This document shows positions 1 to 64,000 of a stretch of DNA of 64,000 nt, piece after piece. A program made the position numbers and the translations under genes. The DNA is from Oceanimonas smirnovii ATCC BAA-899 (lineage in GTDB: Bacteria > Pseudomonadota > Gammaproteobacteria > Enterobacterales > Aeromonadaceae): NCBI RefSeq assembly GCF_000381965.1, contig NZ_KB908454.1, positions 62,001 through 126,000 of the forward strand. The letters are read 5' to 3'. The notes beneath the pieces were generated by a model. It had not been told where the DNA came from. It did no database searches and saw only the letters and a list, made by a program, of their open reading frames with translations. Position 1 is the stretch's first letter; each line of letters begins with the position of its first letter.

Positions 1-1372
1 AGCCATTGCCAGAGGCAGGGCGGCCGCTACCGCCCTGTTGCCCGAGCTGTTGCCGCTGGCGCTGAGTGAGCAGGATTATATTGATTACCGTAACCGCAAG
101 CTGGACAGACGCGCCCGGCTGCAGCGCAGTGATGTGGTGTTTCTCGACCGGGTTGAAGTGGAAGGCAATGCCAGCCTGAGCGAGGCCGTGATCCGTGATG
201 CGCTGGGGCTTCAGCCCGGTGACTTTCACCAGACCGAAGAGCTGGAGCAGGGGGTGCGCCGGCTCTATGCGCTGGATGCCTTTGAGCAGGTCAGTTACCG
301 CATTGAAGAGCGGGACGGCGAGCAGGTGCTGACGGTGCAGACCACGGAAAAAGGCTGGGGCCCGGGCTTTGTGGATCTCAAGTTTGCACTGGAAGATGAC
401 TTCTCCAGCCGCACCAGTTATGAGATTGGTGCTCAGTTTCGCCGCACCAATATCAATATGCTGGGGGGCGAGTGGCTGGCTGAAGTCACCCTGGGCAGCA
501 ACAAGCTGCTGGCCACCGAGTTCTACACGCCGCTGGATACCGACTACGACTTTTTCTGGAAGGCCAGGGGGGAATATGAGAAGCGCCGGCGCACTTTTTT
601 TATTGAGCCCGGTGACGAAACCTATGAGCAGTTCGGCCGGCTCACTACCCTGGACTTTGATTATTCCACCTGGAGCCTGCTGAGCGAGCTGGGCTATAAC
701 CTCAACCCCTGGAGTGAGCTGGCCCTGGGTTTTCAGGGGCTGACCGGCAGCATAGAGGCGCGGAATCTGGACGGCGGGCTGGATGTGTTCTCTGCCGGAC
801 CTTATCTGAGAGTGACCCATGACACGCTGGATAATGTATTTTTCCCCACCCGCGGGGAAAGTGCCGGGCTGACCCTGGGCTATTACCGCAACCGGCTGGA
901 AGGGCAGGGTAATAATGAAAACGTCACCGGCCTTGACTATGAACTGGACTGGCTGCGCCCCTGGAATGCCGGCCGTCATACTCTGATCACCAAGCTGACG
1001 CTGGGAGGCTCTACCGCCGAGCAGCCGCTGCCGGTGTTTGCCCGCAGCCTGGGAGGATTATTCAATTTGTCCGGTTATCAGAGCGAGCAGCTCAGCGGCC
1101 GCTACAGCGGTCTGGCCGGACTGCTCTATCACTACCGCTGGCTGGATAATGACTTTGGTGCTTTTCGCTCACCTGTCTATCTGGGTACTTCACTGGAGCG
1201 GGGGGGCGTATGGAACTCGGGTGCCGATGTGGGCTGGGATGAATCACTGACAGCCGGTAGCATATTCGTTGGTGTAGACACCAACTGGGGGCCGCTCTAT
1301 CTGGCATTTGGTCAGGCTGACGGGAATAAAAGCAGCATCTACCTCTATTTTGGCAATCTGTTCAGCTTTTAA
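1..1372 (+). CDS. Patatin-like phospholipase with C-terminal POTRA and beta-barrel (3' part only)
   Basis: The reading frame is open from the first bases of the window, so only the C-terminal part is seen; the TTG at 38 is not taken as the real start. The visible protein has a POTRA-like stretch (roughly VVFLDRVEVEGNASLSEAVI to about residue 100), then a barrel with many Tyr/Gly alternations ending in Phe (LFSF), typical of Omp85/surface-antigen domains. This arrangement is known from NTE/RssA-family patatin phospholipases of the outer membrane (PlpD-like). The catalytic patatin domain (Ser-Asp dyad) would lie upstream of the window and cannot be checked. A stand-alone Omp85 protein is the alternative; the residues before the POTRA (ALSEQDYIDYRNRKL) fit the patatin-linked type better. 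Confidence 0.75.
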   Translation, partial: AIARGRAAATALLPELLPLALSEQDYIDYRNRKLDRRARLQRSDVVFLDRVEVEGNASLSEAVIRDALGLQPGDFHQTEELEQGVRRLYALDAFEQVSYRIEERDGEQVLTVQTTEKGWGPGFVDLKFALEDDFSSRTSYEIGAQFRRTNINMLGGEWLAEVTLGSNKLLATEFYTPLDTDYDFFWKARGEYEKRRRTFFIEPGDETYEQFGRLTTLDFDYSTWSLLSELGYNLNPWSELALGFQGLTGSIEARNLDGGLDVFSAGPYLRVTHDTLDNVFFPTRGESAGLTLGYYRNRLEGQGNNENVTGLDYELDWLRPWNAGRHTLITKLTLGGSTAEQPLPVFARSLGGLFNLSGYQSEQLSGRYSGLAGLLYHYRWLDNDFGAFRSPVYLGTSLERGGVWNSGADVGWDESLTAGSIFVGVDTNWGPLYLAFGQADGNKSSIYLYFGNLFSF

Positions 1373-1474
1373 TGTTAATGGCTTGTTGATGCTTGAAATT
1401 GTGGCTTATGCACGGAAATGCTATTCAAAACATGGCGTTAGTCAAACATTCGACCAAAGGTAGGGCAGGCCGGA

Positions 1475-1525
1475 TTTTAATTCACGGTTAAAACTAATAT
1501 ACTTTCGCGGCGTCTCACCGACGCC
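1475..1525 (+). promoter_or_regulatory. Candidate acnB promoter and 5' leader hairpin
   Basis: A TATACT -10 at 1498-1503 has a weak TTTTAA -35 at 1475-1480 with 17 bp spacing. Just downstream, GGCGTC (1509-1514) and GACGCC (1520-1525) form a small hairpin that would sit at the extreme 5' end of the transcript. The rest of the 215-base gap upstream of acnB shows no gene. Confidence 0.35.
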
Positions 1526-1587
1526 CAAGGCCCCCTATAAAGGATACTTACGCCCGTGGTGGCGAATGATAATAAGAGGATACAGTC

Positions 1588-4185
1588 GTGCTTGAAGCCT
1601 ATCGTAAACACGTCGAAGAACGTGCCGCTGAGGGAGTGGTTGCCAAACCGCTCGACGCAGAGCAAGTTGCTGCCCTGGTTGAATTACTCAAAAACCCGCC
1701 CGCTGGCGAAGAATCTTTCCTCTACGAACTCCTTTCCACTCGCATTCCCCCCGGTGTTGATGAAGCTGCCTATGTAAAGGCCGGTTTTCTTGCTGCTGTG
1801 GCCAAGGGCGAAGTGAGCTCGCCGGTCGTGTCTGCCGAGCAGGCCACACAACTGCTGGGCACCATGCAGGGTGGTTACAACATTGCTCCGCTGGTTGAGC
1901 TGCTGGACGTGGACGCCCTGGCGCCCATCGCCGCCAAGGCCCTGAGCCACACTCTGCTGATGTTTGACGCTTTCCACGATGTGGACGAAAAAGCCAAGGC
2001 CGGCAATGCCTTTGCCAAGCAGGTAATGCAGTCCTGGGCCGAGGCCGAGTGGTTCCTGGAGCGCGCGCCTCTGGCTGACAAGATCACCATGACCGTATTC
2101 AAGGTGCCCGGTGAAACCAACACCGATGACCTGTCTCCGGCCCAGGACGCCTGGTCCCGCCCCGACATTCCGCTGCACGCCCAGGCCATGCTGAAAAACG
2201 CCCGTCCCGGCATTGAGCCCGATGAAGACGGTGTGATCGGCCCCATCACCGCCATTGAAGCCCTGAAGCAAAAAGGTCATCCGCTGGCTTATGTGGGCGA
2301 CGTGGTCGGCACCGGCTCCAGCCGCAAGTCCGCCACCAACTCCGTGCTGTGGCACATGGGCGACGACATTCCGTTTGTGCCCAACAAGCGCGCCGGCGGC
2401 ATCTGCATTGGCAGCAAAATCGCCCCCATCTTCTTCAACACCATGGAAGATGCCGGTGCCCTGCCCATTGAATGTGATGTGACCAAGCTGAACACCGGCG
2501 ATGTGATCGACATTTACCCCTATGAGGGCAAAATCTGTCGCCATGGCAGTGACGAGGTACTGAGCACCTTCAAACTGAAAACCGACGTGCTGCTCGACGA
2601 AGTGCGCGCCGGCGGCCGTATTCCGCTGATCATCGGTCGTGGTCTGACCGACAAGGCCCGTGAAGCGCTGGGCCTGGCCCCGTCCGAGGTATTCAAGCGT
2701 CCGGCACCGGTGGCCGACTCCGGCAAGGGCTTTACGCTGGCCCAGAAAATGGTGGGCAAGGCCTGCGGCGTTAAGGGCGTACGCCCCGGTCAGTACTGCG
2801 AGCCCAAGATGACCACAGTGGGTTCTCAGGACACCACCGGCCCCATGACCCGGGACGAGCTGAAAGATCTGGCCTGTCTGGGCTTCTCCGCCGACCTGAC
2901 CATGCAGTCGTTCTGTCATACCGCGGCTTATCCCAAGCCGGTGGACGTTAATACGCATCACACTCTGCCCGACTTCATCATGAACCGGGGCGGCGTGTCA
3001 CTGCGTCCGGGTGACGGTGTTATTCACTCCTGGCTGAACCGCATGCTGCTGCCCGACACCGTCGGCACCGGCGGTGACTCCCACACCCGTTTCCCCATCG
3101 GTATCTCGTTCCCGGCGGGCTCCGGCCTGGTGGCCTTTGCCGCCGCCACTGGCGTGATGCCCCTGGACATGCCGGAATCCGTGCTGGTGCGCTTCAAGGG
3201 CGAAATGCAGCCCGGCATCACCCTGCGCGACCTGGTTCACGCCATTCCTTACTACGGCATTCAGCACGGTCTGCTGACCGTAGCCAAGGAAGGCAAGATC
3301 AACGAATTCTCCGGCCGGGTGCTGGAAATTGAAGGTCTGCCCCAGCTGAAGGTGGAACAAGCCTTTGAACTGGCCGATGCCACCGCCGAGCGCTCCGCCG
3401 CCGGTTGTACCATCAAGCTGGATAAAGAGCCGATCATCGAGTACCTGAACTCCAACATAGTGATGCTGAAGTGGATGATCGCCGAAGGTTACGGTGACAA
3501 GCGTACTCTGGAACGCCGCATCAAGGGCATGGAAGAGTGGCTGGCCAACCCCGAGCTGATGGAAGCCGATGCCGATGCCGAGTACGCCCACGTGCTGGAA
3601 ATCGACATGAGCGAGATCAAGGAGCCGATCCTGTGTGCCCCGAATGATCCCGACGATGCCCGTCTGCTGTCTGACGTGACCGGCGAGAGCATCGATGAAA
3701 TCTTCATCGGCTCCTGCATGACCAACATCGGTCACTTCCGGGCCGCCGGCAAGCTGCTCGACAAGTTCAAGGGCCAGCTGCCGACCCGCCTGTGGGTGGC
3801 ACCGCCCACCAAGATGGACAAGGATCAGCTCACCGCCGAAGGCTACTACGGTATCTTTGGCCGGGTGGGTGCCCGCATCGAGATTCCGGGCTGCTCTCTG
3901 TGTATGGGTAACCAGGCGCGGGTAGGGGACAACACTACCGTGGTGTCCACCTCTACCCGTAACTTCCCCAACCGTCTGGGCAAGGGTGCCAACGTGTACC
4001 TGGCGTCTGCCGAGCTGGCTGCCGTGGCTGCCATTCACGGTAAGCTGCCCACCGTGGCCGAATACCTGGAATACGCCCAGGAGCTGAACGCCACCGCTGC
4101 CGACACTTATCGTTATCTGAACTTCGATGAGCTGGACAGCTACGTGGAAAAAGCCAATACGGTGATAGTGCAGCAGGCCGTTTAA
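1588..4185 (+). CDS. acnB: Bifunctional aconitate hydratase B / 2-methylisocitrate dehydratase
   Basis: AcnB interconverts citrate and isocitrate in the TCA cycle and can rehydrate 2-methyl-cis-aconitate in the methylcitrate cycle. The GTG start at 1588 follows AAGAGGATACA. At 865 aa it has the same length as the E. coli enzyme, with the AcnB-specific N-terminal HEAT-like domain, then the swivel domain, then the 4Fe-4S catalytic domains. The three cluster cysteines fall at 710 (GSCMTN), 769 and 772 (CSLC), as in E. coli AcnB. It is monocistronic, with a terminator directly behind. Members of this family can also bind mRNA when the cluster is lost; nothing in the sequence tests that. Confidence 0.98.
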
Positions 4186-4212
4186 ACGCCGAATATATTC
4201 ACTCTGATATCA

Positions 4213-4239
4213 AAACCAGCCTTCGGGCTGGTTTTTTTA
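4213..4239 (+). terminator. Rho-independent terminator of acnB
   Basis: AACCAGCC-TTCG-GGCTGGTT hairpin followed by a run of seven T, 28 bases behind the acnB stop. Confidence 0.9.
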
Positions 4240-4298
4240 TGCCTGAAATAAATAGCGGAAACAGACATTTCAGAACTTGATCTAAATCAAATAATAAA

Positions 4299-4313
4299 TG
4301 AGAATTAGTATCC
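4299..4313 (+). promoter_or_regulatory. Candidate Fur box upstream of the TonB receptor
   Basis: TGAGAATTAGTATCC matches the 7-1-7 Fur core TGATAATnATTATCA at most positions and lies in an AT-rich region 45 bases before the receptor start. The iron-related products of the next two genes fit Fur repression. Inferred from sequence only. Confidence 0.6.
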
Positions 4314-4358
4314 TTTACAAAAGTATCTTTAAGTCTAAATACTAACAAGGAGTTGTCA

Positions 4359-6605
4359 GTGCGCACCTTTATTCGCTCAACCGCCGGTTCCCCCAAAACC
4401 ATGCTCAGTTCCGCCGTGGGGCTGGCCGTGGCCAGCATGGCGGTTCCTGCCTATGCCCAGCAGGATGTCACTCGTTTTGATACGGTCACCGTCAAGGATC
4501 AGCGGGAGCAGGCCTATAAGACGGAAGCGTCGGCCTCGAGCAAATATGTAAAGCCCCTGCTGGACACGCCCCAGACGGTCACAGTGGTACCGAAAGAAGT
4601 GATGGAAGAGCAGCAGGCGCTGAGCCTGCGCCAAGTGCTGTCCAATGTGTCCGGCATCACCTTTGATGCAGGCGAGGGCGGCGGCGGCTCCGGTGACAAA
4701 ATCAATATTCGTGGTTTCAGCGCCAACGCCAACATGCAGATTGACGGCCTGCGTGACAGCAGCCAGAACAACCGCACCGACACCTTTAACATCGAGCAGG
4801 TGGAAGTGCTGAAAGGCCCCAATTCGGTGTTTGGCGGTGCCGGCACCACGGGCGGCGCCATCAACCAGGTAAGCAAGGCTCCCAAACAGCGTGACTTTGC
4901 CGAGCTGGGTGCCAGCCTGGGCACTGACAACTATCGCCGTGTGACCCTGGATGCCAACACTACCCTGGATGTGGGCGTGAACAGCGCCGCCCGCATCAAC
5001 CTGATGGCTCACGAGAACGACGTGCCCGGGCGCAATAACATTGATCGTCAGCGTTTTGGTATTGCGCCCTCGGTAACCATAGGGCTGAGCGAGCAGACTC
5101 AGGCCACCCTCAGCTACTTCCATCAGCAGGATGACAATCTGCCCGACTACGGCCTGCCGGCGCAAAACGGCAAGGTGCTGCCCGGTGTAGACAGAGAGAG
5201 CTACTTTGGCTGGCGCAACCTGGACGAAGAAAAAATTCAGTCCGATGCCATTACTCTCAAGCTTGAGCACCAGCTGAGCGATACCGCCCGCATCGAAAAC
5301 CAGACCCGCTACAGCCGGGTAGACAGAGACACCACTATTTCTGCATCTCATGTCAGTCTGGGTGAAAACCTGGGCGACAGGAATAATCCCAACTGGGTAG
5401 CTTTGCCGGATGGGCAATATCTGCCTGCCGGGCCGCAGGGCTACCGTCGCGATGCCAAAACCGAGCTGTGGATCAACCAGACCGGTGTGGCCTTTGAGTT
5501 TGACACCGGCGCTTTCAGGCATGACATGCTGGTAGGCGGCGAGATTTCGCGCGAGACCTATGATCTGACCTCCGGCAGCGATAACCTGAGTGGTAATTAT
5601 CCGGCCAATGGCTTTGATCTCTACCATCCGCCGGGGCACTGGAGCGGGCCCGTCAATTATAAAAACAGCGGCGGTACCGAGGCGGCGCTGAACACGCGGG
5701 CACTGTATGTGTTTGATACCATTACGCTGCACCCGCAGTGGGATCTGAGTCTGGGCGCGCGCCAAGACTGGATCTCGGGTGATACCTCCAATAAGGTCAG
5801 CGGTGATACCATCTCTACCAGTGATCGAATGTTCAGTGGTCGTGCCGGTATTGTTTATAAGCCTGCCGATAATGGCCGTATTTACCTGGCTTACGGTACT
5901 TCCTTTAATCCGTCTGCCGAAGCGCTGGCCACCTCAGGCAGTTTGCCGCTGCGGGGGGCTGCCGGTGCCGAAAGCCTGGAGCCTGAGAAGAATGAAACCT
6001 GGGAGCTGGGTACCAAGTGGGAGCTGATGAACGGTCGTCTGGGGGTGGATGCGGCACTGTTCCGGGTTAACAAGAATAACGTCAATGAAAAAGACGCCAA
6101 CGATAACCTGTATAACGCGGGTGAACAGCGAGTACAGGGTGCCGAGCTGGGGCTGACCGGTGTGCTGACCGACGAATGGAAAGTGTTTGCCAACTATACT
6201 CTGCTCGACAGCGAAACCCTGAGCTCGGTGACCAACCCCGATGCAGTGGGCCGGGAGCTGCAGAACACCCCGCGCAACAGCGCCAACCTGTGGACCACCT
6301 ATGAGGTGATTCCGGGCGTGGAGCTGGGCTATGGCGCCCGCTATGTGGGCTCCCGTGCCGTGACCAGCAGCTCTGATACTCAAATCGACAGCTACTGGGT
6401 GCACAATGCCATGGCGTCTTATCGGGTTAATGAGGCTTTCAGCCTGCAGCTGAACGTGAACAACCTGTTTGATGAAGAATATGTAGAACGGGTTCGCGGC
6501 AGCAACGGCTCGGTTGATCCGGCCACCGGCATTCTGACCCGCAGCTCCGCCGTGGAGCTGGGTGATGGCCGCTCTGCCGTGCTCTCCGCCAACTACCGGT
6601 TCTGA
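4359..6605 (+). CDS. TonB-dependent siderophore receptor, Fiu/PiuA type
   Basis: Outer-membrane receptor that imports ferric siderophores with energy from TonB. The GTG at 4359 is chosen because AAGGAG (4347-4352) lies 6 bases before it; the TTG at 4353 is too close to that site. A signal peptide ends at AYA-QQ. The plug follows (DTPQTVTVVPKEVMEEQ, INIRGFSANANMQIDGLRD, VEVLKGPNSVFGG), then a barrel ending in Phe (LSANYRF). About 748 aa, usual for the family. The closest named type is the catecholate receptor Fiu/PiuA, supported by the PiuC-type gene behind it. The actual ligand cannot be read from sequence. Confidence 0.88.
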   Translation: MRTFIRSTAGSPKTMLSSAVGLAVASMAVPAYAQQDVTRFDTVTVKDQREQAYKTEASASSKYVKPLLDTPQTVTVVPKEVMEEQQALSLRQVLSNVSGITFDAGEGGGGSGDKINIRGFSANANMQIDGLRDSSQNNRTDTFNIEQVEVLKGPNSVFGGAGTTGGAINQVSKAPKQRDFAELGASLGTDNYRRVTLDANTTLDVGVNSAARINLMAHENDVPGRNNIDRQRFGIAPSVTIGLSEQTQATLSYFHQQDDNLPDYGLPAQNGKVLPGVDRESYFGWRNLDEEKIQSDAITLKLEHQLSDTARIENQTRYSRVDRDTTISASHVSLGENLGDRNNPNWVALPDGQYLPAGPQGYRRDAKTELWINQTGVAFEFDTGAFRHDMLVGGEISRETYDLTSGSDNLSGNYPANGFDLYHPPGHWSGPVNYKNSGGTEAALNTRALYVFDTITLHPQWDLSLGARQDWISGDTSNKVSGDTISTSDRMFSGRAGIVYKPADNGRIYLAYGTSFNPSAEALATSGSLPLRGAAGAESLEPEKNETWELGTKWELMNGRLGVDAALFRVNKNNVNEKDANDNLYNAGEQRVQGAELGLTGVLTDEWKVFANYTLLDSETLSSVTNPDAVGRELQNTPRNSANLWTTYEVIPGVELGYGARYVGSRAVTSSSDTQIDSYWVHNAMASYRVNEAFSLQLNVNNLFDEEYVERVRGSNGSVDPATGILTRSSAVELGDGRSAVLSANYRF

Positions 6606-6637
6606 TAACAACATCGTCTGTCATATCGGGTAACGTC

Positions 6638-6740
6638 GGACCAAGGAATAACTTCACGACACGCTTCAAGCACTTCCCTGTGTCGCTCGGCAAATGCCAT
6701 CCATGGCATTTGATCGGTCGTGAAGCCATTTCCTTGGTCC
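6638..6740 (+). repeat. Structured palindromic intergenic element, copy A
   Basis: Outer arms GGACCAAGGAA (6638-6648) and TTCCTTGGTCC (6730-6740) pair perfectly; an inner stem CTTCACGAC (6652-6660) pairs with GTCGTGAAG (6717-6725). Inside are two hairpins, CAC/GTG (around 6671-6682) and CAAATGCCAT/ATGGCATTTG (6691-6712). The core shares ACGCTTCAAG and CGCTCGG with the other copies. It sits between the receptor gene and piuC, both on the plus strand. Confidence 0.85.
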
Positions 6741-6852
6741 TCCTTATCGACAAACAGAGCCGTCTGAAATGAGCCTCTGGATAACCCACATAAATTTAAG
6801 CCAAGCCCCTGCCGGGGCTTTATTTGTTTAGCAAGAAAGCGAGAATTTCATC

Positions 6853-7533
6853 ATGATGCTGCATATACCCGGCGTGCTCAGCGCCGAACAGGTGGCCGAA
6901 TGCCGCAAGCTTTTGCTGGCGGCCGACTGGATAGACGGCAATGCCACCGCCGGTTTTCAGTCGGCTCAGGCCAAAAACAACCTGCAACTGCCTGAAAACA
7001 GCGACACCGCTGCTGTGATTGGCAAAATGATCACAGAGGCGCTGGCCCGTCATCCGCTGTTTGTGGCGGCGGCGCTGCCGGAGAAAATCTTTCCGCCGCT
7101 GTTCAATTGCTATCAGGGCGGCCAGGCTTTCGGCATTCACGTAGACAATTCCATTCGTATGCACCCGGTTACGGGAGAGCGCATTCGTACCGATTTGTCG
7201 GCGACCTTGTTTTTCTGTGAACCGGAAGAATATGAAGGGGGCGAGCTGGTAGTGGAAGACACCTATGGCGCTCACAGCGTTAAACTACCGGCAGGAGATC
7301 TGATTCTGTATCCGTCTTCCAGCCTGCACAAGGTGCTGCCGGTGACGCAAGGGGCGCGTATCAGCTCGTTTTTCTGGATTCAGAGCATGGTGCGGGACGA
7401 TGGCCAGCGCAGTCTGTTGTTTGATCTGGACACCAGCATTCAGAACATTAACCAGCAGCTGGGAGCCGACAACGAGACCAGCATTCAGCTTACCGGTGTC
7501 TATCACAACCTGCTGCGCCGCTGGGCGCTTTGA
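6853..7533 (+). CDS. piuC: Fe(II)/2-oxoglutarate PKHD-type hydroxylase PiuC/YbiX
   Basis: A 226-aa cytoplasmic dioxygenase of the PKHD family. The iron-binding triad is visible as H96-x-D98 (IHVDNS) and H159 (SSLHKV), with R169 placed to bind 2-oxoglutarate. PiuC genes commonly lie beside Fiu/PiuA receptors and are Fur-regulated; the physiological substrate of the family is poorly known. The 247-base gap to the receptor gene holds repeat copy A, so co-transcription is likely but would be interrupted by a long hairpin. ATG codons at 6853 and 6856 are both possible starts; neither has a strong ribosome binding site. Confidence 0.9.
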
Positions 7534-7537
7534 GTGG

Positions 7538-7618
7538 GGAACAGGGAGCAGGAAAAGAAAAAGGGACCGGGAACCGCTTTTCACCAGTCCCCCAGTCCCT
7601 AATCCCGATTCCCTGATA
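7538..7618. repeat. G/C-run intergenic repeat (GGGATTAGGGAATGGGGA family), copy 1
   Basis: GGGAACAGGGAGCAGG on the left and CAGTCCCTAATCCCGATTCCC on the right of the short piuC-xanP gap. Related strings occur at 9783, 15914, 21661 and 39153. Confidence 0.5.
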
Positions 7619-7620
7619 GA

Positions 7621-9018
7621 TTACGCCTGCTGAGTTTCGGCGTCAGCGGCGTCGTCGGTCTCGGGCTTGCCCATCGGCATAATGATGTTCATTACAATGG
7701 CGGTAATGCCGCCGGCGGAGATGCCGGAAGCAAACACGTTCTTAATGATGTCGGGCATAAACTGCAGAATGTCCGGCTTCTGGGAAATACCCAGGCCCAT
7801 GCCAAAGGAAATGGCAATAATGAACAGGGCGCGGCGATCCAGTTTTTCACGGGACAGAATACGTACACCAGCGGCGGCAATAGAGCCGAACATTACCAGA
7901 GTGGCACCACCCAGTACCGGCTCGGGAATGCGCTGCACCAGGGTACTGATGGCCGGGAACAGGCCCATTACCACTAGAATGCCGGCTACATAAAAGCCCA
8001 CGTGGCGGCTGGCCACGCCGGTCATCTGAATCACGCCGTTATTCTGGCTGAAGGTGGATACCGGAAAGGTATTGAAGATGGAGGCCAGTGAGGAGTTAAC
8101 ACCATCACCCAGCACACAGCCCTTGAGACGGCTCATGTATACAGGGCCGGATACGGGTTCGCCGGAGACTTCCGACGTGGCGGTGGTATCGCCAATGGCT
8201 TCCAGTGAGGTGATCACATATACCAGCACCAGCGGAATAAACAGGGATGCATCAAAACCCAGACCATATTGCATGGGAATGGGGAGGGCAATGGTCGGCA
8301 GGCTGCCGGACAGCGGTGCCAGCTTGCCCATATACCAGGCCAGCAGGGTACCTGCGACCATGGCTACCAGAATGGAAGACAGCCGGATATAAGGATTACG
8401 GCTGCGATTCATCAGAATAATAATGCCGAGCACAGTACCTGCCAGAGCCAGATTTTCCAGCGAACCGAATTCACCGGCTTCCATGGCACCAAAGCCACCA
8501 CCGATTGAGGTAAGGCCCAGCTGGATCAGGGTCAGGCCGATCAGGGTCACGATAATGCCGCTGACCAGCGGGGAAATAATGCGCCGGGCCAGGTGCAGAA
8601 AACGGGAAATAATCATCTCGGTAGGTGCGGCCAGCAGCGCAGTACCAAAAATCGCCGCCAGCATGGCTTCGGTGGTCACGCCGCCGTCTTTCATGGCCAG
8701 ACCACTGGCAATGATAGGACCAAGAAAGTTAAAGCTGGTGCCCTGAATGGACAGCAAACCCGTGCCCACAGGACCAAACCGTTTCATCTGAATAAAGGAG
8801 GCAACACCGGTAATGAACAACGACATGCTGATGATATGGGCGGTGTCGGTAGCAGGAATGCCCAGCGCCTGGCAGATGATCAGTGGCGGAGTGATAACCG
8901 CCACGAACAAGGCCAGCAGGTGCTGAATGGCGGCGAACAGAGACTGCATAAACGGCGGCTTGTCGTGAAGCCGGTACACCAGATCACTCTGGTGCGAAGA
9001 TTGCTGCGTGTTGGACAT
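7621..9018 (-). CDS. xanP: Xanthine permease, NCS2 family
   Basis: A 465-aa inner-membrane nucleobase:proton symporter of the NAT/NCS2 family. It matches the XanP (YicE) pattern: LIYRL-like N-terminus ([10 protein letters not shown]), [27 protein letters not shown], the signature [15 protein letters not shown], and [14 protein letters not shown]. About 12-14 hydrophobic segments can be traced. XanP of E. coli is a high-affinity xanthine transporter; the NAT signature supports a purine base, xanthine by similarity. It stands alone, divergent from yacL and convergent with piuC. Confidence 0.92.
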
Positions 9019-9315
9019 ATTTTTTCCGGTATGTATCTACGGGTGTTGGTTTTGTTATGGTTATTTCTGGCCTGTGGTTGAAAACGCACTCGGCTGAAGG
9101 GCGCATAGGATACTGGATAAGCAGGCTGACGACCAGTAACCGGATGCAAAACGAGCATAAAATGTATGCATTTTTTGTTCGCTTTATCATCACCTGACCG
9201 AAAAGTTGGTTTACCGGGACAAAATTCGTCACTTTGCTTTTTTACTCGAATGCTACTTGTGAGCGAATGAACCACCTCGTTAAAATAGCGCTCTTTTGTG
9301 CCGGAAAGCTGCACC

Positions 9316-9675
9316 ATGGAATTTGAATTTTTACGTGATCTGGACGGCCGCTGCCGTGCCCGGTGCGAGATGGGCCATGAGGCCTTTGGGCAATGGCTGA
9401 CCGACGAGGTAACTGCGGCTGAAGCAGGATGGTTGCTGAATACCATCACTCGACTCGACGCTCAGCCCCAGGAGGAGTTTCGTAAGGTATATGCCGAATT
9501 CACGCTGGCACTGAGTGACGGCGAAGCTGAGCTGACCGGCCACGGTCTGGCTTTTGACAGCGAGGCGCTGGAAGAGGGCATGAGCTATTACGATGACGCC
9601 CACTACGCCGGCTGCGGCCTGGACGATCTCGCCCGCCTGCTAACCCAATGGCGGGAGTTCATTCAAGGCCGGTGA
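9316..9675 (+). CDS. yacL: UPF0231 family protein YacL
   Basis: A 119-aa protein of unknown function. The N-terminus MEFEFLRDLDGRCRARCEMGH and the segment LEEGMSYYDDAHYAGCGLDD line up well with E. coli YacL (MDYEFLRD..., EEGMNYYDEE). The ATG at 9316 is preferred over the GTG at 9298, giving the family length (E. coli 120 aa). YacL lies beside acnB in enterobacteria; here it is separated from acnB by 5 kb. The 297 bases between it and xanP contain no gene and no clear operator. Confidence 0.85.
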   Translation: MEFEFLRDLDGRCRARCEMGHEAFGQWLTDEVTAAEAGWLLNTITRLDAQPQEEFRKVYAEFTLALSDGEAELTGHGLAFDSEALEEGMSYYDDAHYAGCGLDDLARLLTQWREFIQGR

Positions 9676-9705
9676 GGAGTGAGGGGACGGAAGTGAGGAG
9701 TAGAC

Positions 9706-9779
9706 GCCGCTTCAGCTGGCGCAAGCAGGCGGCTCCTGCATTACAGGCCTGCTGCGCAGCCCCTGCCAGCTAAAGCGGC
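9706..9779. repeat. Palindromic intergenic element between yacL and arfB
   Basis: Left arm GCCGCTTCAGCTGGC (9706-9720) pairs with GCCAGCTAAAGCGGC (9765-9779). A second stem inside pairs GCGCAAGCAGGC (9719-9730) with GCCTGCTGCGC (9747-9757), and AGTAG/CTACT extends the outside. Unrelated in sequence to copies A-E. It lies between converging genes and could end both transcripts. Confidence 0.65.
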
Positions 9780-9782
9780 AGC

Positions 9783-9810
9783 TACTAATCCCCATTCCCT
9801 ATTCCCCGCT
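9783..9810. repeat. G/C-run intergenic repeat, copy 2
   Basis: ACTAATCCCCATTCCCTATT is the reverse complement type of the same short repeat seen at 21661 and 39153. Confidence 0.45.
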
Positions 9811-10226
9811 CACAGCTTTACTTTTCCTCGAGTGCTTTTGATCTTGCCCCTGTGGGTTTTGCTGTCGGTACGTCTGGCTTTGGCGGCCTTGCTGGGTTTG
9901 GTGGGGCGGCGTACTTTTACCGGTCTGCCGGCTTTCTGTAACAGGGCCACCAGCGCTTCTTTGGCGGCTTCCTTATTCATCAGCTGACTGCGCTCGCTTT
10001 CCACTCTGATCAGTATCAGGCCGCTTGGCAATATCCGGTGATCCTTCATTCTGGACAGGGCTTCTTTATAGATGCCGGGCAGGCTGGGGCTGTTGGCGTA
10101 ATCAAAGCGCAGCTGCACTGCAGAGTCGGTCTTGTTAACGTGCTGGCCGCCGGGGCCACCGGCCCGCATGGTAATAAACTCCAGTTCATTATCCGGGATG
10201 CTTACCCGGGCTGATATCTCCAGCAT
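9810..10226 (-). CDS. arfB: Alternative ribosome-rescue factor ArfB
   Basis: A 138-aa peptidyl-tRNA hydrolase that frees ribosomes stalled on mRNAs without a stop codon. The catalytic GGQ motif lies at residues 26-28 (RAGGPGGQHVNKTDS). The C-terminal tail is rich in Lys and Arg (KVRRPTKPSKAAKARR), the part known to enter the mRNA channel. The start at 10226 (MLEISARVSIPDNELEF) is chosen because AGAGGAAAGAGAG precedes it; the longer frame up to 10307 has no family match. It is divergent from glnK, and the NtrC site for glnK lies just upstream of its start. Confidence 0.93.
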   Translation of the reverse strand: MLEISARVSIPDNELEFITMRAGGPGGQHVNKTDSAVQLRFDYANSPSLPGIYKEALSRMKDHRILPSGLILIRVESERSQLMNKEAAKEALVALLQKAGRPVKVRRPTKPSKAAKARRTDSKTHRGKIKSTRGKVKL

Positions 10227-10239
10227 TCTCTCTTTCCTC

Positions 10240-10255
10240 TGCACCGTTTTGGTGC
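10240..10255 (+). promoter_or_regulatory. NtrC binding site
   Basis: TGCACCGTTTTGGTGC is a perfect match to the NtrC pattern TGCACC-n4-GGTGCA core. It is centred about 115 bp upstream of the sigma-54 promoter, the usual enhancer distance. GCACC and TTGTGCC half-sites around 10273-10291 could form a second, weaker site. Confidence 0.75.
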
Positions 10256-10348
10256 TGATTGCTTTGCTATTGCACCAGCATAACATTGTGCCTTTGCGAA
10301 CATCCATGCTGATTATTGTAAGTATTTGAATTTAAATAAATAAAAAGC

Positions 10349-10364
10349 TGGCATAAAGCTTGTA
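10349..10364 (+). promoter_or_regulatory. Sigma-54 promoter of glnK-amtB
   Basis: TGGCATAAAGCTTGTA fits the -24/-12 pattern TGGCAYRnnnnTTGCW with correct spacing. The start of glnK lies 41 bases downstream. With the NtrC site this indicates induction under nitrogen limitation. Confidence 0.8.
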
Positions 10365-10386
10365 AGTATCATCCTGACTCTTTTAA

Positions 10387-10743
<357 letters not shown>

Positions 10744-10754
10744 GGGGATTTGTC

Positions 10755-11981
10755 ATGGATGCATTAACCGAAGTGAAGTTTGCCCTCGATACTTTTTACT
10801 TTCTGATGTCGGGTGTGCTGGTGATGTGGATGGCAGCGGGGTTTGCCATGCTGGAAGCCGGTCTGGTACGGGCCAAAAACACCACCGAAATACTGACCAA
10901 AAACATACTGCTGTTTGCCATTGCCTGCACCATGTATCTGCTGGTGGGCTATTACATCATGTATGTCAATAACGCTGAAGGCGGTGTCATGCCAAGCTTA
11001 GGCGGCCTGATTGGCAATGTGGCTGAAGGCGCGGATCATGCCCTTGAGTCTGATTTTTTCTTTCAGGTGGTATTTGTCGCAACCGCCATGTCCATTGTTT
11101 CCGGTGCCGTGGCCGAGCGCATGAAATTATGGGCCTTTCTTGCCTTCAGCGTCGTTATGACCGGCTTTATCTATCCGGTAGAAGGCTACTGGACCTGGGG
11201 CGGCGGTTTTCTTTCAGAGTGGGGGTTCACTGACTTCGCCGGCAGCGGTATTGTGCACCTGGCCGGTGCGGCCGCCGCTCTGGCAGGTGTGCTGCTGCTG
11301 GGTGCACGTAAAGGCAAATATGGCAAGCATGGCGAAGTGCACCCCATTCCCGGCTCCAACATGCCGCTGGCGACCCTGGGGACTTTTATCTTATGGATGG
11401 GCTGGTTTGGTTTTAACGGTGGATCTCAGCTGCTGGTGTCTGATGTCGAGAACGCCACCGCCGTAGCCAAAATCTTTGTGAACACCAACGCCGCTGCCGC
11501 TACCGGTGCCATTGGTGCGCTGCTGGTCACCAAGCTGACCTGGGGCAAGGCCGATCTTACCATGATCCTCAACGGTGCCCTGGCGGGCCTGGTTGCAATT
11601 ACCGCCGATCCCTTATCGCCCGGACACTTGTGGGCAGCCTGCATCGGTTTGCTGGCCGGCGTGCTGGTGGTGTATGCCATTGTCGGGCTGGACCGGTTGC
11701 GTATTGACGACCCCGTGGGTGCCATATCTGTTCATGGTGTATGCGGTATGCTGGGCCTGATGCTGGTGCCGGTGGCCAATGGTGAGGCCAGTTTCCTTGT
11801 TCAGCTGGCAGGCATACTGGTGATTGGCGGCTGGTCTTTTGTAATGAGTTTGCTGGTCTGGTTCGGGCTCAAGCGCACCATGGGCATTCGTGTTGGAGAG
11901 GAAGAAGAGCTGTCGGGCATGGATCAAATTGACTGTGGCATTGATGCCTATCCTGAGTTTGTGACGCTCAAGCCCCGTTAA
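10755..11981 (+). CDS. amtB: Ammonium transporter AmtB
   Basis: A 408-aa inner-membrane ammonium channel that works as a trimer blocked by GlnK. Amt features are visible: FWLMAAGFAMLEAGLVRAKN-like N-terminus (VMWMAAGFAMLEAGLVRAKN), FQVVFVATAMSIVSGAVAERM, the GIVHLAGA and ISVHGVCG segments carrying the pore histidines, and about 11 hydrophobic helices. There is no obvious cleavable signal peptide. The C-terminal tail (GEEEELSGMDQIDCGIDAYPEF) matches the conserved part that couples to GlnK. Confidence 0.96.
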   Translation: MDALTEVKFALDTFYFLMSGVLVMWMAAGFAMLEAGLVRAKNTTEILTKNILLFAIACTMYLLVGYYIMYVNNAEGGVMPSLGGLIGNVAEGADHALESDFFFQVVFVATAMSIVSGAVAERMKLWAFLAFSVVMTGFIYPVEGYWTWGGGFLSEWGFTDFAGSGIVHLAGAAAALAGVLLLGARKGKYGKHGEVHPIPGSNMPLATLGTFILWMGWFGFNGGSQLLVSDVENATAVAKIFVNTNAAAATGAIGALLVTKLTWGKADLTMILNGALAGLVAITADPLSPGHLWAACIGLLAGVLVVYAIVGLDRLRIDDPVGAISVHGVCGMLGLMLVPVANGEASFLVQLAGILVIGGWSFVMSLLVWFGLKRTMGIRVGEEEELSGMDQIDCGIDAYPEFVTLKPR

Positions 11982-12016
11982 TGCCTTTACGTCACGAGGC
12001 AGTTTGTCTTGTTTTT

Positions 12017-12040
12017 GAGGAGCTTCGGCTCCTCTTTTTT
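12017..12040 (+). terminator. Rho-independent terminator of glnK-amtB
   Basis: GAGGAGC-TTCG-GCTCCTC hairpin followed by six T. Confidence 0.92.
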
Positions 12041-12102
12041 GATCCGCTGCAAAAGATCGTATTGCAGATGAAAATTTTTCTTATTTCAATACGCTTTGGT
12101 AG

Positions 12103-12151
12103 TTGATTCCCGTTATGCTCTCTGTATACTTCTAAACGTTAATTATTCTCA
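12103..12151 (+). promoter_or_regulatory. Promoter and Fur box of the Fe3+ transporter operon
   Basis: TTGATT (12103-12108) and TATACT (12125-12130) are spaced by 16 bp. CGTTAATTATTCTCA (12137-12151) is the reverse complement of TGAGAATAATTAACG, a good match to the Fur core, placed over the likely transcription start where binding would repress. Confidence 0.65.
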
Positions 12152-12172
12152 GTCAACCAAATGGAACTGTGT

Positions 12173-13186
12173 ATGACCAAAAAGTTTGTTCTCTCTGCCG
12201 CCGCTTTACTGGCATCCAGCTTTACTGCTCAGGCCTTTGCTGAAGAAGTGAACGTTTACTCCAACCGTCAGGAATTCCTGATCAAGCCCATTCTGGACAC
12301 CTTTACCGAGGAAACCGGTATTGATGTGAATGTGGTGTTTATGAAAGATGGCCTGGGTGAGCGACTGGAGCGGGAAGGACGACTGTCTCCGGCAGATCTG
12401 GTACTGACGGTGGATGTCAGCCGCCTGATGGAAGTAGTGAATGCCGATCTTACACAGCCGGTACAAAGCGATGTGCTGGAAGAGAGTATTCCGGCCCAGT
12501 ATCGTGATGCCGGTGGCAGCTGGTATGCCCTTACTACGCGTGCCCGCGCCATTTACAGTTCGGTTGACCGGGTAGGCAAGCGTGATGACATCACCTACGA
12601 AGAGCTGGCGGATCCCAAGTATAAAGGGAAAATCTGTACCCGCAGCGGCAAGCATCCCTACAATGTGGCGCTGACTGCCTCCATGATTGCCGAGCACGGT
12701 ACCGAATACACCAAAAACTGGCTGCAGGGCCTGAAAGACAACCTGGCACGCAAGCCTCAGGGTGGTGACCGCGATCAGATCAAGGCCATTCATGATGGTG
12801 TGTGCGATTATGCCCTGGGCAACAGCTATTACTATGGCGTCATGCTGACCAACGACGATCAGCGTGAGGCAGCCGAGTCCGTTTATATCAACTTCCCCAA
12901 TCAGGATGGTCGCGGCACGCATGTGAACATCTCTGCGGTAGCCATGGCCAAGCATGCCAAGAACAAGGACGCCGCTCTTAAATTGATGGAATTCCTGGCC
13001 GGTGATGAAGCCCAGCACCTGTATGCTTCTGCCAACCATGAATATCCGGTTAAGCCGGGTGTGGAACCGTCCGAGCTGGTAAAAGGCTGGGGTGACTTCA
13101 AATCCGATACTCTGCCGCTGGCCGATGTGGCCAAACATGCCAAAGACGCGATCAAGCTGGTAGACGAAGTGAAATACGATCTGTAA
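12173..13186 (+). CDS. fbpA: Fe3+ ABC transporter, periplasmic substrate-binding protein
   Basis: A ferric-iron binding protein of the FbpA/AfuA/FutA family. The ATG at 12173 (MTKKFVLSAAALLASS) starts a clear signal peptide cleaved after AQAFA; an ATG four codons earlier is less suited. The mature protein opens EEVNVYSNRQEFLIKPILDTF, typical of the family, and contains the tyrosine pair NSYYYG near residue 225 that coordinates iron in homologues. Followed by the permease and ATPase genes in the order binding protein, permease, ATPase. Confidence 0.9.
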   Translation: MTKKFVLSAAALLASSFTAQAFAEEVNVYSNRQEFLIKPILDTFTEETGIDVNVVFMKDGLGERLEREGRLSPADLVLTVDVSRLMEVVNADLTQPVQSDVLEESIPAQYRDAGGSWYALTTRARAIYSSVDRVGKRDDITYEELADPKYKGKICTRSGKHPYNVALTASMIAEHGTEYTKNWLQGLKDNLARKPQGGDRDQIKAIHDGVCDYALGNSYYYGVMLTNDDQREAAESVYINFPNQDGRGTHVNISAVAMAKHAKNKDAALKLMEFLAGDEAQHLYASANHEYPVKPGVEPSELVKGWGDFKSDTLPLADVAKHAKDAIKLVDEVKYDL

Positions 13187-13222
13187 AAAGACGGGGGTAG
13201 ATTCCCCCGCTTTGAGTAGTAA

Positions 13223-14845
13223 ATGAAAAGACATGGTTGGACGGTCAGTAGCTGGGTCATTGCCCTGATACTGACCTTGCCGGTTCTGGCATTGGTTATT
13301 GAAGCCCTGTTGCCCGCAGAAGACATCTTCCGTCATCTGTGGGCTTCTGTGCTTCCTGCTTATATTGGCAATACTTTCTGGCTGGTGCTGCTGGTGATGG
13401 GGCTCAGTCTGTTATTTGGTCTGCCTGCGGCCTGGCTGATGGCCATGTGCGAGCTGCCCGGCAAGCGCATACTGCAATGGGCACTGATATTGCCTCTGGC
13501 CATGCCTTCCTACATTGTCGCCTTTGTTTACACCGATTTGTTCGATTATTCAGGGCCGGTACAGCAGGCCCTGCGGACCTGGTTTGGCTGGCAGTCGGCC
13601 ACTGACTATTTCTTTCCTCCCATTCGCACCCTGGGGGGCGCTGCCCTGGTGATGGGGCTGGTGCTTTATCCTTATGTTTATCTGCTGGGGCGCACCGCCT
13701 TTCTGGAGCAGTCTACCAGTCTTATTCAGTCCAGCCGGCTGCTGGGGTGCACGCCCTGGCAAAGTTTTCGACGGGTCAGTCTGCCGCTGGCGCGCCCTGC
13801 GCTGGCGGTAGGGTTGTCGCTGGTGGCAATGGAAACCCTGGCTGAATTTGGTACCGTGAATTTCTTTGCGGTCAATACTCTGACCACAGCGGTATACGAC
13901 ACCTGGCTGGGCTACGGCAGTCTGCAGGCGGCAGCCAAGATCTCCGCCATTATGCTGCTGGTGGTGGTGCTGTTGCTGAGCATGGAGCGCATGAGCCGCA
14001 AGCGTCAGCAGGTATTTCAGAAAAGCATGGGCCACGAGCAGGACAGCGGCTACCGGCTTGCCGGAGGTCGCAAGTGGGCAGCGCTGGCGTTTTGCTGGAG
14101 CCTGGTGGGGCTGGGCTTTTTACTGCCCTTTGGTATTTTGTGTTATCACGCCGTGCGTTATTTTGATCAGGCCTGGAACAGCCGTTTCTTTGAATACAGC
14201 CTGAACAGTCTGGTGCTGTCTGTGGTGGTGGCTGTGCTGGCGCTGATGGTAGCGCTGCTGCTGGGCATGACTCACCGTTTAAAAGGTAAACGCTACACTG
14301 TGCTGCCCATGCGGCTGGCGTCCATGGGCTACGCGCTGCCGGGCACAGTGCTGGCCATTGGTGTGCTGGTACCACTGACCATGCTGGACTTTGCCATTAA
14401 CGATATGGCGCTGTGGTTTCATCTGCCTGAGCCGGGCCTGCTGCTCACCGGCACCATGACGGCCATCGCCTTTGGTTATCTGGTGCGTTTCGGCGCCATG
14501 GCCATCGGTGCGGTAGAAAGCAGCCTGAACAAGGTGTCGCCGTCTCTGGACATGGTAACCCAGACCATGGGCTACGGCCCGGCAGCCATGATCAAGCGTG
14601 TGCATCTGCCACTCATTCGTAAGGGCATGCTGGCCGGCGCCCTGCTGGTCTTTATTGAATGCATGAAAGAGCTGCCGGCAGCCCTGCTGCTGCGCCCCTT
14701 TAACTTTCAGACACTGGCCACTTATGTCTATCAGTTTGTGTCCGACGAGCAGCTGGAGCTGGGGGCGCTGCCCGCTATCGTGATTGTGCTGGTAGGCCTG
14801 ATACCGCTGATTTTTCTCAACCGTTCACTGGAGCAACATCACTGA
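13223..14845 (+). CDS. fbpB: Fe3+ ABC transporter, permease
   Basis: A 540-aa inner-membrane permease made of two fused transmembrane halves of about six helices each, as in the FbpB/AfuB/SfuB family. EAA-like loops that contact the ATPase are visible in each half: LGCTPWQSFRRVSLPLARPA near residue 175 and MGYGPAAMIKRVHLPLIRKG near 450. Its stop TGA overlaps the ATG of the ATPase gene (TGATG), which indicates translational coupling. Confidence 0.93.
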   Translation: MKRHGWTVSSWVIALILTLPVLALVIEALLPAEDIFRHLWASVLPAYIGNTFWLVLLVMGLSLLFGLPAAWLMAMCELPGKRILQWALILPLAMPSYIVAFVYTDLFDYSGPVQQALRTWFGWQSATDYFFPPIRTLGGAALVMGLVLYPYVYLLGRTAFLEQSTSLIQSSRLLGCTPWQSFRRVSLPLARPALAVGLSLVAMETLAEFGTVNFFAVNTLTTAVYDTWLGYGSLQAAAKISAIMLLVVVLLLSMERMSRKRQQVFQKSMGHEQDSGYRLAGGRKWAALAFCWSLVGLGFLLPFGILCYHAVRYFDQAWNSRFFEYSLNSLVLSVVVAVLALMVALLLGMTHRLKGKRYTVLPMRLASMGYALPGTVLAIGVLVPLTMLDFAINDMALWFHLPEPGLLLTGTMTAIAFGYLVRFGAMAIGAVESSLNKVSPSLDMVTQTMGYGPAAMIKRVHLPLIRKGMLAGALLVFIECMKELPAALLLRPFNFQTLATYVYQFVSDEQLELGALPAIVIVLVGLIPLIFLNRSLEQHH

Positions 14846-15909
14846 TGGCGGCACTGACAATTCACGACATTTGTTGCAGTTATAACGGCAAGCCGGTGCT
14901 TGATGGCCTGTCGCTTAATGTGGAACGTAATGAGATCATGTGTCTGCTGGGTGCCAGCGGCTGCGGCAAGACCACACTATTGAAAGCCGTAGCCGGCTTG
15001 CTGCCGGTCACCCAGGGTGAAATTACCATTAATGATCAGCAGGTCAATGGTGGCGGTCAGGCGACGGTGCCGGAGCAGCGCAATATCGGCATGATTTTTC
15101 AGGATTATGCGCTGTTTCCTCATCTTGATGTGGCGCAAAACGTTGCTTTTGGTCTGCAAAGCAAAGAAAGCAACAAGGCGCTCATTCAGCGCCGGGTCAA
15201 GGAAGTGCTGGAGCTGGTTAATCTGGCCGGACTTGGTGATCGTTATCCGCACCAGCTTTCCGGCGGTCAGCAGCAGCGGGTGGCCATTGCCCGGGCATTA
15301 ATCTGCCAGCCCCAGCTGATGCTGCTGGATGAGCCATTTTCCAATATCGACACTCAGGTGCGTATGCGTCTGATTGGAGAAATACGCACCCTGCTGAAAG
15401 AGCAGGGCATCAGTGCCATCTTTGTGACTCACAGCAAGGAAGAAGCCTTTGCTTTCTCCGACAAGCTGGCGCTGTTCCGGGAAGGGCAAATTGAGCAGGT
15501 GGGCCGGCCGCAAACCCTGTATCAGCATCCGCAAACGCCCTTTGTGGCCGACTTTCTCGGCCAGAGTAACTATGTTCCGGCCACGGTGCATAACCGCCAT
15601 ACCCTGGTTACTCCCATCGGTCCCATTGAAAGCCAGGTGGAGCTTGATGCCGAGCCGGGCAGTGAAGGCCGTTTGCTGCTGCGTCCGCGCCAGATACAAC
15701 TGACCGAGCATGAACAGGGCAATGGCCGCGTGCTGGAGCAGCAGTTTCTTGGTGCCCATACCCGCTGCCTGGTGGAATGCCATGGGCTGACCCTTGAAGT
15801 AAGTATTAACGAGCCGCTGCCTGCTGTCAGCCGGGTACAGGTAAGTGTAACCCCACATGCTCTGACCTTTTTTTCTGAACAAGCCCAGCGCCGGCAGGCA
15901 GTCGCTTAA
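14845..15909 (+). CDS. fbpC: Fe3+ ABC transporter, ATP-binding protein
   Basis: A 354-aa ATPase that energises the permease. Walker A GASGCGKTT, Q-loop FQDYALFPH, signature LSGGQQQR, Walker B LMLLDEP and the H-loop VTHSKEEA are all present within the first ~200 residues. The C-terminal ~130 residues form the OB-fold regulatory domain usual in FbpC/PotA-type ATPases. Confidence 0.94.
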   Translation: MAALTIHDICCSYNGKPVLDGLSLNVERNEIMCLLGASGCGKTTLLKAVAGLLPVTQGEITINDQQVNGGGQATVPEQRNIGMIFQDYALFPHLDVAQNVAFGLQSKESNKALIQRRVKEVLELVNLAGLGDRYPHQLSGGQQQRVAIARALICQPQLMLLDEPFSNIDTQVRMRLIGEIRTLLKEQGISAIFVTHSKEEAFAFSDKLALFREGQIEQVGRPQTLYQHPQTPFVADFLGQSNYVPATVHNRHTLVTPIGPIESQVELDAEPGSEGRLLLRPRQIQLTEHEQGNGRVLEQQFLGAHTRCLVECHGLTLEVSINEPLPAVSRVQVSVTPHALTFFSEQAQRRQAVA

Positions 15910-15913
15910 CAGC

Positions 15914-15950
15914 GGGACTGGGGGCTGAAACCCAGTCCCTAATCCCTGTT
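15914..15950 (+). terminator. Hairpin behind fbpC made of a G/C-run repeat
   Basis: GGGACTGGG (15914-15922) and CCCAGTCCC (15931-15939) form a stem followed by TAATCCCTGTTTTTG. It resembles a terminator and is built of the same short repeat found at 7538, 9783, 21661 and 39153. Confidence 0.5.
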
Positions 15951-15994
15951 TTTGTTGTTATATTAGGCTCTTTCGAAGTAACGGATAAGCCATC

Positions 15995-16897
15995 ATGAAA
16001 GCACAAGCCGGCATTTGTGCCGAACCCAATCTGCATGCCCATTACCTGTTCCTGAATATAGTGCCGGGCAGTCACGCTGCCGTAACAGCCGCGCTGGCCC
16101 GGCTGCCCGCCTTGTGGCGTGAGCTGGAAAGCAGCTATGCCGACGCCGCTTTTTCCGGCCTGGTAGCCATTGGTAACCGGGTCTGGGATAACCTCTATCC
16201 TGATGACCGCCCGCCCGAACTGACCGCCTTTCCCGCGCAGGGAGACGCTGCACCGGAAACTCCGGCCGATCTCTTTGTACAATTGCGAGCCGACCGGCTG
16301 GATGTGGCCTATATCGGCGTTCAGCGGGTAATGGCGCTGCTGGCCGGGCTGGTGAACGTGCAGGACGAGCGCCAGGGCTTCCGTTATCTCGACTGTCGCG
16401 ATATGACCGGCTTTGTGGACGGCACCGAAAACCCGCAAGGCGAAGACAGAGCCAGCGTGGCACTGCTGGCTGATGGCCCCTTTGCCGGCGGCAGCTATGT
16501 GCATGTGCAGCGTTTTCATCACCGTATGAACCGCTGGCAAAAGCTGAGCCTGTCGTCGCAGGAAGCCATTTATGGCCGCACCAAGGCCGACAATATTGAA
16601 TTTGCTTCCTCCGACAAGGCACCCACCGCCCACACCAGGCGCACCAGCCTGAAAGACGAAACGGGCCGCAGCATGGAAATTCTGCGCCAGAGCATGCCCT
16701 GGGGCAGCGCCACCGAGCAGGGGCTGGTATTTATTTCCTGTTGCAATACGCCGCGCCACTTTACCGCCATGCTGGAAAGCATGTACCGCAAAGACAACAA
16801 CGGCCATTTTGATCATTTAACGTTGTTTACTGAGGCCAAAACCGGCGCGGCGTTTTTCGCGCCGTCGGAAGACTGGCTGGAACGGGCAGGGGACTGA
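15995..16897 (+). CDS. yfeX: DyP-type heme peroxidase, YfeX type
   Basis: A 300-aa dye-decolorising peroxidase of class B. The signature GFVDGTENP spans residues 139-147, with catalytic D142. H213 (PTAHTRRTS) is the expected proximal heme ligand and R231 (SMEILRQS) the distal arginine; these agree with YfeX positions within one residue. No signal peptide or Tat motif, so it is probably cytosolic. It follows the ferric transporter operon, suggesting a link to iron or heme metabolism, though a hairpin separates them. The in vivo substrate is not known for the family. Confidence 0.9.
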   Translation: MKAQAGICAEPNLHAHYLFLNIVPGSHAAVTAALARLPALWRELESSYADAAFSGLVAIGNRVWDNLYPDDRPPELTAFPAQGDAAPETPADLFVQLRADRLDVAYIGVQRVMALLAGLVNVQDERQGFRYLDCRDMTGFVDGTENPQGEDRASVALLADGPFAGGSYVHVQRFHHRMNRWQKLSLSSQEAIYGRTKADNIEFASSDKAPTAHTRRTSLKDETGRSMEILRQSMPWGSATEQGLVFISCCNTPRHFTAMLESMYRKDNNGHFDHLTLFTEAKTGAAFFAPSEDWLERAGD

Positions 16898-16899
16898 AC

Positions 16900-17055
16900 T
16901 GCAGCTGAAAGCTGTCAGCCCGAAGCTGGAAGCAACCCGTCTGGCAATTAAGTTAGTAACCAGAACTTATGGTGTGGCTTGAGATGAATAAAAACGGCGC
17001 TATACAAAAGCAACCGCTTATTCTTTCTGGCTTCCAGCTTCCAGCTTCCGGCTCG
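16900..17055. repeat. AGCT-rich intergenic repeat pair between yfeX and argR
   Basis: AAGCTGTCAGCCCGAAGCTGG near 16908-16929 and the opposite-strand form GGCTTCCAGCTTCCAGC near 17030-17048 flank the gap between the converging genes. They belong to the AGCTGTCAGCT family also seen at 21753, 49854 and 50060 and may pair as a weak bidirectional hairpin. Confidence 0.4.
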
Positions 17056-17064
17056 CCGCAGGCG

Positions 17065-17529
17065 TCAGACGTATTGCTCGAACAGCTCCAGCACACTCTG
17101 GTGCAGCTCTTCGATGGGGGTTTCCATGGTGGGCGTGATGAAGATGGTGTCATCGCCGGCAATGGTGCCGAGAATGCCTTCGGCCCGGCCCAGAGAGTCG
17201 AGCATGCGGGCAATCAGCTGGGCTGCGCCCGGGCTGGTGTGGATCACGATCAGCGCACTGTTATGGCCCACGTCCAGCACCAGGTTCTTCAGCTGGCTGC
17301 TGGAAGTAGGCACGCCCAGCTCCACCGGCAGGCAATAGACCATTTCCATCTTGGCATTGCGGGTGCGCACAGCGCCGAACTTGCTCAGCATGCGCGACAC
17401 CTTGGACTGGTTAATGTTTTCAAACCCCAGCTCCTGCAGGGCATTAACGATTTCCGCCTGAGAGCCGAAACGCTCCTCTTTCAGCAGCGCCTTGAACGCC
17501 TTGACCAGCTGTTCCTGTTTTTCGTTCAT
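17065..17529 (-). CDS. argR: Arginine repressor ArgR
   Basis: A ~154-aa arginine-dependent hexameric repressor. The N-terminal winged helix contains [31 protein letters not shown]; the C-terminal oligomerisation and arginine-binding domain contains [18 protein letters not shown] and [10 protein letters not shown]. The start at 17529 ([16 protein letters not shown]) gives the family length; an ATG at 17565 ([12 protein letters not shown]...) would add 12 residues and has a comparable upstream GGA, so the choice is not certain. Divergent from the arginine transporter it probably controls. Confidence 0.95.
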
Positions 17530-17610
17530 TTTTTGCAGTCGACCAAGCGTGAGTGAATGGGGCATATTGTCTATCCGTTATAGGGTTTTATCAAGGAATA
17601 GTCATTTATC

Positions 17611-17661
17611 TTGCATAAAGATGCAAAATTAGCTTGCATTAACAATATTGCAAAATAAAAT
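17611..17661. promoter_or_regulatory. ARG-box-like operators between argR and artP
   Basis: TTGCATAAAGATGCAA (17611-17626) fits the ARG-box layout TGnAT-n4-ATnCA. A second, less symmetric site TTGCATTAACAATATTGCAA (17634-17653) overlaps a possible artP promoter, TTGCAT (17634) and TAAAAT (17656-17661) with 16 bp spacing. Two adjacent boxes between argR and an arginine transporter fit ArgR control of both directions. Confidence 0.6.
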
Positions 17662-17698
17662 CAGCCAAAGACTCTGACGAATGAAGTGAATATAGCGC

Positions 17699-18436
17699 AT
17701 GGGCATAGAATTCAGCGGCATAAACAAGTCCTGGTCTGGTCAGGAAATTTTAAGCCAGGTTTCGCTGCAATGCGATGCCGGAGAGACATTAGTGCTGCTT
17801 GGCCCTAGTGGAGCAGGAAAAAGCTCTTTGCTTCGGTTGATGAACCTGCTGGATATTCCGGACTCCGGCACTTTGGCGATTGCCGGCGAGCAGTTCAGCT
17901 TTCCTGCCGATAACAATGGCCGGCTGTCAAAGCGGGCGCAGCTGCTGCGAAGCAAGGTGGGCATGGTGTTTCAGCAATATCACCTCTGGCCACACCTCAC
18001 TGTTGAGCAAAACCTGCTGGAAGCGCCCTGCAAGGTATTGGGCATGAGCAAGGCAGAGGCTCAGCAAAAAGCGGTGCAACTGCTGACGCAGTTAAAGCTG
18101 GCCGACAAGCGCCATGCCTGGCCCGGTGCGCTTTCCGGCGGGCAGCAGCAACGGGTGGCGATTGCCCGGGCGCTGATGATGAACCCCGATGTCTTGTTGT
18201 TTGACGAGCCTACGGCTGCGCTGGATCCGGAAATTACCAAAGAAGTGGCCGAGATCATTTTACAGCTGCGTAAAACCGGCATTACTCAGGTTATAGTGAC
18301 CCACGAAGTGAATTTTGCCCGCCGGGTAGCCACCAGGGTGGCCTATCTCGAGCAGGGTAAGCTGGTGGAATACGGCGATGCCGGCTTGCTTGACCATCCT
18401 CAGACCCAGCGTCTGGCGGAATTTCTGACTCATTAA
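17699..18436 (+). CDS. artP: Arginine ABC transporter, ATP-binding protein
   Basis: A 245-aa polar-amino-acid ABC ATPase. Walker [11 protein letters not shown]-loop [11 protein letters not shown], signature LSGGQQQR and Walker [14 protein letters not shown] are present. First gene of an artPIQM cluster, 14 bases before the binding-protein gene. The sequence [17 protein letters not shown] matches ArtP rather than GlnQ or HisP. Confidence 0.93.
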
Positions 18437-18449
18437 TAAGGACATACTC

Positions 18450-19190
18450 ATGAAAAAGACCCTGTTGTCTGTTGCCCTGCTGGCCACCTTTGGCAGTACT
18501 GCTGCTCTGGCCGATGAAGTAAAGTTTGTGACCAACGCCGCTTACCCTCCCTTTGAGTTTGTTGATGACAACAACGAAATGCAGGGCTTTGACATTGAGC
18601 TGGCCAAGGCCCTGTGTGAGGTGGCGGAGCTGGAGTGCAGCTTTCACAATCAGGCCTTTGACAGCCTGATCCCCAGCCTCAAGTTCAAGCGTTATCATGC
18701 TGCCATTGCCGCCATGGACATCACCCCCGAGCGTGCCGAGCAGGTAGACTTCAGTGATATTTATTACGAAAACTCTGCGGTATTTGTGGCCCCGAATGAC
18801 AAGTTCAGCAGCATTGATGAGCTGAAAGGCCTGACCGTGGGGGTGCAGAACGGCACTTCCCACCAGAAATACATTCAGGACAAGCTGGAAGGTGAAGGCC
18901 TGAAGCCGCGCCCTTACCAGAGTGTGCAGGACGGTCTGCTGGACATGACCAACGGCCGCATTGAAGCCGTGTTTGCCGATACTGCCGTGGTAGGCGACTG
19001 GCTGGGCAAAAACACCGGCTATGAAGTGGTAGGCGAGGCGGTGACCGACGACAACTACTTCGGCACTGGTTTTGGTATTGCCGTGACCAAGGGCAACCAG
19101 GAACTGCTGAACAAGCTGAACCAGGGCCTGGCCGAGCTGAAGGAAAACGGCACCTACGACCGCCTCTACAGCAAGTACTTCCCCAAATAA
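18450..19190 (+). CDS. artI: Arginine ABC transporter, periplasmic binding protein
   Basis: A 246-aa solute-binding protein. The signal peptide ends at AALA-DE; the mature chain begins [29 protein letters not shown], the classic start of family 3 binding proteins. It also resembles ArtJ; only one copy is present here. Arginine is inferred from cluster type and the adjoining argR. Confidence 0.92.
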
Positions 19191-19191
19191 G

Positions 19192-19839
19192 ATGATGAAT
19201 CATTTATTGAATGCCGGCCTGATGACCCTCGGGCTGGCATTGGTATCGCTGGCGGTGGGCATGGTGCTCGCCGTTTTGCTGTGCGGTGCCGAGATGAGTC
19301 GCTGGCGGCTGCTTCGGCTGCCGGCCTTTGCTCTGACAACCGTGCTCAGAGGCCTGCCGGAAATTCTGGTGGTGTTCTTTATTTACTTCGGCTCGACTCA
19401 GGTATTGTTCCTGTTAACCGGTGAATATATTGAATTCAGCCCCTTCTGGTGCGGTGTCACCGCGCTGTCGTTGCTGTTTGCGGCTTATGCCGCGCAAACC
19501 CTGCGAGGGGCGCTCAATGCGGTTTCCCGGGGCCAGCGTCAGGCGGCGCAGGCACTGGGGTTACCCGCGCTTTACAGTTTTTTTTATATCGTGCTGCCGC
19601 AAACCTGGCGGCATGCACTGCCCGGCCTCAGCAACCAGTGGCTGGTGCTGCTGAAAGACACGGCGCTGGTATCCCTGATTGGCGTGCATGATCTCATGCA
19701 TCAGGCCAAATCGGCGGCGGCCAGCACCTACGAGCCTTTTACCTGGTATGCGCTGGCGGCCCTGATTTATCTGGCCATTACTTTGGTCAGCCAGCAGGGG
19801 CTGAAACGGCTGCAGGCGAGGGTAACCCGCTATGACTAA
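19192..19839 (+). CDS. artQ: Arginine ABC transporter, permease ArtQ
   Basis: A 215-aa permease with about five membrane helices and an EAA loop ([30 protein letters not shown]). The ATG at 19192 lies one base after the artI stop. It overlaps artM by 8 bases, indicating coupled translation. Confidence 0.92.
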
Positions 19840-20509
19840 ATTACTGGATTACGGACTGACCCTGCTGGAAGGTCTGCAGATCACCCTGCTGATCACCGGT
19901 GCCGGTTTATTGCTGGGGCTGGTCATTGCCCTGGTGCTGACCTGGGTGCTGGACAAGCGGGTGCCGCTTGCCCACTGGCTGGCAGAAGGCTACTTGCTGC
20001 TGATCACCGGCACACCGCTGCTGGTGCAGATTTTTCTGATCTATTACGGGCCGGCCCAGTTTGACTGGATCAAGCAAAGCTGGGCCTGGACCTATTTGCG
20101 TGAGCCCATGTTCTGCGCCATTCTGGCCCTGGGCATGAATGCCGGCGCCTATACCTGCCGGCTGTTCAAAGGCGCGCTGGATGCGGTGCCGAAAGGGGAA
20201 ACCCTGGCCTGCCGGGCGCTGGGCATGAATGAATGGCAGACCTTAAGCGTCAAGCTGCGTCATGCCATGCGCCGGGTGATCCCGGCCTATTCCAATGAGG
20301 TGGTGCTGGTACTGAAGGGCAGCTCGCTGGCCAGTACCATCTCCATTATGGACATAATGGGTCTGGCCCAGCGCATCAATGGTCAGACCTACGACACCCT
20401 GGCGGTGTTCGGCGTGGCCGGTGCCATCTATCTGCTGATGAACAGCCTGCTGACCTGGTTGTTCCGCCTGCTGGAACAGCGCGCGCTGGCGTTTCAGCAG
20501 CAGGGGTAA
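19832..20509 (+). CDS. artM: Arginine ABC transporter, permease ArtM
   Basis: A 225-aa permease partner of ArtQ. The EAA loop [21 protein letters not shown] and the helix [21 protein letters not shown] are typical of His/Glu/Gln/Arg permeases. Last gene of artPIQM. Confidence 0.92.
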
Positions 20510-20669
20510 CGCGTGTCGGCGTAGCACAACCGCGCTGCTGTTGCGTGCTGCGTTGGCTCACAGAACCATAACATTTGATTGGCCTGGGCATTGTGTTTGA
20601 ACGGCTGTTTCGCTATTTTGCTAAAGCCCAGGAAACGTATAACTATTCAATTATAAACGGAGTTCAGTT

Positions 20670-21608
20670 ATGAAAGTTGCCGTACTAGGAGCTGCCGGTG
20701 GTATCGGTCAGGCTCTCGCCCTGCTGTTGAAGAACAACCTGCCTGCCGGCTCTGAACTGAGCCTGTACGATATTGCTCCCGTGACTCCCGGTGTAGCCGC
20801 CGATCTGAGCCACATCCCTACCGCTGTTAACGTGGTTGGTTTTGGTGGTGAAGATCCCACTCCGGCCCTGACCGGTGCCGACATTGTGCTGATCTCTGCC
20901 GGTGTAGCCCGTAAGCCGGGCATGGATCGTGCCGACCTGTTCAACGTGAACGCCGGCATTGTGAAAAACCTGATTGAAAAAGCCGCGGCTGCCTGCCCCA
21001 AAGCCTGCATCGGCATCATCACCAACCCGGTGAACACCACGGTTCCCATCGCTGCCGAAGTACTGAAAAAAGCCGGCATCTACGACAAGAACAAGTTGTT
21101 CGGTATCACTACTCTGGACGTGATCCGTGCCGAGACCTTTGTGGCGGAAGCCAAGGGCCTGAATGTGGCCGACGTCAAGGTTCCCGTAATCGGTGGCCAC
21201 AGCGGCGTGACCATACTGCCGCTGCTGTCTCAGGTGGAAGGCGCTTCCTTCTCCGACGAAGAAATCGAGAAACTGACCTACCGCATTCAGAACGCCGGTA
21301 CCGAAGTGGTAGAAGCCAAGGCCGGCGGCGGCTCCGCTACTCTGTCCATGGGTCAGGCAGCCTGCCGTTTCGCGCTGTCTCTGGTGAAAGCCATGCAGGG
21401 TGAAGCCAACGTGGTTGAGTGCACCTATGTAGACGGCGGCAGCGAACACGCCCAGTTCTTCGCCCAGCCAGTACTGCTCGGCAAGAACGGCGTAGAAAAA
21501 GTTCTGCCTTACGGCGAACTCAGCGCGTTTGAAAAGTCTGCAATGGACGGCATGCTGGAAACCCTGCGTGGCGACATTGAGAAAGGTGTGGAGTTCGTTA
21601 ACCAGTAA
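20670..21608 (+). CDS. mdh: Malate dehydrogenase (NAD)
   Basis: A 312-aa TCA-cycle enzyme. The NAD-binding motif GAAGGIGQ lies at residues 7-14; substrate arginines and the catalytic histidine are in [10 protein letters not shown] and [11 protein letters not shown]. The length equals that of E. coli Mdh. It is preceded by CGGAG and followed by its own strong terminator, so it is monocistronic. Unlike in E. coli, the adjacent argR is 3 kb away with artPIQM in between. Confidence 0.97.
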
Positions 21609-21630
21609 GGTTTACGGGTTAAACACTCAA

Positions 21631-21657
21631 AAAGGGAGCTTCGGCTCCCTTTTTTTG
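21631..21657. terminator. Bidirectional terminator between mdh and liuE
   Basis: AAAGGGAGC-TTCG-GCTCCCTTT stem with T-run on the plus side and A-run on the left, so it can end both mdh (plus) and the liu operon (minus). Confidence 0.9.
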
Positions 21658-21660
21658 TTT

Positions 21661-21694
21661 TGGGAGTGGGGACTGGGGATTAGGGAATGGGGGG
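21661..21694. repeat. G/C-run intergenic repeat, copy 4
   Basis: GGGGACTGGGGATTAGGGAA, nearly the same string as at 39170 and, on the other strand, at 9783. Confidence 0.5.
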
Positions 21695-21752
21695 GACAAC
21701 CTCCCGCTTTTCTACAAGCATGGCTCAGTATCAACCAGGCTACACCACTGAC

Positions 21753-21779
21753 AGCTGACAGCTTATGGCTTATAGCTGT
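21753..21779. repeat. AGCTGACAGCTTA repeat supplying the liuE stop
   Basis: AGCTGACAGCTTATGGCTTA then TAGCTGT; nearly identical to 50060-50086. On the minus strand it encodes Ser-Tyr-Lys-Pro-stop at the end of liuE. Confidence 0.6.
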
Positions 21780-22665
21780 GGTTATCCCAGGCCCTGCCTA
21801 CCTTGGAGCCGTTTTCCCGGCCCAGCTGTCGGCTTATCCAGCGGCCGGTGTTTACCAGCCGGTCTAGATCCACTCCCGTGTTCAGGCCCAGGCCCTGCAG
21901 CAGATAAACCACATCTTCGCTGGCCACGTTGCCGCTGGCCCCTCTCGCATAGGGGCAACCGCCCAGACCCGCCACCGAGCTGTCGATAATGCGCAGGCCC
22001 TGCTCCAGCACGGCATACAAGTTGGCCAGCGCCTGGCCGTAGGTATCGTGAAAGTGAGCTGCCAGCCGCAGCAGAGGTACTTCCTGACGTACCGCCGACA
22101 GCATCGCAATGGCCTTGTTCGGGGTGCCGGTACCTATGGTATCGCCGAGAGAGATTTCATCACAGCCCAGGCGGTACAGCTCACCAGCCACCCGGGCCAC
22201 GGCGGCGGGGGCAATGTCGCCTTCGTAAGGGCAGCCCAGCACAGTGGAAACATAGCCCCGCACCCGCACGCCGCGCTCACGGGCCAGCTGCAGTACCGGC
22301 TCAAAACGCGCCAGACTCTCCGCCACCGAGCAGTTGATATTTTTCTGGCAGAAGCGTTCGGACGCGGCGGTAAACACCGCCACTTCATCGGCACCGGCGG
22401 CCAGGGCCGCTTCAAGACCTTTCAGGTTGGGCGTCAGCGCCGAATAGACCACGCCTTGCTTGCGGCGAAGGCCGGTTAACACCTCACTGCCATCGGCCAT
22501 TTGCGGCACCCATTTGGGGGAGACAAAGCTGGCCGCCTCGATATGGGTGAGGCCGCACTCCGCCAGCTGCTGCACCAGCTCGATTTTTACCGCAGTGGGC
22601 ACTTGCGCCGGCTCGTTCTGCAGGCCGTCCCGTGGGCCCATTTCCACCAGCCTGACCTTATCCAT
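21763..22665 (-). CDS. liuE: Hydroxymethylglutaryl-CoA lyase
   Basis: A 300-aa enzyme that splits HMG-CoA into acetyl-CoA and acetoacetate, the last step of leucine degradation. Conserved elements: VRLVEMGPRDGLQNE at the N-terminus, HFHDTYGQALAN metal site, and GGCPYARGASGNVASEDVVYLL carrying the catalytic Cys. Its ATG overlaps the stop of liuD. The last codons and stop lie in a dispersed AGCT repeat. Confidence 0.95.
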   Translation of the reverse strand: MDKVRLVEMGPRDGLQNEPAQVPTAVKIELVQQLAECGLTHIEAASFVSPKWVPQMADGSEVLTGLRRKQGVVYSALTPNLKGLEAALAAGADEVAVFTAASERFCQKNINCSVAESLARFEPVLQLARERGVRVRGYVSTVLGCPYEGDIAPAAVARVAGELYRLGCDEISLGDTIGTGTPNKAIAMLSAVRQEVPLLRLAAHFHDTYGQALANLYAVLEQGLRIIDSSVAGLGGCPYARGASGNVASEDVVYLLQGLGLNTGVDLDRLVNTGRWISRQLGRENGSKVGRAWDNHSYKP

Positions 22666-24625
22666 TGTCAGGCTCCAGCCGTAACAGCTCGTCGCCTTCG
22701 CTCACCTGCTCGCCGGCGCGAAAGTGAATGGCCGCCACTGTGCCCGCCATGGGCGCGCGAATGGGATGCTCCATTTTCATGGCTTCCAGCACCAGCAGGG
22801 TCTGCCCCTCGGCGACCCGGTCGCCTTCGGCTACCTTCAGCTCAGCCACCAGCCCGGGCATGGGCGCGGTCAGGCTGCCGCCGGCGCTGTGCTGAGTGGC
22901 TCCGGCTTCGTCGGCTACTTTGCGTAAATCAAAGCGTTGCCCCTGATAAAACAGCCAGAGGTGAGCATCGATACTGGCTATATGCAGGCTGATCCGGCGA
23001 TCATTCACCATGGCTCTCAGCTGCTCACCAGCCAGCTCGCCCTGCAGATCAAAGGTTTGCTCATTTACTCCTGCCCGCCAGCCGGCTTCGGTGGCGGTCA
23101 GTGTGATTGCATAACACTCGCCGCCATAGTCCAGCCGCAGTGAGTAAGCCGCAGGCTGGTTCAGCCGCCAGCCGGTGGCGGCGGCAAAGGGCGAGGAGCT
23201 GTTTTGTGGCAGGCCAAGCACATGTGCCAGCGCCCCCAATGCCAGTACCTCGCCGTTGGCAAGAGCCGGGGCGCTAAACAGGCTGTGCTCGTGTTGTTCA
23301 ATAAAGCGGGTATGCAGCGCTTCGTTAATAAAAGCGGAATGTCGGCACAGACGATGCAAAAAGCCGATATTGGTTTTCACCCCGCCAATACGATATTGCG
23401 CCAGTGCCTGTGCCAACCGGTTTAATGCGATTTCCCGGCTTTGATCGTGGACGATCAGCTTGGCGATCAGCGGATCATAATAAATGCCTACTTCATCGCC
23501 CTCACGCACGCCGGTGTCGAGGCGTATCCGGCTTGAGGTGGCGGGCTCGCGCAGCACATGCAGGGTGCCGGCGGCGGGCAGAAAACCGTGCTCGGCGTCT
23601 TCGGCGTAGATGCGGGCTTCCACCGCATGGCCGCGCAGCGTGATTTGGTCCTGAGTGAGCGGCAGGGGTTCCCCCGAGGCTACTCGCAGCTGCCATTCCA
23701 CCAAATCCAGCCCGGTAATCAGTTCCGTTACCGGGTGCTCCACCTGCAGTCGGGTGTTCATTTCCATAAAGTAAAAGTGGCCGTCATCGGTATAGAGAAA
23801 CTCTACGGTGCCGGCCCCGCGATAGCCGATGGCCTGGGCGGCCCGTACCGCGGCTTCGCCCATGGCGGTGCGGGTGGCCTGGCTCAGGCCGGGAGCGGGG
23901 GCTTCTTCCAGAATTTTCTGATGGCGACGCTGTACCGAGCAGTCCCGCTCCGAGAGATAAAGCCCGTTGCCGTGGGCATCGCAAAATACCTGCACTTCCA
24001 CATGGCGGGCCTCGGGCAGGTAGCGCTCCAGCAGCATGGCGTCGTTGCCAAAGGCGGCCCTGGCCTCGCGCCGGGCGGCGGCCAGCGCTTCCTCGAACCC
24101 GGCGGGGTTGTGCACAATGCGCATGCCCTTGCCGCCGCCGCCGGCCACGGCTTTCAGCAGCAGCGGGTAGCCGCAGGCATCGGCCTCGGCTTTCAGCCGT
24201 TCATTACTTTGCTCATCGCCATGATAGCCGGGCACCAGGGGCACACCAGCCGCCGCCATCAGCGCCTTGGCGGCGGCCTTGTCGCCCATGGCGGCAATGG
24301 CGGATGGAGACGGACCCACAAATATCAGGCCGGTGTCGGCACAGGCCTGGGCAAAACCGGCGTTTTCCGACAGAAAACCATAACCCGGGTGCACGGCATC
24401 GGCCCCGCAGGCGCTGGCGATTTCCAGCAGCGCCGCCTGATTAAGGTAACTCTTTACCGCCGGTGCCGGGCCTATGCACCAGGCCTCGTCGGCCATGGCC
24501 ACATGCAGGGCATGGCGGTCGGCATCGGAATACACGGCTATGGTGTGCAGCCCCAGCCGGCGCGCGGTGCGCAGCACCCGGCAGGCAATTTCGCCCCGGT
24601 TGGCCACCAGCAGTCTGGTCAGCAT
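22658..24625 (-). CDS. liuD: Methylcrotonyl-CoA carboxylase, biotin carboxylase / biotin carrier subunit
   Basis: A 655-aa alpha subunit that carboxylates biotin with ATP. Domains in order: biotin carboxylase (residues ~1-445, with GGGGKGMRIV ATP loop and MNTRLQVEHPVTE), a linker, and a C-terminal biotinyl domain with EAMKMEHP, biotin on K617. Position inside liuABCDE makes methylcrotonyl-CoA the likely substrate rather than propionyl- or acetyl-CoA. Overlaps liuC by 7 bases and liuE by 8. Confidence 0.93.
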   Translation of the reverse strand: MLTRLLVANRGEIACRVLRTARRLGLHTIAVYSDADRHALHVAMADEAWCIGPAPAVKSYLNQAALLEIASACGADAVHPGYGFLSENAGFAQACADTGLIFVGPSPSAIAAMGDKAAAKALMAAAGVPLVPGYHGDEQSNERLKAEADACGYPLLLKAVAGGGGKGMRIVHNPAGFEEALAAARREARAAFGNDAMLLERYLPEARHVEVQVFCDAHGNGLYLSERDCSVQRRHQKILEEAPAPGLSQATRTAMGEAAVRAAQAIGYRGAGTVEFLYTDDGHFYFMEMNTRLQVEHPVTELITGLDLVEWQLRVASGEPLPLTQDQITLRGHAVEARIYAEDAEHGFLPAAGTLHVLREPATSSRIRLDTGVREGDEVGIYYDPLIAKLIVHDQSREIALNRLAQALAQYRIGGVKTNIGFLHRLCRHSAFINEALHTRFIEQHEHSLFSAPALANGEVLALGALAHVLGLPQNSSSPFAAATGWRLNQPAAYSLRLDYGGECYAITLTATEAGWRAGVNEQTFDLQGELAGEQLRAMVNDRRISLHIASIDAHLWLFYQGQRFDLRKVADEAGATQHSAGGSLTAPMPGLVAELKVAEGDRVAEGQTLLVLEAMKMEHPIRAPMAGTVAAIHFRAGEQVSEGDELLRLEPDNG

Positions 24626-25410
24626 ACGTCGTCCTCCCAGCTTGGCTTGCGTTTTTCCAGAAAGGCGGCCAGCCCTTCTTTAGCCTCATCGGTCACGCGC
24701 AGGACGGCCAGGCGCGCAGCGCTGTCAGTGACCAAAGTCCGGCTTACCGGTTGGCCGGCATAGTCCCGGATCAGATCTTTGGTGGCGATTTGTGCCTGCG
24801 GGCCGCCCCGCAGCAGCGCTTCAATGACGGGAGTGGCGGCCTGTTGCAAAGGCTGTGCGGTCACTTGATGTACCAGCCCCAGCCGCTCGGCGGTGGCCGC
24901 GTCAATCACCTCGGCACTCAGCATATAGCGCCGTGCCTGACGGGCACCGAGCACCCGCAGCACATAGGGGGAGATGGTGGCGGGGATCAGCCCGAGCCGG
25001 GTTTCGCTCAGGCTGAAGCGGGCGTCATCGGCGGCCATTACCATATCGCAGGCGCACACCAGCCCCAGGGCACCGCCGTAGGCCGCTCCCTGCACCAGTG
25101 CCAGAGTGGGTTGGGCAAAGCGGTCCAGCCGCCACAGCAGCTCGGCGAGCCGGGCGGCATCGGCACGGTTTTGTGCTGAGCTTAACGCGGCCGCCCGCTG
25201 AATCCAGCCCAGATCAGCACCGGCGCAAAAGTGCCTGCCCTCGGCTTTCAGCACCAGCAGGCGCAGCGCTGGCTTGGCCTCGGCTTCGCTCAGGCGGTCA
25301 TGAAAGGCGTCAATGGTGGCGTCGTTCAGCACATTGCAGCGTTCGGGGTTGTTCAGCACCAGCTGCCAAACGCCCTGGCCGGCGGCTTGCAGCAACACGG
25401 GTTCGGACAT
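24619..25410 (-). CDS. liuC: Methylglutaconyl-CoA hydratase (crotonase family)
   Basis: A 263-aa enoyl-CoA hydratase superfamily member. CoA oxyanion-hole segments are visible in HFCAGADLGW and QGAAYGGALGLVCACD; ARFSLSETRLGLIPATISPYV follows. Order in the operon assigns it to hydration of 3-methylglutaconyl-CoA to HMG-CoA. Confidence 0.9.
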   Translation of the reverse strand: MSEPVLLQAAGQGVWQLVLNNPERCNVLNDATIDAFHDRLSEAEAKPALRLLVLKAEGRHFCAGADLGWIQRAAALSSAQNRADAARLAELLWRLDRFAQPTLALVQGAAYGGALGLVCACDMVMAADDARFSLSETRLGLIPATISPYVLRVLGARQARRYMLSAEVIDAATAERLGLVHQVTAQPLQQAATPVIEALLRGGPQAQIATKDLIRDYAGQPVSRTLVTDSAARLAVLRVTDEAKEGLAAFLEKRKPSWEDDVC

Positions 25411-25419
25411 GACGCCTCC

Positions 25420-27024
25420 TTACATGCGAAACACGCCAAAGCGGGTGGGGGCTTGTGTGCGATTGCTTGCCAGCGCCAGGCTCATGGCCAGCACGGTGCG
25501 GCTGTCTTTGGGGGCAATCACACCGTCGTCCCATAGTCGGGCGCTGGCATACCAGGGATGCCCCTGCTGCTCATAGCGTTCGATAATGGGGGCCTTGAAG
25601 GCGGCTTCGTCTTCGGCGGACCAGTCTTTACCGGCCTTGGCCAGTGCATCCCGGCGCACAGTAGCCAGCACGCCGGCGGCCTGCTCACCGCCCATGACCG
25701 AAATGCGGGCATTGGGCCAGCACCACAAAAAGTCGGGATCATAGGCCCGGCCGCACATGCCGTAGTTACCGGCACCAAAGCTGCCGCCGATGATCAGCGT
25801 GATTTTGGGTACGCTGGCGCAGGCCACGGCGGTCACCAGCTTGGCACCGTGTTTGGCAATGCCTTCTGCCTCGTATTTTTTGCCCACCATAAAGCCGGTG
25901 ATGTTCTGCAGAAACAGCAGCGGAATATGGCGCTGACAGCACAACTCGATAAAGTGCGCGCCCTTCTGGGCCGATTCGCTGAACAGAATGCCGTTGTTGG
26001 CAATAATGCCCACCGGATAGCCGTGCAGGCGGGCAAAGCCGGTCACCAGAGTGGAGCCATAGTCGTGCTTGAACTCGTCCAGCACAGAGTCATCCACCAG
26101 CCGGGCAATCACTTCCCGCACGTCAAAGGGTTTGCGCAAATCGGTGCCGACAATGCCGTAAAGCTCATCCATTGAGTAGCGTGGCAGAGCTGGCTCGTGA
26201 GGCGGTGCGGGAACGGCGCAGTGATTGAGATTGGCCACCAGCCGGCGGGCCCGGGCCAGCGCCTGGTGGTCGTTATCGGCAGCATGATCTGCCACGCCTG
26301 ACTGCTTTGTGTGTACACCGGCACCGCCCAGCTCTTCGGCGCTGACCACTTCGCCGGTGGCGGCTTTTACCAGAGGCGGACCGCCCAGAAAAATGGTGGC
26401 CTGATTGCGCACCATAATGGACTCGTCCGCCATGGCCGGTACATAGGCTCCGCCGGCGGTGCACAGACCCATGACCACCGCCAGCTGAGGAATGCCGGCG
26501 GCAGACATGCGCGCCTGATTAAAAAAGATGCGGCCAAAGTGCTCTCTGTCCGGAAACACCTCATCCTGGCTGGGCAGATGCGCGCCGCCGGAGTCCACCA
26601 GATACAGGCAGGGCAGGCGGCAGCGTTCGGCAATGGTCTGTGCCCGCAGGTGTTTTTTTACCGTGAGCGGGTAATAGGTGCCGCCCTTGACGGTGGCATC
26701 GTTGGCCACAATCATGCACTCCACACCGCTGACCCGGCCAATGCCGGTGATAATGCCCGCCGCCGGCACCGGCTCGTCATATACGTTGAGCGCCGCCAGT
26801 TGCGACAGCTCAAGAAAGGGCGCGCCCTCATCCAGCAGGGCGGCAATGCGCTCCCGTGCCAGCAGCTTGCCTCTGGCATGGTGGCGCTGCCGGCTTTCGG
26901 CATCGCCCCCTTCGGCAATGACGGCTACCTGTTCCCGCAGGGCGGCCACCTCGGCGGCCATGGCGGCCTGGTTGGCAATAAACTCTGCTGACGCCGGCTG
27001 TACCCGGCTGACAAACTGGGTCAT
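25420..27024 (-). CDS. liuB: Methylcrotonyl-CoA carboxylase, carboxyltransferase subunit
   Basis: A 534-aa beta subunit that moves CO2 from biotin to 3-methylcrotonyl-CoA. The N-half holds [33 protein letters not shown] and [13 protein letters not shown]; the C-half holds [23 protein letters not shown] and [18 protein letters not shown], all typical of MCC-beta. Gaps of 9 bases on either side mark it as mid-operon. Confidence 0.95.
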
Positions 27025-27033
27025 AACGGCTCC

Positions 27034-28197
27034 TTAAGGTTCGCGCACCAGCTCCCGGCCAATCAGCATGCGCCGAATCTCCGAGGTGCCGGCACCGATT
27101 TCGTAGAGCTTGGCGTCCCGCAGCAGGCGGCCGGCGGAGTACTCATTGATATAGCCGTTGCCGCCCAGCAGCTGAATGGCATCCAGGGCTACCTGAGTAG
27201 CCGTTTCGGCTGCCAGCAGAATCACGCCGGCGGCGTCCTGGCGGCTGAGCCTGCCTTTGTCGGCGGCCATGGCGGTCATGTAGGTGTAACAGCGGGCGGC
27301 GTTCATGCGGGTGTACATATCAGCCAGCTTGCCCTGCACCAGCTGAAACTCGCCAATGGCCCGGCCAAACTGCTTGCGCTCGCGCACATAGGGCACCACC
27401 AGATCCATAGCCGCCGCCATAATGCCCAGCGGTCCGCCGGCCAGCACCAGCCGCTCTGTGTCCAGGCCGCTCATCAGCACTTTTACGCCCTCGTTCAGCG
27501 GCCCCAGCAGATTGGCGGCGGGCACCCGGCAGTCCTGAAATACCAGTTCACAGGTGTTGGAGCCGCGCATGCCCAGCTTGTCGAGCTTTTGCGCGGTGGA
27601 AAATCCGGGGGTACCAGCGTCCACAATAAAGGCACTGATGCCCTTTGCTCCTGCCTGCGGGGCGGTTTTGGCATACACCACAAACACATGAGCATCGGGG
27701 CCATTGGTGATCCACATTTTGTTGCCGTTCAGCACAAAGTGATCGCCGTCGCGGCGGGCGGTGAGCTTCATGGCTACCACATCGGAGCCGGCCCCGGGCT
27801 CGGACATGGCCAGGGCACCGACATGCTCACCGCTGAGCAGGGCGGGCAGGTATTTGTGTTGTTGCTCCTTACTGCCATGGCGGTGAATTTGATTGACACA
27901 CAGATTGGAGTGAGCGCCGTAAGACAGCCCCACCGAGGCCGAGGCCCGGCTGATCTCCTCCATGGCCAGCACATGAGCCAGATAACCCATGTTCACCCCA
28001 TCAAACTCTTCTGCCACCGTAATGCCGAACAGCCCCATTTTGCCCAGCTTTGGCCAGAGCTCGGCAGGAAAGCGGTTGTATCTGTCAATGGCCTCGGCCA
28101 GAGGGGCGATTTCTTTGTGGGCAAAGGCGGCCACCTGCTCACGCAACAGGATATGCATATCGCCGAGATCAAGCTCAAGCGTGGAATATGACGCCAT
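27034..28197 (-). CDS. liuA: Isovaleryl-CoA dehydrogenase
   Basis: A 387-aa FAD acyl-CoA dehydrogenase, first enzyme of the isovalerate branch. FAD and substrate signatures [16 protein letters not shown] and [33 protein letters not shown] are present; the glutamate in the latter region of isovaleryl-CoA dehydrogenases sits earlier (G-[E]-type position in ARRDGDH...), so the exact base is not assigned. The start is placed at 28197 because GGGAGG lies 4 bases upstream; the frame extends 27 codons further without similarity. Passes electrons to ETF (37473-39151). Confidence 0.94.
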
Positions 28198-28307
28198 CAT
28201 GCCTCCCGTTAATGAAATAAATCGGGTTCGTTTGAATGCATTAACTATAGTCAGGAGAAGCCGGCTAAGCTTTATCAAGTGACGTAATTTTCAGCAATGA
28301 GGCCAGC
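28198..28307. promoter_or_regulatory. Divergent control region of the leucine and valine/isoleucine operons
   Basis: The 110 bases between the two starts must contain both promoters. A TATAGT on the minus strand near 28246-28251 could be the liu -10. LiuR (MerR) and PsrA are known regulators of such operons in gammaproteobacteria, but neither gene is in the window and I cannot name a firm operator here. Confidence 0.4.
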
Positions 28308-29495
28308 ATGAGCACAAACCATACCATTGTGATTACCGCCAGCGCCCGCACTCCCATGGGCGGCCTGATGGGCACCCTGAGCAGTGAGCCGGCCCATGGT
28401 CTGGGAGCTGTGGCCATTGAGGCGGTACTGGTAAAAAGCGGCGTGAAGGCCGGTCAAGTAGACGAGGTGATCATGGGCTGCGTGCTGCCTGCCGGTCAGG
28501 GTCAGGCACCGGCCCGGCAGGCAGCGCTGAGGGCGGGCTTGCCGGTGTCGGTGCCTTGTACCACGGTGAACAAAATGTGCGGCTCGGGCATGAAGGCACT
28601 GATGCTGGCGCATGATCAGTTAATGGCGGGCTCGGCCTCGGTAATAGTGGCCGGCGGCATGGAAAGCATGAGTCAGGCCCCTTATCTGATACCCAAAGCC
28701 AGAGCCGGTTTGCGGCTGGGCCACGGCCAGTTGCTGGATCACATGTTCTGCGACGGCCTGGAAGACGCCTATGAAGGGGGCCTGATGGGCTGCTTTGCTC
28801 AAGACACAGCGGATCGTTTTGGCGTGACCCGGGCCGAGATGGACGATTTTGCCATTACTTCACTGCACAGAGCGCAGCGGGCCATGATGGAAGAGGACTT
28901 TCGCGAGGAAATTGCCCCGGTCACAGTGTCTGACCGGCGCGGAGAAACCAGCGTCGATACCGATGAACAGCCGGGCAAGGCAAACCCGGAAAAAATACCC
29001 ACCCTTAAACCGGCCTTTGCCCAAAACGGCACCGTGACTGCCGCCAACTCCAGCTCCATTTCCGACGGTGCCGCCGCTCTGCTGCTGACCACCGCACAGC
29101 GGGCGGCTGAGCTGGAGTTAACACCGCTGGCGCGCATTGTGGGCTACGCCACTCATGCACAAGCGCCTGCCGAATTTACTCTGGCTCCTATTGGAGCCAT
29201 TCAGAAATTGCTTTCACAGCTGGGCTGGCAGGCAAGTGAGGTGAATTTGTTTGAGATCAACGAGGCCTTTGCGGTGGTGACTCTGCTGGCCATTCAAGAG
29301 CTGGGGTTGGATCCGGACAAGGTGAATGTGAATGGCGGTGCCTGTGCGCTGGGGCACCCTATCGGTGCCAGTGGTGCTCGCATTGTGGTGACCCTGCTTC
29401 ATGCCCTGCGCAAGCGTGGGCTCAAGCGCGGCGTGGCGGCTCTGTGCATTGGCGGCGGCGAGGCCACGGCGCTGGCCGTTGAATTGTGTGAATGA
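28308..29495 (+). CDS. Acetyl-CoA C-acyltransferase (thiolase)
   Basis: A 395-aa thiolase. The acylated cysteine lies in [13 protein letters not shown] near residue 92; the second cysteine and histidine are in [20 protein letters not shown]. First gene of the divergent valine/isoleucine operon; in Shewanella the equivalent ivdA cleaves 2-methylacetoacetyl-CoA from isoleucine. An atoB-like acetoacetyl-CoA thiolase serving the acetoacetate made by LiuE is equally plausible, and one enzyme may do both. Confidence 0.9.
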
Positions 29496-29504
29496 GGTGA
29501 ACCC

Positions 29505-30998
29505 ATGGCCTATCAGGTTCCGCTGCTGATCAACGGCAGCATGGTGCAAAGCAAAACACAGCAGTGGCTGGAAGTGACCAACCCGGCCAGCCAAAAGGTG
29601 ATTGCTCATTTGCCTTGTGCCACCGCTGATGAAGTAAAGGCGGCGATAGCGGCGGCAAAAAACACCTTTGAACAGTGGCAACGGGTGCCGGTGCCGGAGC
29701 GGGCGCGATTAATGCTGCGCTACCAGGCCCTGCTCAAGGAGCACCATGACGAGCTGGCGCAACTGCTCAGCCGGGATACCGGCAAAACCCTGGAAGATGC
29801 CAGAGGTGATGTGTGGCGGGGCATAGAGGTGGTGGAGCAGGCCGCCAATATCAGCTCACTGACCCTGGGAGAAATCCAGACCGAGGTGGCCACCGGCGTG
29901 GACTGTTACAGCTTCAGTCAGCCTATTGGTGTGTGTCTGGGCATCACTCCCTTTAACTTTCCGGCCATGATCCCCCTGTGGATGTTTCCGCTGGCTATCG
30001 CCTGCGGCAATGCCTTTGTACTGAAGCCGTCCGAGCAGGACCCGCTGGTGCCCATGGAGCTGGCGAGATTATTTAAAGAGGCCGGTGCACCCGATGGCCT
30101 GCTGAATATTGTGCATGGCGGGCCTGAGGTGGTGGATCAGCTGCTCACACACGACGACATTGCTGCCGTGTCTTTTGTGGGTTCGGTGGCCGTGGGCAGG
30201 CATGTGTATCGCGCCGCCACCGACCGGTTAAAACGAGTGCAGGTGTTTGCCGGGGCAAAAAACCATATGGTGGTGATGCCGGATGCCAACAAGCTGCAGG
30301 CCATCAATAATCTGGTGGGTGCTTCTGTGGGGGCTGCCGGCCAGCGCTGCATGGCCATTTCGGTAGGCGTGCTGGTGGGCGAGGCCCAGGCGTGGATTCC
30401 CGATATTAAAGCAGCACTGGCGAAGGTGCAGCCCGGAGTCTGGAATGATCCACAAGCCGGTTACGGTCCGTTAATCAGTAAAGCCGCTAAAAAACGGGTG
30501 CTGGCGCTGATTGAGGCGGGCAAGCAGGAAGGGGCCGACTGTCTTCTGGATGGCAGTGACTGCACCGTGAGCGAGCATCCGGACGGCAACTGGGTAGGCC
30601 CCACTCTGTTTGCCGGCGTCACCCCTGCCATGCGCATTTATACCGAAGAAATTTTTGGCCCCGTGCTGTTGTTAATGGCAGCCGACAGCCTTGAGCAGGC
30701 CATTGCCCTAGTGAACGTCAACCCTTATGGCAACGGTACCGCCATTTTTACCGCCTCGGGGGCGGCGGCGCGTAAATACCAGCAAGAGATACAGGTGGGG
30801 CAGGTGGGCATTAATGTGCCTATACCGGTGCCGCTGCCGTTTTTTTCCTTTACCGGCTGGCGCGGCTCTTTTTATGGCGACTTGCATGCCTACGGTAAAC
30901 AGGCGGTGCGCTTTTATACCGAAACCAAAACCGTCACCGCCCGCTGGTTCGACGATGATGTGGCAGCCGGCCCCAATATGTCGATTCATTTGAAATGA
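29505..30998 (+). CDS. mmsA: Methylmalonate-semialdehyde dehydrogenase (CoA-acylating)
   Basis: A 497-aa NAD-dependent aldehyde dehydrogenase that forms propionyl-CoA from methylmalonate semialdehyde in valine degradation. The catalytic cysteine is in [12 protein letters not shown], and [26 protein letters not shown] is the MmsA-type cofactor segment. Ten bases behind the thiolase. Followed by 373 bases without a gene, filled by two structured repeat elements. Confidence 0.95.
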
Positions 30999-31041
30999 TG
31001 AGCACAGCGGGAAGGGTGTCTGCTGTTTGGGTGCTCCTGCC

Positions 31042-31163
31042 AAGCGAAGAATCAGCAGGGTTACCTGCGCCGACACGCTGCGAGTACATCCATGTAGCGC
31101 TCGGCAAATGCCATCCCTGGCATTTGACGGTCGGCTCCGGCAATCCCTGCTGCTTCTTCGCTT
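31042..31163 (+). repeat. Structured palindromic intergenic element, copy B
   Basis: Outer arms 31042-31065 and 31139-31163 pair over about 22 bp (AAGCGAAGAA with TTCTTCGCTT, then CAGCAGGGTT with AATCCCTGCTG). The core begins CGACACGC and ends GGTCG. Inner hairpins are TACAT-CC-ATGTA (31085-31096) and CAAATGCCA/TGGCATTTG (31105-31126). Confidence 0.88.
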
Positions 31164-31216
31164 CACGCCGGTGTCGCCTTATAAATGTCGTCAGGCAACT
31201 CGGCATTTTCCCGAAG

Positions 31217-31318
31217 AGCAAAGGGTGTCTGCTTCGCCGTACCCTCTGCGCCATGGATGGCGCAGCGGAGCCCCCATGGAGGGGTTTACGGCGTGTCGGC
31301 GAAGTAGTGCCCTTTGCT
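31217..31318 (-). repeat. Structured palindromic intergenic element, copy B2 (diverged)
   Basis: Outer arms AGCAAAGGG...CTTCGCCG (31217-31239) and CGGCGAAG...CCCTTTGCT (31297-31318). The core is in the opposite orientation to copy B. The hairpin that reads CAAATG...CATTTG elsewhere is CTGCGCCATGGATGGCGCAG here (31246-31265), changed on both sides yet still paired. The other hairpin is CCCCCATGGAGGGG. Confidence 0.8.
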
Positions 31319-31371
31319 CGAAGGCAGGCAGGAATTTGCAGTCAACGTTTGGTTGTCAGTCAGGAGGAGCC

Positions 31372-32526
31372 ATGAACTTTGAACTGAATGAGGATCAGCG
31401 GGCCTTTGTGGCGCTGGCGGGAGAGTTTGCCGACAAGGCGCTGGCCCCTTTTGCCGCAGAGTGGGACAAAGAACATCACTTTCCGGTGGAAACCCTGCAG
31501 CAGGCGGGTGAACTGGGCTTTTGTGCGCTTTATACGCCGGCAGACGCGGGCGGGCTGGGCTTATCAAGACTCGATGCCAGCCTGATTTTTGAACGGCTGG
31601 CCATGGGCTGTACCTCCACGACCGCCTTTCTCACCATTCATAATATGGTCACCTGGATGATTGCCAGTACCGCAGAAAAAGCGGTCTGGGAGCAATGGCG
31701 GGAAGGCATGATCAGTGGCCGTTTGCTCGGTTCCTATTGCCTTACCGAGCCCAATGCCGGCTCCGATGCCGCATCCCTGAAAACCCGGGCGAAAAAAGTG
31801 GGTGACCACTATGAACTGACCGGTAGCAAGATGTTTATCTCGGGGGCAGGCAGCACCCAGGTGCTGGTGGTCATGGCCCGCACCGGCGGTGATGGCCCCG
31901 GCGGCATTTCCGCCTTTGCTTTGAATGCCAACAGCCCCGGCATTGAGTACGGCCGGCCTGAAGACAAGATGGGCTGGCACAGTCAGCCCACCCGCAGTGT
32001 CACCTTTGACGGCGTGCGGGTGCCCGCCAGCCAGTTGCTGGGGCGGGAAGGCGAAGGCTTCAAGCTCGCCATGAAGGGGCTGGATGGTGGCCGTATCAAT
32101 ATCGCCAGCTGCTCATTGGGCACGGCGCAACAGGCGCTGAACCTGGCGCGCAATTACCTGCAGGAGCGCAGCCAGTTTGGCCGCAAACTGGCGGATTTTC
32201 AGGCGCTGCAGTTCACCCTGGCCGATATGGCCACCGAGCTGGTAGCGGCCCGCCAGCTGGTACGGCTGGCCGCCAGCTGGCTGGATGCCAGTCACCCGGA
32301 TGCCACTACTTATTGCGCCATGGCCAAACGCTTCGCCACCGACGTGGGTTTTAACGTCTGCGATCAGGCGCTGCAGCTTTATGGCGGCTATGGCTATATT
32401 CGGGAATATCCATTGGAGCGCCATGTGCGCGATACCCGGGTGCACCGCATTCTGGAAGGCACCAATGAAATCATGAAACTGCTGATCGCCCGCCGGCTGC
32501 TGAGCGAAGGCGATGACCTGCAATAA
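31372..32526 (+). CDS. Acyl-CoA dehydrogenase (isobutyryl / 2-methylbutyryl-CoA type)
   Basis: A 384-aa FAD dehydrogenase. The ATG at 31372 follows AGGAGGAG and starts MNFELNEDQRAFVALAGEFA; the open frame runs 115 codons upstream through repeat DNA and is not coding. CLTEPNAGSDAASLKT binds FAD/substrate, and LQLYGGYGYIREYPLERHVRDTRVHRILEGTNEIM is the C-terminal signature. Its place between mmsA and a hydroxyacyl-CoA hydrolase makes it the ivdC counterpart acting on branched acyl-CoAs from valine and isoleucine. Confidence 0.92.
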   Translation: MNFELNEDQRAFVALAGEFADKALAPFAAEWDKEHHFPVETLQQAGELGFCALYTPADAGGLGLSRLDASLIFERLAMGCTSTTAFLTIHNMVTWMIASTAEKAVWEQWREGMISGRLLGSYCLTEPNAGSDAASLKTRAKKVGDHYELTGSKMFISGAGSTQVLVVMARTGGDGPGGISAFALNANSPGIEYGRPEDKMGWHSQPTRSVTFDGVRVPASQLLGREGEGFKLAMKGLDGGRINIASCSLGTAQQALNLARNYLQERSQFGRKLADFQALQFTLADMATELVAARQLVRLAASWLDASHPDATTYCAMAKRFATDVGFNVCDQALQLYGGYGYIREYPLERHVRDTRVHRILEGTNEIMKLLIARRLLSEGDDLQ

Positions 32527-32550
32527 AAAATGTAACTATCAGGAGGTGCC

Positions 32551-33663
32551 ATGAGTGTCACAGTAAGCCGGCAGCCTGCTGCCGACGGCCGCGATATCGG
32601 CCGGCTGGTGCTGGATCGGGAAGCGCAGCTGAATGCCCTTAATCAGGACATGATTGAAACCATGCTGACCACACTGCAGCAATGGCAGCAAGACGATGAC
32701 ATTGTCGCTGTGGTGCTGGAAGGAGCAGGTAGCAAGGCCTTTTGTGCCGGTGGTGATGTGGTGGGGCTGAGCAAGGCGATTGCTGCTGCCCGGGCCGGCT
32801 GCGGCAGGCACGAACTGGGTGCCGTGCCCGGAGCGGCGGCGCGCTTTTTTGAGCGCGAATACCGGCTCGATTATCTGTTGCATACCTTTGCTAAACCAGT
32901 GGTCTGCGTGGGCTCCGGCATAGTGATGGGCGGCGGCATGGGATTGTTTACCGCGGCTGGTCAGCGCATTGTGACCGAGCGCAGCCGGCTGGCCATGCCC
33001 GAAGTCACCATTGCCCTTTATCCGGATGTGGGCGGCAGCTGGTTTCTGAACCGCCTGCCGCCCGGGCTGGGCGAATTTATTGCCCTGACCGGCTGCTCGC
33101 TCAATGCCCAAGACAGCCTCTGGCTGGGGCTGGCCAACCGTTTTATAGCCGAAGACAAGCTGAGTGAACTCTGGCCCAGACTGCAGCAAGAAAAGAGCAG
33201 TCCGGCCAGTGTGCTCAGACAACTGGAAGCCGAATCAGCTGAAGCTCTGGCTCAGCTCGACTCACCTTTACGCCGGCATCAGGACTTAATTCAGCAACTG
33301 ATGGACAAAGACACCCTGGCCGACAAGGTCAACGCCATACTGGAAGTGAGCACCGAAGACGACTGGTTCTGGCGAGCCAAGCAAACCCTGGCCGCAGGCA
33401 GCCCCCTGGCCATGGCGGTGATCCACCGGCAACTGGCGCGCTGCCGGCATTTCTCGCTGGCGCGGGTATTTCAGGCCGAGCTGGATTTGTCGGTGCAGCT
33501 ATGCCGCTTTCGTGAGTTTGCCGAAGGCGTACGCGCTCACCTGATTGACAAGGACAAAACCCCCGACTGGACTTACACCAGCCTGAGCGAAGTGGACACA
33601 GCACTGCTCGACACCCTGTTCACGTCCCCCTGGGGCCTGAGTCCACTGGCGGATCTCAGGTAA
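32551..33663 (+). CDS. 3-hydroxyisobutyryl-CoA hydrolase (crotonase family)
   Basis: A 370-aa crotonase-fold protein, longer than hydratases (~260) and with the hydrolase pattern FCAGGDVVGLSKA, SGIVMGGGMGLFTAAGQRIVTERSRLAMPEVTIALYPDVGGSWFLNRLP. This family frees 3-hydroxyisobutyrate in valine degradation; the product is then the substrate of MmsB next door. Corresponds to ivdE in Shewanella. The short hydratase gene (ivdD) usually beside it is absent. Confidence 0.9.
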   Translation: MSVTVSRQPAADGRDIGRLVLDREAQLNALNQDMIETMLTTLQQWQQDDDIVAVVLEGAGSKAFCAGGDVVGLSKAIAAARAGCGRHELGAVPGAAARFFEREYRLDYLLHTFAKPVVCVGSGIVMGGGMGLFTAAGQRIVTERSRLAMPEVTIALYPDVGGSWFLNRLPPGLGEFIALTGCSLNAQDSLWLGLANRFIAEDKLSELWPRLQQEKSSPASVLRQLEAESAEALAQLDSPLRRHQDLIQQLMDKDTLADKVNAILEVSTEDDWFWRAKQTLAAGSPLAMAVIHRQLARCRHFSLARVFQAELDLSVQLCRFREFAEGVRAHLIDKDKTPDWTYTSLSEVDTALLDTLFTSPWGLSPLADLR

Positions 33664-33731
33664 GCAACAAAATATTCAGTTTGCGCCCAAGCAGGCCATG
33701 CTGATGTTGAGACGGAGATCCGGAGGAACAG

Positions 33732-33805
33732 CTTCACGACCGATCAAATGCCATGGATGGCATTTGCCGAGCGTTACATGGAGGTACTTGAAGCGTGTCG
33801 TGAAG
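33732..33805 (-). repeat. Structured palindromic intergenic element, copy C
   Basis: CTTCACGAC (33732-33740) pairs with GTCGTGAAG (33797-33805). Read on the minus strand it contains ACGCTTCAAG, the TAC/GTA hairpin, CGCTCGG and the CAAATGCCAT/ATGGCATTTG hairpin. Closest to copy A. Outer pairing beyond these arms is weak. It fills the 180-base gap between the hydrolase gene and mmsB. Confidence 0.85.
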
Positions 33806-33843
33806 TTGGCCCTCGGGGCGACGTAAGCTGAAGGAGGCACACT

Positions 33844-34737
33844 ATGGCGACGATTGCATTTATCGGCCTGGGTAATATGGGGCTGCCCATGGCAGCAAAC
33901 CTTATCAGGGCCGGGCATCAAGTGCAGGTCTACGATCTGCAACCAGAAGCAGTCAGCCGGGCCGCAGCCCTGGGCGCCATTCCCCACACCACGGCAGTGG
34001 CAGCGGTCAGCCATGCCAACGTGGTGATCTCCATGTTGCAGAGCGGGCAGCAGATCGAGGCGCTGTACAGCAGTAACAAGGGGCTCTTTGGTCATCTGGC
34101 TCCGGGCTGCTTGGTCATTGACTGCTCCACCATAGAAGCGGACACCGCCAGAAAAATGGCCGATATGGCCACAAAACACGGGCTCGACTTTGTGGATGCG
34201 CCTGTCTCCGGCGGCGTGGCCGGAGCCGAGGCGGGTACACTCACCTTTATTGTTGGTGCCAGCGAAGAGCAGTTCGCCCGGGCTCAGCCGGTGTTGGCGC
34301 ATATGGGAAAAAAGGTGCTGCATGCCGGCCCTCATGGGGCCGGCCAGGTAGCCAAGGCCTGTAACAACCTGCTGCTGGCCGCACAAATGGCCGCCAGTTG
34401 CGAGGCGCTTAATCTGGGAATGGCCCACGGCCTGGACGCCGCCGTATTATCGGAGATCATTCAGCAGAGCTCGGGTAATAACTGGGTGATGGAGCACTAC
34501 AATCCGGTACCCGGTGTCATGGAAAGTACCCCCGCCAGCCATGGCTATCACGGCGGCTTTCAGGTCAGTCTGATGTGCAAGGATCTGGGGCTGGCCATGA
34601 GCCTCAGCCAGGCCAGTGGTTCGCCGGTGCCCATGGGCTCGGCGGCGCGGGCCCTGTTCAGCTTTCATCACAGCGCAGGTCATGGCGGGCTCGACTTCTC
34701 CAGCCTGTTCCGGTTTTATCATCAGGGAGAGGACTAA
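33844..34737 (+). CDS. mmsB: 3-hydroxyisobutyrate dehydrogenase
   Basis: A 297-aa NAD enzyme making methylmalonate semialdehyde, which MmsA then uses. Rossmann motif IGLGNMGLPMA (residues ~6-16), substrate loop DAPVSGGVAGAEAGTLTFIVG and catalytic lysine region GAGQVAKACNNLL are present. The next gene starts immediately after its stop. Confidence 0.95.
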   Translation: MATIAFIGLGNMGLPMAANLIRAGHQVQVYDLQPEAVSRAAALGAIPHTTAVAAVSHANVVISMLQSGQQIEALYSSNKGLFGHLAPGCLVIDCSTIEADTARKMADMATKHGLDFVDAPVSGGVAGAEAGTLTFIVGASEEQFARAQPVLAHMGKKVLHAGPHGAGQVAKACNNLLLAAQMAASCEALNLGMAHGLDAAVLSEIIQQSSGNNWVMEHYNPVPGVMESTPASHGYHGGFQVSLMCKDLGLAMSLSQASGSPVPMGSAARALFSFHHSAGHGGLDFSSLFRFYHQGED

Positions 34738-35499
34738 ATGGATATTAAAGGCAAGGTAGTGGTGATTACCGGTGCCGGCCGCGGCCTTGGAAAAGCAATG
34801 GCTTATCATCTGGCCCGGCAGGGGGCGACGCTGGCACTGCTCGATACCAACGAGCAGGATCTGGCCAAAAGCGGTGAAATGGTCGCCGCTGCCGGTGCCC
34901 GGGTGGCGGTATACCTGTGCGATGTGGCCGATGAAGCTCAGGTAACCGACTGTTTTGGCCATATAGTACGGGAGCTGGGCGGCCTGAATGTGCTGGTCAA
35001 TAATGCCGGTGTGATGCGTGATGCGCTGCTGGTAAAGCTGGAACAGGGTAATATCAGCCGCACAATGAGCCTGCAAGACTGGCAGCAAGTGATTGATGTT
35101 AATCTTACCGGCAGCTTTCTCTGTGGCCGGGAAGCCGCCGCCATTATGGCCGAGCGGGGAGAGGGCGGTCTGATTATCAATATTTCTTCCGTTGCCAGAG
35201 CCGGTAATCCGGGGCAAAGTAACTATGCTGCCAGCAAAGCAGGGGTAGCGTCTCTGGTGGTGGGCTGGGCCGGGGAGCTGGCCCGCTTTGGCATTCGGGT
35301 GGCGGGAATCGCGCCGGGCGTGATCAGTACTGACATGACAGCACAAATGAAACCTGAAGCCATGGCACGCATTACTCAGCGCATTCCTGCTGGCCGGCTG
35401 GCGAAGGTGGATGAGTTGCTGCACAGCCTGCAATATATTATTGAAAACGACTATTTCAACGGGCGCATAGTGGAAATGGATGGCGGTTTGCGGTTGTAA
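34738..35499 (+). CDS. SDR-family 3-hydroxyacyl-CoA dehydrogenase
   Basis: A 253-aa short-chain dehydrogenase. NAD(P) motif TGAGRGLGKAM, NNAGV, and the catalytic Ser/Tyr/Lys as ISSVARAG...YAASKAG are visible. It starts directly at the mmsB stop (TAAATG). In Shewanella the same position (ivdG) is assigned to oxidation of 2-methyl-3-hydroxybutyryl-CoA in isoleucine degradation. The insertion LVKLEQGNISRTMSLQDWQQVI is seen in such homologues; a FabG-like reductase is the less likely alternative. Confidence 0.85.
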   Translation: MDIKGKVVVITGAGRGLGKAMAYHLARQGATLALLDTNEQDLAKSGEMVAAAGARVAVYLCDVADEAQVTDCFGHIVRELGGLNVLVNNAGVMRDALLVKLEQGNISRTMSLQDWQQVIDVNLTGSFLCGREAAAIMAERGEGGLIINISSVARAGNPGQSNYAASKAGVASLVVGWAGELARFGIRVAGIAPGVISTDMTAQMKPEAMARITQRIPAGRLAKVDELLHSLQYIIENDYFNGRIVEMDGGLRL

Positions 35500-35547
35500 A
35501 CCAGGGTTTTGTGATCCTCGTCGGCAAGGTTAACACTAAAGTCTATC

Positions 35548-35706
35548 TTGTTAACAGACAGTGGTAAGCGTATTGTTTTTTGCAACGCACAGCAACGGAA
35601 CGTGCCCTTGCGTTAACAGAGCTAAACAAAAAAATAACCATAACCACTGCCATACCCCTGAACGCATTGATTCCTTACGAGGGAACATTGCCTTCAGGGT
35701 TTTTTT
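35548..35706 (+). ncRNA. Candidate small RNA or leaderless 3' transcript with its own promoter and terminator
   Basis: TTGTTA (35548-35553) and TATTGT (35571-35576) are spaced by exactly 17 bp; about 125 bases later CCCTGAA (35656-35662) pairs with TTCAGGG (35693-35699) ahead of seven T, with TTCC/GGGAA pairing inside the loop. No open frame of note lies between. It may be an independent short transcript or simply the far terminator of the valine/isoleucine operon, which has no nearer one. Confidence 0.35.
35656..35706 (+). terminator. Rho-independent terminator downstream of the valine/isoleucine operon
   Basis: CCCTGAA/TTCAGGG stem with a long, partly paired loop and a T-run on the plus strand. 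Confidence 0.7.
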
Positions 35707-35709
35707 ATA

Positions 35710-37353
35710 TTACATGCCGGAATAATTAGGTCCGCTGCCGCCTTCCGGTGGCACCCAGGTGATATTTTGTGCCGGATCCTTGATATCACAGGTTTTGCAG
35801 TGCACACAGTTGGCGGCATTAATCTGAAATACCGGCTTGCCATTCGTCTTTATCACTTCGTAAACGCCCGCAGGGCAATAGCGCTGCGCCGGCTCATTAA
35901 AGCGGGGCAGGTTATCCCGCACCGGCAGCCGTGGGTCTGCAAGGCGCAAATGGCAGGGCTGATTTTCATCGTGGCCGGTATTGGCCAAATGTACCGACGA
36001 CATGCGATCAAAGGTCAGCACGCCGTCGGCCTTGGGATAAATAATGGGTGTGCAGTCTGCTGCCGGCTTGAGGGCAGCATGATCCTGTATGCGATCCTTC
36101 AGCGCAAACGGCAACCAGCCACCCGGCAGGCTTTGGCTCAGCCAGTTTACGGCCCCGCCGGCCCAGGGGCCAAGCTGATGCAATGCAGGAACAAAGTGCC
36201 GGGCCTGTTTCAGCTCGGTATGCAGCCAGCTGTTTTTCATATGAGTGTCAAACACTGTCAGCTTGTCGCCGCGCCGGCCTTCGGCTAATGCCGGCACCAG
36301 GGCGTCGGCGGCCAGCAGGCCCGACTTCATGGCAGTATGAATCCCCTTGATGCGCGCGCCGTTGAGTGTGCCCGCATCACAACCCAGCAGCAGGGCACCG
36401 GGCAGCACCATTTGCGGCAGTGAATTCAGCCCGCCCTTGGTGAGCGCTCTGGCCCCCCAGGACAGCCGCTCGCCGCCCCACAAGTGACGGGCCAGCAGCG
36501 GATGCTGTTTCAGCCGCTGAAACTCCTGAAAGGGATCCAGATGCGGATTCTGATAATTAAGATCCACAATCAGACCGACCGAAGCCAGGCCGTCGTCGCC
36601 GTGATAGAGAAAAAAACCGCCGCCATTATTGCCCAGTGGCCAGCCGCCGCCGTGCACCACCAGACCTGGCTGATAACGCTTTGAATCCAGCCGCCACAGC
36701 TCCTTAAAGCCAATGGCGTAATGCTGAGGATCCCGCCCTCTGTCCAGCGCAAAACGGTCGATCAGGCTCTTGCCGATATGTCCCCGGCTGCCTTCGGCAA
36801 ACAGTGTGTATTTGGCATGCAGCTCCATGCCCGGCATATGGCCGGCCCTGGCCGAGCCATCGGCGGCCACCCCCATATCGCCGGTGAGTACACCGCATAC
36901 GGCCCCTTGTTTGTCGAACAGCGCCCCGGCTGCGGCAAATCCCGGGAATATGGCCACGCCCAGCTCTTCGGCCTGTCGGGCCAGCCAGCGGCACAGCTTA
37001 CCCAGGCTGACGATATAACTACCCTTGTTATGCAAGGAGCGGGGCACCAGCAAGGGCGGCAGCTCCAGGCCACCCTGTTCACTGCTCAGCATATAAAAAT
37101 GCTCATTGCCAACCTGAGTGTTCACCGGCGCGCCACGCTCATGCCAGTCGGGAAACAGCTCACTCAGGGAGCGCGGGTCAAGCAGAGCACCCGACAATAT
37201 ATGGGCACCTACTTCAGCGCCTTTTTCGACTACGCATACACTCGGCTTCAGGCCCGCTTTGTTGGCTTTCTGCATCAGGCGGCAGGCCGCCGTCAGCCCT
37301 GCCGGGCCGGCCCCCACTATCACGACATCAAACTCCATCGACTCCCGTTCCAT
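35710..37353 (-). CDS. Electron transfer flavoprotein-ubiquinone oxidoreductase
   Basis: A 547-aa inner-membrane-associated FAD/4Fe-4S enzyme that passes electrons from ETF to ubiquinone. FAD motif VVIVGAGPAGLTAACRL at the N-terminus; the C-terminal ferredoxin-like part has INAANCVHCKTCDIKDPAQNITWVPPEGG, supplying the cluster cysteines. The start at 37353 has AGGAGAG upstream; an in-frame ATG five codons later is possible. Divergent from etfBA, forming one electron-transfer unit for the acyl-CoA dehydrogenases at 27034 and 31372. Confidence 0.95.
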   Translation of the reverse strand: MERESMEFDVVIVGAGPAGLTAACRLMQKANKAGLKPSVCVVEKGAEVGAHILSGALLDPRSLSELFPDWHERGAPVNTQVGNEHFYMLSSEQGGLELPPLLVPRSLHNKGSYIVSLGKLCRWLARQAEELGVAIFPGFAAAGALFDKQGAVCGVLTGDMGVAADGSARAGHMPGMELHAKYTLFAEGSRGHIGKSLIDRFALDRGRDPQHYAIGFKELWRLDSKRYQPGLVVHGGGWPLGNNGGGFFLYHGDDGLASVGLIVDLNYQNPHLDPFQEFQRLKQHPLLARHLWGGERLSWGARALTKGGLNSLPQMVLPGALLLGCDAGTLNGARIKGIHTAMKSGLLAADALVPALAEGRRGDKLTVFDTHMKNSWLHTELKQARHFVPALHQLGPWAGGAVNWLSQSLPGGWLPFALKDRIQDHAALKPAADCTPIIYPKADGVLTFDRMSSVHLANTGHDENQPCHLRLADPRLPVRDNLPRFNEPAQRYCPAGVYEVIKTNGKPVFQINAANCVHCKTCDIKDPAQNITWVPPEGGSGPNYSGM

Positions 37354-37472
37354 TGCGCTCTCCTGCCAGACTGCTCTGGCTAAAGTATTGTATTGGCGGC
37401 GATATTTAACAAATCGCCGATGCGGCAGAATCGACTAGTATTAAGTCGGACTGATTGATCCCGGGAGCGAGC

Positions 37473-38225
37473 ATGAAAGTACTGGTAACCGTCAAGCGGG
37501 TGATTGACTACCATGTTCGGGTGCGTGTGCGTGCCGATGGCAGCGACGTGGATCTGAGCAACGTTAAAATGGCCGCCAACCCCTTTTGCGAAATTGCCGT
37601 GGAAGAAGCGGTGCGCATGAAGGAAAAGGGCTGGGTGTCCGAGATAGTGGCCGTCAGCATAGGTCCGGCCGACGCCGGGGAGCAGTTGCGGGCCGCGCTA
37701 GCGCTGGGAGCCGACAGCGCCATTCTGATAGAAACTGATAAGCCCGCCGAGCCCCTGGCAGTGGCCCGGTTGCTGGCAGCATTGTGTGAGCGCGAACAGC
37801 CCGATCTGGTGATCATGGGCAAACAGTCTATCGACACTGACCATAATCAGGCCGGACAAATGCTGGCGGCGCTGAACGGCTGGCCTCAGGCCACCTTTGC
37901 CTCGGCCATTGAACGTGAAGGCGACGAGCTGCTGGTCACCCGGGAAATGGACGGTGGTCTGCGCACCCTGCGCCTTGCGCCACCGGCGGTCATCACCACG
38001 GATCTTCGGCTGAACGAGCCCCGCTTTGCATCCTTGCCCAACATAATGAAAGCCAGACAAAAGCCACTGGCCAGCCTGACTCCCGACGCGCTTGGGGTAG
38101 CCATTGAGCCCCATGTGCGCCTGCTGAGTGTCAGCGAGCCGCCGCTGCGCAAGGCGGGCATCAAGGTGGCCGATGTGGCCGAGCTGGTAACCAGACTGAA
38201 AACCGACGCCAAGGTGATCCCATGA
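37473..38225 (+). CDS. etfB: Electron transfer flavoprotein, beta subunit
   Basis: A 250-aa subunit that binds AMP and forms the heterodimer with Etf[20 protein letters not shown] opens the protein; [29 protein letters not shown] and the recognition-loop segment [12 protein letters not shown] are family hallmarks. ATG at 37473 is chosen over 37455 because GGGAGCGAG precedes it. Overlaps etfA by 4 bases (ATGA). Confidence 0.96.
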
Positions 38226-39151
38226 GCATACTGGTGATAGCCGAACACGATAATCAGACCCTGAACTTCAATACACACAAGGTAATAAGTGCGGCCAAAC
38301 AGCTGCAGGGCGAGATACACCTGCTGGTAATGGGCCATGACTGTGCCGCCGTGGGGGAGCAGGGCAGCCGCCTTGCTGGTGTAACCAGGGTGCTGCTGGC
38401 AAATGATGCCCTCTATCAGCATCAGCTGGCGGAGCCCTGTGCCGCCCTGGTGTCGCGGCTGGCCACCGAATATCGTCATGTGCTGGCACCGGCCTCCACC
38501 TTTGGCAAGGATATGCTGCCCAGAGCTGCCGCCCTGCTGGGGGTGGGCATGGTGGCCGATGTGGTGGCCATTGAAAGCGAAGACATTTTTGTGCGCCCCG
38601 TTTATGCCGGCAACGCCCTGGCCAGAGTGCAGTCACTGGATGCGGTCAGCCTGCTGACCATTCGCCCTGCCGCCTTTGACGCGGCGGCTGAAAGCGGTGA
38701 ACCCGTGCCGGTGGAAAAGCTGGCGGCGGTGCCGGTGGAAAACAGCAGCCGTTTTGAGCGGGATGAGTTGAGTGTCAGCGAGCGTCCGGAACTGACTTCG
38801 GCCCGGGTGGTGGTCTCCGGCGGGCGGGGCCTGGGAACCAAAGAGCAGTTTGCCCTGTTGGAGCAACTGGCAGACAAGCTGAATGCCGCCATTGGTGCCA
38901 GCCGGGCGGCGGTGGATGCAGGCCTGGCCGACAACGCTCAGCAGGTAGGGCAAACCGGCAAAATAGTGGCACCCGAGCTGTATATTGCCGTGGGCATCTC
39001 CGGTGCCATTCAGCATCTGGCCGGGATCAAGGATGCCAGGGTGATAGTGGCCATCAACAAGGATGAAGACGCCCCCATCTTTGAGGTGGCCGACTACGGC
39101 CTGGTGGCAGACTTGTTCGACGTTTTGCCCGAGCTGATCGACAAACTTTGA
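38222..39151 (+). CDS. etfA: Electron transfer flavoprotein, alpha subunit
   Basis: A 309-aa FAD-binding subunit. The C-terminal FAD domain shows [51 protein letters not shown] and [22 protein letters not shown]. Pairs with EtfB to take electrons from acyl-CoA dehydrogenases. Confidence 0.97.
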
Positions 39152-39152
39152 A

Positions 39153-39200
39153 GGGCAGGGAATAGGGAGCAGGGATTAGGGAATGGGAGTCCCCATTCCC
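39153..39200. repeat. G/C-run intergenic repeat hairpin between etfA and tenA
   Basis: GGGATTAGG leads into GGGAATGGG (39179-39187), which pairs perfectly with CCCATTCCC (39192-39200) across AGTC. It separates converging genes and could end both, although there is no long T-run. Confidence 0.55.
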
Positions 39201-39207
39201 TCAGAAA

Positions 39208-39876
39208 TCACATTCTCTGCTCGAGGCCCATGTCCCAGAAGTCGATTTCAAGTCTTGTGGCGTCATTAAAAATACGGCACAGCTGCTTAAAGCGGGACGC
39301 CGGCACTTCCGCCAGACGCTCGTTCAGCCAGGCAATTTCAGCCTGCGCGGCAGCCTGAAATTCGGCGCTTTCATACATGGCAATCCAGGCTTCATAAGGG
39401 TTGGCGTCGCCGCGCACCGTGGCAGGCTGCTTCGTCAGCCAGCTTGCAATCTCGGCGTAGCCCACCAGGCAGGGGGCCAGCGCCACATGCAGATCCAGCA
39501 GATCACCCCGGTTGCCGGTGTCCAGCACATAACGGGTGTAGGCCAGTGTAGCGCGGGCTTCCGGCAGCGCCGCCAGCTCCTGTTCGCTGATACCCCACTG
39601 GTTGCAGTAGTCGATATGCAGCCCCAGCTCCAGATCAATAATGGCATCCAGCCCGGCCTTGGCATGACGCAAATCACTCAGGGTAGGGCTTTTATAGGCT
39701 GCCAGAGCAAAGGCGCGGCCAAACTGAATAAGAAAAAGGTAATCCTGTTTCAGATAATGACGAAAGGCGTCGGGGGCCAGGGTGCCATCACCCAGCTTGC
39801 ACACAAAGTCATGCTGCAGGTAGTCGCGCCAGTTGTGTTCGCAGTGCTTTTTCAAATCATTGAAAGTAAAGCTCAT
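39208..39876 (-). CDS. tenA: Thiaminase II / aminopyrimidine aminohydrolase TenA family
   Basis: A 222-aa all-helical protein. The TenA nucleophile is C136 (HVALAPCLVGYAEI), with FRHYLKQDYLFLIQF and the late glutamate in FNDATRLEIDFWDMGL matching family positions. TenA salvages thiamine pyrimidine from degraded thiamine. No thiamine pyrophosphate riboswitch and no other thi gene are seen nearby, so it appears isolated. Confidence 0.92.
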   Translation of the reverse strand: MSFTFNDLKKHCEHNWRDYLQHDFVCKLGDGTLAPDAFRHYLKQDYLFLIQFGRAFALAAYKSPTLSDLRHAKAGLDAIIDLELGLHIDYCNQWGISEQELAALPEARATLAYTRYVLDTGNRGDLLDLHVALAPCLVGYAEIASWLTKQPATVRGDANPYEAWIAMYESAEFQAAAQAEIAWLNERLAEVPASRFKQLCRIFNDATRLEIDFWDMGLEQRM

Positions 39877-40059
39877 TTCATATCCTTATTAGTGAGAAAC
39901 CGCCGTGCCGGCGGTGAGTGAGCCGGCATGGCCCATTCTGACCCGGCGGCAAATAATGGCAAGGGCGTAAATGTTATCCTGTTGTAATAAAACTACGTTA
40001 ACGGTTATAGTGACCGGCATTCGAACGAGAAAATGCCGTATGGCGGGACCATTGTTTCA

Positions 40060-40088
40060 TTGTCGTAAACGGGCTTCTTGCGTATAAT
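40060..40088 (+). promoter_or_regulatory. pyrG promoter
   Basis: TTGTCG (40060-40065) and TATAAT (40083-40088) with 17 bp spacing, 56 bases before the ATG. The preceding ~180 bases back to tenA contain no gene. Confidence 0.75.
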
Positions 40089-40092
40089 GTGA

Positions 40093-41781
<1,689 letters not shown>

Positions 41782-41790
41782 CCAGTACCA

Positions 41791-41822
41791 ACGGCTGACC
41801 CCTTGGGTCGGCCGTAATTTTT
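41791..41822 (+). terminator. Hairpin behind pyrG
   Basis: ACGGCTGACC (41791-41800) pairs with GGTCGGCCGT (41806-41815) with one G-U, followed by AATTTTTAG. Probably partial, since eno starts 52 bases later. Confidence 0.6.
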
Positions 41823-41849
41823 AGTGCGTTAGTTAGGTTTTACGTTTAA

Positions 41850-43163
<1,314 letters not shown>

Positions 43164-43217
43164 TGCCTGACCCTGCTGTCTGTTAAAGGCAGACTGCCGG
43201 GAAGTCGAACCGGGAGG

Positions 43218-43316
43218 GCAAAGGGAACTGCAGAGCCGACCGTCAAATGTCAGGGATGACATTTGCCGAGCGTCCCATGGATGGGCTTGAAGCGTGTCGG
43301 CGGCGCAGTCCCTTTG
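43218..43316 (-). repeat. Structured palindromic intergenic element, copy D
   Basis: Outer arms GCAAAGGGAACTGC (43218-43231) and GCAGTCCCTTTG (43305-43316) pair with one bulge; CCGAC (43236-43240) pairs with GTCGG (43296-43300). Inner hairpins are CAAATGTCA/TGACATTTG (43244-43265) and CCCAT/ATGGG (43274-43285). Core identical to copy E over most of its length. Confidence 0.88.
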
Positions 43317-43361
43317 TACGACCTTGCTCCCGTGACTGCAGACCGCTTTCGTTGTTATCCT

Positions 43362-43390
43362 GAAACCCCGCCTTGTGCGGGGTTTCTTTT
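43362..43390 (+). terminator. Rho-independent terminator of eno
   Basis: GAAACCCCGC-CTTGT-GCGGGGTTTC stem followed by TTTT, 200 bases downstream of eno and behind repeat copy D. Confidence 0.85.
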
Positions 43391-43438
43391 GTTCGGCCGT
43401 CGAATATGGGAAACTAGCCGCCTTGTTCCGGAGGATGA

Positions 43439-43729
43439 ATGCGCACCCTGACGCTGATACTGCTTGCCCTGCTGGCCACCCTGCAATACCACCTGTGGCA
43501 GGGTAAAAACGGCCTGGCCGAATACCATGAAGCGGCCGCCAATGTAGAACGCCAGCTTGTTGATAATGAACGCCTGGCCGAGCGAAATGCCCTGTTATAC
43601 CGCGAAATCAAGGATCTCAACCAGGGTCTGGCTGCCGTGGAAGAACTGGCCCGGAATGATCTGGGCATGATTAAACCCGACGAAACCTTCTACCGAATTC
43701 TGCTTCCGGAAGACAAACCAGCACAATGA
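43439..43729 (+). CDS. ftsB: Cell division protein FtsB
   Basis: A 96-aa divisome protein that joins FtsL and FtsQ. One N-terminal membrane segment (residues 4-17, [14 protein letters not shown]), then a coiled coil (about 28-70) with [51 protein letters not shown] is the conserved tail. GGAGG precedes the ATG. Its stop overlaps the ispD start. Confidence 0.94.
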
Positions 43730-44412
43730 TCAAGATGACCGCCGTGGTACCGGCCGCCGGCGTAGGCAAACGCATGGGCAGCACCATTCCCAAGCAATAT
43801 CTGCCCCTGGGTGATAAAACCGTACTGGAGCACACGCTGATGCGTCTGCTGTCGCACCCGGCGATTGAGCGGGTGGTGGTGGCAGTCAGCCCGGAAGATC
43901 AATGGTTCGGCACTTTGCCGCTGGCGTCCGATCCGCGCATAGCGCGGGCTGCCGGAGGCCGGGAGCGGGCCGACTCAGTGCTTAATGCGCTGACGCAGGT
44001 CACCAGTGAACAAGTCCTGGTGCACGATGCCGCCCGGCCCTGTCTGGCCATGGAGGATCTCGACGCCTTGCTGGCGGCAGCCAACCAGCCGCAGGGAGCC
44101 ATACTGGCCAGCCGGGTACGAGACACCATGAAGCGCGGAGACGGCTGTGGTGCCATCGCTGAAAGTGTGTCCCGCAACGAACTCTGGCATGCGCTTACGC
44201 CCCAGTGTTTTAACACGCGGAAGCTGCAGCAGGCATTGAGCAAGGCGCTGGAACAAGGCCTGACCATTACCGACGAAGCGTCCGCCATGGAGCTGGCCGG
44301 CTTTCACCCTTTGCTGGTGCCGGGGCGCGCCGACAACATTAAAATCACGCAGCCGGAAGATCTGGCCCTGGCCGGCTTCTTTCTGCAGCAGCTTAAAGAG
44401 AACAACTCATGA
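43726..44412 (+). CDS. ispD: 2-C-methyl-D-erythritol 4-phosphate cytidylyltransferase
   Basis: A 228-aa MEP-pathway enzyme. The CTP-binding loop is [20 protein letters not shown] at the N-terminus; VHDAARPCL and the late [12 protein letters not shown] are conserved. Overlaps ftsB and ispF by 4 bases each (ATGA), so translation is coupled. Confidence 0.96.
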
Positions 44413-44885
44413 TGCGAATCGGGCACGGGTTTGACGTGCATAAATTTGGTGGTGACGGCCCCTGTATGCTGGCCGGTGTGGCAGTCCCTTATGAGCAGGG
44501 GCTGCTGGCCCATTCCGACGGAGACGTTATTCTGCACGCTCTGAGCGATGCCCTGCTCGGTGCCATCGGGGCCGGCGATATCGGCCGGCATTTTCCTGAT
44601 ACCGATGCGGAATTTGCCGGCATCGACAGCCGCATTCTGTTGCGGAATGTATACGCTCAAGTGCTGAGCGCCGGCTATGTGCTGGGTAATGCGGACGTTA
44701 CCGTCATGGCCCAGGCACCCAAGCTGGCACCTTATATCGACACCATGACTGCCACCATTGCACAAGATCTGCAGGCAGCGGTATCGCAAATTAACGTCAA
44801 GGCCACCACCACCGAAAAACTGGGGTTTGTGGGCCGTAAAGAGGGCATAGCGGCAGAAGCCGTGGTGTTACTGGTAAAAGCATGA
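44409..44885 (+). CDS. ispF: 2-C-methyl-D-erythritol 2,4-cyclodiphosphate synthase
   Basis: A 158-aa enzyme acting two steps after IspD. Zinc ligands are in [11 protein letters not shown] and [43 protein letters not shown] closes the family pattern. Coupled to ispD and truD by 4-base overlaps. Confidence 0.97.
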
Positions 44886-45922
44886 ATAACTGGCATTATC
44901 TCCATGGTGAGCCCACCGTCAGCGGCCGGCTCAAGGCCGAGCCCGAACATTTTATTGTGCGTGAAGATCTGGGCTTTGTCCCGGGTGGTGAAGGCGAACA
45001 TATTTTTCTGCATATTCGCAAGCGCGGACAAAACACTCAGTGGATAGCCCGGGATCTGGCAAAACTCGCCGGTGTTGCTCAGCGGGATGTCACCTGGGCC
45101 GGCCTCAAGGACCGCCATGCGGTTACCGAGCAGTGGTTTGGCGTGCATCTGCCGGGCAAGGAGATGCCCGACTTCTCGCCGCTGGAAAGCGATGATGTGC
45201 AAATTCTGGCCATTGCCCGGCACAATAAAAAGCTGAAAACCGGCGCGCTCAAGGGTAACTGGTTTGAGCTGACCCTGACCGAACTTGACGGCGAAGGTGA
45301 TCTTGATGCCCGTCTGCAGGCCATTGGCAAGCGGGGCGTGCCCAACTATTTTGGCGATCAGCGCTTTGGCCACAACGGCGGCAATATCGAGCAGGCCAGA
45401 GCCATGTTTGGCGGAAAACGTATCAAGGATCGCAATAAGCGGTCGATGTACTTGTCGGCGGCCCGCAGTTATCTGTTTAACCTGGCTGCCAGCCAGCGCC
45501 TGGCTGAAGGCAGGGGGGAGCAGCTGCTGAACGGCGACTGCGTCATGCTGGCGGGCAGCCAGTCGTTTTTTACCCTGAATGACGACAATCCGCTCAACGA
45601 AGACATACAGGCCCGTTTTGCCAGTGGAGATATTCGCCTGAGTGCCCCTCTCTGGGGGCGTGGCCGGCTGCCGGCAGAAGATGAGGCCGGCACTCTTGAG
45701 CAAACAGCGCTGGAAGGTCAGCAGGCGCTGATGGCCGGACTGGAAGCCAACGGCCTTAAGCAGGAGCGCCGCGCTCTGCTGCTTAAACCTGAGCAACTGA
45801 GCTGGCAGCGTGATGGCGACCGGCTGACACTGTCGTTCTGGTTACCGGCAGGCACCTATGCCACCAGCCTGGTGCGGGAACTTATCAAAGAAAAGGAACT
45901 TCATGAAAATACTGGTGAGTAA
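44882..45922 (+). CDS. truD: tRNA pseudouridine(13) synthase TruD
   Basis: A 346-aa enzyme making pseudouridine 13 in tRNA-Glu. The catalytic aspartate lies in [16 protein letters not shown] near residue 80, and [20 protein letters not shown] is the TruD signature. The 3' end overlaps surE by 20 bases. Confidence 0.95.
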
Positions 45923-46649
45923 TGATGACGGTGTAAACGCCAGGGGCATTCGCGAGCTCAGCCGGGCACTGTCGGAATTTGCCGAAGTAGTGACAGTGGC
46001 ACCGGATCGCAACCGCAGCGGTGCCAGTCACTCCCTGACGCTGGAAGTGCCTCTGCGGGCCGACAAGCTGGATGAATCCGGCTTTTATTCCGTCAAGGGC
46101 ACGCCCACCGACTGCGTACACTGGGCGGTCAATCACCTGCTGGATCCGGACCCGGATCTGGTGGTAGCAGGCATTAACCATGGTGCCAACCTGGGGGACG
46201 ACGTGCTCTACTCGGGCACGGTAGCGGCGGCCACCGAGGGCCGTCATCTGGGGCTGCCGTCCCTGGCCATCTCTCTGTGTGGTGACAAACACTTTGAAAC
46301 TGCAGCCCATTTTGCCGGTGTCATGGTGCAGGGGTTGCTGCGTGCGCCGCTTTACTCCAATCAGATTTTAAACGTCAATGTTCCCGACTTGCCCCTGGCA
46401 GAAATTCGGGGTATCAAGGTGACTCGTCTGGGTAACCGCCATCGTTCCGATGCGGTGCTCAGGGAGTTTGACCCCAGGGGCCGGCCCATTTACTGGATAG
46501 GTCCTCCCGGGGCTATTCAGGATGCCGGTGAGGGCACCGACTTCGACGCGGTAGAGCGGGGCTTTGTGTCCATTACGCCGCTCACCATAGATCTGACCGC
46601 TTACGACCAGATGGCGGCACTGTCCCGCTGGATTGAGGATGTGGAGTAA
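45903..46649 (+). CDS. surE: 5'/3'-nucleotidase SurE
   Basis: A 248-aa metal-dependent nucleotidase and exopolyphosphatase. [16 protein letters not shown] holds the metal-binding Asp pair; [15 protein letters not shown] and [24 protein letters not shown] are family motifs. ATG at 45903 is used; the frame starting at 45858 lies inside truD. Confidence 0.96.
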
Positions 46650-46654
46650 AGAGG

Positions 46655-47275
46655 GTGCGTACAGAGCAGCTTTATCACCTGCTGAAACAGCAGGGCATTG
46701 ATAATGAACAAGTGCTGAAGGCCATTACCGCTCTGCCCCGGCACGAGTTTGTGGATGAAGCCATGAGCCATAAGGCCTGGGACAACAGCGCCCTGCCCAT
46801 TGGCTTTGGCCAGACCATCTCGCAGCCTTATATAGTAGCGCGCATGACTCAGACGCTGCTGCAGGACGGCCTGCCGCAAAGAGTACTGGAAATTGGCACC
46901 GGCTCAGGTTTTCAGACCGCCGTGCTGGCTCAGCTGGTAGACGAGGTTTTTACCATAGAGCGCATCAAGCCGCTGCAATATCAGGCACGGCGTCGGCTGC
47001 AGCGCCTTGATTTATATAATGTACGCACCAAACACGGCGATGGCTGGGAAGGCTGGGCCAGCAAGGCGCCCTTTGATGCCATTATTGTGACGGCGGCGGC
47101 CAGCTCGGTGCCCTCGGCGTTACTGGCGCAGCTGACGGATGGCGGTCGCATGGTCATTCCGGTAGGAGACAGCCAGCAGGCACTGTGGCTGTATCAGCGC
47201 CGGGGCAATCAATTTGATCGCACCATGCTTGAGCCGGTGCGGTTTGTTCCTTTAATTCAGGGTGATCTTGAGTGA
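46655..47275 (+). CDS. pcm: Protein-L-isoaspartate O-methyltransferase
   Basis: A 206-aa repair enzyme that methylates isoaspartyl residues. GTG start at 46655. SAM-binding motif [16 protein letters not shown] and substrate part [13 protein letters not shown] are conserved. The surE-pcm-(yqaA)-nlpD-rpoS order is the standard stationary-phase cluster. Confidence 0.96.
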
Positions 47276-47853
47276 AGCTGTTTTCCCGTTTGTACCGTTT
47301 GGTGATGATGTGGGCGGTACACCGCCATGCACCTTTTTATCTGTCCATGAACAGTTTTGTGGAGTCCATCTTCTGGCCGGTGCCGGTGGATGTCATGCTG
47401 GCCCCCATGGCGCTGGCAAAGCCGGAAAAGGCCTGGCGTTATGCTGCTCTGGCCACTGTGTTCTCGGTATTGGGGGCGGCGTTTGGCTATCTTCTGGGTT
47501 ATGCCATGTGGGAGCCGCTGGTCGCGCCTTTTATTCAGACCATGGGCTATGAAGGTAAAATTGCCGTGGCCCGGCAGTGGTTTGATGACTGGGGCATCTG
47601 GGTGATCTTTATTGCCAGCTTTACTCCCATTCCCTACAAGGTGTTTACCGTGACTGCCGGTCTGCTGCAAATGGCCTTTCTGCCTTTTATTCTGGTGTCG
47701 CTGATAGGCCGTGGCCTGCGTTTTTATCTGGTCTCGGGACTGATGGTGTGGGGCGGCGTAAAAATGGAACGCAAGCTCATTGGTTATATTGATCTGCTGG
47801 GCTGGCTGTGCGTTGCTGCCGCCGTGATCGCTTACCTGCTGCTGAGAAACTGA
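47272..47853 (+). CDS. YqaA family membrane protein (DedA/VTT-related)
   Basis: A 193-aa protein with four to five hydrophobic segments and the VTT-type stretches [13 protein letters not shown] and [25 protein letters not shown] start at 47272 overlaps the pcm stop. Members of this family are inner-membrane proteins of uncertain function, related to lipid-handling DedA proteins. Its stop overlaps the nlpD start (TGATG). Confidence 0.88.
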
Positions 47854-48818
47854 TGATGTGGCGGAGCAAGACCTTAAAAGGAGCTGTGATCAGTCTGGTA
47901 CTGTTGCAGTTGCTTTCGGCCTGCTCTGCCTCACGGCCTGCACCGGTGCGCGGTGTGGGTGAACATGCTCAGGGTCAGGTAAAAGCCAACGGTCGTCATT
48001 ATGTGGTGGCGAGGGGGGATACCCTTTATTCCATTGCCTGGCAGGCGGGCACGGATGTGACCACTCTGGCCCGGCATAATGGCCTGCGGGCTCCTTACCG
48101 TATTTATCCCGGACAGACGCTCAAGCTGGACGTGCCAGGCCGCAAGGCGCGCATATATCAAGTGCGCCGGGGCGATACGCTCAGCGGCATTGCCCGCCGG
48201 ACTCAGCACTCAGTGGCCGACCTGGCCAGCCTGAACGGACTGCGTCCGCCTTACCGGATTTATGTGGGTCAGAAACTGGCGTTGCATGCCATCAGCCAGC
48301 CGGTGGTCGCTGCCGGGTCCCGGGCGAAACCAGCCCCGCCTGTATCCAAAAAAACAGAGGTTGCAAAATCGCCAAAGGCAGTTGCACCGGTCAAAAGAAA
48401 AGCATACGCTGGCACAGAAGTACAAAAAAAAGCGTCTGTCAATGGTCCTGTTGCCTGGCAGTGGCCCGTCAGCGGAGCAGTCATATCGGGTTTCTCACTG
48501 TCGGAAACCGGCAATAAGGGCATCGACATTCGTGGCAGCAGAGGCCAGGCGGTCAAGGCTGCTGCAGCAGGAAAAGTGGTATACGCAGGGAATGCGCTAC
48601 GTGGTTATGGCAATTTAATCATTATCAAGCACAACGATGATTACTTGTCGGCCTACGCTCACAATGAAGTACTGCGTGTAAAAGAGCAGGACACGGTGAA
48701 AGCAGGTCAGCACATAGCGGATATGGGAAGCAGTGATGCGACTGATGTCCGGTTGCACTTTGAAATCCGGCATCAGGGCAACTCGGTTGACCCGAGAAAA
48801 TATCTGCCTAAGCGATAA
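47853..48818 (+). CDS. nlpD: Lipoprotein activator NlpD with two LysM domains and a degenerate M23 domain
   Basis: A 321-aa outer-membrane lipoprotein; the lipobox LLSAC gives a lipidated cysteine at about residue 24. Two LysM repeats follow (HYVVARGDTLYSIAWQAG... and IYQVRRGDTLSGIARRTQ...), then a Pro/Lys/Val linker and a LytM/M23 domain (WPVSGAVISGFSLSETGNKGIDIRG...VRLHFEIRHQGNSVDPRKYL). The zinc-binding His of active enzymes is Asn here (GNKGIDI), consistent with NlpD acting as a non-catalytic activator of the AmiC amidase. E. coli NlpD has one LysM. The rpoS promoter usually lies inside nlpD. Confidence 0.93.
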   Translation: MMWRSKTLKGAVISLVLLQLLSACSASRPAPVRGVGEHAQGQVKANGRHYVVARGDTLYSIAWQAGTDVTTLARHNGLRAPYRIYPGQTLKLDVPGRKARIYQVRRGDTLSGIARRTQHSVADLASLNGLRPPYRIYVGQKLALHAISQPVVAAGSRAKPAPPVSKKTEVAKSPKAVAPVKRKAYAGTEVQKKASVNGPVAWQWPVSGAVISGFSLSETGNKGIDIRGSRGQAVKAAAAGKVVYAGNALRGYGNLIIIKHNDDYLSAYAHNEVLRVKEQDTVKAGQHIADMGSSDATDVRLHFEIRHQGNSVDPRKYLPKR

Positions 48819-48860
48819 ATACCGGGAATAAGGCTGTTCCCGGGTTAAGGGAGAACTGCC

Positions 48861-49844
48861 ATGAGCCAGAAAAAGTACAACACCCAAAACGCAGAAACAG
48901 ACTTTAACAAGGACGAAGAGCTGAATGTCACTGATGTTGAGCTGGCTGAAGCTGAAGAAAAAGAGGATGAGCAGGCAGAAGAAACCCTGAGTGCACCGGT
49001 TCTGCGGAGTCTGGATGTGACTCAGCTGTACCTGGGAGAGATAGGCTACTCACCGCTGCTGACCGCTGAAGAAGAAGTTCATTACGCCCGCCGGGCTTTG
49101 CGTGGCGATCTTGCCGCCCGCAAGCGGATGATTGAGTCCAATCTGCGGCTGGTGGTTAAAATTTCCCGTCGTTATAACAACCGTGGCCTGGCCCTGCTTG
49201 ATTTGATTGAAGAAGGTAACCTGGGCCTGATCCGCGCGGTGGAAAAGTTTGATCCCGAGCGCGGTTTTCGTTTCTCTACCTATGCCACCTGGTGGATCCG
49301 TCAGACCATAGAGCGGGCTATTATGAACCAGACCCGCACCATACGCCTGCCCATTCATGTGGTAAAAGAGCTGAACGTTTATCTGCGCACCGCCCGTGAG
49401 CTGGCCCACCGGCTGGATCACGAGCCCACCGCTGATGAAATTGCCGAGGCCCTCGACAAACCGGTGGAAGACGTATCCCGCATGCTCAAGCTGAATGAAA
49501 AGATCAGCTCGGTCGATACGCCCATTGGCGGTGACGGTGACAAGGCGCTGCTCGATGTGCTGGCCGATGAGAACGACAAGGATCCGGAAGCCGAAACCCA
49601 GGACAACGACATGAATGTAAGCCTGGTGCGTTGGCTGGAAGAGCTTAACCCCAAGCAACGGGAAGTGCTGGCCAGGCGTTTTGGTCTGCTGGGCTATGAG
49701 CCGTCCACCCTGGAAGACGTGGGCCGGGAAATTGGCCTGACCCGCGAGCGGGTTCGCCAAATTCAGGTAGAAGCCCTGCGCCGGCTGAAAGAAATTCTCA
49801 CTCAGCAGGGCCTGAGCATCGATACCCTGTTTCACAGCGAATAA
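48861..49844 (+). CDS. rpoS: RNA polymerase sigma factor RpoS
   Basis: A 327-aa stationary-phase and stress sigma factor. Region 1.2 ([28 protein letters not shown]), region 2 ([61 protein letters not shown] split over 49137-49320) and the region 4 helix-turn-helix ([20 protein letters not shown]) are intact. The N-terminus is unusually acidic ([17 protein letters not shown]). Confidence 0.98.
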
Positions 49845-49853
49845 CGAAAAACA

Positions 49854-49895
49854 AAGCTGGAAGCCGTAAGCTGTCAGCTGTAAGTGGTGGAGCTT
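49854..49895. repeat. AGCT-rich intergenic repeat behind rpoS
   Basis: AAGCTGGAAGCCGTAAGCTG then TCAGCTGTAAG; same family as 16900, 21753 and 50060. Confidence 0.5.
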
Positions 49896-49950
49896 GAAAG
49901 CCATCGACTGTGCTTGTGACTTCGGCATACCCTGAAGGGCTGTACAAAAA

Positions 49951-49982
49951 ACCGGCAGAGCTCGTCGTTCTGCCGGTTTTTT
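49951..49982. terminator. Bidirectional terminator between rpoS and mutS
   Basis: ACCGGCAGA (49951-49959) pairs with TCTGCCGGT (49969-49977); six T follow and six A precede, so it serves both converging genes. Confidence 0.92.
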
Positions 49983-50059
49983 AATGCTGAATAGTGCCGG
50001 TATCAGACAGAGCCGGGTTCACAAACACGACTGATAACCTTCCAGGCTGCTCCTCTGGT

Positions 50060-50086
50060 AGCTGACAGCTTAAAGCTTACAGCTGT
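50060..50086. repeat. AGCTGACAGCTTA repeat supplying the mutS stop
   Basis: AGCTGACAGCTTAAAGCTTA then CAGCTGT; differs from 21753-21779 at about three positions. On the minus strand it encodes Ser-Cys-Lys-Leu-stop of MutS. Confidence 0.6.
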
Positions 50087-52646
50087 CTTTTCTGGCCTCT
50101 TTCAACCGGTACAGCTGCTCCAGCGCCTGGCGCGGAGTGAGCTCGTCCGGGTTCAGTTCATCCAACAAGGTCAGCGCCGGATGCTCCGGCTCATCAAACA
50201 GCGGCAGCGAGCCCTGAGGCTCGGCTGTGGCCGGCTCGGGGGCCGGACGGCCGCTTTCCAGCTCGGCCAGTTTTTGCCGCGCCAGGGTGAGCACCGGCCT
50301 GGGCACGCCTGCCAGCGCCGCCACCTGCAAACCATAAGAGCGGCTGGCGGCCCCTTCCTGTACCGCATGCATAAAGGCGATGGTATCGCCGTGCTCCACC
50401 GCATCCAGATGCACATTGGCCACTGCCGGCCACAGTGCTGCCAGGGCGGTCAGCTCAAAATAATGAGTGGCAAACAGAGTATAGGCGTGCAGCCGGTTGG
50501 CCAGTGCATCGGCACAGGCCCAGGCAAGGGCCAGACCGTCATAGGTGCTGGTGCCGCGGCCGATTTCGTCCATCAAGACCAGGCTGTGGCGGCTGGCGTT
50601 GTTAAGAATATTGGCGGTTTCGGTCATTTCCACCATAAAGGTGGAGCGGCCCGAGGCCAGATCGTCGGACGCACCGATGCGGGTAAAAATCCGATCCACC
50701 CGGCCGATGCGGGCCGATTGGGCCGGCACAAAAGAGCCCATGTAGGCCAGCAGCACAATGAGTGCGGTCTGGCGCATATAGGTGGACTTGCCGCCCATGT
50801 TGGGGCCGGTGATCACCAGCATTTTGCGTTCATCAGACAATGACAGCGGGTTGGCAATAAAGGGATCCGTCATCACCTGCTCCACTACCGGGTGGCGGCC
50901 TTCCTCTATCGTTATCACTTCATCGTCGGTCAGCTCAGGGCGGCAATAATCCAGGCTTTCGGCCCGCTCAGCCAGGTTGGCCAGCACATCCAGACAGGCC
51001 AGCGCCGCCGCACTTTGCTGCAGCGGTGCCAGATGCTCCAGCAGCCGGTCGAGCAGTTGTTCGTACAGGCGTTTTTCCAGTGCCAGCCCTTTACTCTGGG
51101 CATTGAGCACCTTGTCTTCATATTCCTTAAGCTCGGGAATAATGTAGCGCTCGTTGTTTTTCAGGGTCTGGCGGCGCACATAATGCACCGGCACCAGATG
51201 AGCGTTGGCCCGGCTCACATCAATATAAAAACCGTGCACCTTGTTATAAGCCACTTTCAGGGTGCTGATGCCGGTGGCAATGCGCTCCCGGGCTTCAAGC
51301 TCCTCCAGATAGCGATGCGCCCCGGCGGCCAGCTCACGCAGCTCATCCAGCTCGGCGTTGTAGCCATCGCGGATCACGCCACCGTCCCGAATCACCACCG
51401 GTGGCGTATCGACCACGGCGGTCTCCAGCAGCTCGGCCAGCGCGGGAAAGTCACTGATCTGTTGGGCCAGCGGTGTCAGGCATTCAGCCCCGGCCTCGGC
51501 CAGCACCGCCTGAATGTCGGGCTGGGCCTGCAGCGCGGCACGCAGCCGGCTTAAGTCCCGGGGCCGGGCCGAGCGCAGCGCCAGCCGGGCCAGTACCCGT
51601 TCCATATCGCCCACCTGACGCAGCAGCGGGTGCAGGTCTTCATGGCGGCCGTTTTCCATCAGGGTGGCGATAATATCCTGACGCTGTGTCAGCTCTTCTT
51701 TGTTGCGGCTGGGCTGGTGTATCCAGCGCTTGAGCAGCCGGCTGCCCATGGGGGTGGCGGTGCAGTCCAGTACTTCGGCCAGAGTATTTTCCATGGTACC
51801 CGAAAGGTTCAGGGTCAGCTCCAGGTTACGACGGGTGGCAGCATCCATGATCACCATGTCCTGACGCCGCTCCAGCCGCACACTGTTGATATGGGGCAGG
51901 GCGGTGCGCTGAGTATCTTTTACATACTGCAGCAGGCAGCCGGCAGCGCACAGGGCGGTGGTGGACTGCTCCACACCAAAACCCACCAGATCCCGGGTGC
52001 CGAACTGCTGGCACAGCAGATGGCGGGCGGTACCCGGATCAAATTCCCACTCCGGCCGGCGGCGCAGGCCCTTACGCTGCTCGATAAGGCCAAACCACTC
52101 AAAACCTTCCGGATACAGCAGCTCGGCGGGCTGAGTGCGCTGCAGCTCGGCGGTGAGGGTTTCGGCTTTTTCAAACTGATTGATCACAAAACGACCGGTG
52201 CTGACATCCAGAATGCCGTAACCGAAACGTTCGCCGTCGTGATACACAGCCGCCAGACAGTTGTCCTGACGCTCATTGAGCAGGGCTTCATCGGACAGGG
52301 TGCCCGGAGTGACAATGCGCACCACCTGACGCTCCACCGGCCCCTTGCTGGTAGCCGGGTCGCCAATCTGCTCACAAATGGCCACCGACTCGCCCATCTG
52401 CACCAGCCGCGCCAGATAGTTTTCTGCTGCGTGGTAGGGCACCCCGGCCATGGGAATGGCGGTGCCCGCCGACTTGCCCCGCTTGGTCAGGGAGATATCC
52501 AGCAGCCGGGACGCTTTTTTGGCATCGTCGTAAAACAGTTCGTAAAAATCCCCCATGCGATAAAACAGCAGAATGTCTGAATGCTGTGCCTTCAGGGCCA
52601 GATATTGCTGCATCATGGGCGTATGCGGGGAATTTTCCTGATTCAT
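50070..52646 (-). CDS. mutS: DNA mismatch repair protein MutS
   Basis: An 858-aa ATPase that recognises mismatches. The N-terminal mismatch wedge motif [11 protein letters not shown] is at about residue 28-38; Walker A is [15 protein letters not shown], the signature [17 protein letters not shown] and Walker [17 protein letters not shown]. The C-terminal tetramer region is [21 protein letters not shown]. The last five residues come from a dispersed AGCT repeat. Confidence 0.98.
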
Positions 52647-52761
52647 AATGAAATCACAGCCTTTTGTCGTTGTGTTACGAGGTAGTGCTCAATGCTGTTG
52701 GCACCCTTGAGCCTGGGCCTGCATAATACCAGCTAATTAAATCAGGCACATGAAGGTGAGC

Positions 52762-53256
52762 ATGAGCACAGACACACTGGCACAGCAATTGGGTGAAGCG
52801 CTGCAGGCAAAAGGCATTATGATGACCACTGCCGAGTCCTGCACCGGCGGTGGCATTGCCGCCGCCATCACAGACATTGCCGGCAGCTCGGCCTGGTTTG
52901 ACCGGGGCTTTGTGACTTATTCCAATGCCGCCAAGCACGAGATGCTGGGGGTGGATATGGCGCTGATAGAGCGCCACGGCGCAGTCAGCCGGGAAGTGGC
53001 CGAAGCCATGGTACGCGGTGCCTGTGCCGCCTCTGGCTGTGGCTTTGGTGTGGCGGTGACCGGTGTGGCCGGCCCCGGTGGCGGCAGCCCGGAAAAACCC
53101 GTGGGCACAGTGTGGCTGGCTTGTTACTCTGTGGCACAAAATAAGCTTGATTGCCGGCTGCTGCAGCTGGACGGCAACCGGGCCGCAGTGCGCCGGCAAA
53201 CCGTGGTCAATGCGCTTGAGGCCTGCCTGACCCTGCTTGAGCAAAACCCGACTTGA
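52762..53256 (+). CDS. pncC: Nicotinamide-nucleotide amidohydrolase PncC (CinA C-terminal type)
   Basis: A ~164-aa enzyme that deamidates NMN to NaMN for NAD recycling. TTAESCTGGGIAAAITDIAGSSAWFDRGFVTYSNAAK and GVAGPGGGSPEKPVGTVWLA are the full CinA-C signature. The ATG at 52762 has AAGGTGAG just upstream; the ATG at 52750 (MKVS) is the alternative. It is the stand-alone form, without the N-terminal CinA domain. It adjoins recA as in many gammaproteobacteria. Confidence 0.94.
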   Translation: MSTDTLAQQLGEALQAKGIMMTTAESCTGGGIAAAITDIAGSSAWFDRGFVTYSNAAKHEMLGVDMALIERHGAVSREVAEAMVRGACAASGCGFGVAVTGVAGPGGGSPEKPVGTVWLACYSVAQNKLDCRLLQLDGNRAAVRRQTVVNALEACLTLLEQNPT

Positions 53257-53280
53257 TACTGTACGAATAACCAGTATACT
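53253..53280 (+). promoter_or_regulatory. recA promoter with LexA (SOS) box
   Basis: TACTGTACGAATAACCAGTA (53257-53276) matches the SOS consensus TACTGTATATATATACAGTA with both CTG/CAG ends. It overlaps a promoter TTGATA (53253-53258) and TATACT (53275-53280), 16 bp apart. The -35 overlaps the pncC stop codon. Confidence 0.9.
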
Positions 53281-53330
53281 CAGCGTTAATTACTACAATT
53301 CAGCACCAGCCAATTTCAGTGGAGCATGTT

Positions 53331-54401
53331 ATGGATCAGAACAAAGAAAAAGCCTTGGCCGCCGCCCTGGGCCAGATTGAAAAGCAATTTGGCAAAGGCT
53401 CTATCATGCGTTTGGGCGACAATAAGGCGCTGAATGTTGAAGCCATTTCTACCGGCTCCCTGTCTCTGGACATTGCTCTTGGCATTGGTGGTCTGCCTAC
53501 CGGTCGTATTGTAGAAATCTATGGTCCCGAGTCTTCCGGTAAAACCACCCTCACTCTGCAGGTGATCGCTCAGGCCCAGCGCGCCGGCAAGGTGTGTGCT
53601 TTTGTGGATGCCGAACACGCACTGGATCCGGTGTATGCCGGTAAACTCGGCGTCAACGTAGACGATCTGCTGGTATCCCAGCCCGACACCGGTGAACAGG
53701 CGCTGGAAATCTGTGACATGCTGGTGCGTTCCGGCGCGGTAGATGTCATCATTGTTGACTCTGTGGCTGCACTGACGCCCCGCGCCGAAATTGAAGGCGA
53801 GATGGGTGACTCTCATGTGGGTCTGCAGGCTCGTCTGATGTCTCAGGCGCTGCGTAAGCTCACCGGTAATATCAAGAGCGCCAACTGTCTGTGCATCTTC
53901 ATCAACCAGATCCGTATGAAGATTGGTGTCATGTTCGGCAGCCCCGAAACCACCACAGGCGGTAACGCCCTTAAGTTCTACTCTTCCGTGCGTCTCGACA
54001 TTCGCCGTATCGGCTCTATCAAGGAAGGCGATGAAGTGGTGGGTAACGAAACCCGGGTGAAAGTGGTCAAGAACAAGGTAGCGCCGCCGTTCAAGCAGGC
54101 TGAGTTCCAGATCATGTATGGTGCCGGTATCTCCAAGGAAGGTGAGCTGATTGAGCTGGGCGTGAAGCATAAGCTGATTGAAAAAGCCGGTGCCTGGTAC
54201 AGCTACAAGGGTGACAAAATTGGTCAGGGCAAGGCCAACTCCATTAAATATCTGCTGGAGCACACCAATATTGCCGAAGAAATTGAGCAGCAGCTGCGTG
54301 AAATGTTGCTGCTGGCACCGGGCTCTGCCAAGGAAGAAGGTAACGGCAAGGGTGAAGCCCTGCCGGAACTGGACGGCCCTGACGATAACGCCGAATTCTG
54401 A
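53331..54401 (+). CDS. recA: Recombinase RecA
   Basis: A 356-aa recombinase and LexA coprotease. ATG at 53331 follows GGAG at 6 bases. Walker A GPESSGKT at residues 66-73, Walker [11 protein letters not shown], and loop 2 [19 protein letters not shown] are present. The acidic C-terminal tail ([11 protein letters not shown]) is normal. Confidence 0.99.
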
Positions 54402-54404
54402 TAA

Positions 54405-54430
54405 CAAGGCCGGGCAATGCCCGGCCTTTG
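54405..54430 (+). terminator. Hairpin between recA and recX
   Basis: CAAGGCCGGGC (54405-54415) pairs with GCCCGGCCTTTG (54419-54430). It lacks a long T-run and so resembles the partial recA-recX terminator that keeps recX expression low. Confidence 0.75.
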
Positions 54431-54445
54431 TGTTAAGAGACAGGC

Positions 54446-54910
54446 ATGTTATTTGAATCATCCAATCCGGATCAGCCCGTGTGGGACTGTGCCCTGCGAA
54501 TTCTGTCCCGGCGGGATCACAGCCGGCGGGAACTGGAGCAAAAGCTGCGCCAACGCGAGTTTGAGCAGGAGGCCATTACCCGCACCCTGAACAAGCTGGA
54601 GCAACAGCAATGGCTGCAGGACGCGCGCTTTGCCGAAGTGCAGGTGCGTCAGCACATCTACAAAAAGCATGGTCCTCAGCGTATTCGTGCCGAGCTGCAG
54701 CGCAAAGGCGTTCATCCCGACGAGATTGCCACAGCGCTTGAACAAGAAGAAACCGACTGGTTTGAGCTGGCCCGGGAGTGTCATTTCGCCCGTTTTGGTG
54801 ATGCCCCCATTCCCGATTTCAAAGAGCGGGCCCGGCGCATGCGTTATCTGCAGGCGAGGGGGTTTGGCCCGGATCACATTCGTTATGCCCTTGAAGCCGG
54901 CGACCAATAA
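54446..54910 (+). CDS. recX: Regulatory protein RecX
   Basis: A 154-aa inhibitor of RecA filament extension. The three-helix repeats show ALRILSRRDHSRRELEQKLRQREF, WLQDARFAEVQVRQHIYKKHGPQRIRAELQRKGV and RARRMRYLQARGFGPDHIRYAL. Located 44 bases behind recA with an attenuating hairpin in between. Confidence 0.94.
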   Translation: MLFESSNPDQPVWDCALRILSRRDHSRRELEQKLRQREFEQEAITRTLNKLEQQQWLQDARFAEVQVRQHIYKKHGPQRIRAELQRKGVHPDEIATALEQEETDWFELARECHFARFGDAPIPDFKERARRMRYLQARGFGPDHIRYALEAGDQ

Positions 54911-55012
54911 CGCTTTTTCGCACCCACGCGCGCCATGACGCGTTTTACATTGCTGCCCATTCCTTTTAAATTATGGGAGTAATTGCCTACCAAGCTATCA
55001 ACAGGATTTTCC

Positions 55013-57640
55013 ATGCGAATGACCACGTCTGAGTTACGCAACGCGTTTCTCGAATATTTCCGCCAGCAAGGACACCAGGTGGTGGCGTCCAGCTCGCTGG
55101 TACCCCACAACGACCCGACCCTGCTGTTTACCAATGCCGGCATGAACCAGTTCAAGGACTTGTTCCTGGGTCTGGAGCAGCGGGCCTACAACAGAGCGGT
55201 CAGCTCCCAGCGTTGCGTGCGTGCCGGCGGCAAGCACAACGATCTGGAAAACGTGGGTTACACCGCCCGTCACCACACTTTCTTTGAAATGCTGGGTAAC
55301 TTCAGCTTTGGTGACTACTTCAAACAGGACGCCATTCGCTTTGCCTGGGAATTCCTGACCGACGTGGTCAAGCTGCCCAAGGAAAAACTCTGGGTCACAG
55401 TGTATGAGACCGACGACGAAGCCTTTGGTATCTGGTCTCAGGAAATTGGTGTGCCGGTGGATCGCATTGTGCGCATCGGTGACAACAAAGGTGCCAAATA
55501 CGCGTCCGACAACTTCTGGACCATGGGTGACACCGGCCCCTGCGGCCCCTGCACCGAGATCTTCTACGATCACGGCGAGCATATCTGGGGTGGCCCTCCC
55601 GGCAGCCCGGAAGAAGACGGTGACCGCTATATCGAAATCTGGAACCTGGTGTTCATGCAGTTCAACCGTCATGCCGACGGCACCATGGAGCCGCTGCCCA
55701 AGCCGTCGGTCGACACCGGCATGGGGCTGGAGCGTATCGCCACCATTTTGCAGGGCGTGCACTCCAACTATGAAATCGATCTGTTTCAGGCGCTGATCAA
55801 GGCAGCGGCCGAGGCGGTGGGCACCACTGATCTCGACAACAAGTCGCTGCGGGTGATTGCCGACCATATTCGTTCCTGCTCCTTCCTGATTGCCGATGGC
55901 GTCATGCCCTCCAACGAAGGCCGGGGCTATGTGCTGCGCCGTATTATTCGCCGTGCCGTGCGCCACGGCCGCAAGCTGGGTGCCGACAAGACCTTCTTCC
56001 ATACTCTGGTGGGTTCCCTGTGCGAGCAGATGAGCGATGCCTATCCCGAGCTGAACAGTCAGCGGCCGATCATCGAGAAGGTGCTGCGGCTGGAGGAAGA
56101 GCAGTTTGCCCGTACTCTCGACCGTGGCCTGCAGCTGCTGGAAGACGCCATTAATGATTTGGGTGAAAGCACAGTGCTGCCCGGCGAGGTGGTGTTCAAG
56201 CTGTACGATACCTATGGTTTCCCGGCGGATCTTACTGCCGACGTGCTGCGCGATCGTGAGCTCAGCATTGATGAGGCCGGCTTTGAAGCCCTGATGCAGC
56301 AACAGCGCACCCGGGCCAAGGAAGCGTCCAACTTTGGTGTGGACTATACCAAGGCCATCAAGGTTGACGGTGAAACTGCCTTTACCGGCTACGAGCACCT
56401 GGCTCAGGCGGCCAGGGTGACCGCGCTGTTCAAGGGCAGTGAGCCGGTGAATGCCCTGATTGCCGGTGAAGAAGGCGCGGTAGTACTTGATACTACCCCC
56501 TTCTACGCCGAGTCGGGTGGTCAGGTGGGTGATGCGGGCGTGATCCGCATGGACGACGGCCTGTTTGTGGTGAAAGACACGCAAAAGGCGGGTAACGGCA
56601 TTTTGCACCTGGGCCATCTGGAGCTGGGCACCCTGGAAACGGGTGAGTCCGTCTCTGCGGCCGTTGACGGTGCCCGCCGTCAGGCCACGGCACTGAACCA
56701 TTCCGTGACTCACCTGCTGCATGCCAGCCTGCGCAAGCTGCTGGGCGAGCATGTTACCCAGAAAGGCTCGCTGGTCGAGCCCGAGCGGCTGCGTTTTGAC
56801 TTCTCTCACCTGGAAGCCATGAATGCCCAGGAACTGCGGGAAGTGGAAGACATGGTTAACCGCGACATTCGTGCCAACCTGCCGGTGGCCACTCAGCTGA
56901 TGGATCTGGAAGGGGCCAAACAGGCCGGTGCCATGGCGCTGTTCGGCGAGAAATATGACGAAAGCGAAGTGCGGGTCGTATCCATGGGCGAGGTATCTAC
57001 CGAGCTCTGTGGTGGTACTCACGTCAGCCGGACCGGTGATATCGGTCTGTTCAAAATTCTCTCGGAAAGCGGCATTGCCGCCGGTGTGCGCCGCATTGAG
57101 GCCGTCACCGGTGAAGCGGCCCTGGCCTATCTGCATCAGCTTGATCACGAAATTGCCCAGGCTGCCAGCCTGGTCAAGGGTGATACCTTCTCGGTATCGG
57201 CCAAGGTGCGTCAGGTGCTGGAGCGCAGCCGTCAGCTGGAAAAGGAAATTGAGCAGCTCAAGGGCAAGCTGGCGGCACAGGCCGGCGCGTCCTTGCTGGA
57301 TCAGGTGGTTGAGATCAACGGCAACAAGGTGCTGATCGCCAATCTGGAAGGGGTAGATGCCAAATCACTGCGCGGCACCCTGGACGATCTCAAGTCCAAG
57401 CTGCAGTCCGGTGTGGTGGTGCTGGGCACTGTTACCGGTGACAAGGTCAGCCTGATTGCAGGCGTCACCAAGGATCTCACCGGCAAGGTGAAAGCCGGCG
57501 AGCTGGTCAACATGGTGGCCCAGCAGGTGGGCGGCAAGGGTGGCGGCCGTCCCGATATGGCCCAGGCTGGTGGCAGTGAGCCGGAAGCCCTGCCGGCGGC
57601 GCTGGAGTCTGTGTCCGGCTGGCTGGGCGAGCGCCTCTGA
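55013..57640 (+). CDS. alaS: Alanine--tRNA ligase
   Basis: An 875-aa class II synthetase. [47 protein letters not shown] opens the catalytic domain (given here as the known family start); the editing domain zinc ligands are [10 protein letters not shown] and [13 protein letters not shown], followed by the C-Ala domain ([17 protein letters not shown]). ATG at 55013 has AGGA 7 bases before it; upstream codons to 54983 are not needed. Confidence 0.97.
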
Positions 57641-57713
57641 TTGCAGCTGAAACGGCCTGTTATTACCTAACAGCGTCTATAATTTGAGTCGGCAGCCGTA
57701 CGCCGAACAGTAA

Positions 57714-57746
57714 AAGAGGCCTGTCTTTGACAGGCCTCTTGATTTT
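57714..57746 (+). terminator. Rho-independent terminator of alaS
   Basis: AAGAGGCCTGTC-TTT-GACAGGCCTCTT stem (57714-57740) followed by GATTTT. Confidence 0.8.
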
Positions 57747-57856
57747 GACGATGTTTTACCCCATTTCATGCCACAGGAAGGCTGGGTTTTTCGTCGCCTT
57801 TATCGGATAATAAACAACATTTTTTACTAACAGATAGCCAAAACAGGAGCAGCCAT

Positions 57857-58048
57857 ATGCTAATTTTGACCCGTCGGGTAGGTGAAACCCTGATGATCGG
57901 TGACGAAGTCACTGTCACCGTGCTGGGTGTTAAGGGTAACCAGGTGCGCATTGGTGTAAATGCACCCAAAGAAGTGTCTGTACACCGCGAAGAAATCTAC
58001 ATGCGGATACAGGCAGAAAAGGGTACCGGCGACGACAGCCAGTATTAA
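57857..58048 (+). CDS. csrA: Carbon storage regulator CsrA
   Basis: A 63-aa RNA-binding dimer that controls translation by binding GGA motifs. [22 protein letters not shown] and [19 protein letters not shown] contain the RNA-contacting R6-R8 and R44 regions. AGGAG precedes the ATG. Follows alaS as in E. coli. Confidence 0.98.
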
Positions 58049-58145
58049 TTTTCAGTTTTACGGGGTGTTTTTCATTCTTTTTGATGGCTTTTGCGCCCAA
58101 ATGGTTAAAGTCTGTTCGAACGAAAAAATCGGGTTGGAAAAGTGT

Positions 58146-58173
58146 TTGACTTATTTTGGCCCGGCGGTAATAT
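58146..58173 (+). promoter_or_regulatory. tRNA operon promoter
   Basis: TTGACT (58146-58151) and TAATAT (58168-58173), 16 bp apart, followed by the GC-rich discriminator ACGCCCCGC that usually marks stringently controlled stable-RNA promoters. Confidence 0.75.
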
Positions 58174-58188
58174 ACGCCCCGCAAACAC

Positions 58189-58281
58189 GGTGAGGTGGCC
58201 GAGAGGCTGAAGGCGCTCCCCTGCTAAGGGAGTATGCGGCTTATACCCGCATCGAGGGTTCGAATCCCTCCTTCACCGCCA
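58189..58281 (+). tRNA. serX: tRNA-Ser (GCT)
   Basis: 93-nt class II tRNA. Acceptor GGTGAGG pairs with CTTCACC, discriminator G and encoded CCA. Anticodon GCT at 58223-58225 in the loop of CTCCC/GGGAG. The long variable arm is TATGCGGCTTATACCCGCAT. Reads AGC/AGU serine codons. Confidence 0.97.
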
Positions 58282-58292
58282 TTTTTTGTAGT

Positions 58293-58369
58293 GCATCCGT
58301 AGCTCAGCTGGATAGAGTACTCGGCTACGAACCGAGCGGTCGGAGGTTCGAATCCTCCCGGATGCGCCA
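58293..58369 (+). tRNA. tRNA-Arg (ACG), copy 1
   Basis: 77-nt tRNA with acceptor GCATCCG/CGGATGC, anticodon ACG and encoded GCCA end. The ACG anticodon is expected to be edited to ICG by TadA to read CGU, CGC and CGA. Confidence 0.97.
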
Positions 58370-58394
58370 TTGTTTAAAAGCGTTTTTCAGAAAA

Positions 58395-58471
58395 GCATCC
58401 GTAGCTCAGCTGGATAGAGTACTCGGCTACGAACCGAGCGGTCGGAGGTTCGAATCCTCCCGGATGCGCCA
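58395..58471 (+). tRNA. tRNA-Arg (ACG), copy 2
   Basis: Identical over its 77 nt to copy 1; the spacer is 25 bases and unrelated. Confidence 0.97.
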
Positions 58472-58496
58472 TCTGAAAATAAACGCGACCTGTTAT

Positions 58497-58573
58497 GCAT
58501 CCGTAGCTCAGCTGGATAGAGTACTCGGCTACGAACCGAGCGGTCGGAGGTTCGAATCCTCCCGGATGCGCCA
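58497..58573 (+). tRNA. tRNA-Arg (ACG), copy 3
   Basis: Identical to copies 1 and 2; last tRNA before the operon terminator. Confidence 0.97.
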
Positions 58574-58577
58574 TATT

Positions 58578-58610
58578 AAAAAGCCGGCCTTGTGCCGGCT
58601 TTTTGCTTTT
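58578..58610 (+). terminator. Rho-independent terminator of the tRNA operon
   Basis: AAAAAGCCGGC-CTTGT-GCCGGCTTTTT stem followed by GCTTTTTT. Confidence 0.9.
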
Positions 58611-58738
58611 TTAAAAGCGCCGGTTTTTTTCTGCCTGTTTGTTCATTCATCCTTAATAACTGAGCAGCCGTGGCTTTTATTCCGCAGCGCTTTGCCTTAC
58701 GCTGCAACGCCCGGGTATCAGCGACGACAGGGAAGGTT

Positions 58739-59566
58739 ATGTCTGTTTACCGGAGAAATCCACTCCCCTCACAAGACAGTGAACAAGCTGACAATGATAT
58801 GGATCTGAGTCTGCTGCCACCGTTCTGTTATCTGAGCGGTGCGTTTCATAGCCTGCTGGCAGGGATAAAAAAAGTCTTTCTGAGCTATCCCCGGTCGGCT
58901 CTGACCGTACTGGGATTGAGTTATCTGCTGGGACTGCTGGCCGCCAATATACCCAGCCTGGGCTGGCCTTCCGGTACCGCTTTTCTGATCGGCTTTGCCC
59001 CGGTGTTCCTGCCTCTGGCGGCGATATTCTTATATCTTTGCATCAGTATCACTCTGCTGGCACTTTTTGCTGCTAACCACGCAACTCGCCTGCTGTTTGC
59101 TGCCGGGCTGCTGCAGATTGTAATTCTGCCGGACCTGATACTGAGTCTGGACGATACCCGCCCGCTGATGGCGCTGGGGCAGCACGGCAGCTTTATTCTG
59201 ATTCTGTTACAGATGGCTTTGGTATCATTTATCGGCTGGAATTACCGGCATTGGTTGATCCGCCACGGCGTATGGTGCGCGCCTGTGCTGATAGCTCTGA
59301 CCCTGTTGTCTGAGTTTGAAGGTCATTACGGTTTTGCGGTCAGCGATATTGAGATCCGCTACAGCGACATAAAACAGTGTGACTTTATCAGCGGGCAGGC
59401 GTCAGGTTACGATCGGCATTACAGCTACCGGCGCTGCGAAGTAGCCCTGTATACTCCGGCGCGTACCTATCGTTTCAGCAACCTTCCTGTACCCTATGCT
59501 GACACTATGACTCTGCAGATACGCCACGGCATCTTTGACCATTACCAGCTGTTACCGGCCCCTTAG
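58739..59566 (+). CDS. Membrane protein of unknown function
   Basis: I do not recognise this 275-aa protein. The start at 58739 (MSVYRRNPLPSQDSEQ) is taken because AGGGAAGG lies just upstream; the frame is open 23 codons earlier. After a polar ~50-residue N-terminus there are about five hydrophobic segments (SALTVLGLSYLLGLLAANI; FLIGFAPVFLPLAAIFLYLC; TLLALFAANHATRLLFAAGLL; FILILLQMALVSFIGW; CAPVLIALTLL). A polar C-terminal domain of ~80 residues follows (FEGHYGFAVSDIEIRYSDIKQCDF...YRRCEVALYTPARTYRF) with two cysteines, possibly disulfide-bonded if periplasmic. It stands alone between the tRNA genes and oxyR. Confidence 0.65.
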   Translation: MSVYRRNPLPSQDSEQADNDMDLSLLPPFCYLSGAFHSLLAGIKKVFLSYPRSALTVLGLSYLLGLLAANIPSLGWPSGTAFLIGFAPVFLPLAAIFLYLCISITLLALFAANHATRLLFAAGLLQIVILPDLILSLDDTRPLMALGQHGSFILILLQMALVSFIGWNYRHWLIRHGVWCAPVLIALTLLSEFEGHYGFAVSDIEIRYSDIKQCDFISGQASGYDRHYSYRRCEVALYTPARTYRFSNLPVPYADTMTLQIRHGIFDHYQLLPAP

Positions 59567-59714
59567 GCCGGCACCGAAGTCAGCGAGGCGTTAACCGTTA
59601 TCTAATCCTGACGGGCATGTTCAAACGCTTCCTGCAGAAGACGATGGAATACTCTGCTTCTGATCAGCTGGTTTGATAAAAAACATTGCTATATGGTGCC
59701 TCTCTTCGCCTTTG

Positions 59715-60608
59715 TTACAGCAGCTCGCTCAGCAAACGGCTGATCACCCGGGCCATTTCATTAAAGCAGGGGCGGCGCACTGAGTGCGACCGGTGCAGCA
59801 GAGTAATGGTCCGGCTGGGGCAGGGGTTGGTGACGCTGAGATAGCGCACGCCGCTGTCTTCTTTGTGTTCAGTCACGGCCAGTTTGGGAATAAGCGTAAG
59901 GCCTGAGCCGGCCGCCACCATATTGCGCAGGGTTTCCAGGCTGGTGCCCTTGAAGTGGCTGTCTTCGCCTATACCGGCGGCAAAACAGAAACCCATGGCC
60001 TGATCCCGCAAGCAATGGCCGTCTTCCAGCATCAGTAATTTCTCGCCCTTAAGCTCCTCAAGACCAATCTCAGTTCGCTCGGCCCACTTGTCGCCTGCGG
60101 GCAAGGCAAGCAACATGGGCTCGTCGTAGAGCGGTATGGAGCCGAAATTATCCATATCATCCAGTTGGGCCAGAATAAGGCAGTCGAGATCGCCGTCGGC
60201 CAGTTGCTTTAGCAGCACCTGGGTCTGGGCTTCGTATAAGAAGATTTGCAGCTCAGGAAAGTGTTGCCTCAGAGCGGGAATAATATGGGGCAGTAAATAA
60301 GGCCCTACGGTAGGAATCAGGCCAATGTGCAGCTCACCGGACATGGGCTCGGTAAAGGTGCGGGCAATATCACGCAGCTCCTTGGTAGCGGCCAGCACCC
60401 GGCGAGCCTGAGCGGTAATGGCGTCACCTGCCGGGGTAAACAACACCTTGCGGGAAGTGCGTTCCATCAGCAGTACACCCAGCTCATCTTCCAGCTTGCG
60501 CAGCTGGCCGCTGAGGGTGGGCTGGCTGACAAAACATTTTTCTGCCGCCTTACGAAAGTGGCGCTCTTCTGCGAGCGCCACCAGATATTCAAGATCCCGT
60601 AAATTCAC
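59715..60608 (-). CDS. oxyR: Hydrogen peroxide-inducible LysR regulator OxyR
   Basis: A 297-aa peroxide sensor and activator. N-terminal helix-turn-helix (FRKAAEKCFVSQPTLSGQLRKLEDELG). The redox cysteines fall exactly at C199 and C208 (DGHCLRDQAMGFC), as in E. coli OxyR. It lies downstream of the peroxiredoxin gene on the same strand, with repeat copy E between them. Confidence 0.97.
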   Translation of the reverse strand: MNLRDLEYLVALAEERHFRKAAEKCFVSQPTLSGQLRKLEDELGVLLMERTSRKVLFTPAGDAITAQARRVLAATKELRDIARTFTEPMSGELHIGLIPTVGPYLLPHIIPALRQHFPELQIFLYEAQTQVLLKQLADGDLDCLILAQLDDMDNFGSIPLYDEPMLLALPAGDKWAERTEIGLEELKGEKLLMLEDGHCLRDQAMGFCFAAGIGEDSHFKGTSLETLRNMVAAGSGLTLIPKLAVTEHKEDSGVRYLSVTNPCPSRTITLLHRSHSVRRPCFNEMARVISRLLSELL

Positions 60609-60683
60609 CTGTTCACCATGGTTATCAACTCCGTTATGAGCATGATCCCCGATTCTGGTGAGAATGAAAAGATATGACAGAAC

Positions 60684-60797
60684 GAAGCAACAACAGGGTT
60701 ACCTCCACCGACACGCTTCAAGCCCATCCATGGGACGCTCGGCAAATGTCATCCCTGACATTTGACGGTCGGTTCCGGTAATCCCTGTCATTGCTTC
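60684..60797 (+). repeat. Structured palindromic intergenic element, copy E
   Basis: Outer arms 60684-60703 (GAAGCAACAACAGGGTTACC) and 60777-60797 (GGTAATCCCTGTCATTGC then TTC) pair with few mismatches. Inner hairpins are CCCAT-CC-ATGGG (60723-60734) and CAAATGTCA/TGACATTTG (60743-60764). It almost fills the 215-base gap between the peroxiredoxin gene and oxyR. Confidence 0.88.
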
Positions 60798-60823
60798 TTG
60801 AGTTGCTTGATACTTAATGTTCT

Positions 60824-61552
60824 TCAGCCCAGAAATTCAGCCAGTTCGTCACTGCCACCAATGTGGCGGCCGTCAATAAACACCTGAGGAACCGTGCTGC
60901 GGCCGGATACTGCCTTCAGGCTGATGCTGGTGGCATCCTGACCGATAATAACCTCTTCGTAGCGCATCTTGCGGTCCAGCAGCATTTGCTTGGCACGGGC
61001 GCAGAAGGGGCAGCCCGGCTTGCTGAATACGGTAATGGCCGAGGGCTTGGCTGCTTCCGGGTTGATATAAGCCAGCATGGTGTCGGCATCGGATACTTCA
61101 AAGGGGTCGCCGGGCTTCTCTGGCTCAATAAACATTTTGTCGATCACGCCGTCTTTCACCAGCATTGAATAGCGCCAGGAGCGTTTGCCAAAGCCCAGAT
61201 CCTGCTTGTCGACCAGCATGCCCATGCCATCGGTAAACTCGCCGTTGCCGTCGGGGATCACATGAATGTGCTCCGCTTCCTGATCTGCCAGCCAGGCGTT
61301 CATCACAAAAGTATCGTTGACGCTCATGCAGATAATGTCATCTACACCGTTTTCAAACAGCACAGGGGCCAGTTCGTTATAGCGGGGCAGGTGAGTAGAT
61401 GAACAGGTGGGTGTAAAGGCACCGGGCAGAGAAAACACCACCACGGTTTTACCGCTGAATAACTCATCAGTGGTCACATTAACCCACTCATCATTCTGAC
61501 GGGTACGGAAAACTGCCTGAGGCACGCGCTGACCGGTTTTGTCTGTAAGCAT
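60824..61552 (-). CDS. Hybrid peroxiredoxin-glutaredoxin (Prx5-Grx)
   Basis: A 242-aa fusion that reduces peroxides with glutathione through its own glutaredoxin domain. The Prx5 domain (1-165) has the peroxidatic cysteine at C50 ([12 protein letters not shown]); the C-terminal glutaredoxin domain has C181-PF-C184 and [18 protein letters not shown]. Known from Haemophilus, Vibrio and relatives as PGdx. Placement upstream of oxyR on the same strand suggests control by OxyR. Confidence 0.95.
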
Positions 61553-61652
61553 TATCTGAGTCCTTGTGTTGATGTGCTTCGATAGGACTCAGTATCACCC
61601 GTCAGGTTTAAAAGGGAAAGTCATTTGAGACTTTTCTTTTGATAGCCTGAGC

Positions 61653-62705
61653 CTATTGATTAATGGCTTCGCCAGTATCTTCAGGCACTCTGGCCATGGC
61701 CGCTTCCACCACTTCCGGACCGGCACCCCGCTTGTGAGCGTTTTCGCTTAAATAACGACGCCAGCCCCGGGCTCCCGGCATGCCCTGAAAAATACCCAGA
61801 GTATGGCGGGTGATATTGCCAAGATAAGTGCCCCGGCTCAGCTCCTGTTCTATGTAAGGCAGCAGGTTGCGGATCACCTGATGGCGGCTGGGTACCTCAT
61901 GATGATCATCAAACAGCTCGGCATCTACCCGTGCCAGCATATAGGGGTTTTGATATGCCTCACGGCCAACCATAACGCCGTCCAGTTGCTGCAGGTGAGT
62001 GTGAGCTTCATCCAGGGTTTTAATGCCGCCGTTCACCGCCATGGTCAGGGCGGGATAATCCCGTTTGAGCTGATATACCCGCTCATAGTCCAGCGGGGGG
62101 ATTTCCCGGTTTTCCTTGGGGCTCAGTCCCTGTAGCCAGGCCTTGCGGGCATGCACTATCAGCGCATCCACGCCGGCGTCCGTTATTTTATCTACCAGGG
62201 TGCACAGAAACTCGTAGCTGTCCTGCTCATCAATGCCAATACGGGTTTTTACCGTTACCGGAATGGACACGGCTGCTTTCATGGCGGCCACGCCGTCGGC
62301 CACGGTTTGCGGGTGTGCCATCAGGCAGGCACCAAAGAGGCCGTTCTGCACCCGATCCGAGGGGCAGCCCACGTTCAGGTTAATTTCATCGTAACCACGC
62401 TCTTCAGCCAGGCGTGCGCACTGGGCCAGCGCCTGCGGATCGTTACCGCCCAGCTGCAGCACCAGCGGATGCTCCTGCTCGTTATAAACCAGATAGTCGC
62501 CCTTGCCGTGAATAATGGCCCCTGTGGTCACCATTTCGGTATACAACTGGGCATGGCGGCTCATCAGCCGGTGAAAATAGCGGCAATGGCGGTCAGTCCA
62601 GTCGAGCATGGGGGCAACAGAAAACCTGCCAGAGCTGAAACCGCCAGCCCTAGCGGCTTCGCTCTGGTTTTTCCTTGTATTTGAATCTCTTACAATCTCA
62701 GTCAT
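61653..62705 (-). CDS. dusA: tRNA-dihydrouridine(20/20a) synthase DusA
   Basis: A 350-aa flavoenzyme that reduces U20/U20a in t[52 protein letters not shown] (catalytic Cys in NVGCPS) and the [11 protein letters not shown] flavin segment match DusA. The N-terminal ~27 residues before SGRFS ([16 protein letters not shown]...) do not resemble the E. coli N-terminus and are probably supplied by the integrated element next door, since the 5' end of dusA is a known integration site. Confidence 0.93.
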
Positions 62706-62737
62706 TTGGCATTGTTCTCAGGTGTTTTTGAGGCTAC

Positions 62738-62773
62738 GGTATCCCTTGTGGTATCCCCTATAAATGGGATACC
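62738..62773. repeat. GGTATCCC repeats upstream of the integrase fragment
   Basis: GGTATCCC at 62738-62745 and 62750-62757, and inverted as GGGATACC at 62766-62773, in the short gap between dusA and the integrase start. Could be arm-type integrase sites or an operator for the integrase. Confidence 0.5.
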
Positions 62774-62786
62774 TGACGGAGGAAAC

Positions 62787-63037
62787 ATGGCCAGCTTTAC
62801 AGTGGAGAAGCGCAAAACAGCGGCGGGCGTCATACGGTACCGCTGCATAGTGCGCGTCAAAAAAGATAAGACGATAGTGTATCAGGAGTCCCGTACCTTC
62901 GGGAAATTGGCCGATGCCCGCACCTGGGGAAATTGGCCGATGCCCGCACCTGGGGAAAGGCCATGGTGTCCCATCCGGTTGGTATTGGTGATTCAGCCCT
63001 TTGCTCCACACTCTTTGCAGTACACCCGCATGTGTAA
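62787..63037 (+). pseudogene. Tyrosine integrase N-terminal fragment, frameshifted
   Basis: ATG at 62787 with GGAGGAAAC upstream opens MASFTVEKRKTAAGVIRYRCIVRVKKDKTIVYQESRTFGK, the arm-binding N-terminus typical of integrases of dusA-specific elements. A 26-bp tandem duplication (62901-62926 and 62927-62952) shifts the frame. Even with one copy removed the frame gives WGKAMV and then unrelated sequence to a stop at 63035; no catalytic domain follows. So it is a remnant, not a working recombinase. Confidence 0.75.
62901..62952 (+). repeat. 26-bp perfect tandem duplication
   Basis: Unit starts GGGAAATTGGCCGATGCC and is present twice head to tail (62901-62926, 62927-62952), with GGG AAA continuing after. 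Because 26 is not a multiple of three it breaks the integrase frame. Confidence 0.9.
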
Positions 63038-63193
63038 TCCCTCTCCAAATAAACATGTACCTATCATACCCTTGACTGCTCTCCCCAATCCGCCAGCTTG
63101 GGCACAGTAAACGCCCTGGCTTGCCCCGGTTCGATACAGAACAAAGGCAAAACATGGTTCTGAAATCGTGACAGGTCACAGTAAAACAGTCAT

Positions 63194-63207
63194 GTTCATA
63201 TATGGAC
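63194..63207. promoter_or_regulatory. Candidate operator of the toxin-antitoxin operon
   Basis: GTTCATATATGGAC is a palindrome with one mismatched pair, in an AT-rich stretch ~90 bases before the antitoxin start. Xre-type antitoxins usually repress their own operon from such a site. The 250 bases between the integrase remnant and the antitoxin hold nothing else I can identify. Confidence 0.4.
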
Positions 63208-63292
63208 AAATTGACTAAAATAAACCTAAGTTGACCAACACCACAGCGGCCAAGCCAGAGCCTTGGGCGCTACGCATACAGGAGGGGGTACT

Positions 63293-63694
63293 ATGTCTCA
63301 AGTATTACCGGCTCAAGGGAATCATGGAGTTGACCACAGCAAGGCGCTCCCGGTTGTGTTTCGGATCCTGGATAAATGGGACTGTGACACTAAGGAGCAG
63401 CTGGCCTTGCTGGGTATCCACTCACGTTCAACATTGACCAAGTACAAGACAGCACATGGCGGAATCCGTCTAAGTCCGGACACCCTGGAGCGGATGAGCT
63501 ATATCCTGAACATTCATAAGAGCCTGCGTATTCTTTTCAGTGCCGAAGACAGTGTGTATGGCTGGGTGCGCAAGCCCAACCAACATCCCTTCTTTGCCGG
63601 CAGAAGTGCCATGGATGTGATGGCAGGAGGCAAGGTTGCTGATTTGTATGAGGTATCCAAACGGCTGAGTGCCTGGCGTGGGGGAACAGCGTGA
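63293..63694 (+). CDS. Xre/MbcA/ParS-type antitoxin
   Basis: A 133-aa protein. ATG at 63293 follows GGAGGGG at 6 bases; the frame upstream to 63263 is not needed. An N-terminal helix-turn-helix-like part (TKEQLALLGIHSRSTLTKYKTAHGGIRLSPDTLERMSYIL) precedes a DUF2384-type C-terminal part (AEDSVYGWVRKPNQHPFFAGRSAMDVMAGG...LYEVSKRLSAWRGG). This pairing with a RES-domain toxin is an established type II toxin-antitoxin family. Its stop overlaps the toxin start (GTGA). Confidence 0.88.
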   Translation: MSQVLPAQGNHGVDHSKALPVVFRILDKWDCDTKEQLALLGIHSRSTLTKYKTAHGGIRLSPDTLERMSYILNIHKSLRILFSAEDSVYGWVRKPNQHPFFAGRSAMDVMAGGKVADLYEVSKRLSAWRGGTA

Positions 63695-64000
63695 GCGAAG
63701 AGCTTGAGCAGACCCTGCTGCAGGGGCAAGAGTGTTATCGGCTGATCCCGAGCAAGTATCCGCCAATAGACCTTTACGAAGACGTGGCCACCGCTGACGA
63801 ACTGGAAGCCGTGCATGCCGTTGAGGCCATGACTAACCCACGACTGCAGGAGCAGGCTGGTGATCTGAGCCTGGTAGCGAAAGAGGATTGGCTGGTGGGG
63901 ATCCCCCATGCCAGCTACGCCATGGCTGCGTTTACCCATATCAACCCGGAAGGGGCGCGTTTTACTACCGGTGATTTTGGCGGTTACTACTGCGCTCCTT
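63691..64000 (+). CDS. RES-domain toxin (5' part, cut by window end)
   Basis: GTG at 63691 overlaps the antitoxin stop. The 103 visible residues read QECYRLIPSKYPPIDLYEDVATADELEAVHAVEAMTNPR and later AAFTHINPEGARFTTGDFGGYYCAP, which fit the RES domain: the early Arg in YRLIPS and the RF..G..G.YY segment. RES toxins (e.g. MbcT) degrade NAD+ through ADP-ribosyltransferase-like chemistry. The catalytic Glu and Ser lie beyond the window. The gene is open to the last base. Confidence 0.87.
   Translation, partial: MSEELEQTLLQGQECYRLIPSKYPPIDLYEDVATADELEAVHAVEAMTNPRLQEQAGDLSLVAKEDWLVGIPHASYAMAAFTHINPEGARFTTGDFGGYYCAP

What the first reader, a model, noticed from the sequence alone, without database searches (positions are those of the whole stretch)
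6638..60797. A family of six intergenic palindromes whose stems covary
Copies at 6638-6740, 31042-31163, 31217-31318, 33732-33805, 43218-43316 and 60684-60797 share a core (CGACACGC...CGCTCGG...GGTCG) that folds as an outer stem with two inner hairpins, a three-way junction. Hairpin 1 is CCCAT/ATGGG, TACAT/ATGTA, CAC/GTG, TAC/GTA or CCCC/GGGG in different copies; the outer arms also differ but pair in nearly all copies. Paired changes on both sides are what selection on RNA or DNA structure, or a structure-dependent mobilisation, would leave. It is ERIC-like in concept, but I do not recognise the sequence as a named family.
Basis: partly seen in the sequence, partly recalled or inferred. Interest (0 to 1): 0.8.

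Follow-up and report, generated by a model that had tools for sequence, protein, structure and literature searches.

The report
Dispersed repeats shaped like CsrA decoys
The six folded repeats belong to a widespread bacterial repeat whose RNA form would show two hairpin loops that look like the docking site of the global regulator protein CsrA, so a scattered repeat of unknown use may be a decoy or dock for that regulator.

Summary
In detail: six intergenic copies fold far better than shuffles (z -4.8 to -8.9) and their stems covary. The genome (Oceanimonas-like, Aeromonadaceae) has about 70 such units, none placed in a predicted gene. All 23 searched genomes of the genus have matches, and related structures occur in 69 of 369 gammaproteobacterial genomes. 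In this genome the outer arms fall into three main subtypes rather than varying copy by copy; in four of six distant genomes every copy's two arms fit each other best. They are the only such pairs in the 64-kb window, and csrA lies in the window. In distant genomes the arm mismatches are G-U on that strand (18 distinct events to 1), and that strand folds better as RNA (74/87, 74/77, 27/35). Best reading: a MITE-like repeat kept as an RNA that docks a CsrA dimer. CsrA binding, transcription and the mobiliser are not shown, and there is no gene-strand bias. No Rfam, ERIC or attC match.

The parts
6638..6740 (-). copy 1, subtype B; the strand given is the GGA strand. Hexaloop hairpins at 6696-6707 and 6671-6682
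31042..31163 (-). copy 2, subtype A (GGA strand -), one half of a composite unit with copy 3. Hexaloop hairpins at 31110-31121 and 31085-31096
31164..31216 (.). spacer of the composite unit; the A-spacer-C stretch recurs in the genus
31217..31318 (+). copy 3, subtype C (GGA strand +), other half of the composite. Hexaloop hairpins at 31250-31261 and 31273-31284
33732..33805 (+). copy 4, subtype B (GGA strand +); absent in the 7 other genomes in which both flanks were found. Hexaloop hairpins at 33750-33761 and 33775-33786
43218..43316 (+). copy 5, A core with C-like arms by eye (GGA strand +). Hexaloop hairpins at 43249-43260 and 43274-43285
60684..60797 (-). copy 6, subtype A (GGA strand -), between an oxyR-like gene and a glutaredoxin-domain gene. 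Hexaloop hairpins at 60748-60759 and 60723-60734
57857..58048 (+). csrA, gene of the proposed binding protein; alanyl-tRNA synthetase gene upstream, tRNA genes downstream
   Evidence: (PF02599, E 6.9e-26)

Best explanation
The copies belong to a dispersed, MITE-like intergenic repeat that is kept under selection as an RNA. Read from the complementary (GGA) strand, a long outer stem ends in a three-way junction carrying two hairpins. Each has an ANGGAN hexaloop closed by C-G, the hairpin that CsrA/RsmA grips, and the two start 22-25 nt apart, inside the distance that one CsrA dimer bridges. Proposed mechanism: wherever a copy is transcribed on that strand, the RNA docks one CsrA dimer across its two loops, so many copies together act as a distributed CsrA decoy (or as local CsrA docks), while the stems are free to change as long as they pair. 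Shown here: structure, covariation, loop identity and spacing, dispersal, occupied and empty sites, strand asymmetry in distant genomes. Inferred: transcription, CsrA binding, any effect on CsrA activity. Unknown: what moves the copies.
For: Both hairpins of all six window copies are ANGGAN loops with 3-bp closing stems. Of 16 such hairpins in the window 12 lie in the six copies, and all 6 pairs that start 18-35 nt apart are the six copies; 20 block-shuffled windows gave 1 pair in total. Two such hairpins on the GGA strand in 68 of 87 own copies, 66 of 77 in relatives, 24 of 35 distant ones; on the other strand any such hairpin in 3, 2 and 0. Published: ANGGAN loop from NMR, SELEX consensus RUACARGGAUGU with a six-base loop, dimer bridging over 10-63 nt with an optimum over 18 (PMC7652899, section 4 read). 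The full SELEX consensus is in 6 of 35 distant copies and 0 of 164 others. csrA is in the window. In 35 distant copies the TCC complement of GGA in both loops and the C-G closing pairs are invariant, while stems vary at 97.4% pairing. Arm mismatches of 40 distant copies: A-C 24, G-T 1 on the model strand, that is G-U on the GGA strand (distinct events 18 to 1, p 8e-5); 35 distant copies, 6 of them shared with the 40, give 29 to 7 (p 3e-4). The GGA strand folds better as RNA in 74/87, 74/77 and 27/35; flank control 29/67.
Against: No bias for the GGA strand to match the neighbouring genes: own genome 15 GGA against 12 (single co-directional units); distant copies 9 against 19, the other way (p 0.087). 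Within model columns the mismatch counts depend on which columns count: all columns give G-T 49 and A-C 24 (own), 38 and 41 (relatives), 19 and 14 (distant); without the two loop-closing pairs, and for the own set without one further column, they are 27 and 24, 14 and 41, 6 and 13 (p 0.78, 0.0004, 0.17). So the own genome shows no asymmetry. Hairpin 2 has a long stem, while most SELEX hairpins had four or fewer pairs. The distant copies were found with a model that includes the loops, so their loop conservation is partly selected for; the six window copies are free of that bias. Strand-specific deamination could also give the asymmetry. Other conserved unpaired bases (ACGC, CGCTCG) are not explained. 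Some copies have lost or enlarged a loop. Promoter-like sites near the copies are no more than chance (6 found, 5.1 expected; 0). No expression or binding data.
Confidence: 0.55

Rival explanations
1. A non-autonomous DNA element recognised as folded single-stranded DNA by a recombinase in trans, as REPINs are by RAYTs; the loops are its recognition bases.
For: Dispersal, presence and absence at orthologous sites, both orientations at one site. No gene-strand bias. Weak association with Y1_Tnp across the class, 52 of 69 against 164 of 300 (p 0.0017, not corrected for kinship).
Against: None of 30 Y1 loci of the genus (of 32 Y1 matches; about 1.5 kb on each side where the contig allows) holds a model match. 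5 of 23 genus genomes have no Y1 match yet carry 4-60 copies; 9 of 29 genomes with 8 or more matches have none. The mismatch asymmetry in distant genomes points to G-U tolerance on one strand. It does not predict ANGGAN loops.
Confidence: 0.2
2. A 3'-end element: the stem terminates or protects transcripts from either side, and the loops are incidental.
For: All 70 own units lie outside predicted genes; convergent gene pairs are over-represented (31, expected 14) and divergent ones under-represented (5, expected 16). Long stable stems.
Against: The convergent excess is not seen in five stretches of the window and four relatives (2 of 42 convergent and 3 of 47 divergent regions occupied). It explains neither the invariant loops nor their fixed spacing. 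A simple terminator scan finds one weak match inside the copies (in copy 2, - strand), but that scan cannot see a stem with a branched tip.
Confidence: 0.15
3. Neutral palindromes whose arms are kept complementary by template-switch copying between the arms, with no function.
For: In genome G298 six copies have 144 of 144 Watson-Crick pairs at arm positions 1-24, while arms of different copies are almost unrelated beyond position 6 (identity 0.32-0.45) and cores 93% identical, with no one-sided change. Template switching can write such double changes in one step (PMC8794818, abstract seen).
Against: It does not explain why the unpaired core is the most conserved part (mean entropy 0.57 against 1.10 for paired columns) or the loop identity. 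It may still be how the arms change.
Confidence: 0.1

Closest known systems
CsrB/CsrC and RsmX/Y/Z sponge RNAs
   Same: GGA in hairpin loops, several sites per RNA, spaced so that a CsrA/RsmA dimer can bridge two (RsmX/Y names recalled)
   Different: Those are single genes with many sites; this is a repeat with two sites per copy, dispersed over the genome and the class. No match to their Rfam models among the matches listed. CsrA binding not tested.
ERIC/RU elements and other bacterial MITEs
   Same: Imperfect palindrome of about 100-130 bp, intergenic, tens of copies, no evident coding capacity
   Different: The E. coli ERIC copy tested gives no match to the model at E 10. No target duplication could be established here.
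REP/BIME/REPIN with RAYT transposases
   Same: Dispersed extragenic palindromes, often in head-to-head composites
   Different: Larger, with a three-way junction; no Y1 transposase locus examined holds a copy.
Coxiella QMITEs that give rise to small RNAs
   Same: A MITE as source of small RNAs (passages of the review PMC10969869 seen)
   Different: CsrA does not occur in that review; sequences not compared.
CsrR1 and CsrR2, CsrA-related small RNAs of Alcanivorax
   Same: Predicted CsrA sponges with several GGA motifs (passages of PMC9788540 seen)
   Different: Described as single loci, not repeats; sequences not compared.

Membership tests
CsrA/RsmA binding RNA | ANGGAN hexaloop in a hairpin | tested here: met
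   12 of 12 hairpins in the six copies; criterion
CsrA/RsmA binding RNA | two sites 10-63 nt apart, optimum over 18 | tested here: met
   starts 22-25 nt apart in all copies that have both: 68 of 87, 66 of 77, 24 of 35
CsrA/RsmA binding RNA | transcribed and bound by CsrA | not testable with these tools
   no expression or binding data
CsrB/CsrC/RsmZ Rfam families | match to the family covariance model | tested here: not met
   none at gathering score in the window or 20 distant loci, none to these families at looser thresholds in 5 own and 5 distant loci
ERIC | homology to ERIC | tested here: not met
   one E. coli ERIC copy, L425, no match to R2; the composite has no match in E. coli genomes
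REPIN/RAYT | copies flank a Y1 transposase gene | tested here: not met
   0 of 30 Y1 loci
integron attC | RYYYAAC and GTTRRRY boxes in the stem (recalled) | tested here: not met
   0 of 87 own copies
integron attC | association with an integron integrase | tested here: not met
   33 of 69 against 113 of 300, p 0.13; best match in 30 IntI loci E 0.13. That set left out the G052 integrase, which does stand beside an array
bacterial MITE | dispersed, non-coding, inverted-repeat ends | tested here: met
   70 units, subtype arms that pair
bacterial MITE | target-site duplication and a related autonomous element | tested here: inconclusive
   empty sites exist but flanks are too diverged to define junctions; no partner found

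The most novel reading that the evidence does not exclude
A class-wide family of mobile repeats that act as protein-sponge elements: each insertion adds one two-site CsrA dock to the transcriptome, so copy number tunes CsrA activity genome-wide, and copies joined head to head supply a dock whichever strand is read. The stems diversify copy by copy, perhaps through template switching, while the docking loops stay fixed.
Probability: 0.35. Interest if true: 0.92.

Novelty: new variant of a known kind. Interest (0 to 1): 0.76.

Why it matters
CsrA is a global regulator whose best-known antagonists are a few dedicated small RNAs. If dozens of dispersed repeats per genome carry a two-site CsrA dock, the CsrA titration budget of many gammaproteobacteria has been miscounted, and a repeat that looks selfish would have a testable function. 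The copy-specific, fully paired arms of some genomes are also a natural record of how compensatory changes arise.

Tried and rejected
First guess of a Geobacter-type genome and its multicopy sequences: wrong organism. RAYT/Y1 partner: no copy beside any Y1 gene examined. Integron attC: suggested by one array beside an integron integrase in genome G052, but the likely cassette genes of that integron lie on the other side of the integrase (open frames read by eye), attC boxes are absent and there is no association. Plasmids, phages and E. coli with the composite: no match. Recurrent neighbour gene around own copies: three clusters of 3-5 proteins that look like common multi-gene families by eye.

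I first read the near-equal G-T and A-C counts as a sign of DNA structure and later as wrong for the distant sets, where A-C mismatches are G-U on the other strand. The own-genome alignment shows no asymmetry.

That the arms are copied from the target site was not supported: at four sites where G105 lacks the copy present in G245, neither arm is seen in the empty site (by eye), though those flanks are diverged. My covariation null imitates R-scape but is not R-scape. In the distant alignment two of the five measures do not beat all shuffles (26 and 52 of 500 reach the observed value), and in the own alignment two are reached by 12 and 4 of 500.

Rows dropped: hit 86 of the 87 (numbered from 0; weak, overlapping another on the other strand) from the context count. 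L369 from the arm counts (frame shifted by one), kept. From: L325, L334 and L339 (same copies as L298, L305 and L300), L304 and L307, second copies in a locus, and the 20 loci. From the strand counts: the two loop-closing pairs and, in the own alignment, one further column with 17 G-T.

Literature searches that listed no description of this repeat: (held library only).
Full report
WHAT IS THERE. The six copies are present at the stated coordinates, align over a common core and fold far better than dinucleotide shuffles. The genome is from an Oceanimonas-like genus of Aeromonadaceae: the 3-hydroxyisobutyrate dehydrogenase of the window is 79-83% identical to proteins of three named Oceanimonas records.

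COPIES. A covariance model of 17 subtype-A copies (R1) finds 89 matches at E<=0.1 in the 3.28-Mb genome, with at most 150 candidates scored. Re-scored in fetched loci at E<=0.001 there are 87; with one weak overlapping hit left out they form 70 units. All 23 genomes of the genus in the search have matches at E<=0.01, from 2 to 72, 72 being the scoring cap; of 38 relatives outside the genus 12 have at least one. A second model built from 77 copies of relatives (R2) matches 69 of 369 gammaproteobacterial genomes, 62 of 272 genera, at E<=1e-5, with at most 11 candidates scored per genome. No Rfam family reaches its gathering score on the copies of the window or of 20 distant loci.

SUBTYPES. In this genome the arms outside the core belong to subtypes A, B, C and a rare D. 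A and C face each other across a spacer as one composite of about 280 bp in 16 of 70 units; the composite recurs in the genus. In the model alignments insertions longer than 10 nt occur only in the two hairpin tips: 8 cases in 87 rows and 5 in 77.

COVARIATION. In 87 own copies 90.7% of pair cells are standard pairs and 312 cells have changes on both sides (shuffled mean 87). In 77 copies of relatives it is 93.5% and 346 (shuffled 95), in 35 distant copies 97.4% and 277 (shuffled 78). With partners slid by 1-3 columns pairing falls to 27-43%. These alignments were fitted to the model's structure, which favours it. A null that keeps the tree leaves 6 of 27 pairs significant against all column pairs in each of the first two sets, and 1 of 3889 non-pairs in each.

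ARMS IN OTHER GENOMES. In six distant genomes the arms are long and largely copy-specific. The right arm of a copy is the best partner of its own left arm in 9 of 9 (G245), 5 of 5 (G105), 5 of 5 (G367), 7 of 7 (G298), 7 of 9 (G332) and 3 of 6 (G346) copies; permutation p is 0.0084 or less in each. In G298, 144 of 144 arm positions pair although the arms of different copies are almost unrelated beyond position 6 and the cores are 93% identical. Pooled over the six genomes, comparisons between copies show 967 two-sided changes and 194 one-sided ones.

CONTEXT AND MOBILITY. None of the 70 own units overlaps a gene predicted by my own codon-based caller by more than 30 bases; 34 lie between co-directional, 31 between convergent and 5 between divergent genes. 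In the window and syntenic stretches of four relatives, 442 kb in all, 0 of 25 matches lie in predicted genes, but the convergent excess is not seen there. Of 44 distant copies 11 overlap an open frame of 90 aa or more by a crude caller; these may be chance frames, and I did not follow them up. The mmsA-acdH site could be read in 18 of 23 genus genomes: 10 hold a copy and 8 do not, and of the 10 four have the A copy in the direction of the genes and six against it. The copy at 33732 is missing in the 7 other genomes in which both flanks were found. The pair G016 and G001, with near-identical flanks, looks like a deletion between arms rather than a clean empty site. No target duplication was established.

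THE LOOPS. Bases that do not pair inside the core are the most conserved: mean entropy 0.57 against 1.10 for paired columns in the distant set, with TCC in both loops in 35 of 35. On the complementary strand these loops read ANGGAN closed by C-G. All six window copies have two, starting 23-25 nt apart. In the whole window 12 of 16 such hairpins and 6 of 6 such pairs are in the copies; 20 shuffled windows gave one pair. The CsrA review PMC7652899 (section 4 read, passages of others seen) gives the ANGGAN hexaloop from NMR, the SELEX consensus RUACARGGAUGU, and dimer bridging over 10-63 nt with an optimum above 18. csrA itself lies in the window at 57857-58048.

WHICH STRAND. If selection sees RNA, G-U should be the tolerated mismatch on that RNA. 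In the arms of 40 distant copies the model strand shows A-C 24 and G-T 1, which is G-U 24 and A-C 1 on the GGA strand; counted once per genome, position and mismatch it is 18 to 1. The 35 distant copies, 6 of them among the 40, give 29 to 7. Within model columns the answer depends on the columns kept: all columns give G-T 49 and A-C 24 for the own genome, 38 and 41 for relatives, 19 and 14 for the distant set; without loop-closing pairs and one further own-genome column 27 and 24, 14 and 41, 6 and 13. So the signal is clear in the distant arms, present in relatives and absent in the own genome. Folded as RNA the GGA strand is the more stable in 74 of 87, 74 of 77 and 27 of 35 copies (one tie); flanking control 29 of 67.

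WHAT SPEAKS AGAINST. Copies do not prefer to put the GGA strand in the transcript of their neighbours. The distant copies were collected with a model that knows the loops. Strand-specific deamination could mimic the mismatch bias. Other conserved unpaired bases are unexplained. Promoter-like sites around the copies are at chance level. No partner enzyme was found: Y1 transposases and integron integrases were tested; the first are weakly associated across the class but never beside a copy in the loci examined, the second not associated.

CONCLUSION. The repeat works most likely as an RNA with two CsrA-type hairpins at bridging distance, spread as a MITE-like element. It meets the sequence features of a CsrA target that were tested; by model match it is not a member of a known sponge-RNA family, and it failed the tests made for ERIC, REPIN and attC. 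The literature searches made here list no description of it; the library held is not complete.

Noticed in passing
L089 1249-2091, L279-L282 (genome G052): Copies stand in direct tandem arrays whose period differs from locus to locus (253, 168, 226, 205, 239 bp); one array ends beside an integron integrase gene.
   Followed up: partly
L288 4469-4991 (genome G030): A gene pair that looks like a RelB/RelE-type antitoxin and toxin (by eye, no family search) lies between subtype-C-like copies in one intergenic region.
   Followed up: no
L160 5057-5225, L105, L110, L163, L184: Hairpin 1 or 2 of some copies carries a further nested palindrome of about 60-100 bp that recurs in subtypes A and C and in several species (by eye).
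   Followed up: partly
L316 1517-1614, L322, L344, L327, L341, L023: Recurrent sub-threshold Rfam matches to Ysr224 (RF02770), best E 0.0013 with 30 bits against a cut-off of 70, on both strands; possibly long-hairpin noise.
   Followed up: no
G000:C2:83891-84829: The genome has an integron integrase gene (TIGR02249, E 1.9e-122); 17 of 23 genus genomes match at E 1e-30, some only in part.
   Followed up: partly
L031 336-1881: The only Y1 transposase match of the genome stands beside a divergent 364-aa gene that looks like tnpB (IS200/IS605 type, by eye).
   Followed up: partly
L104, L106, L109, L112; L207-L218: Other palindromic or simple repeats (such as AGCTTCCAGC and GGGACTGGGG) fill the same kinds of intergenic region in related genomes.
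   Followed up: no
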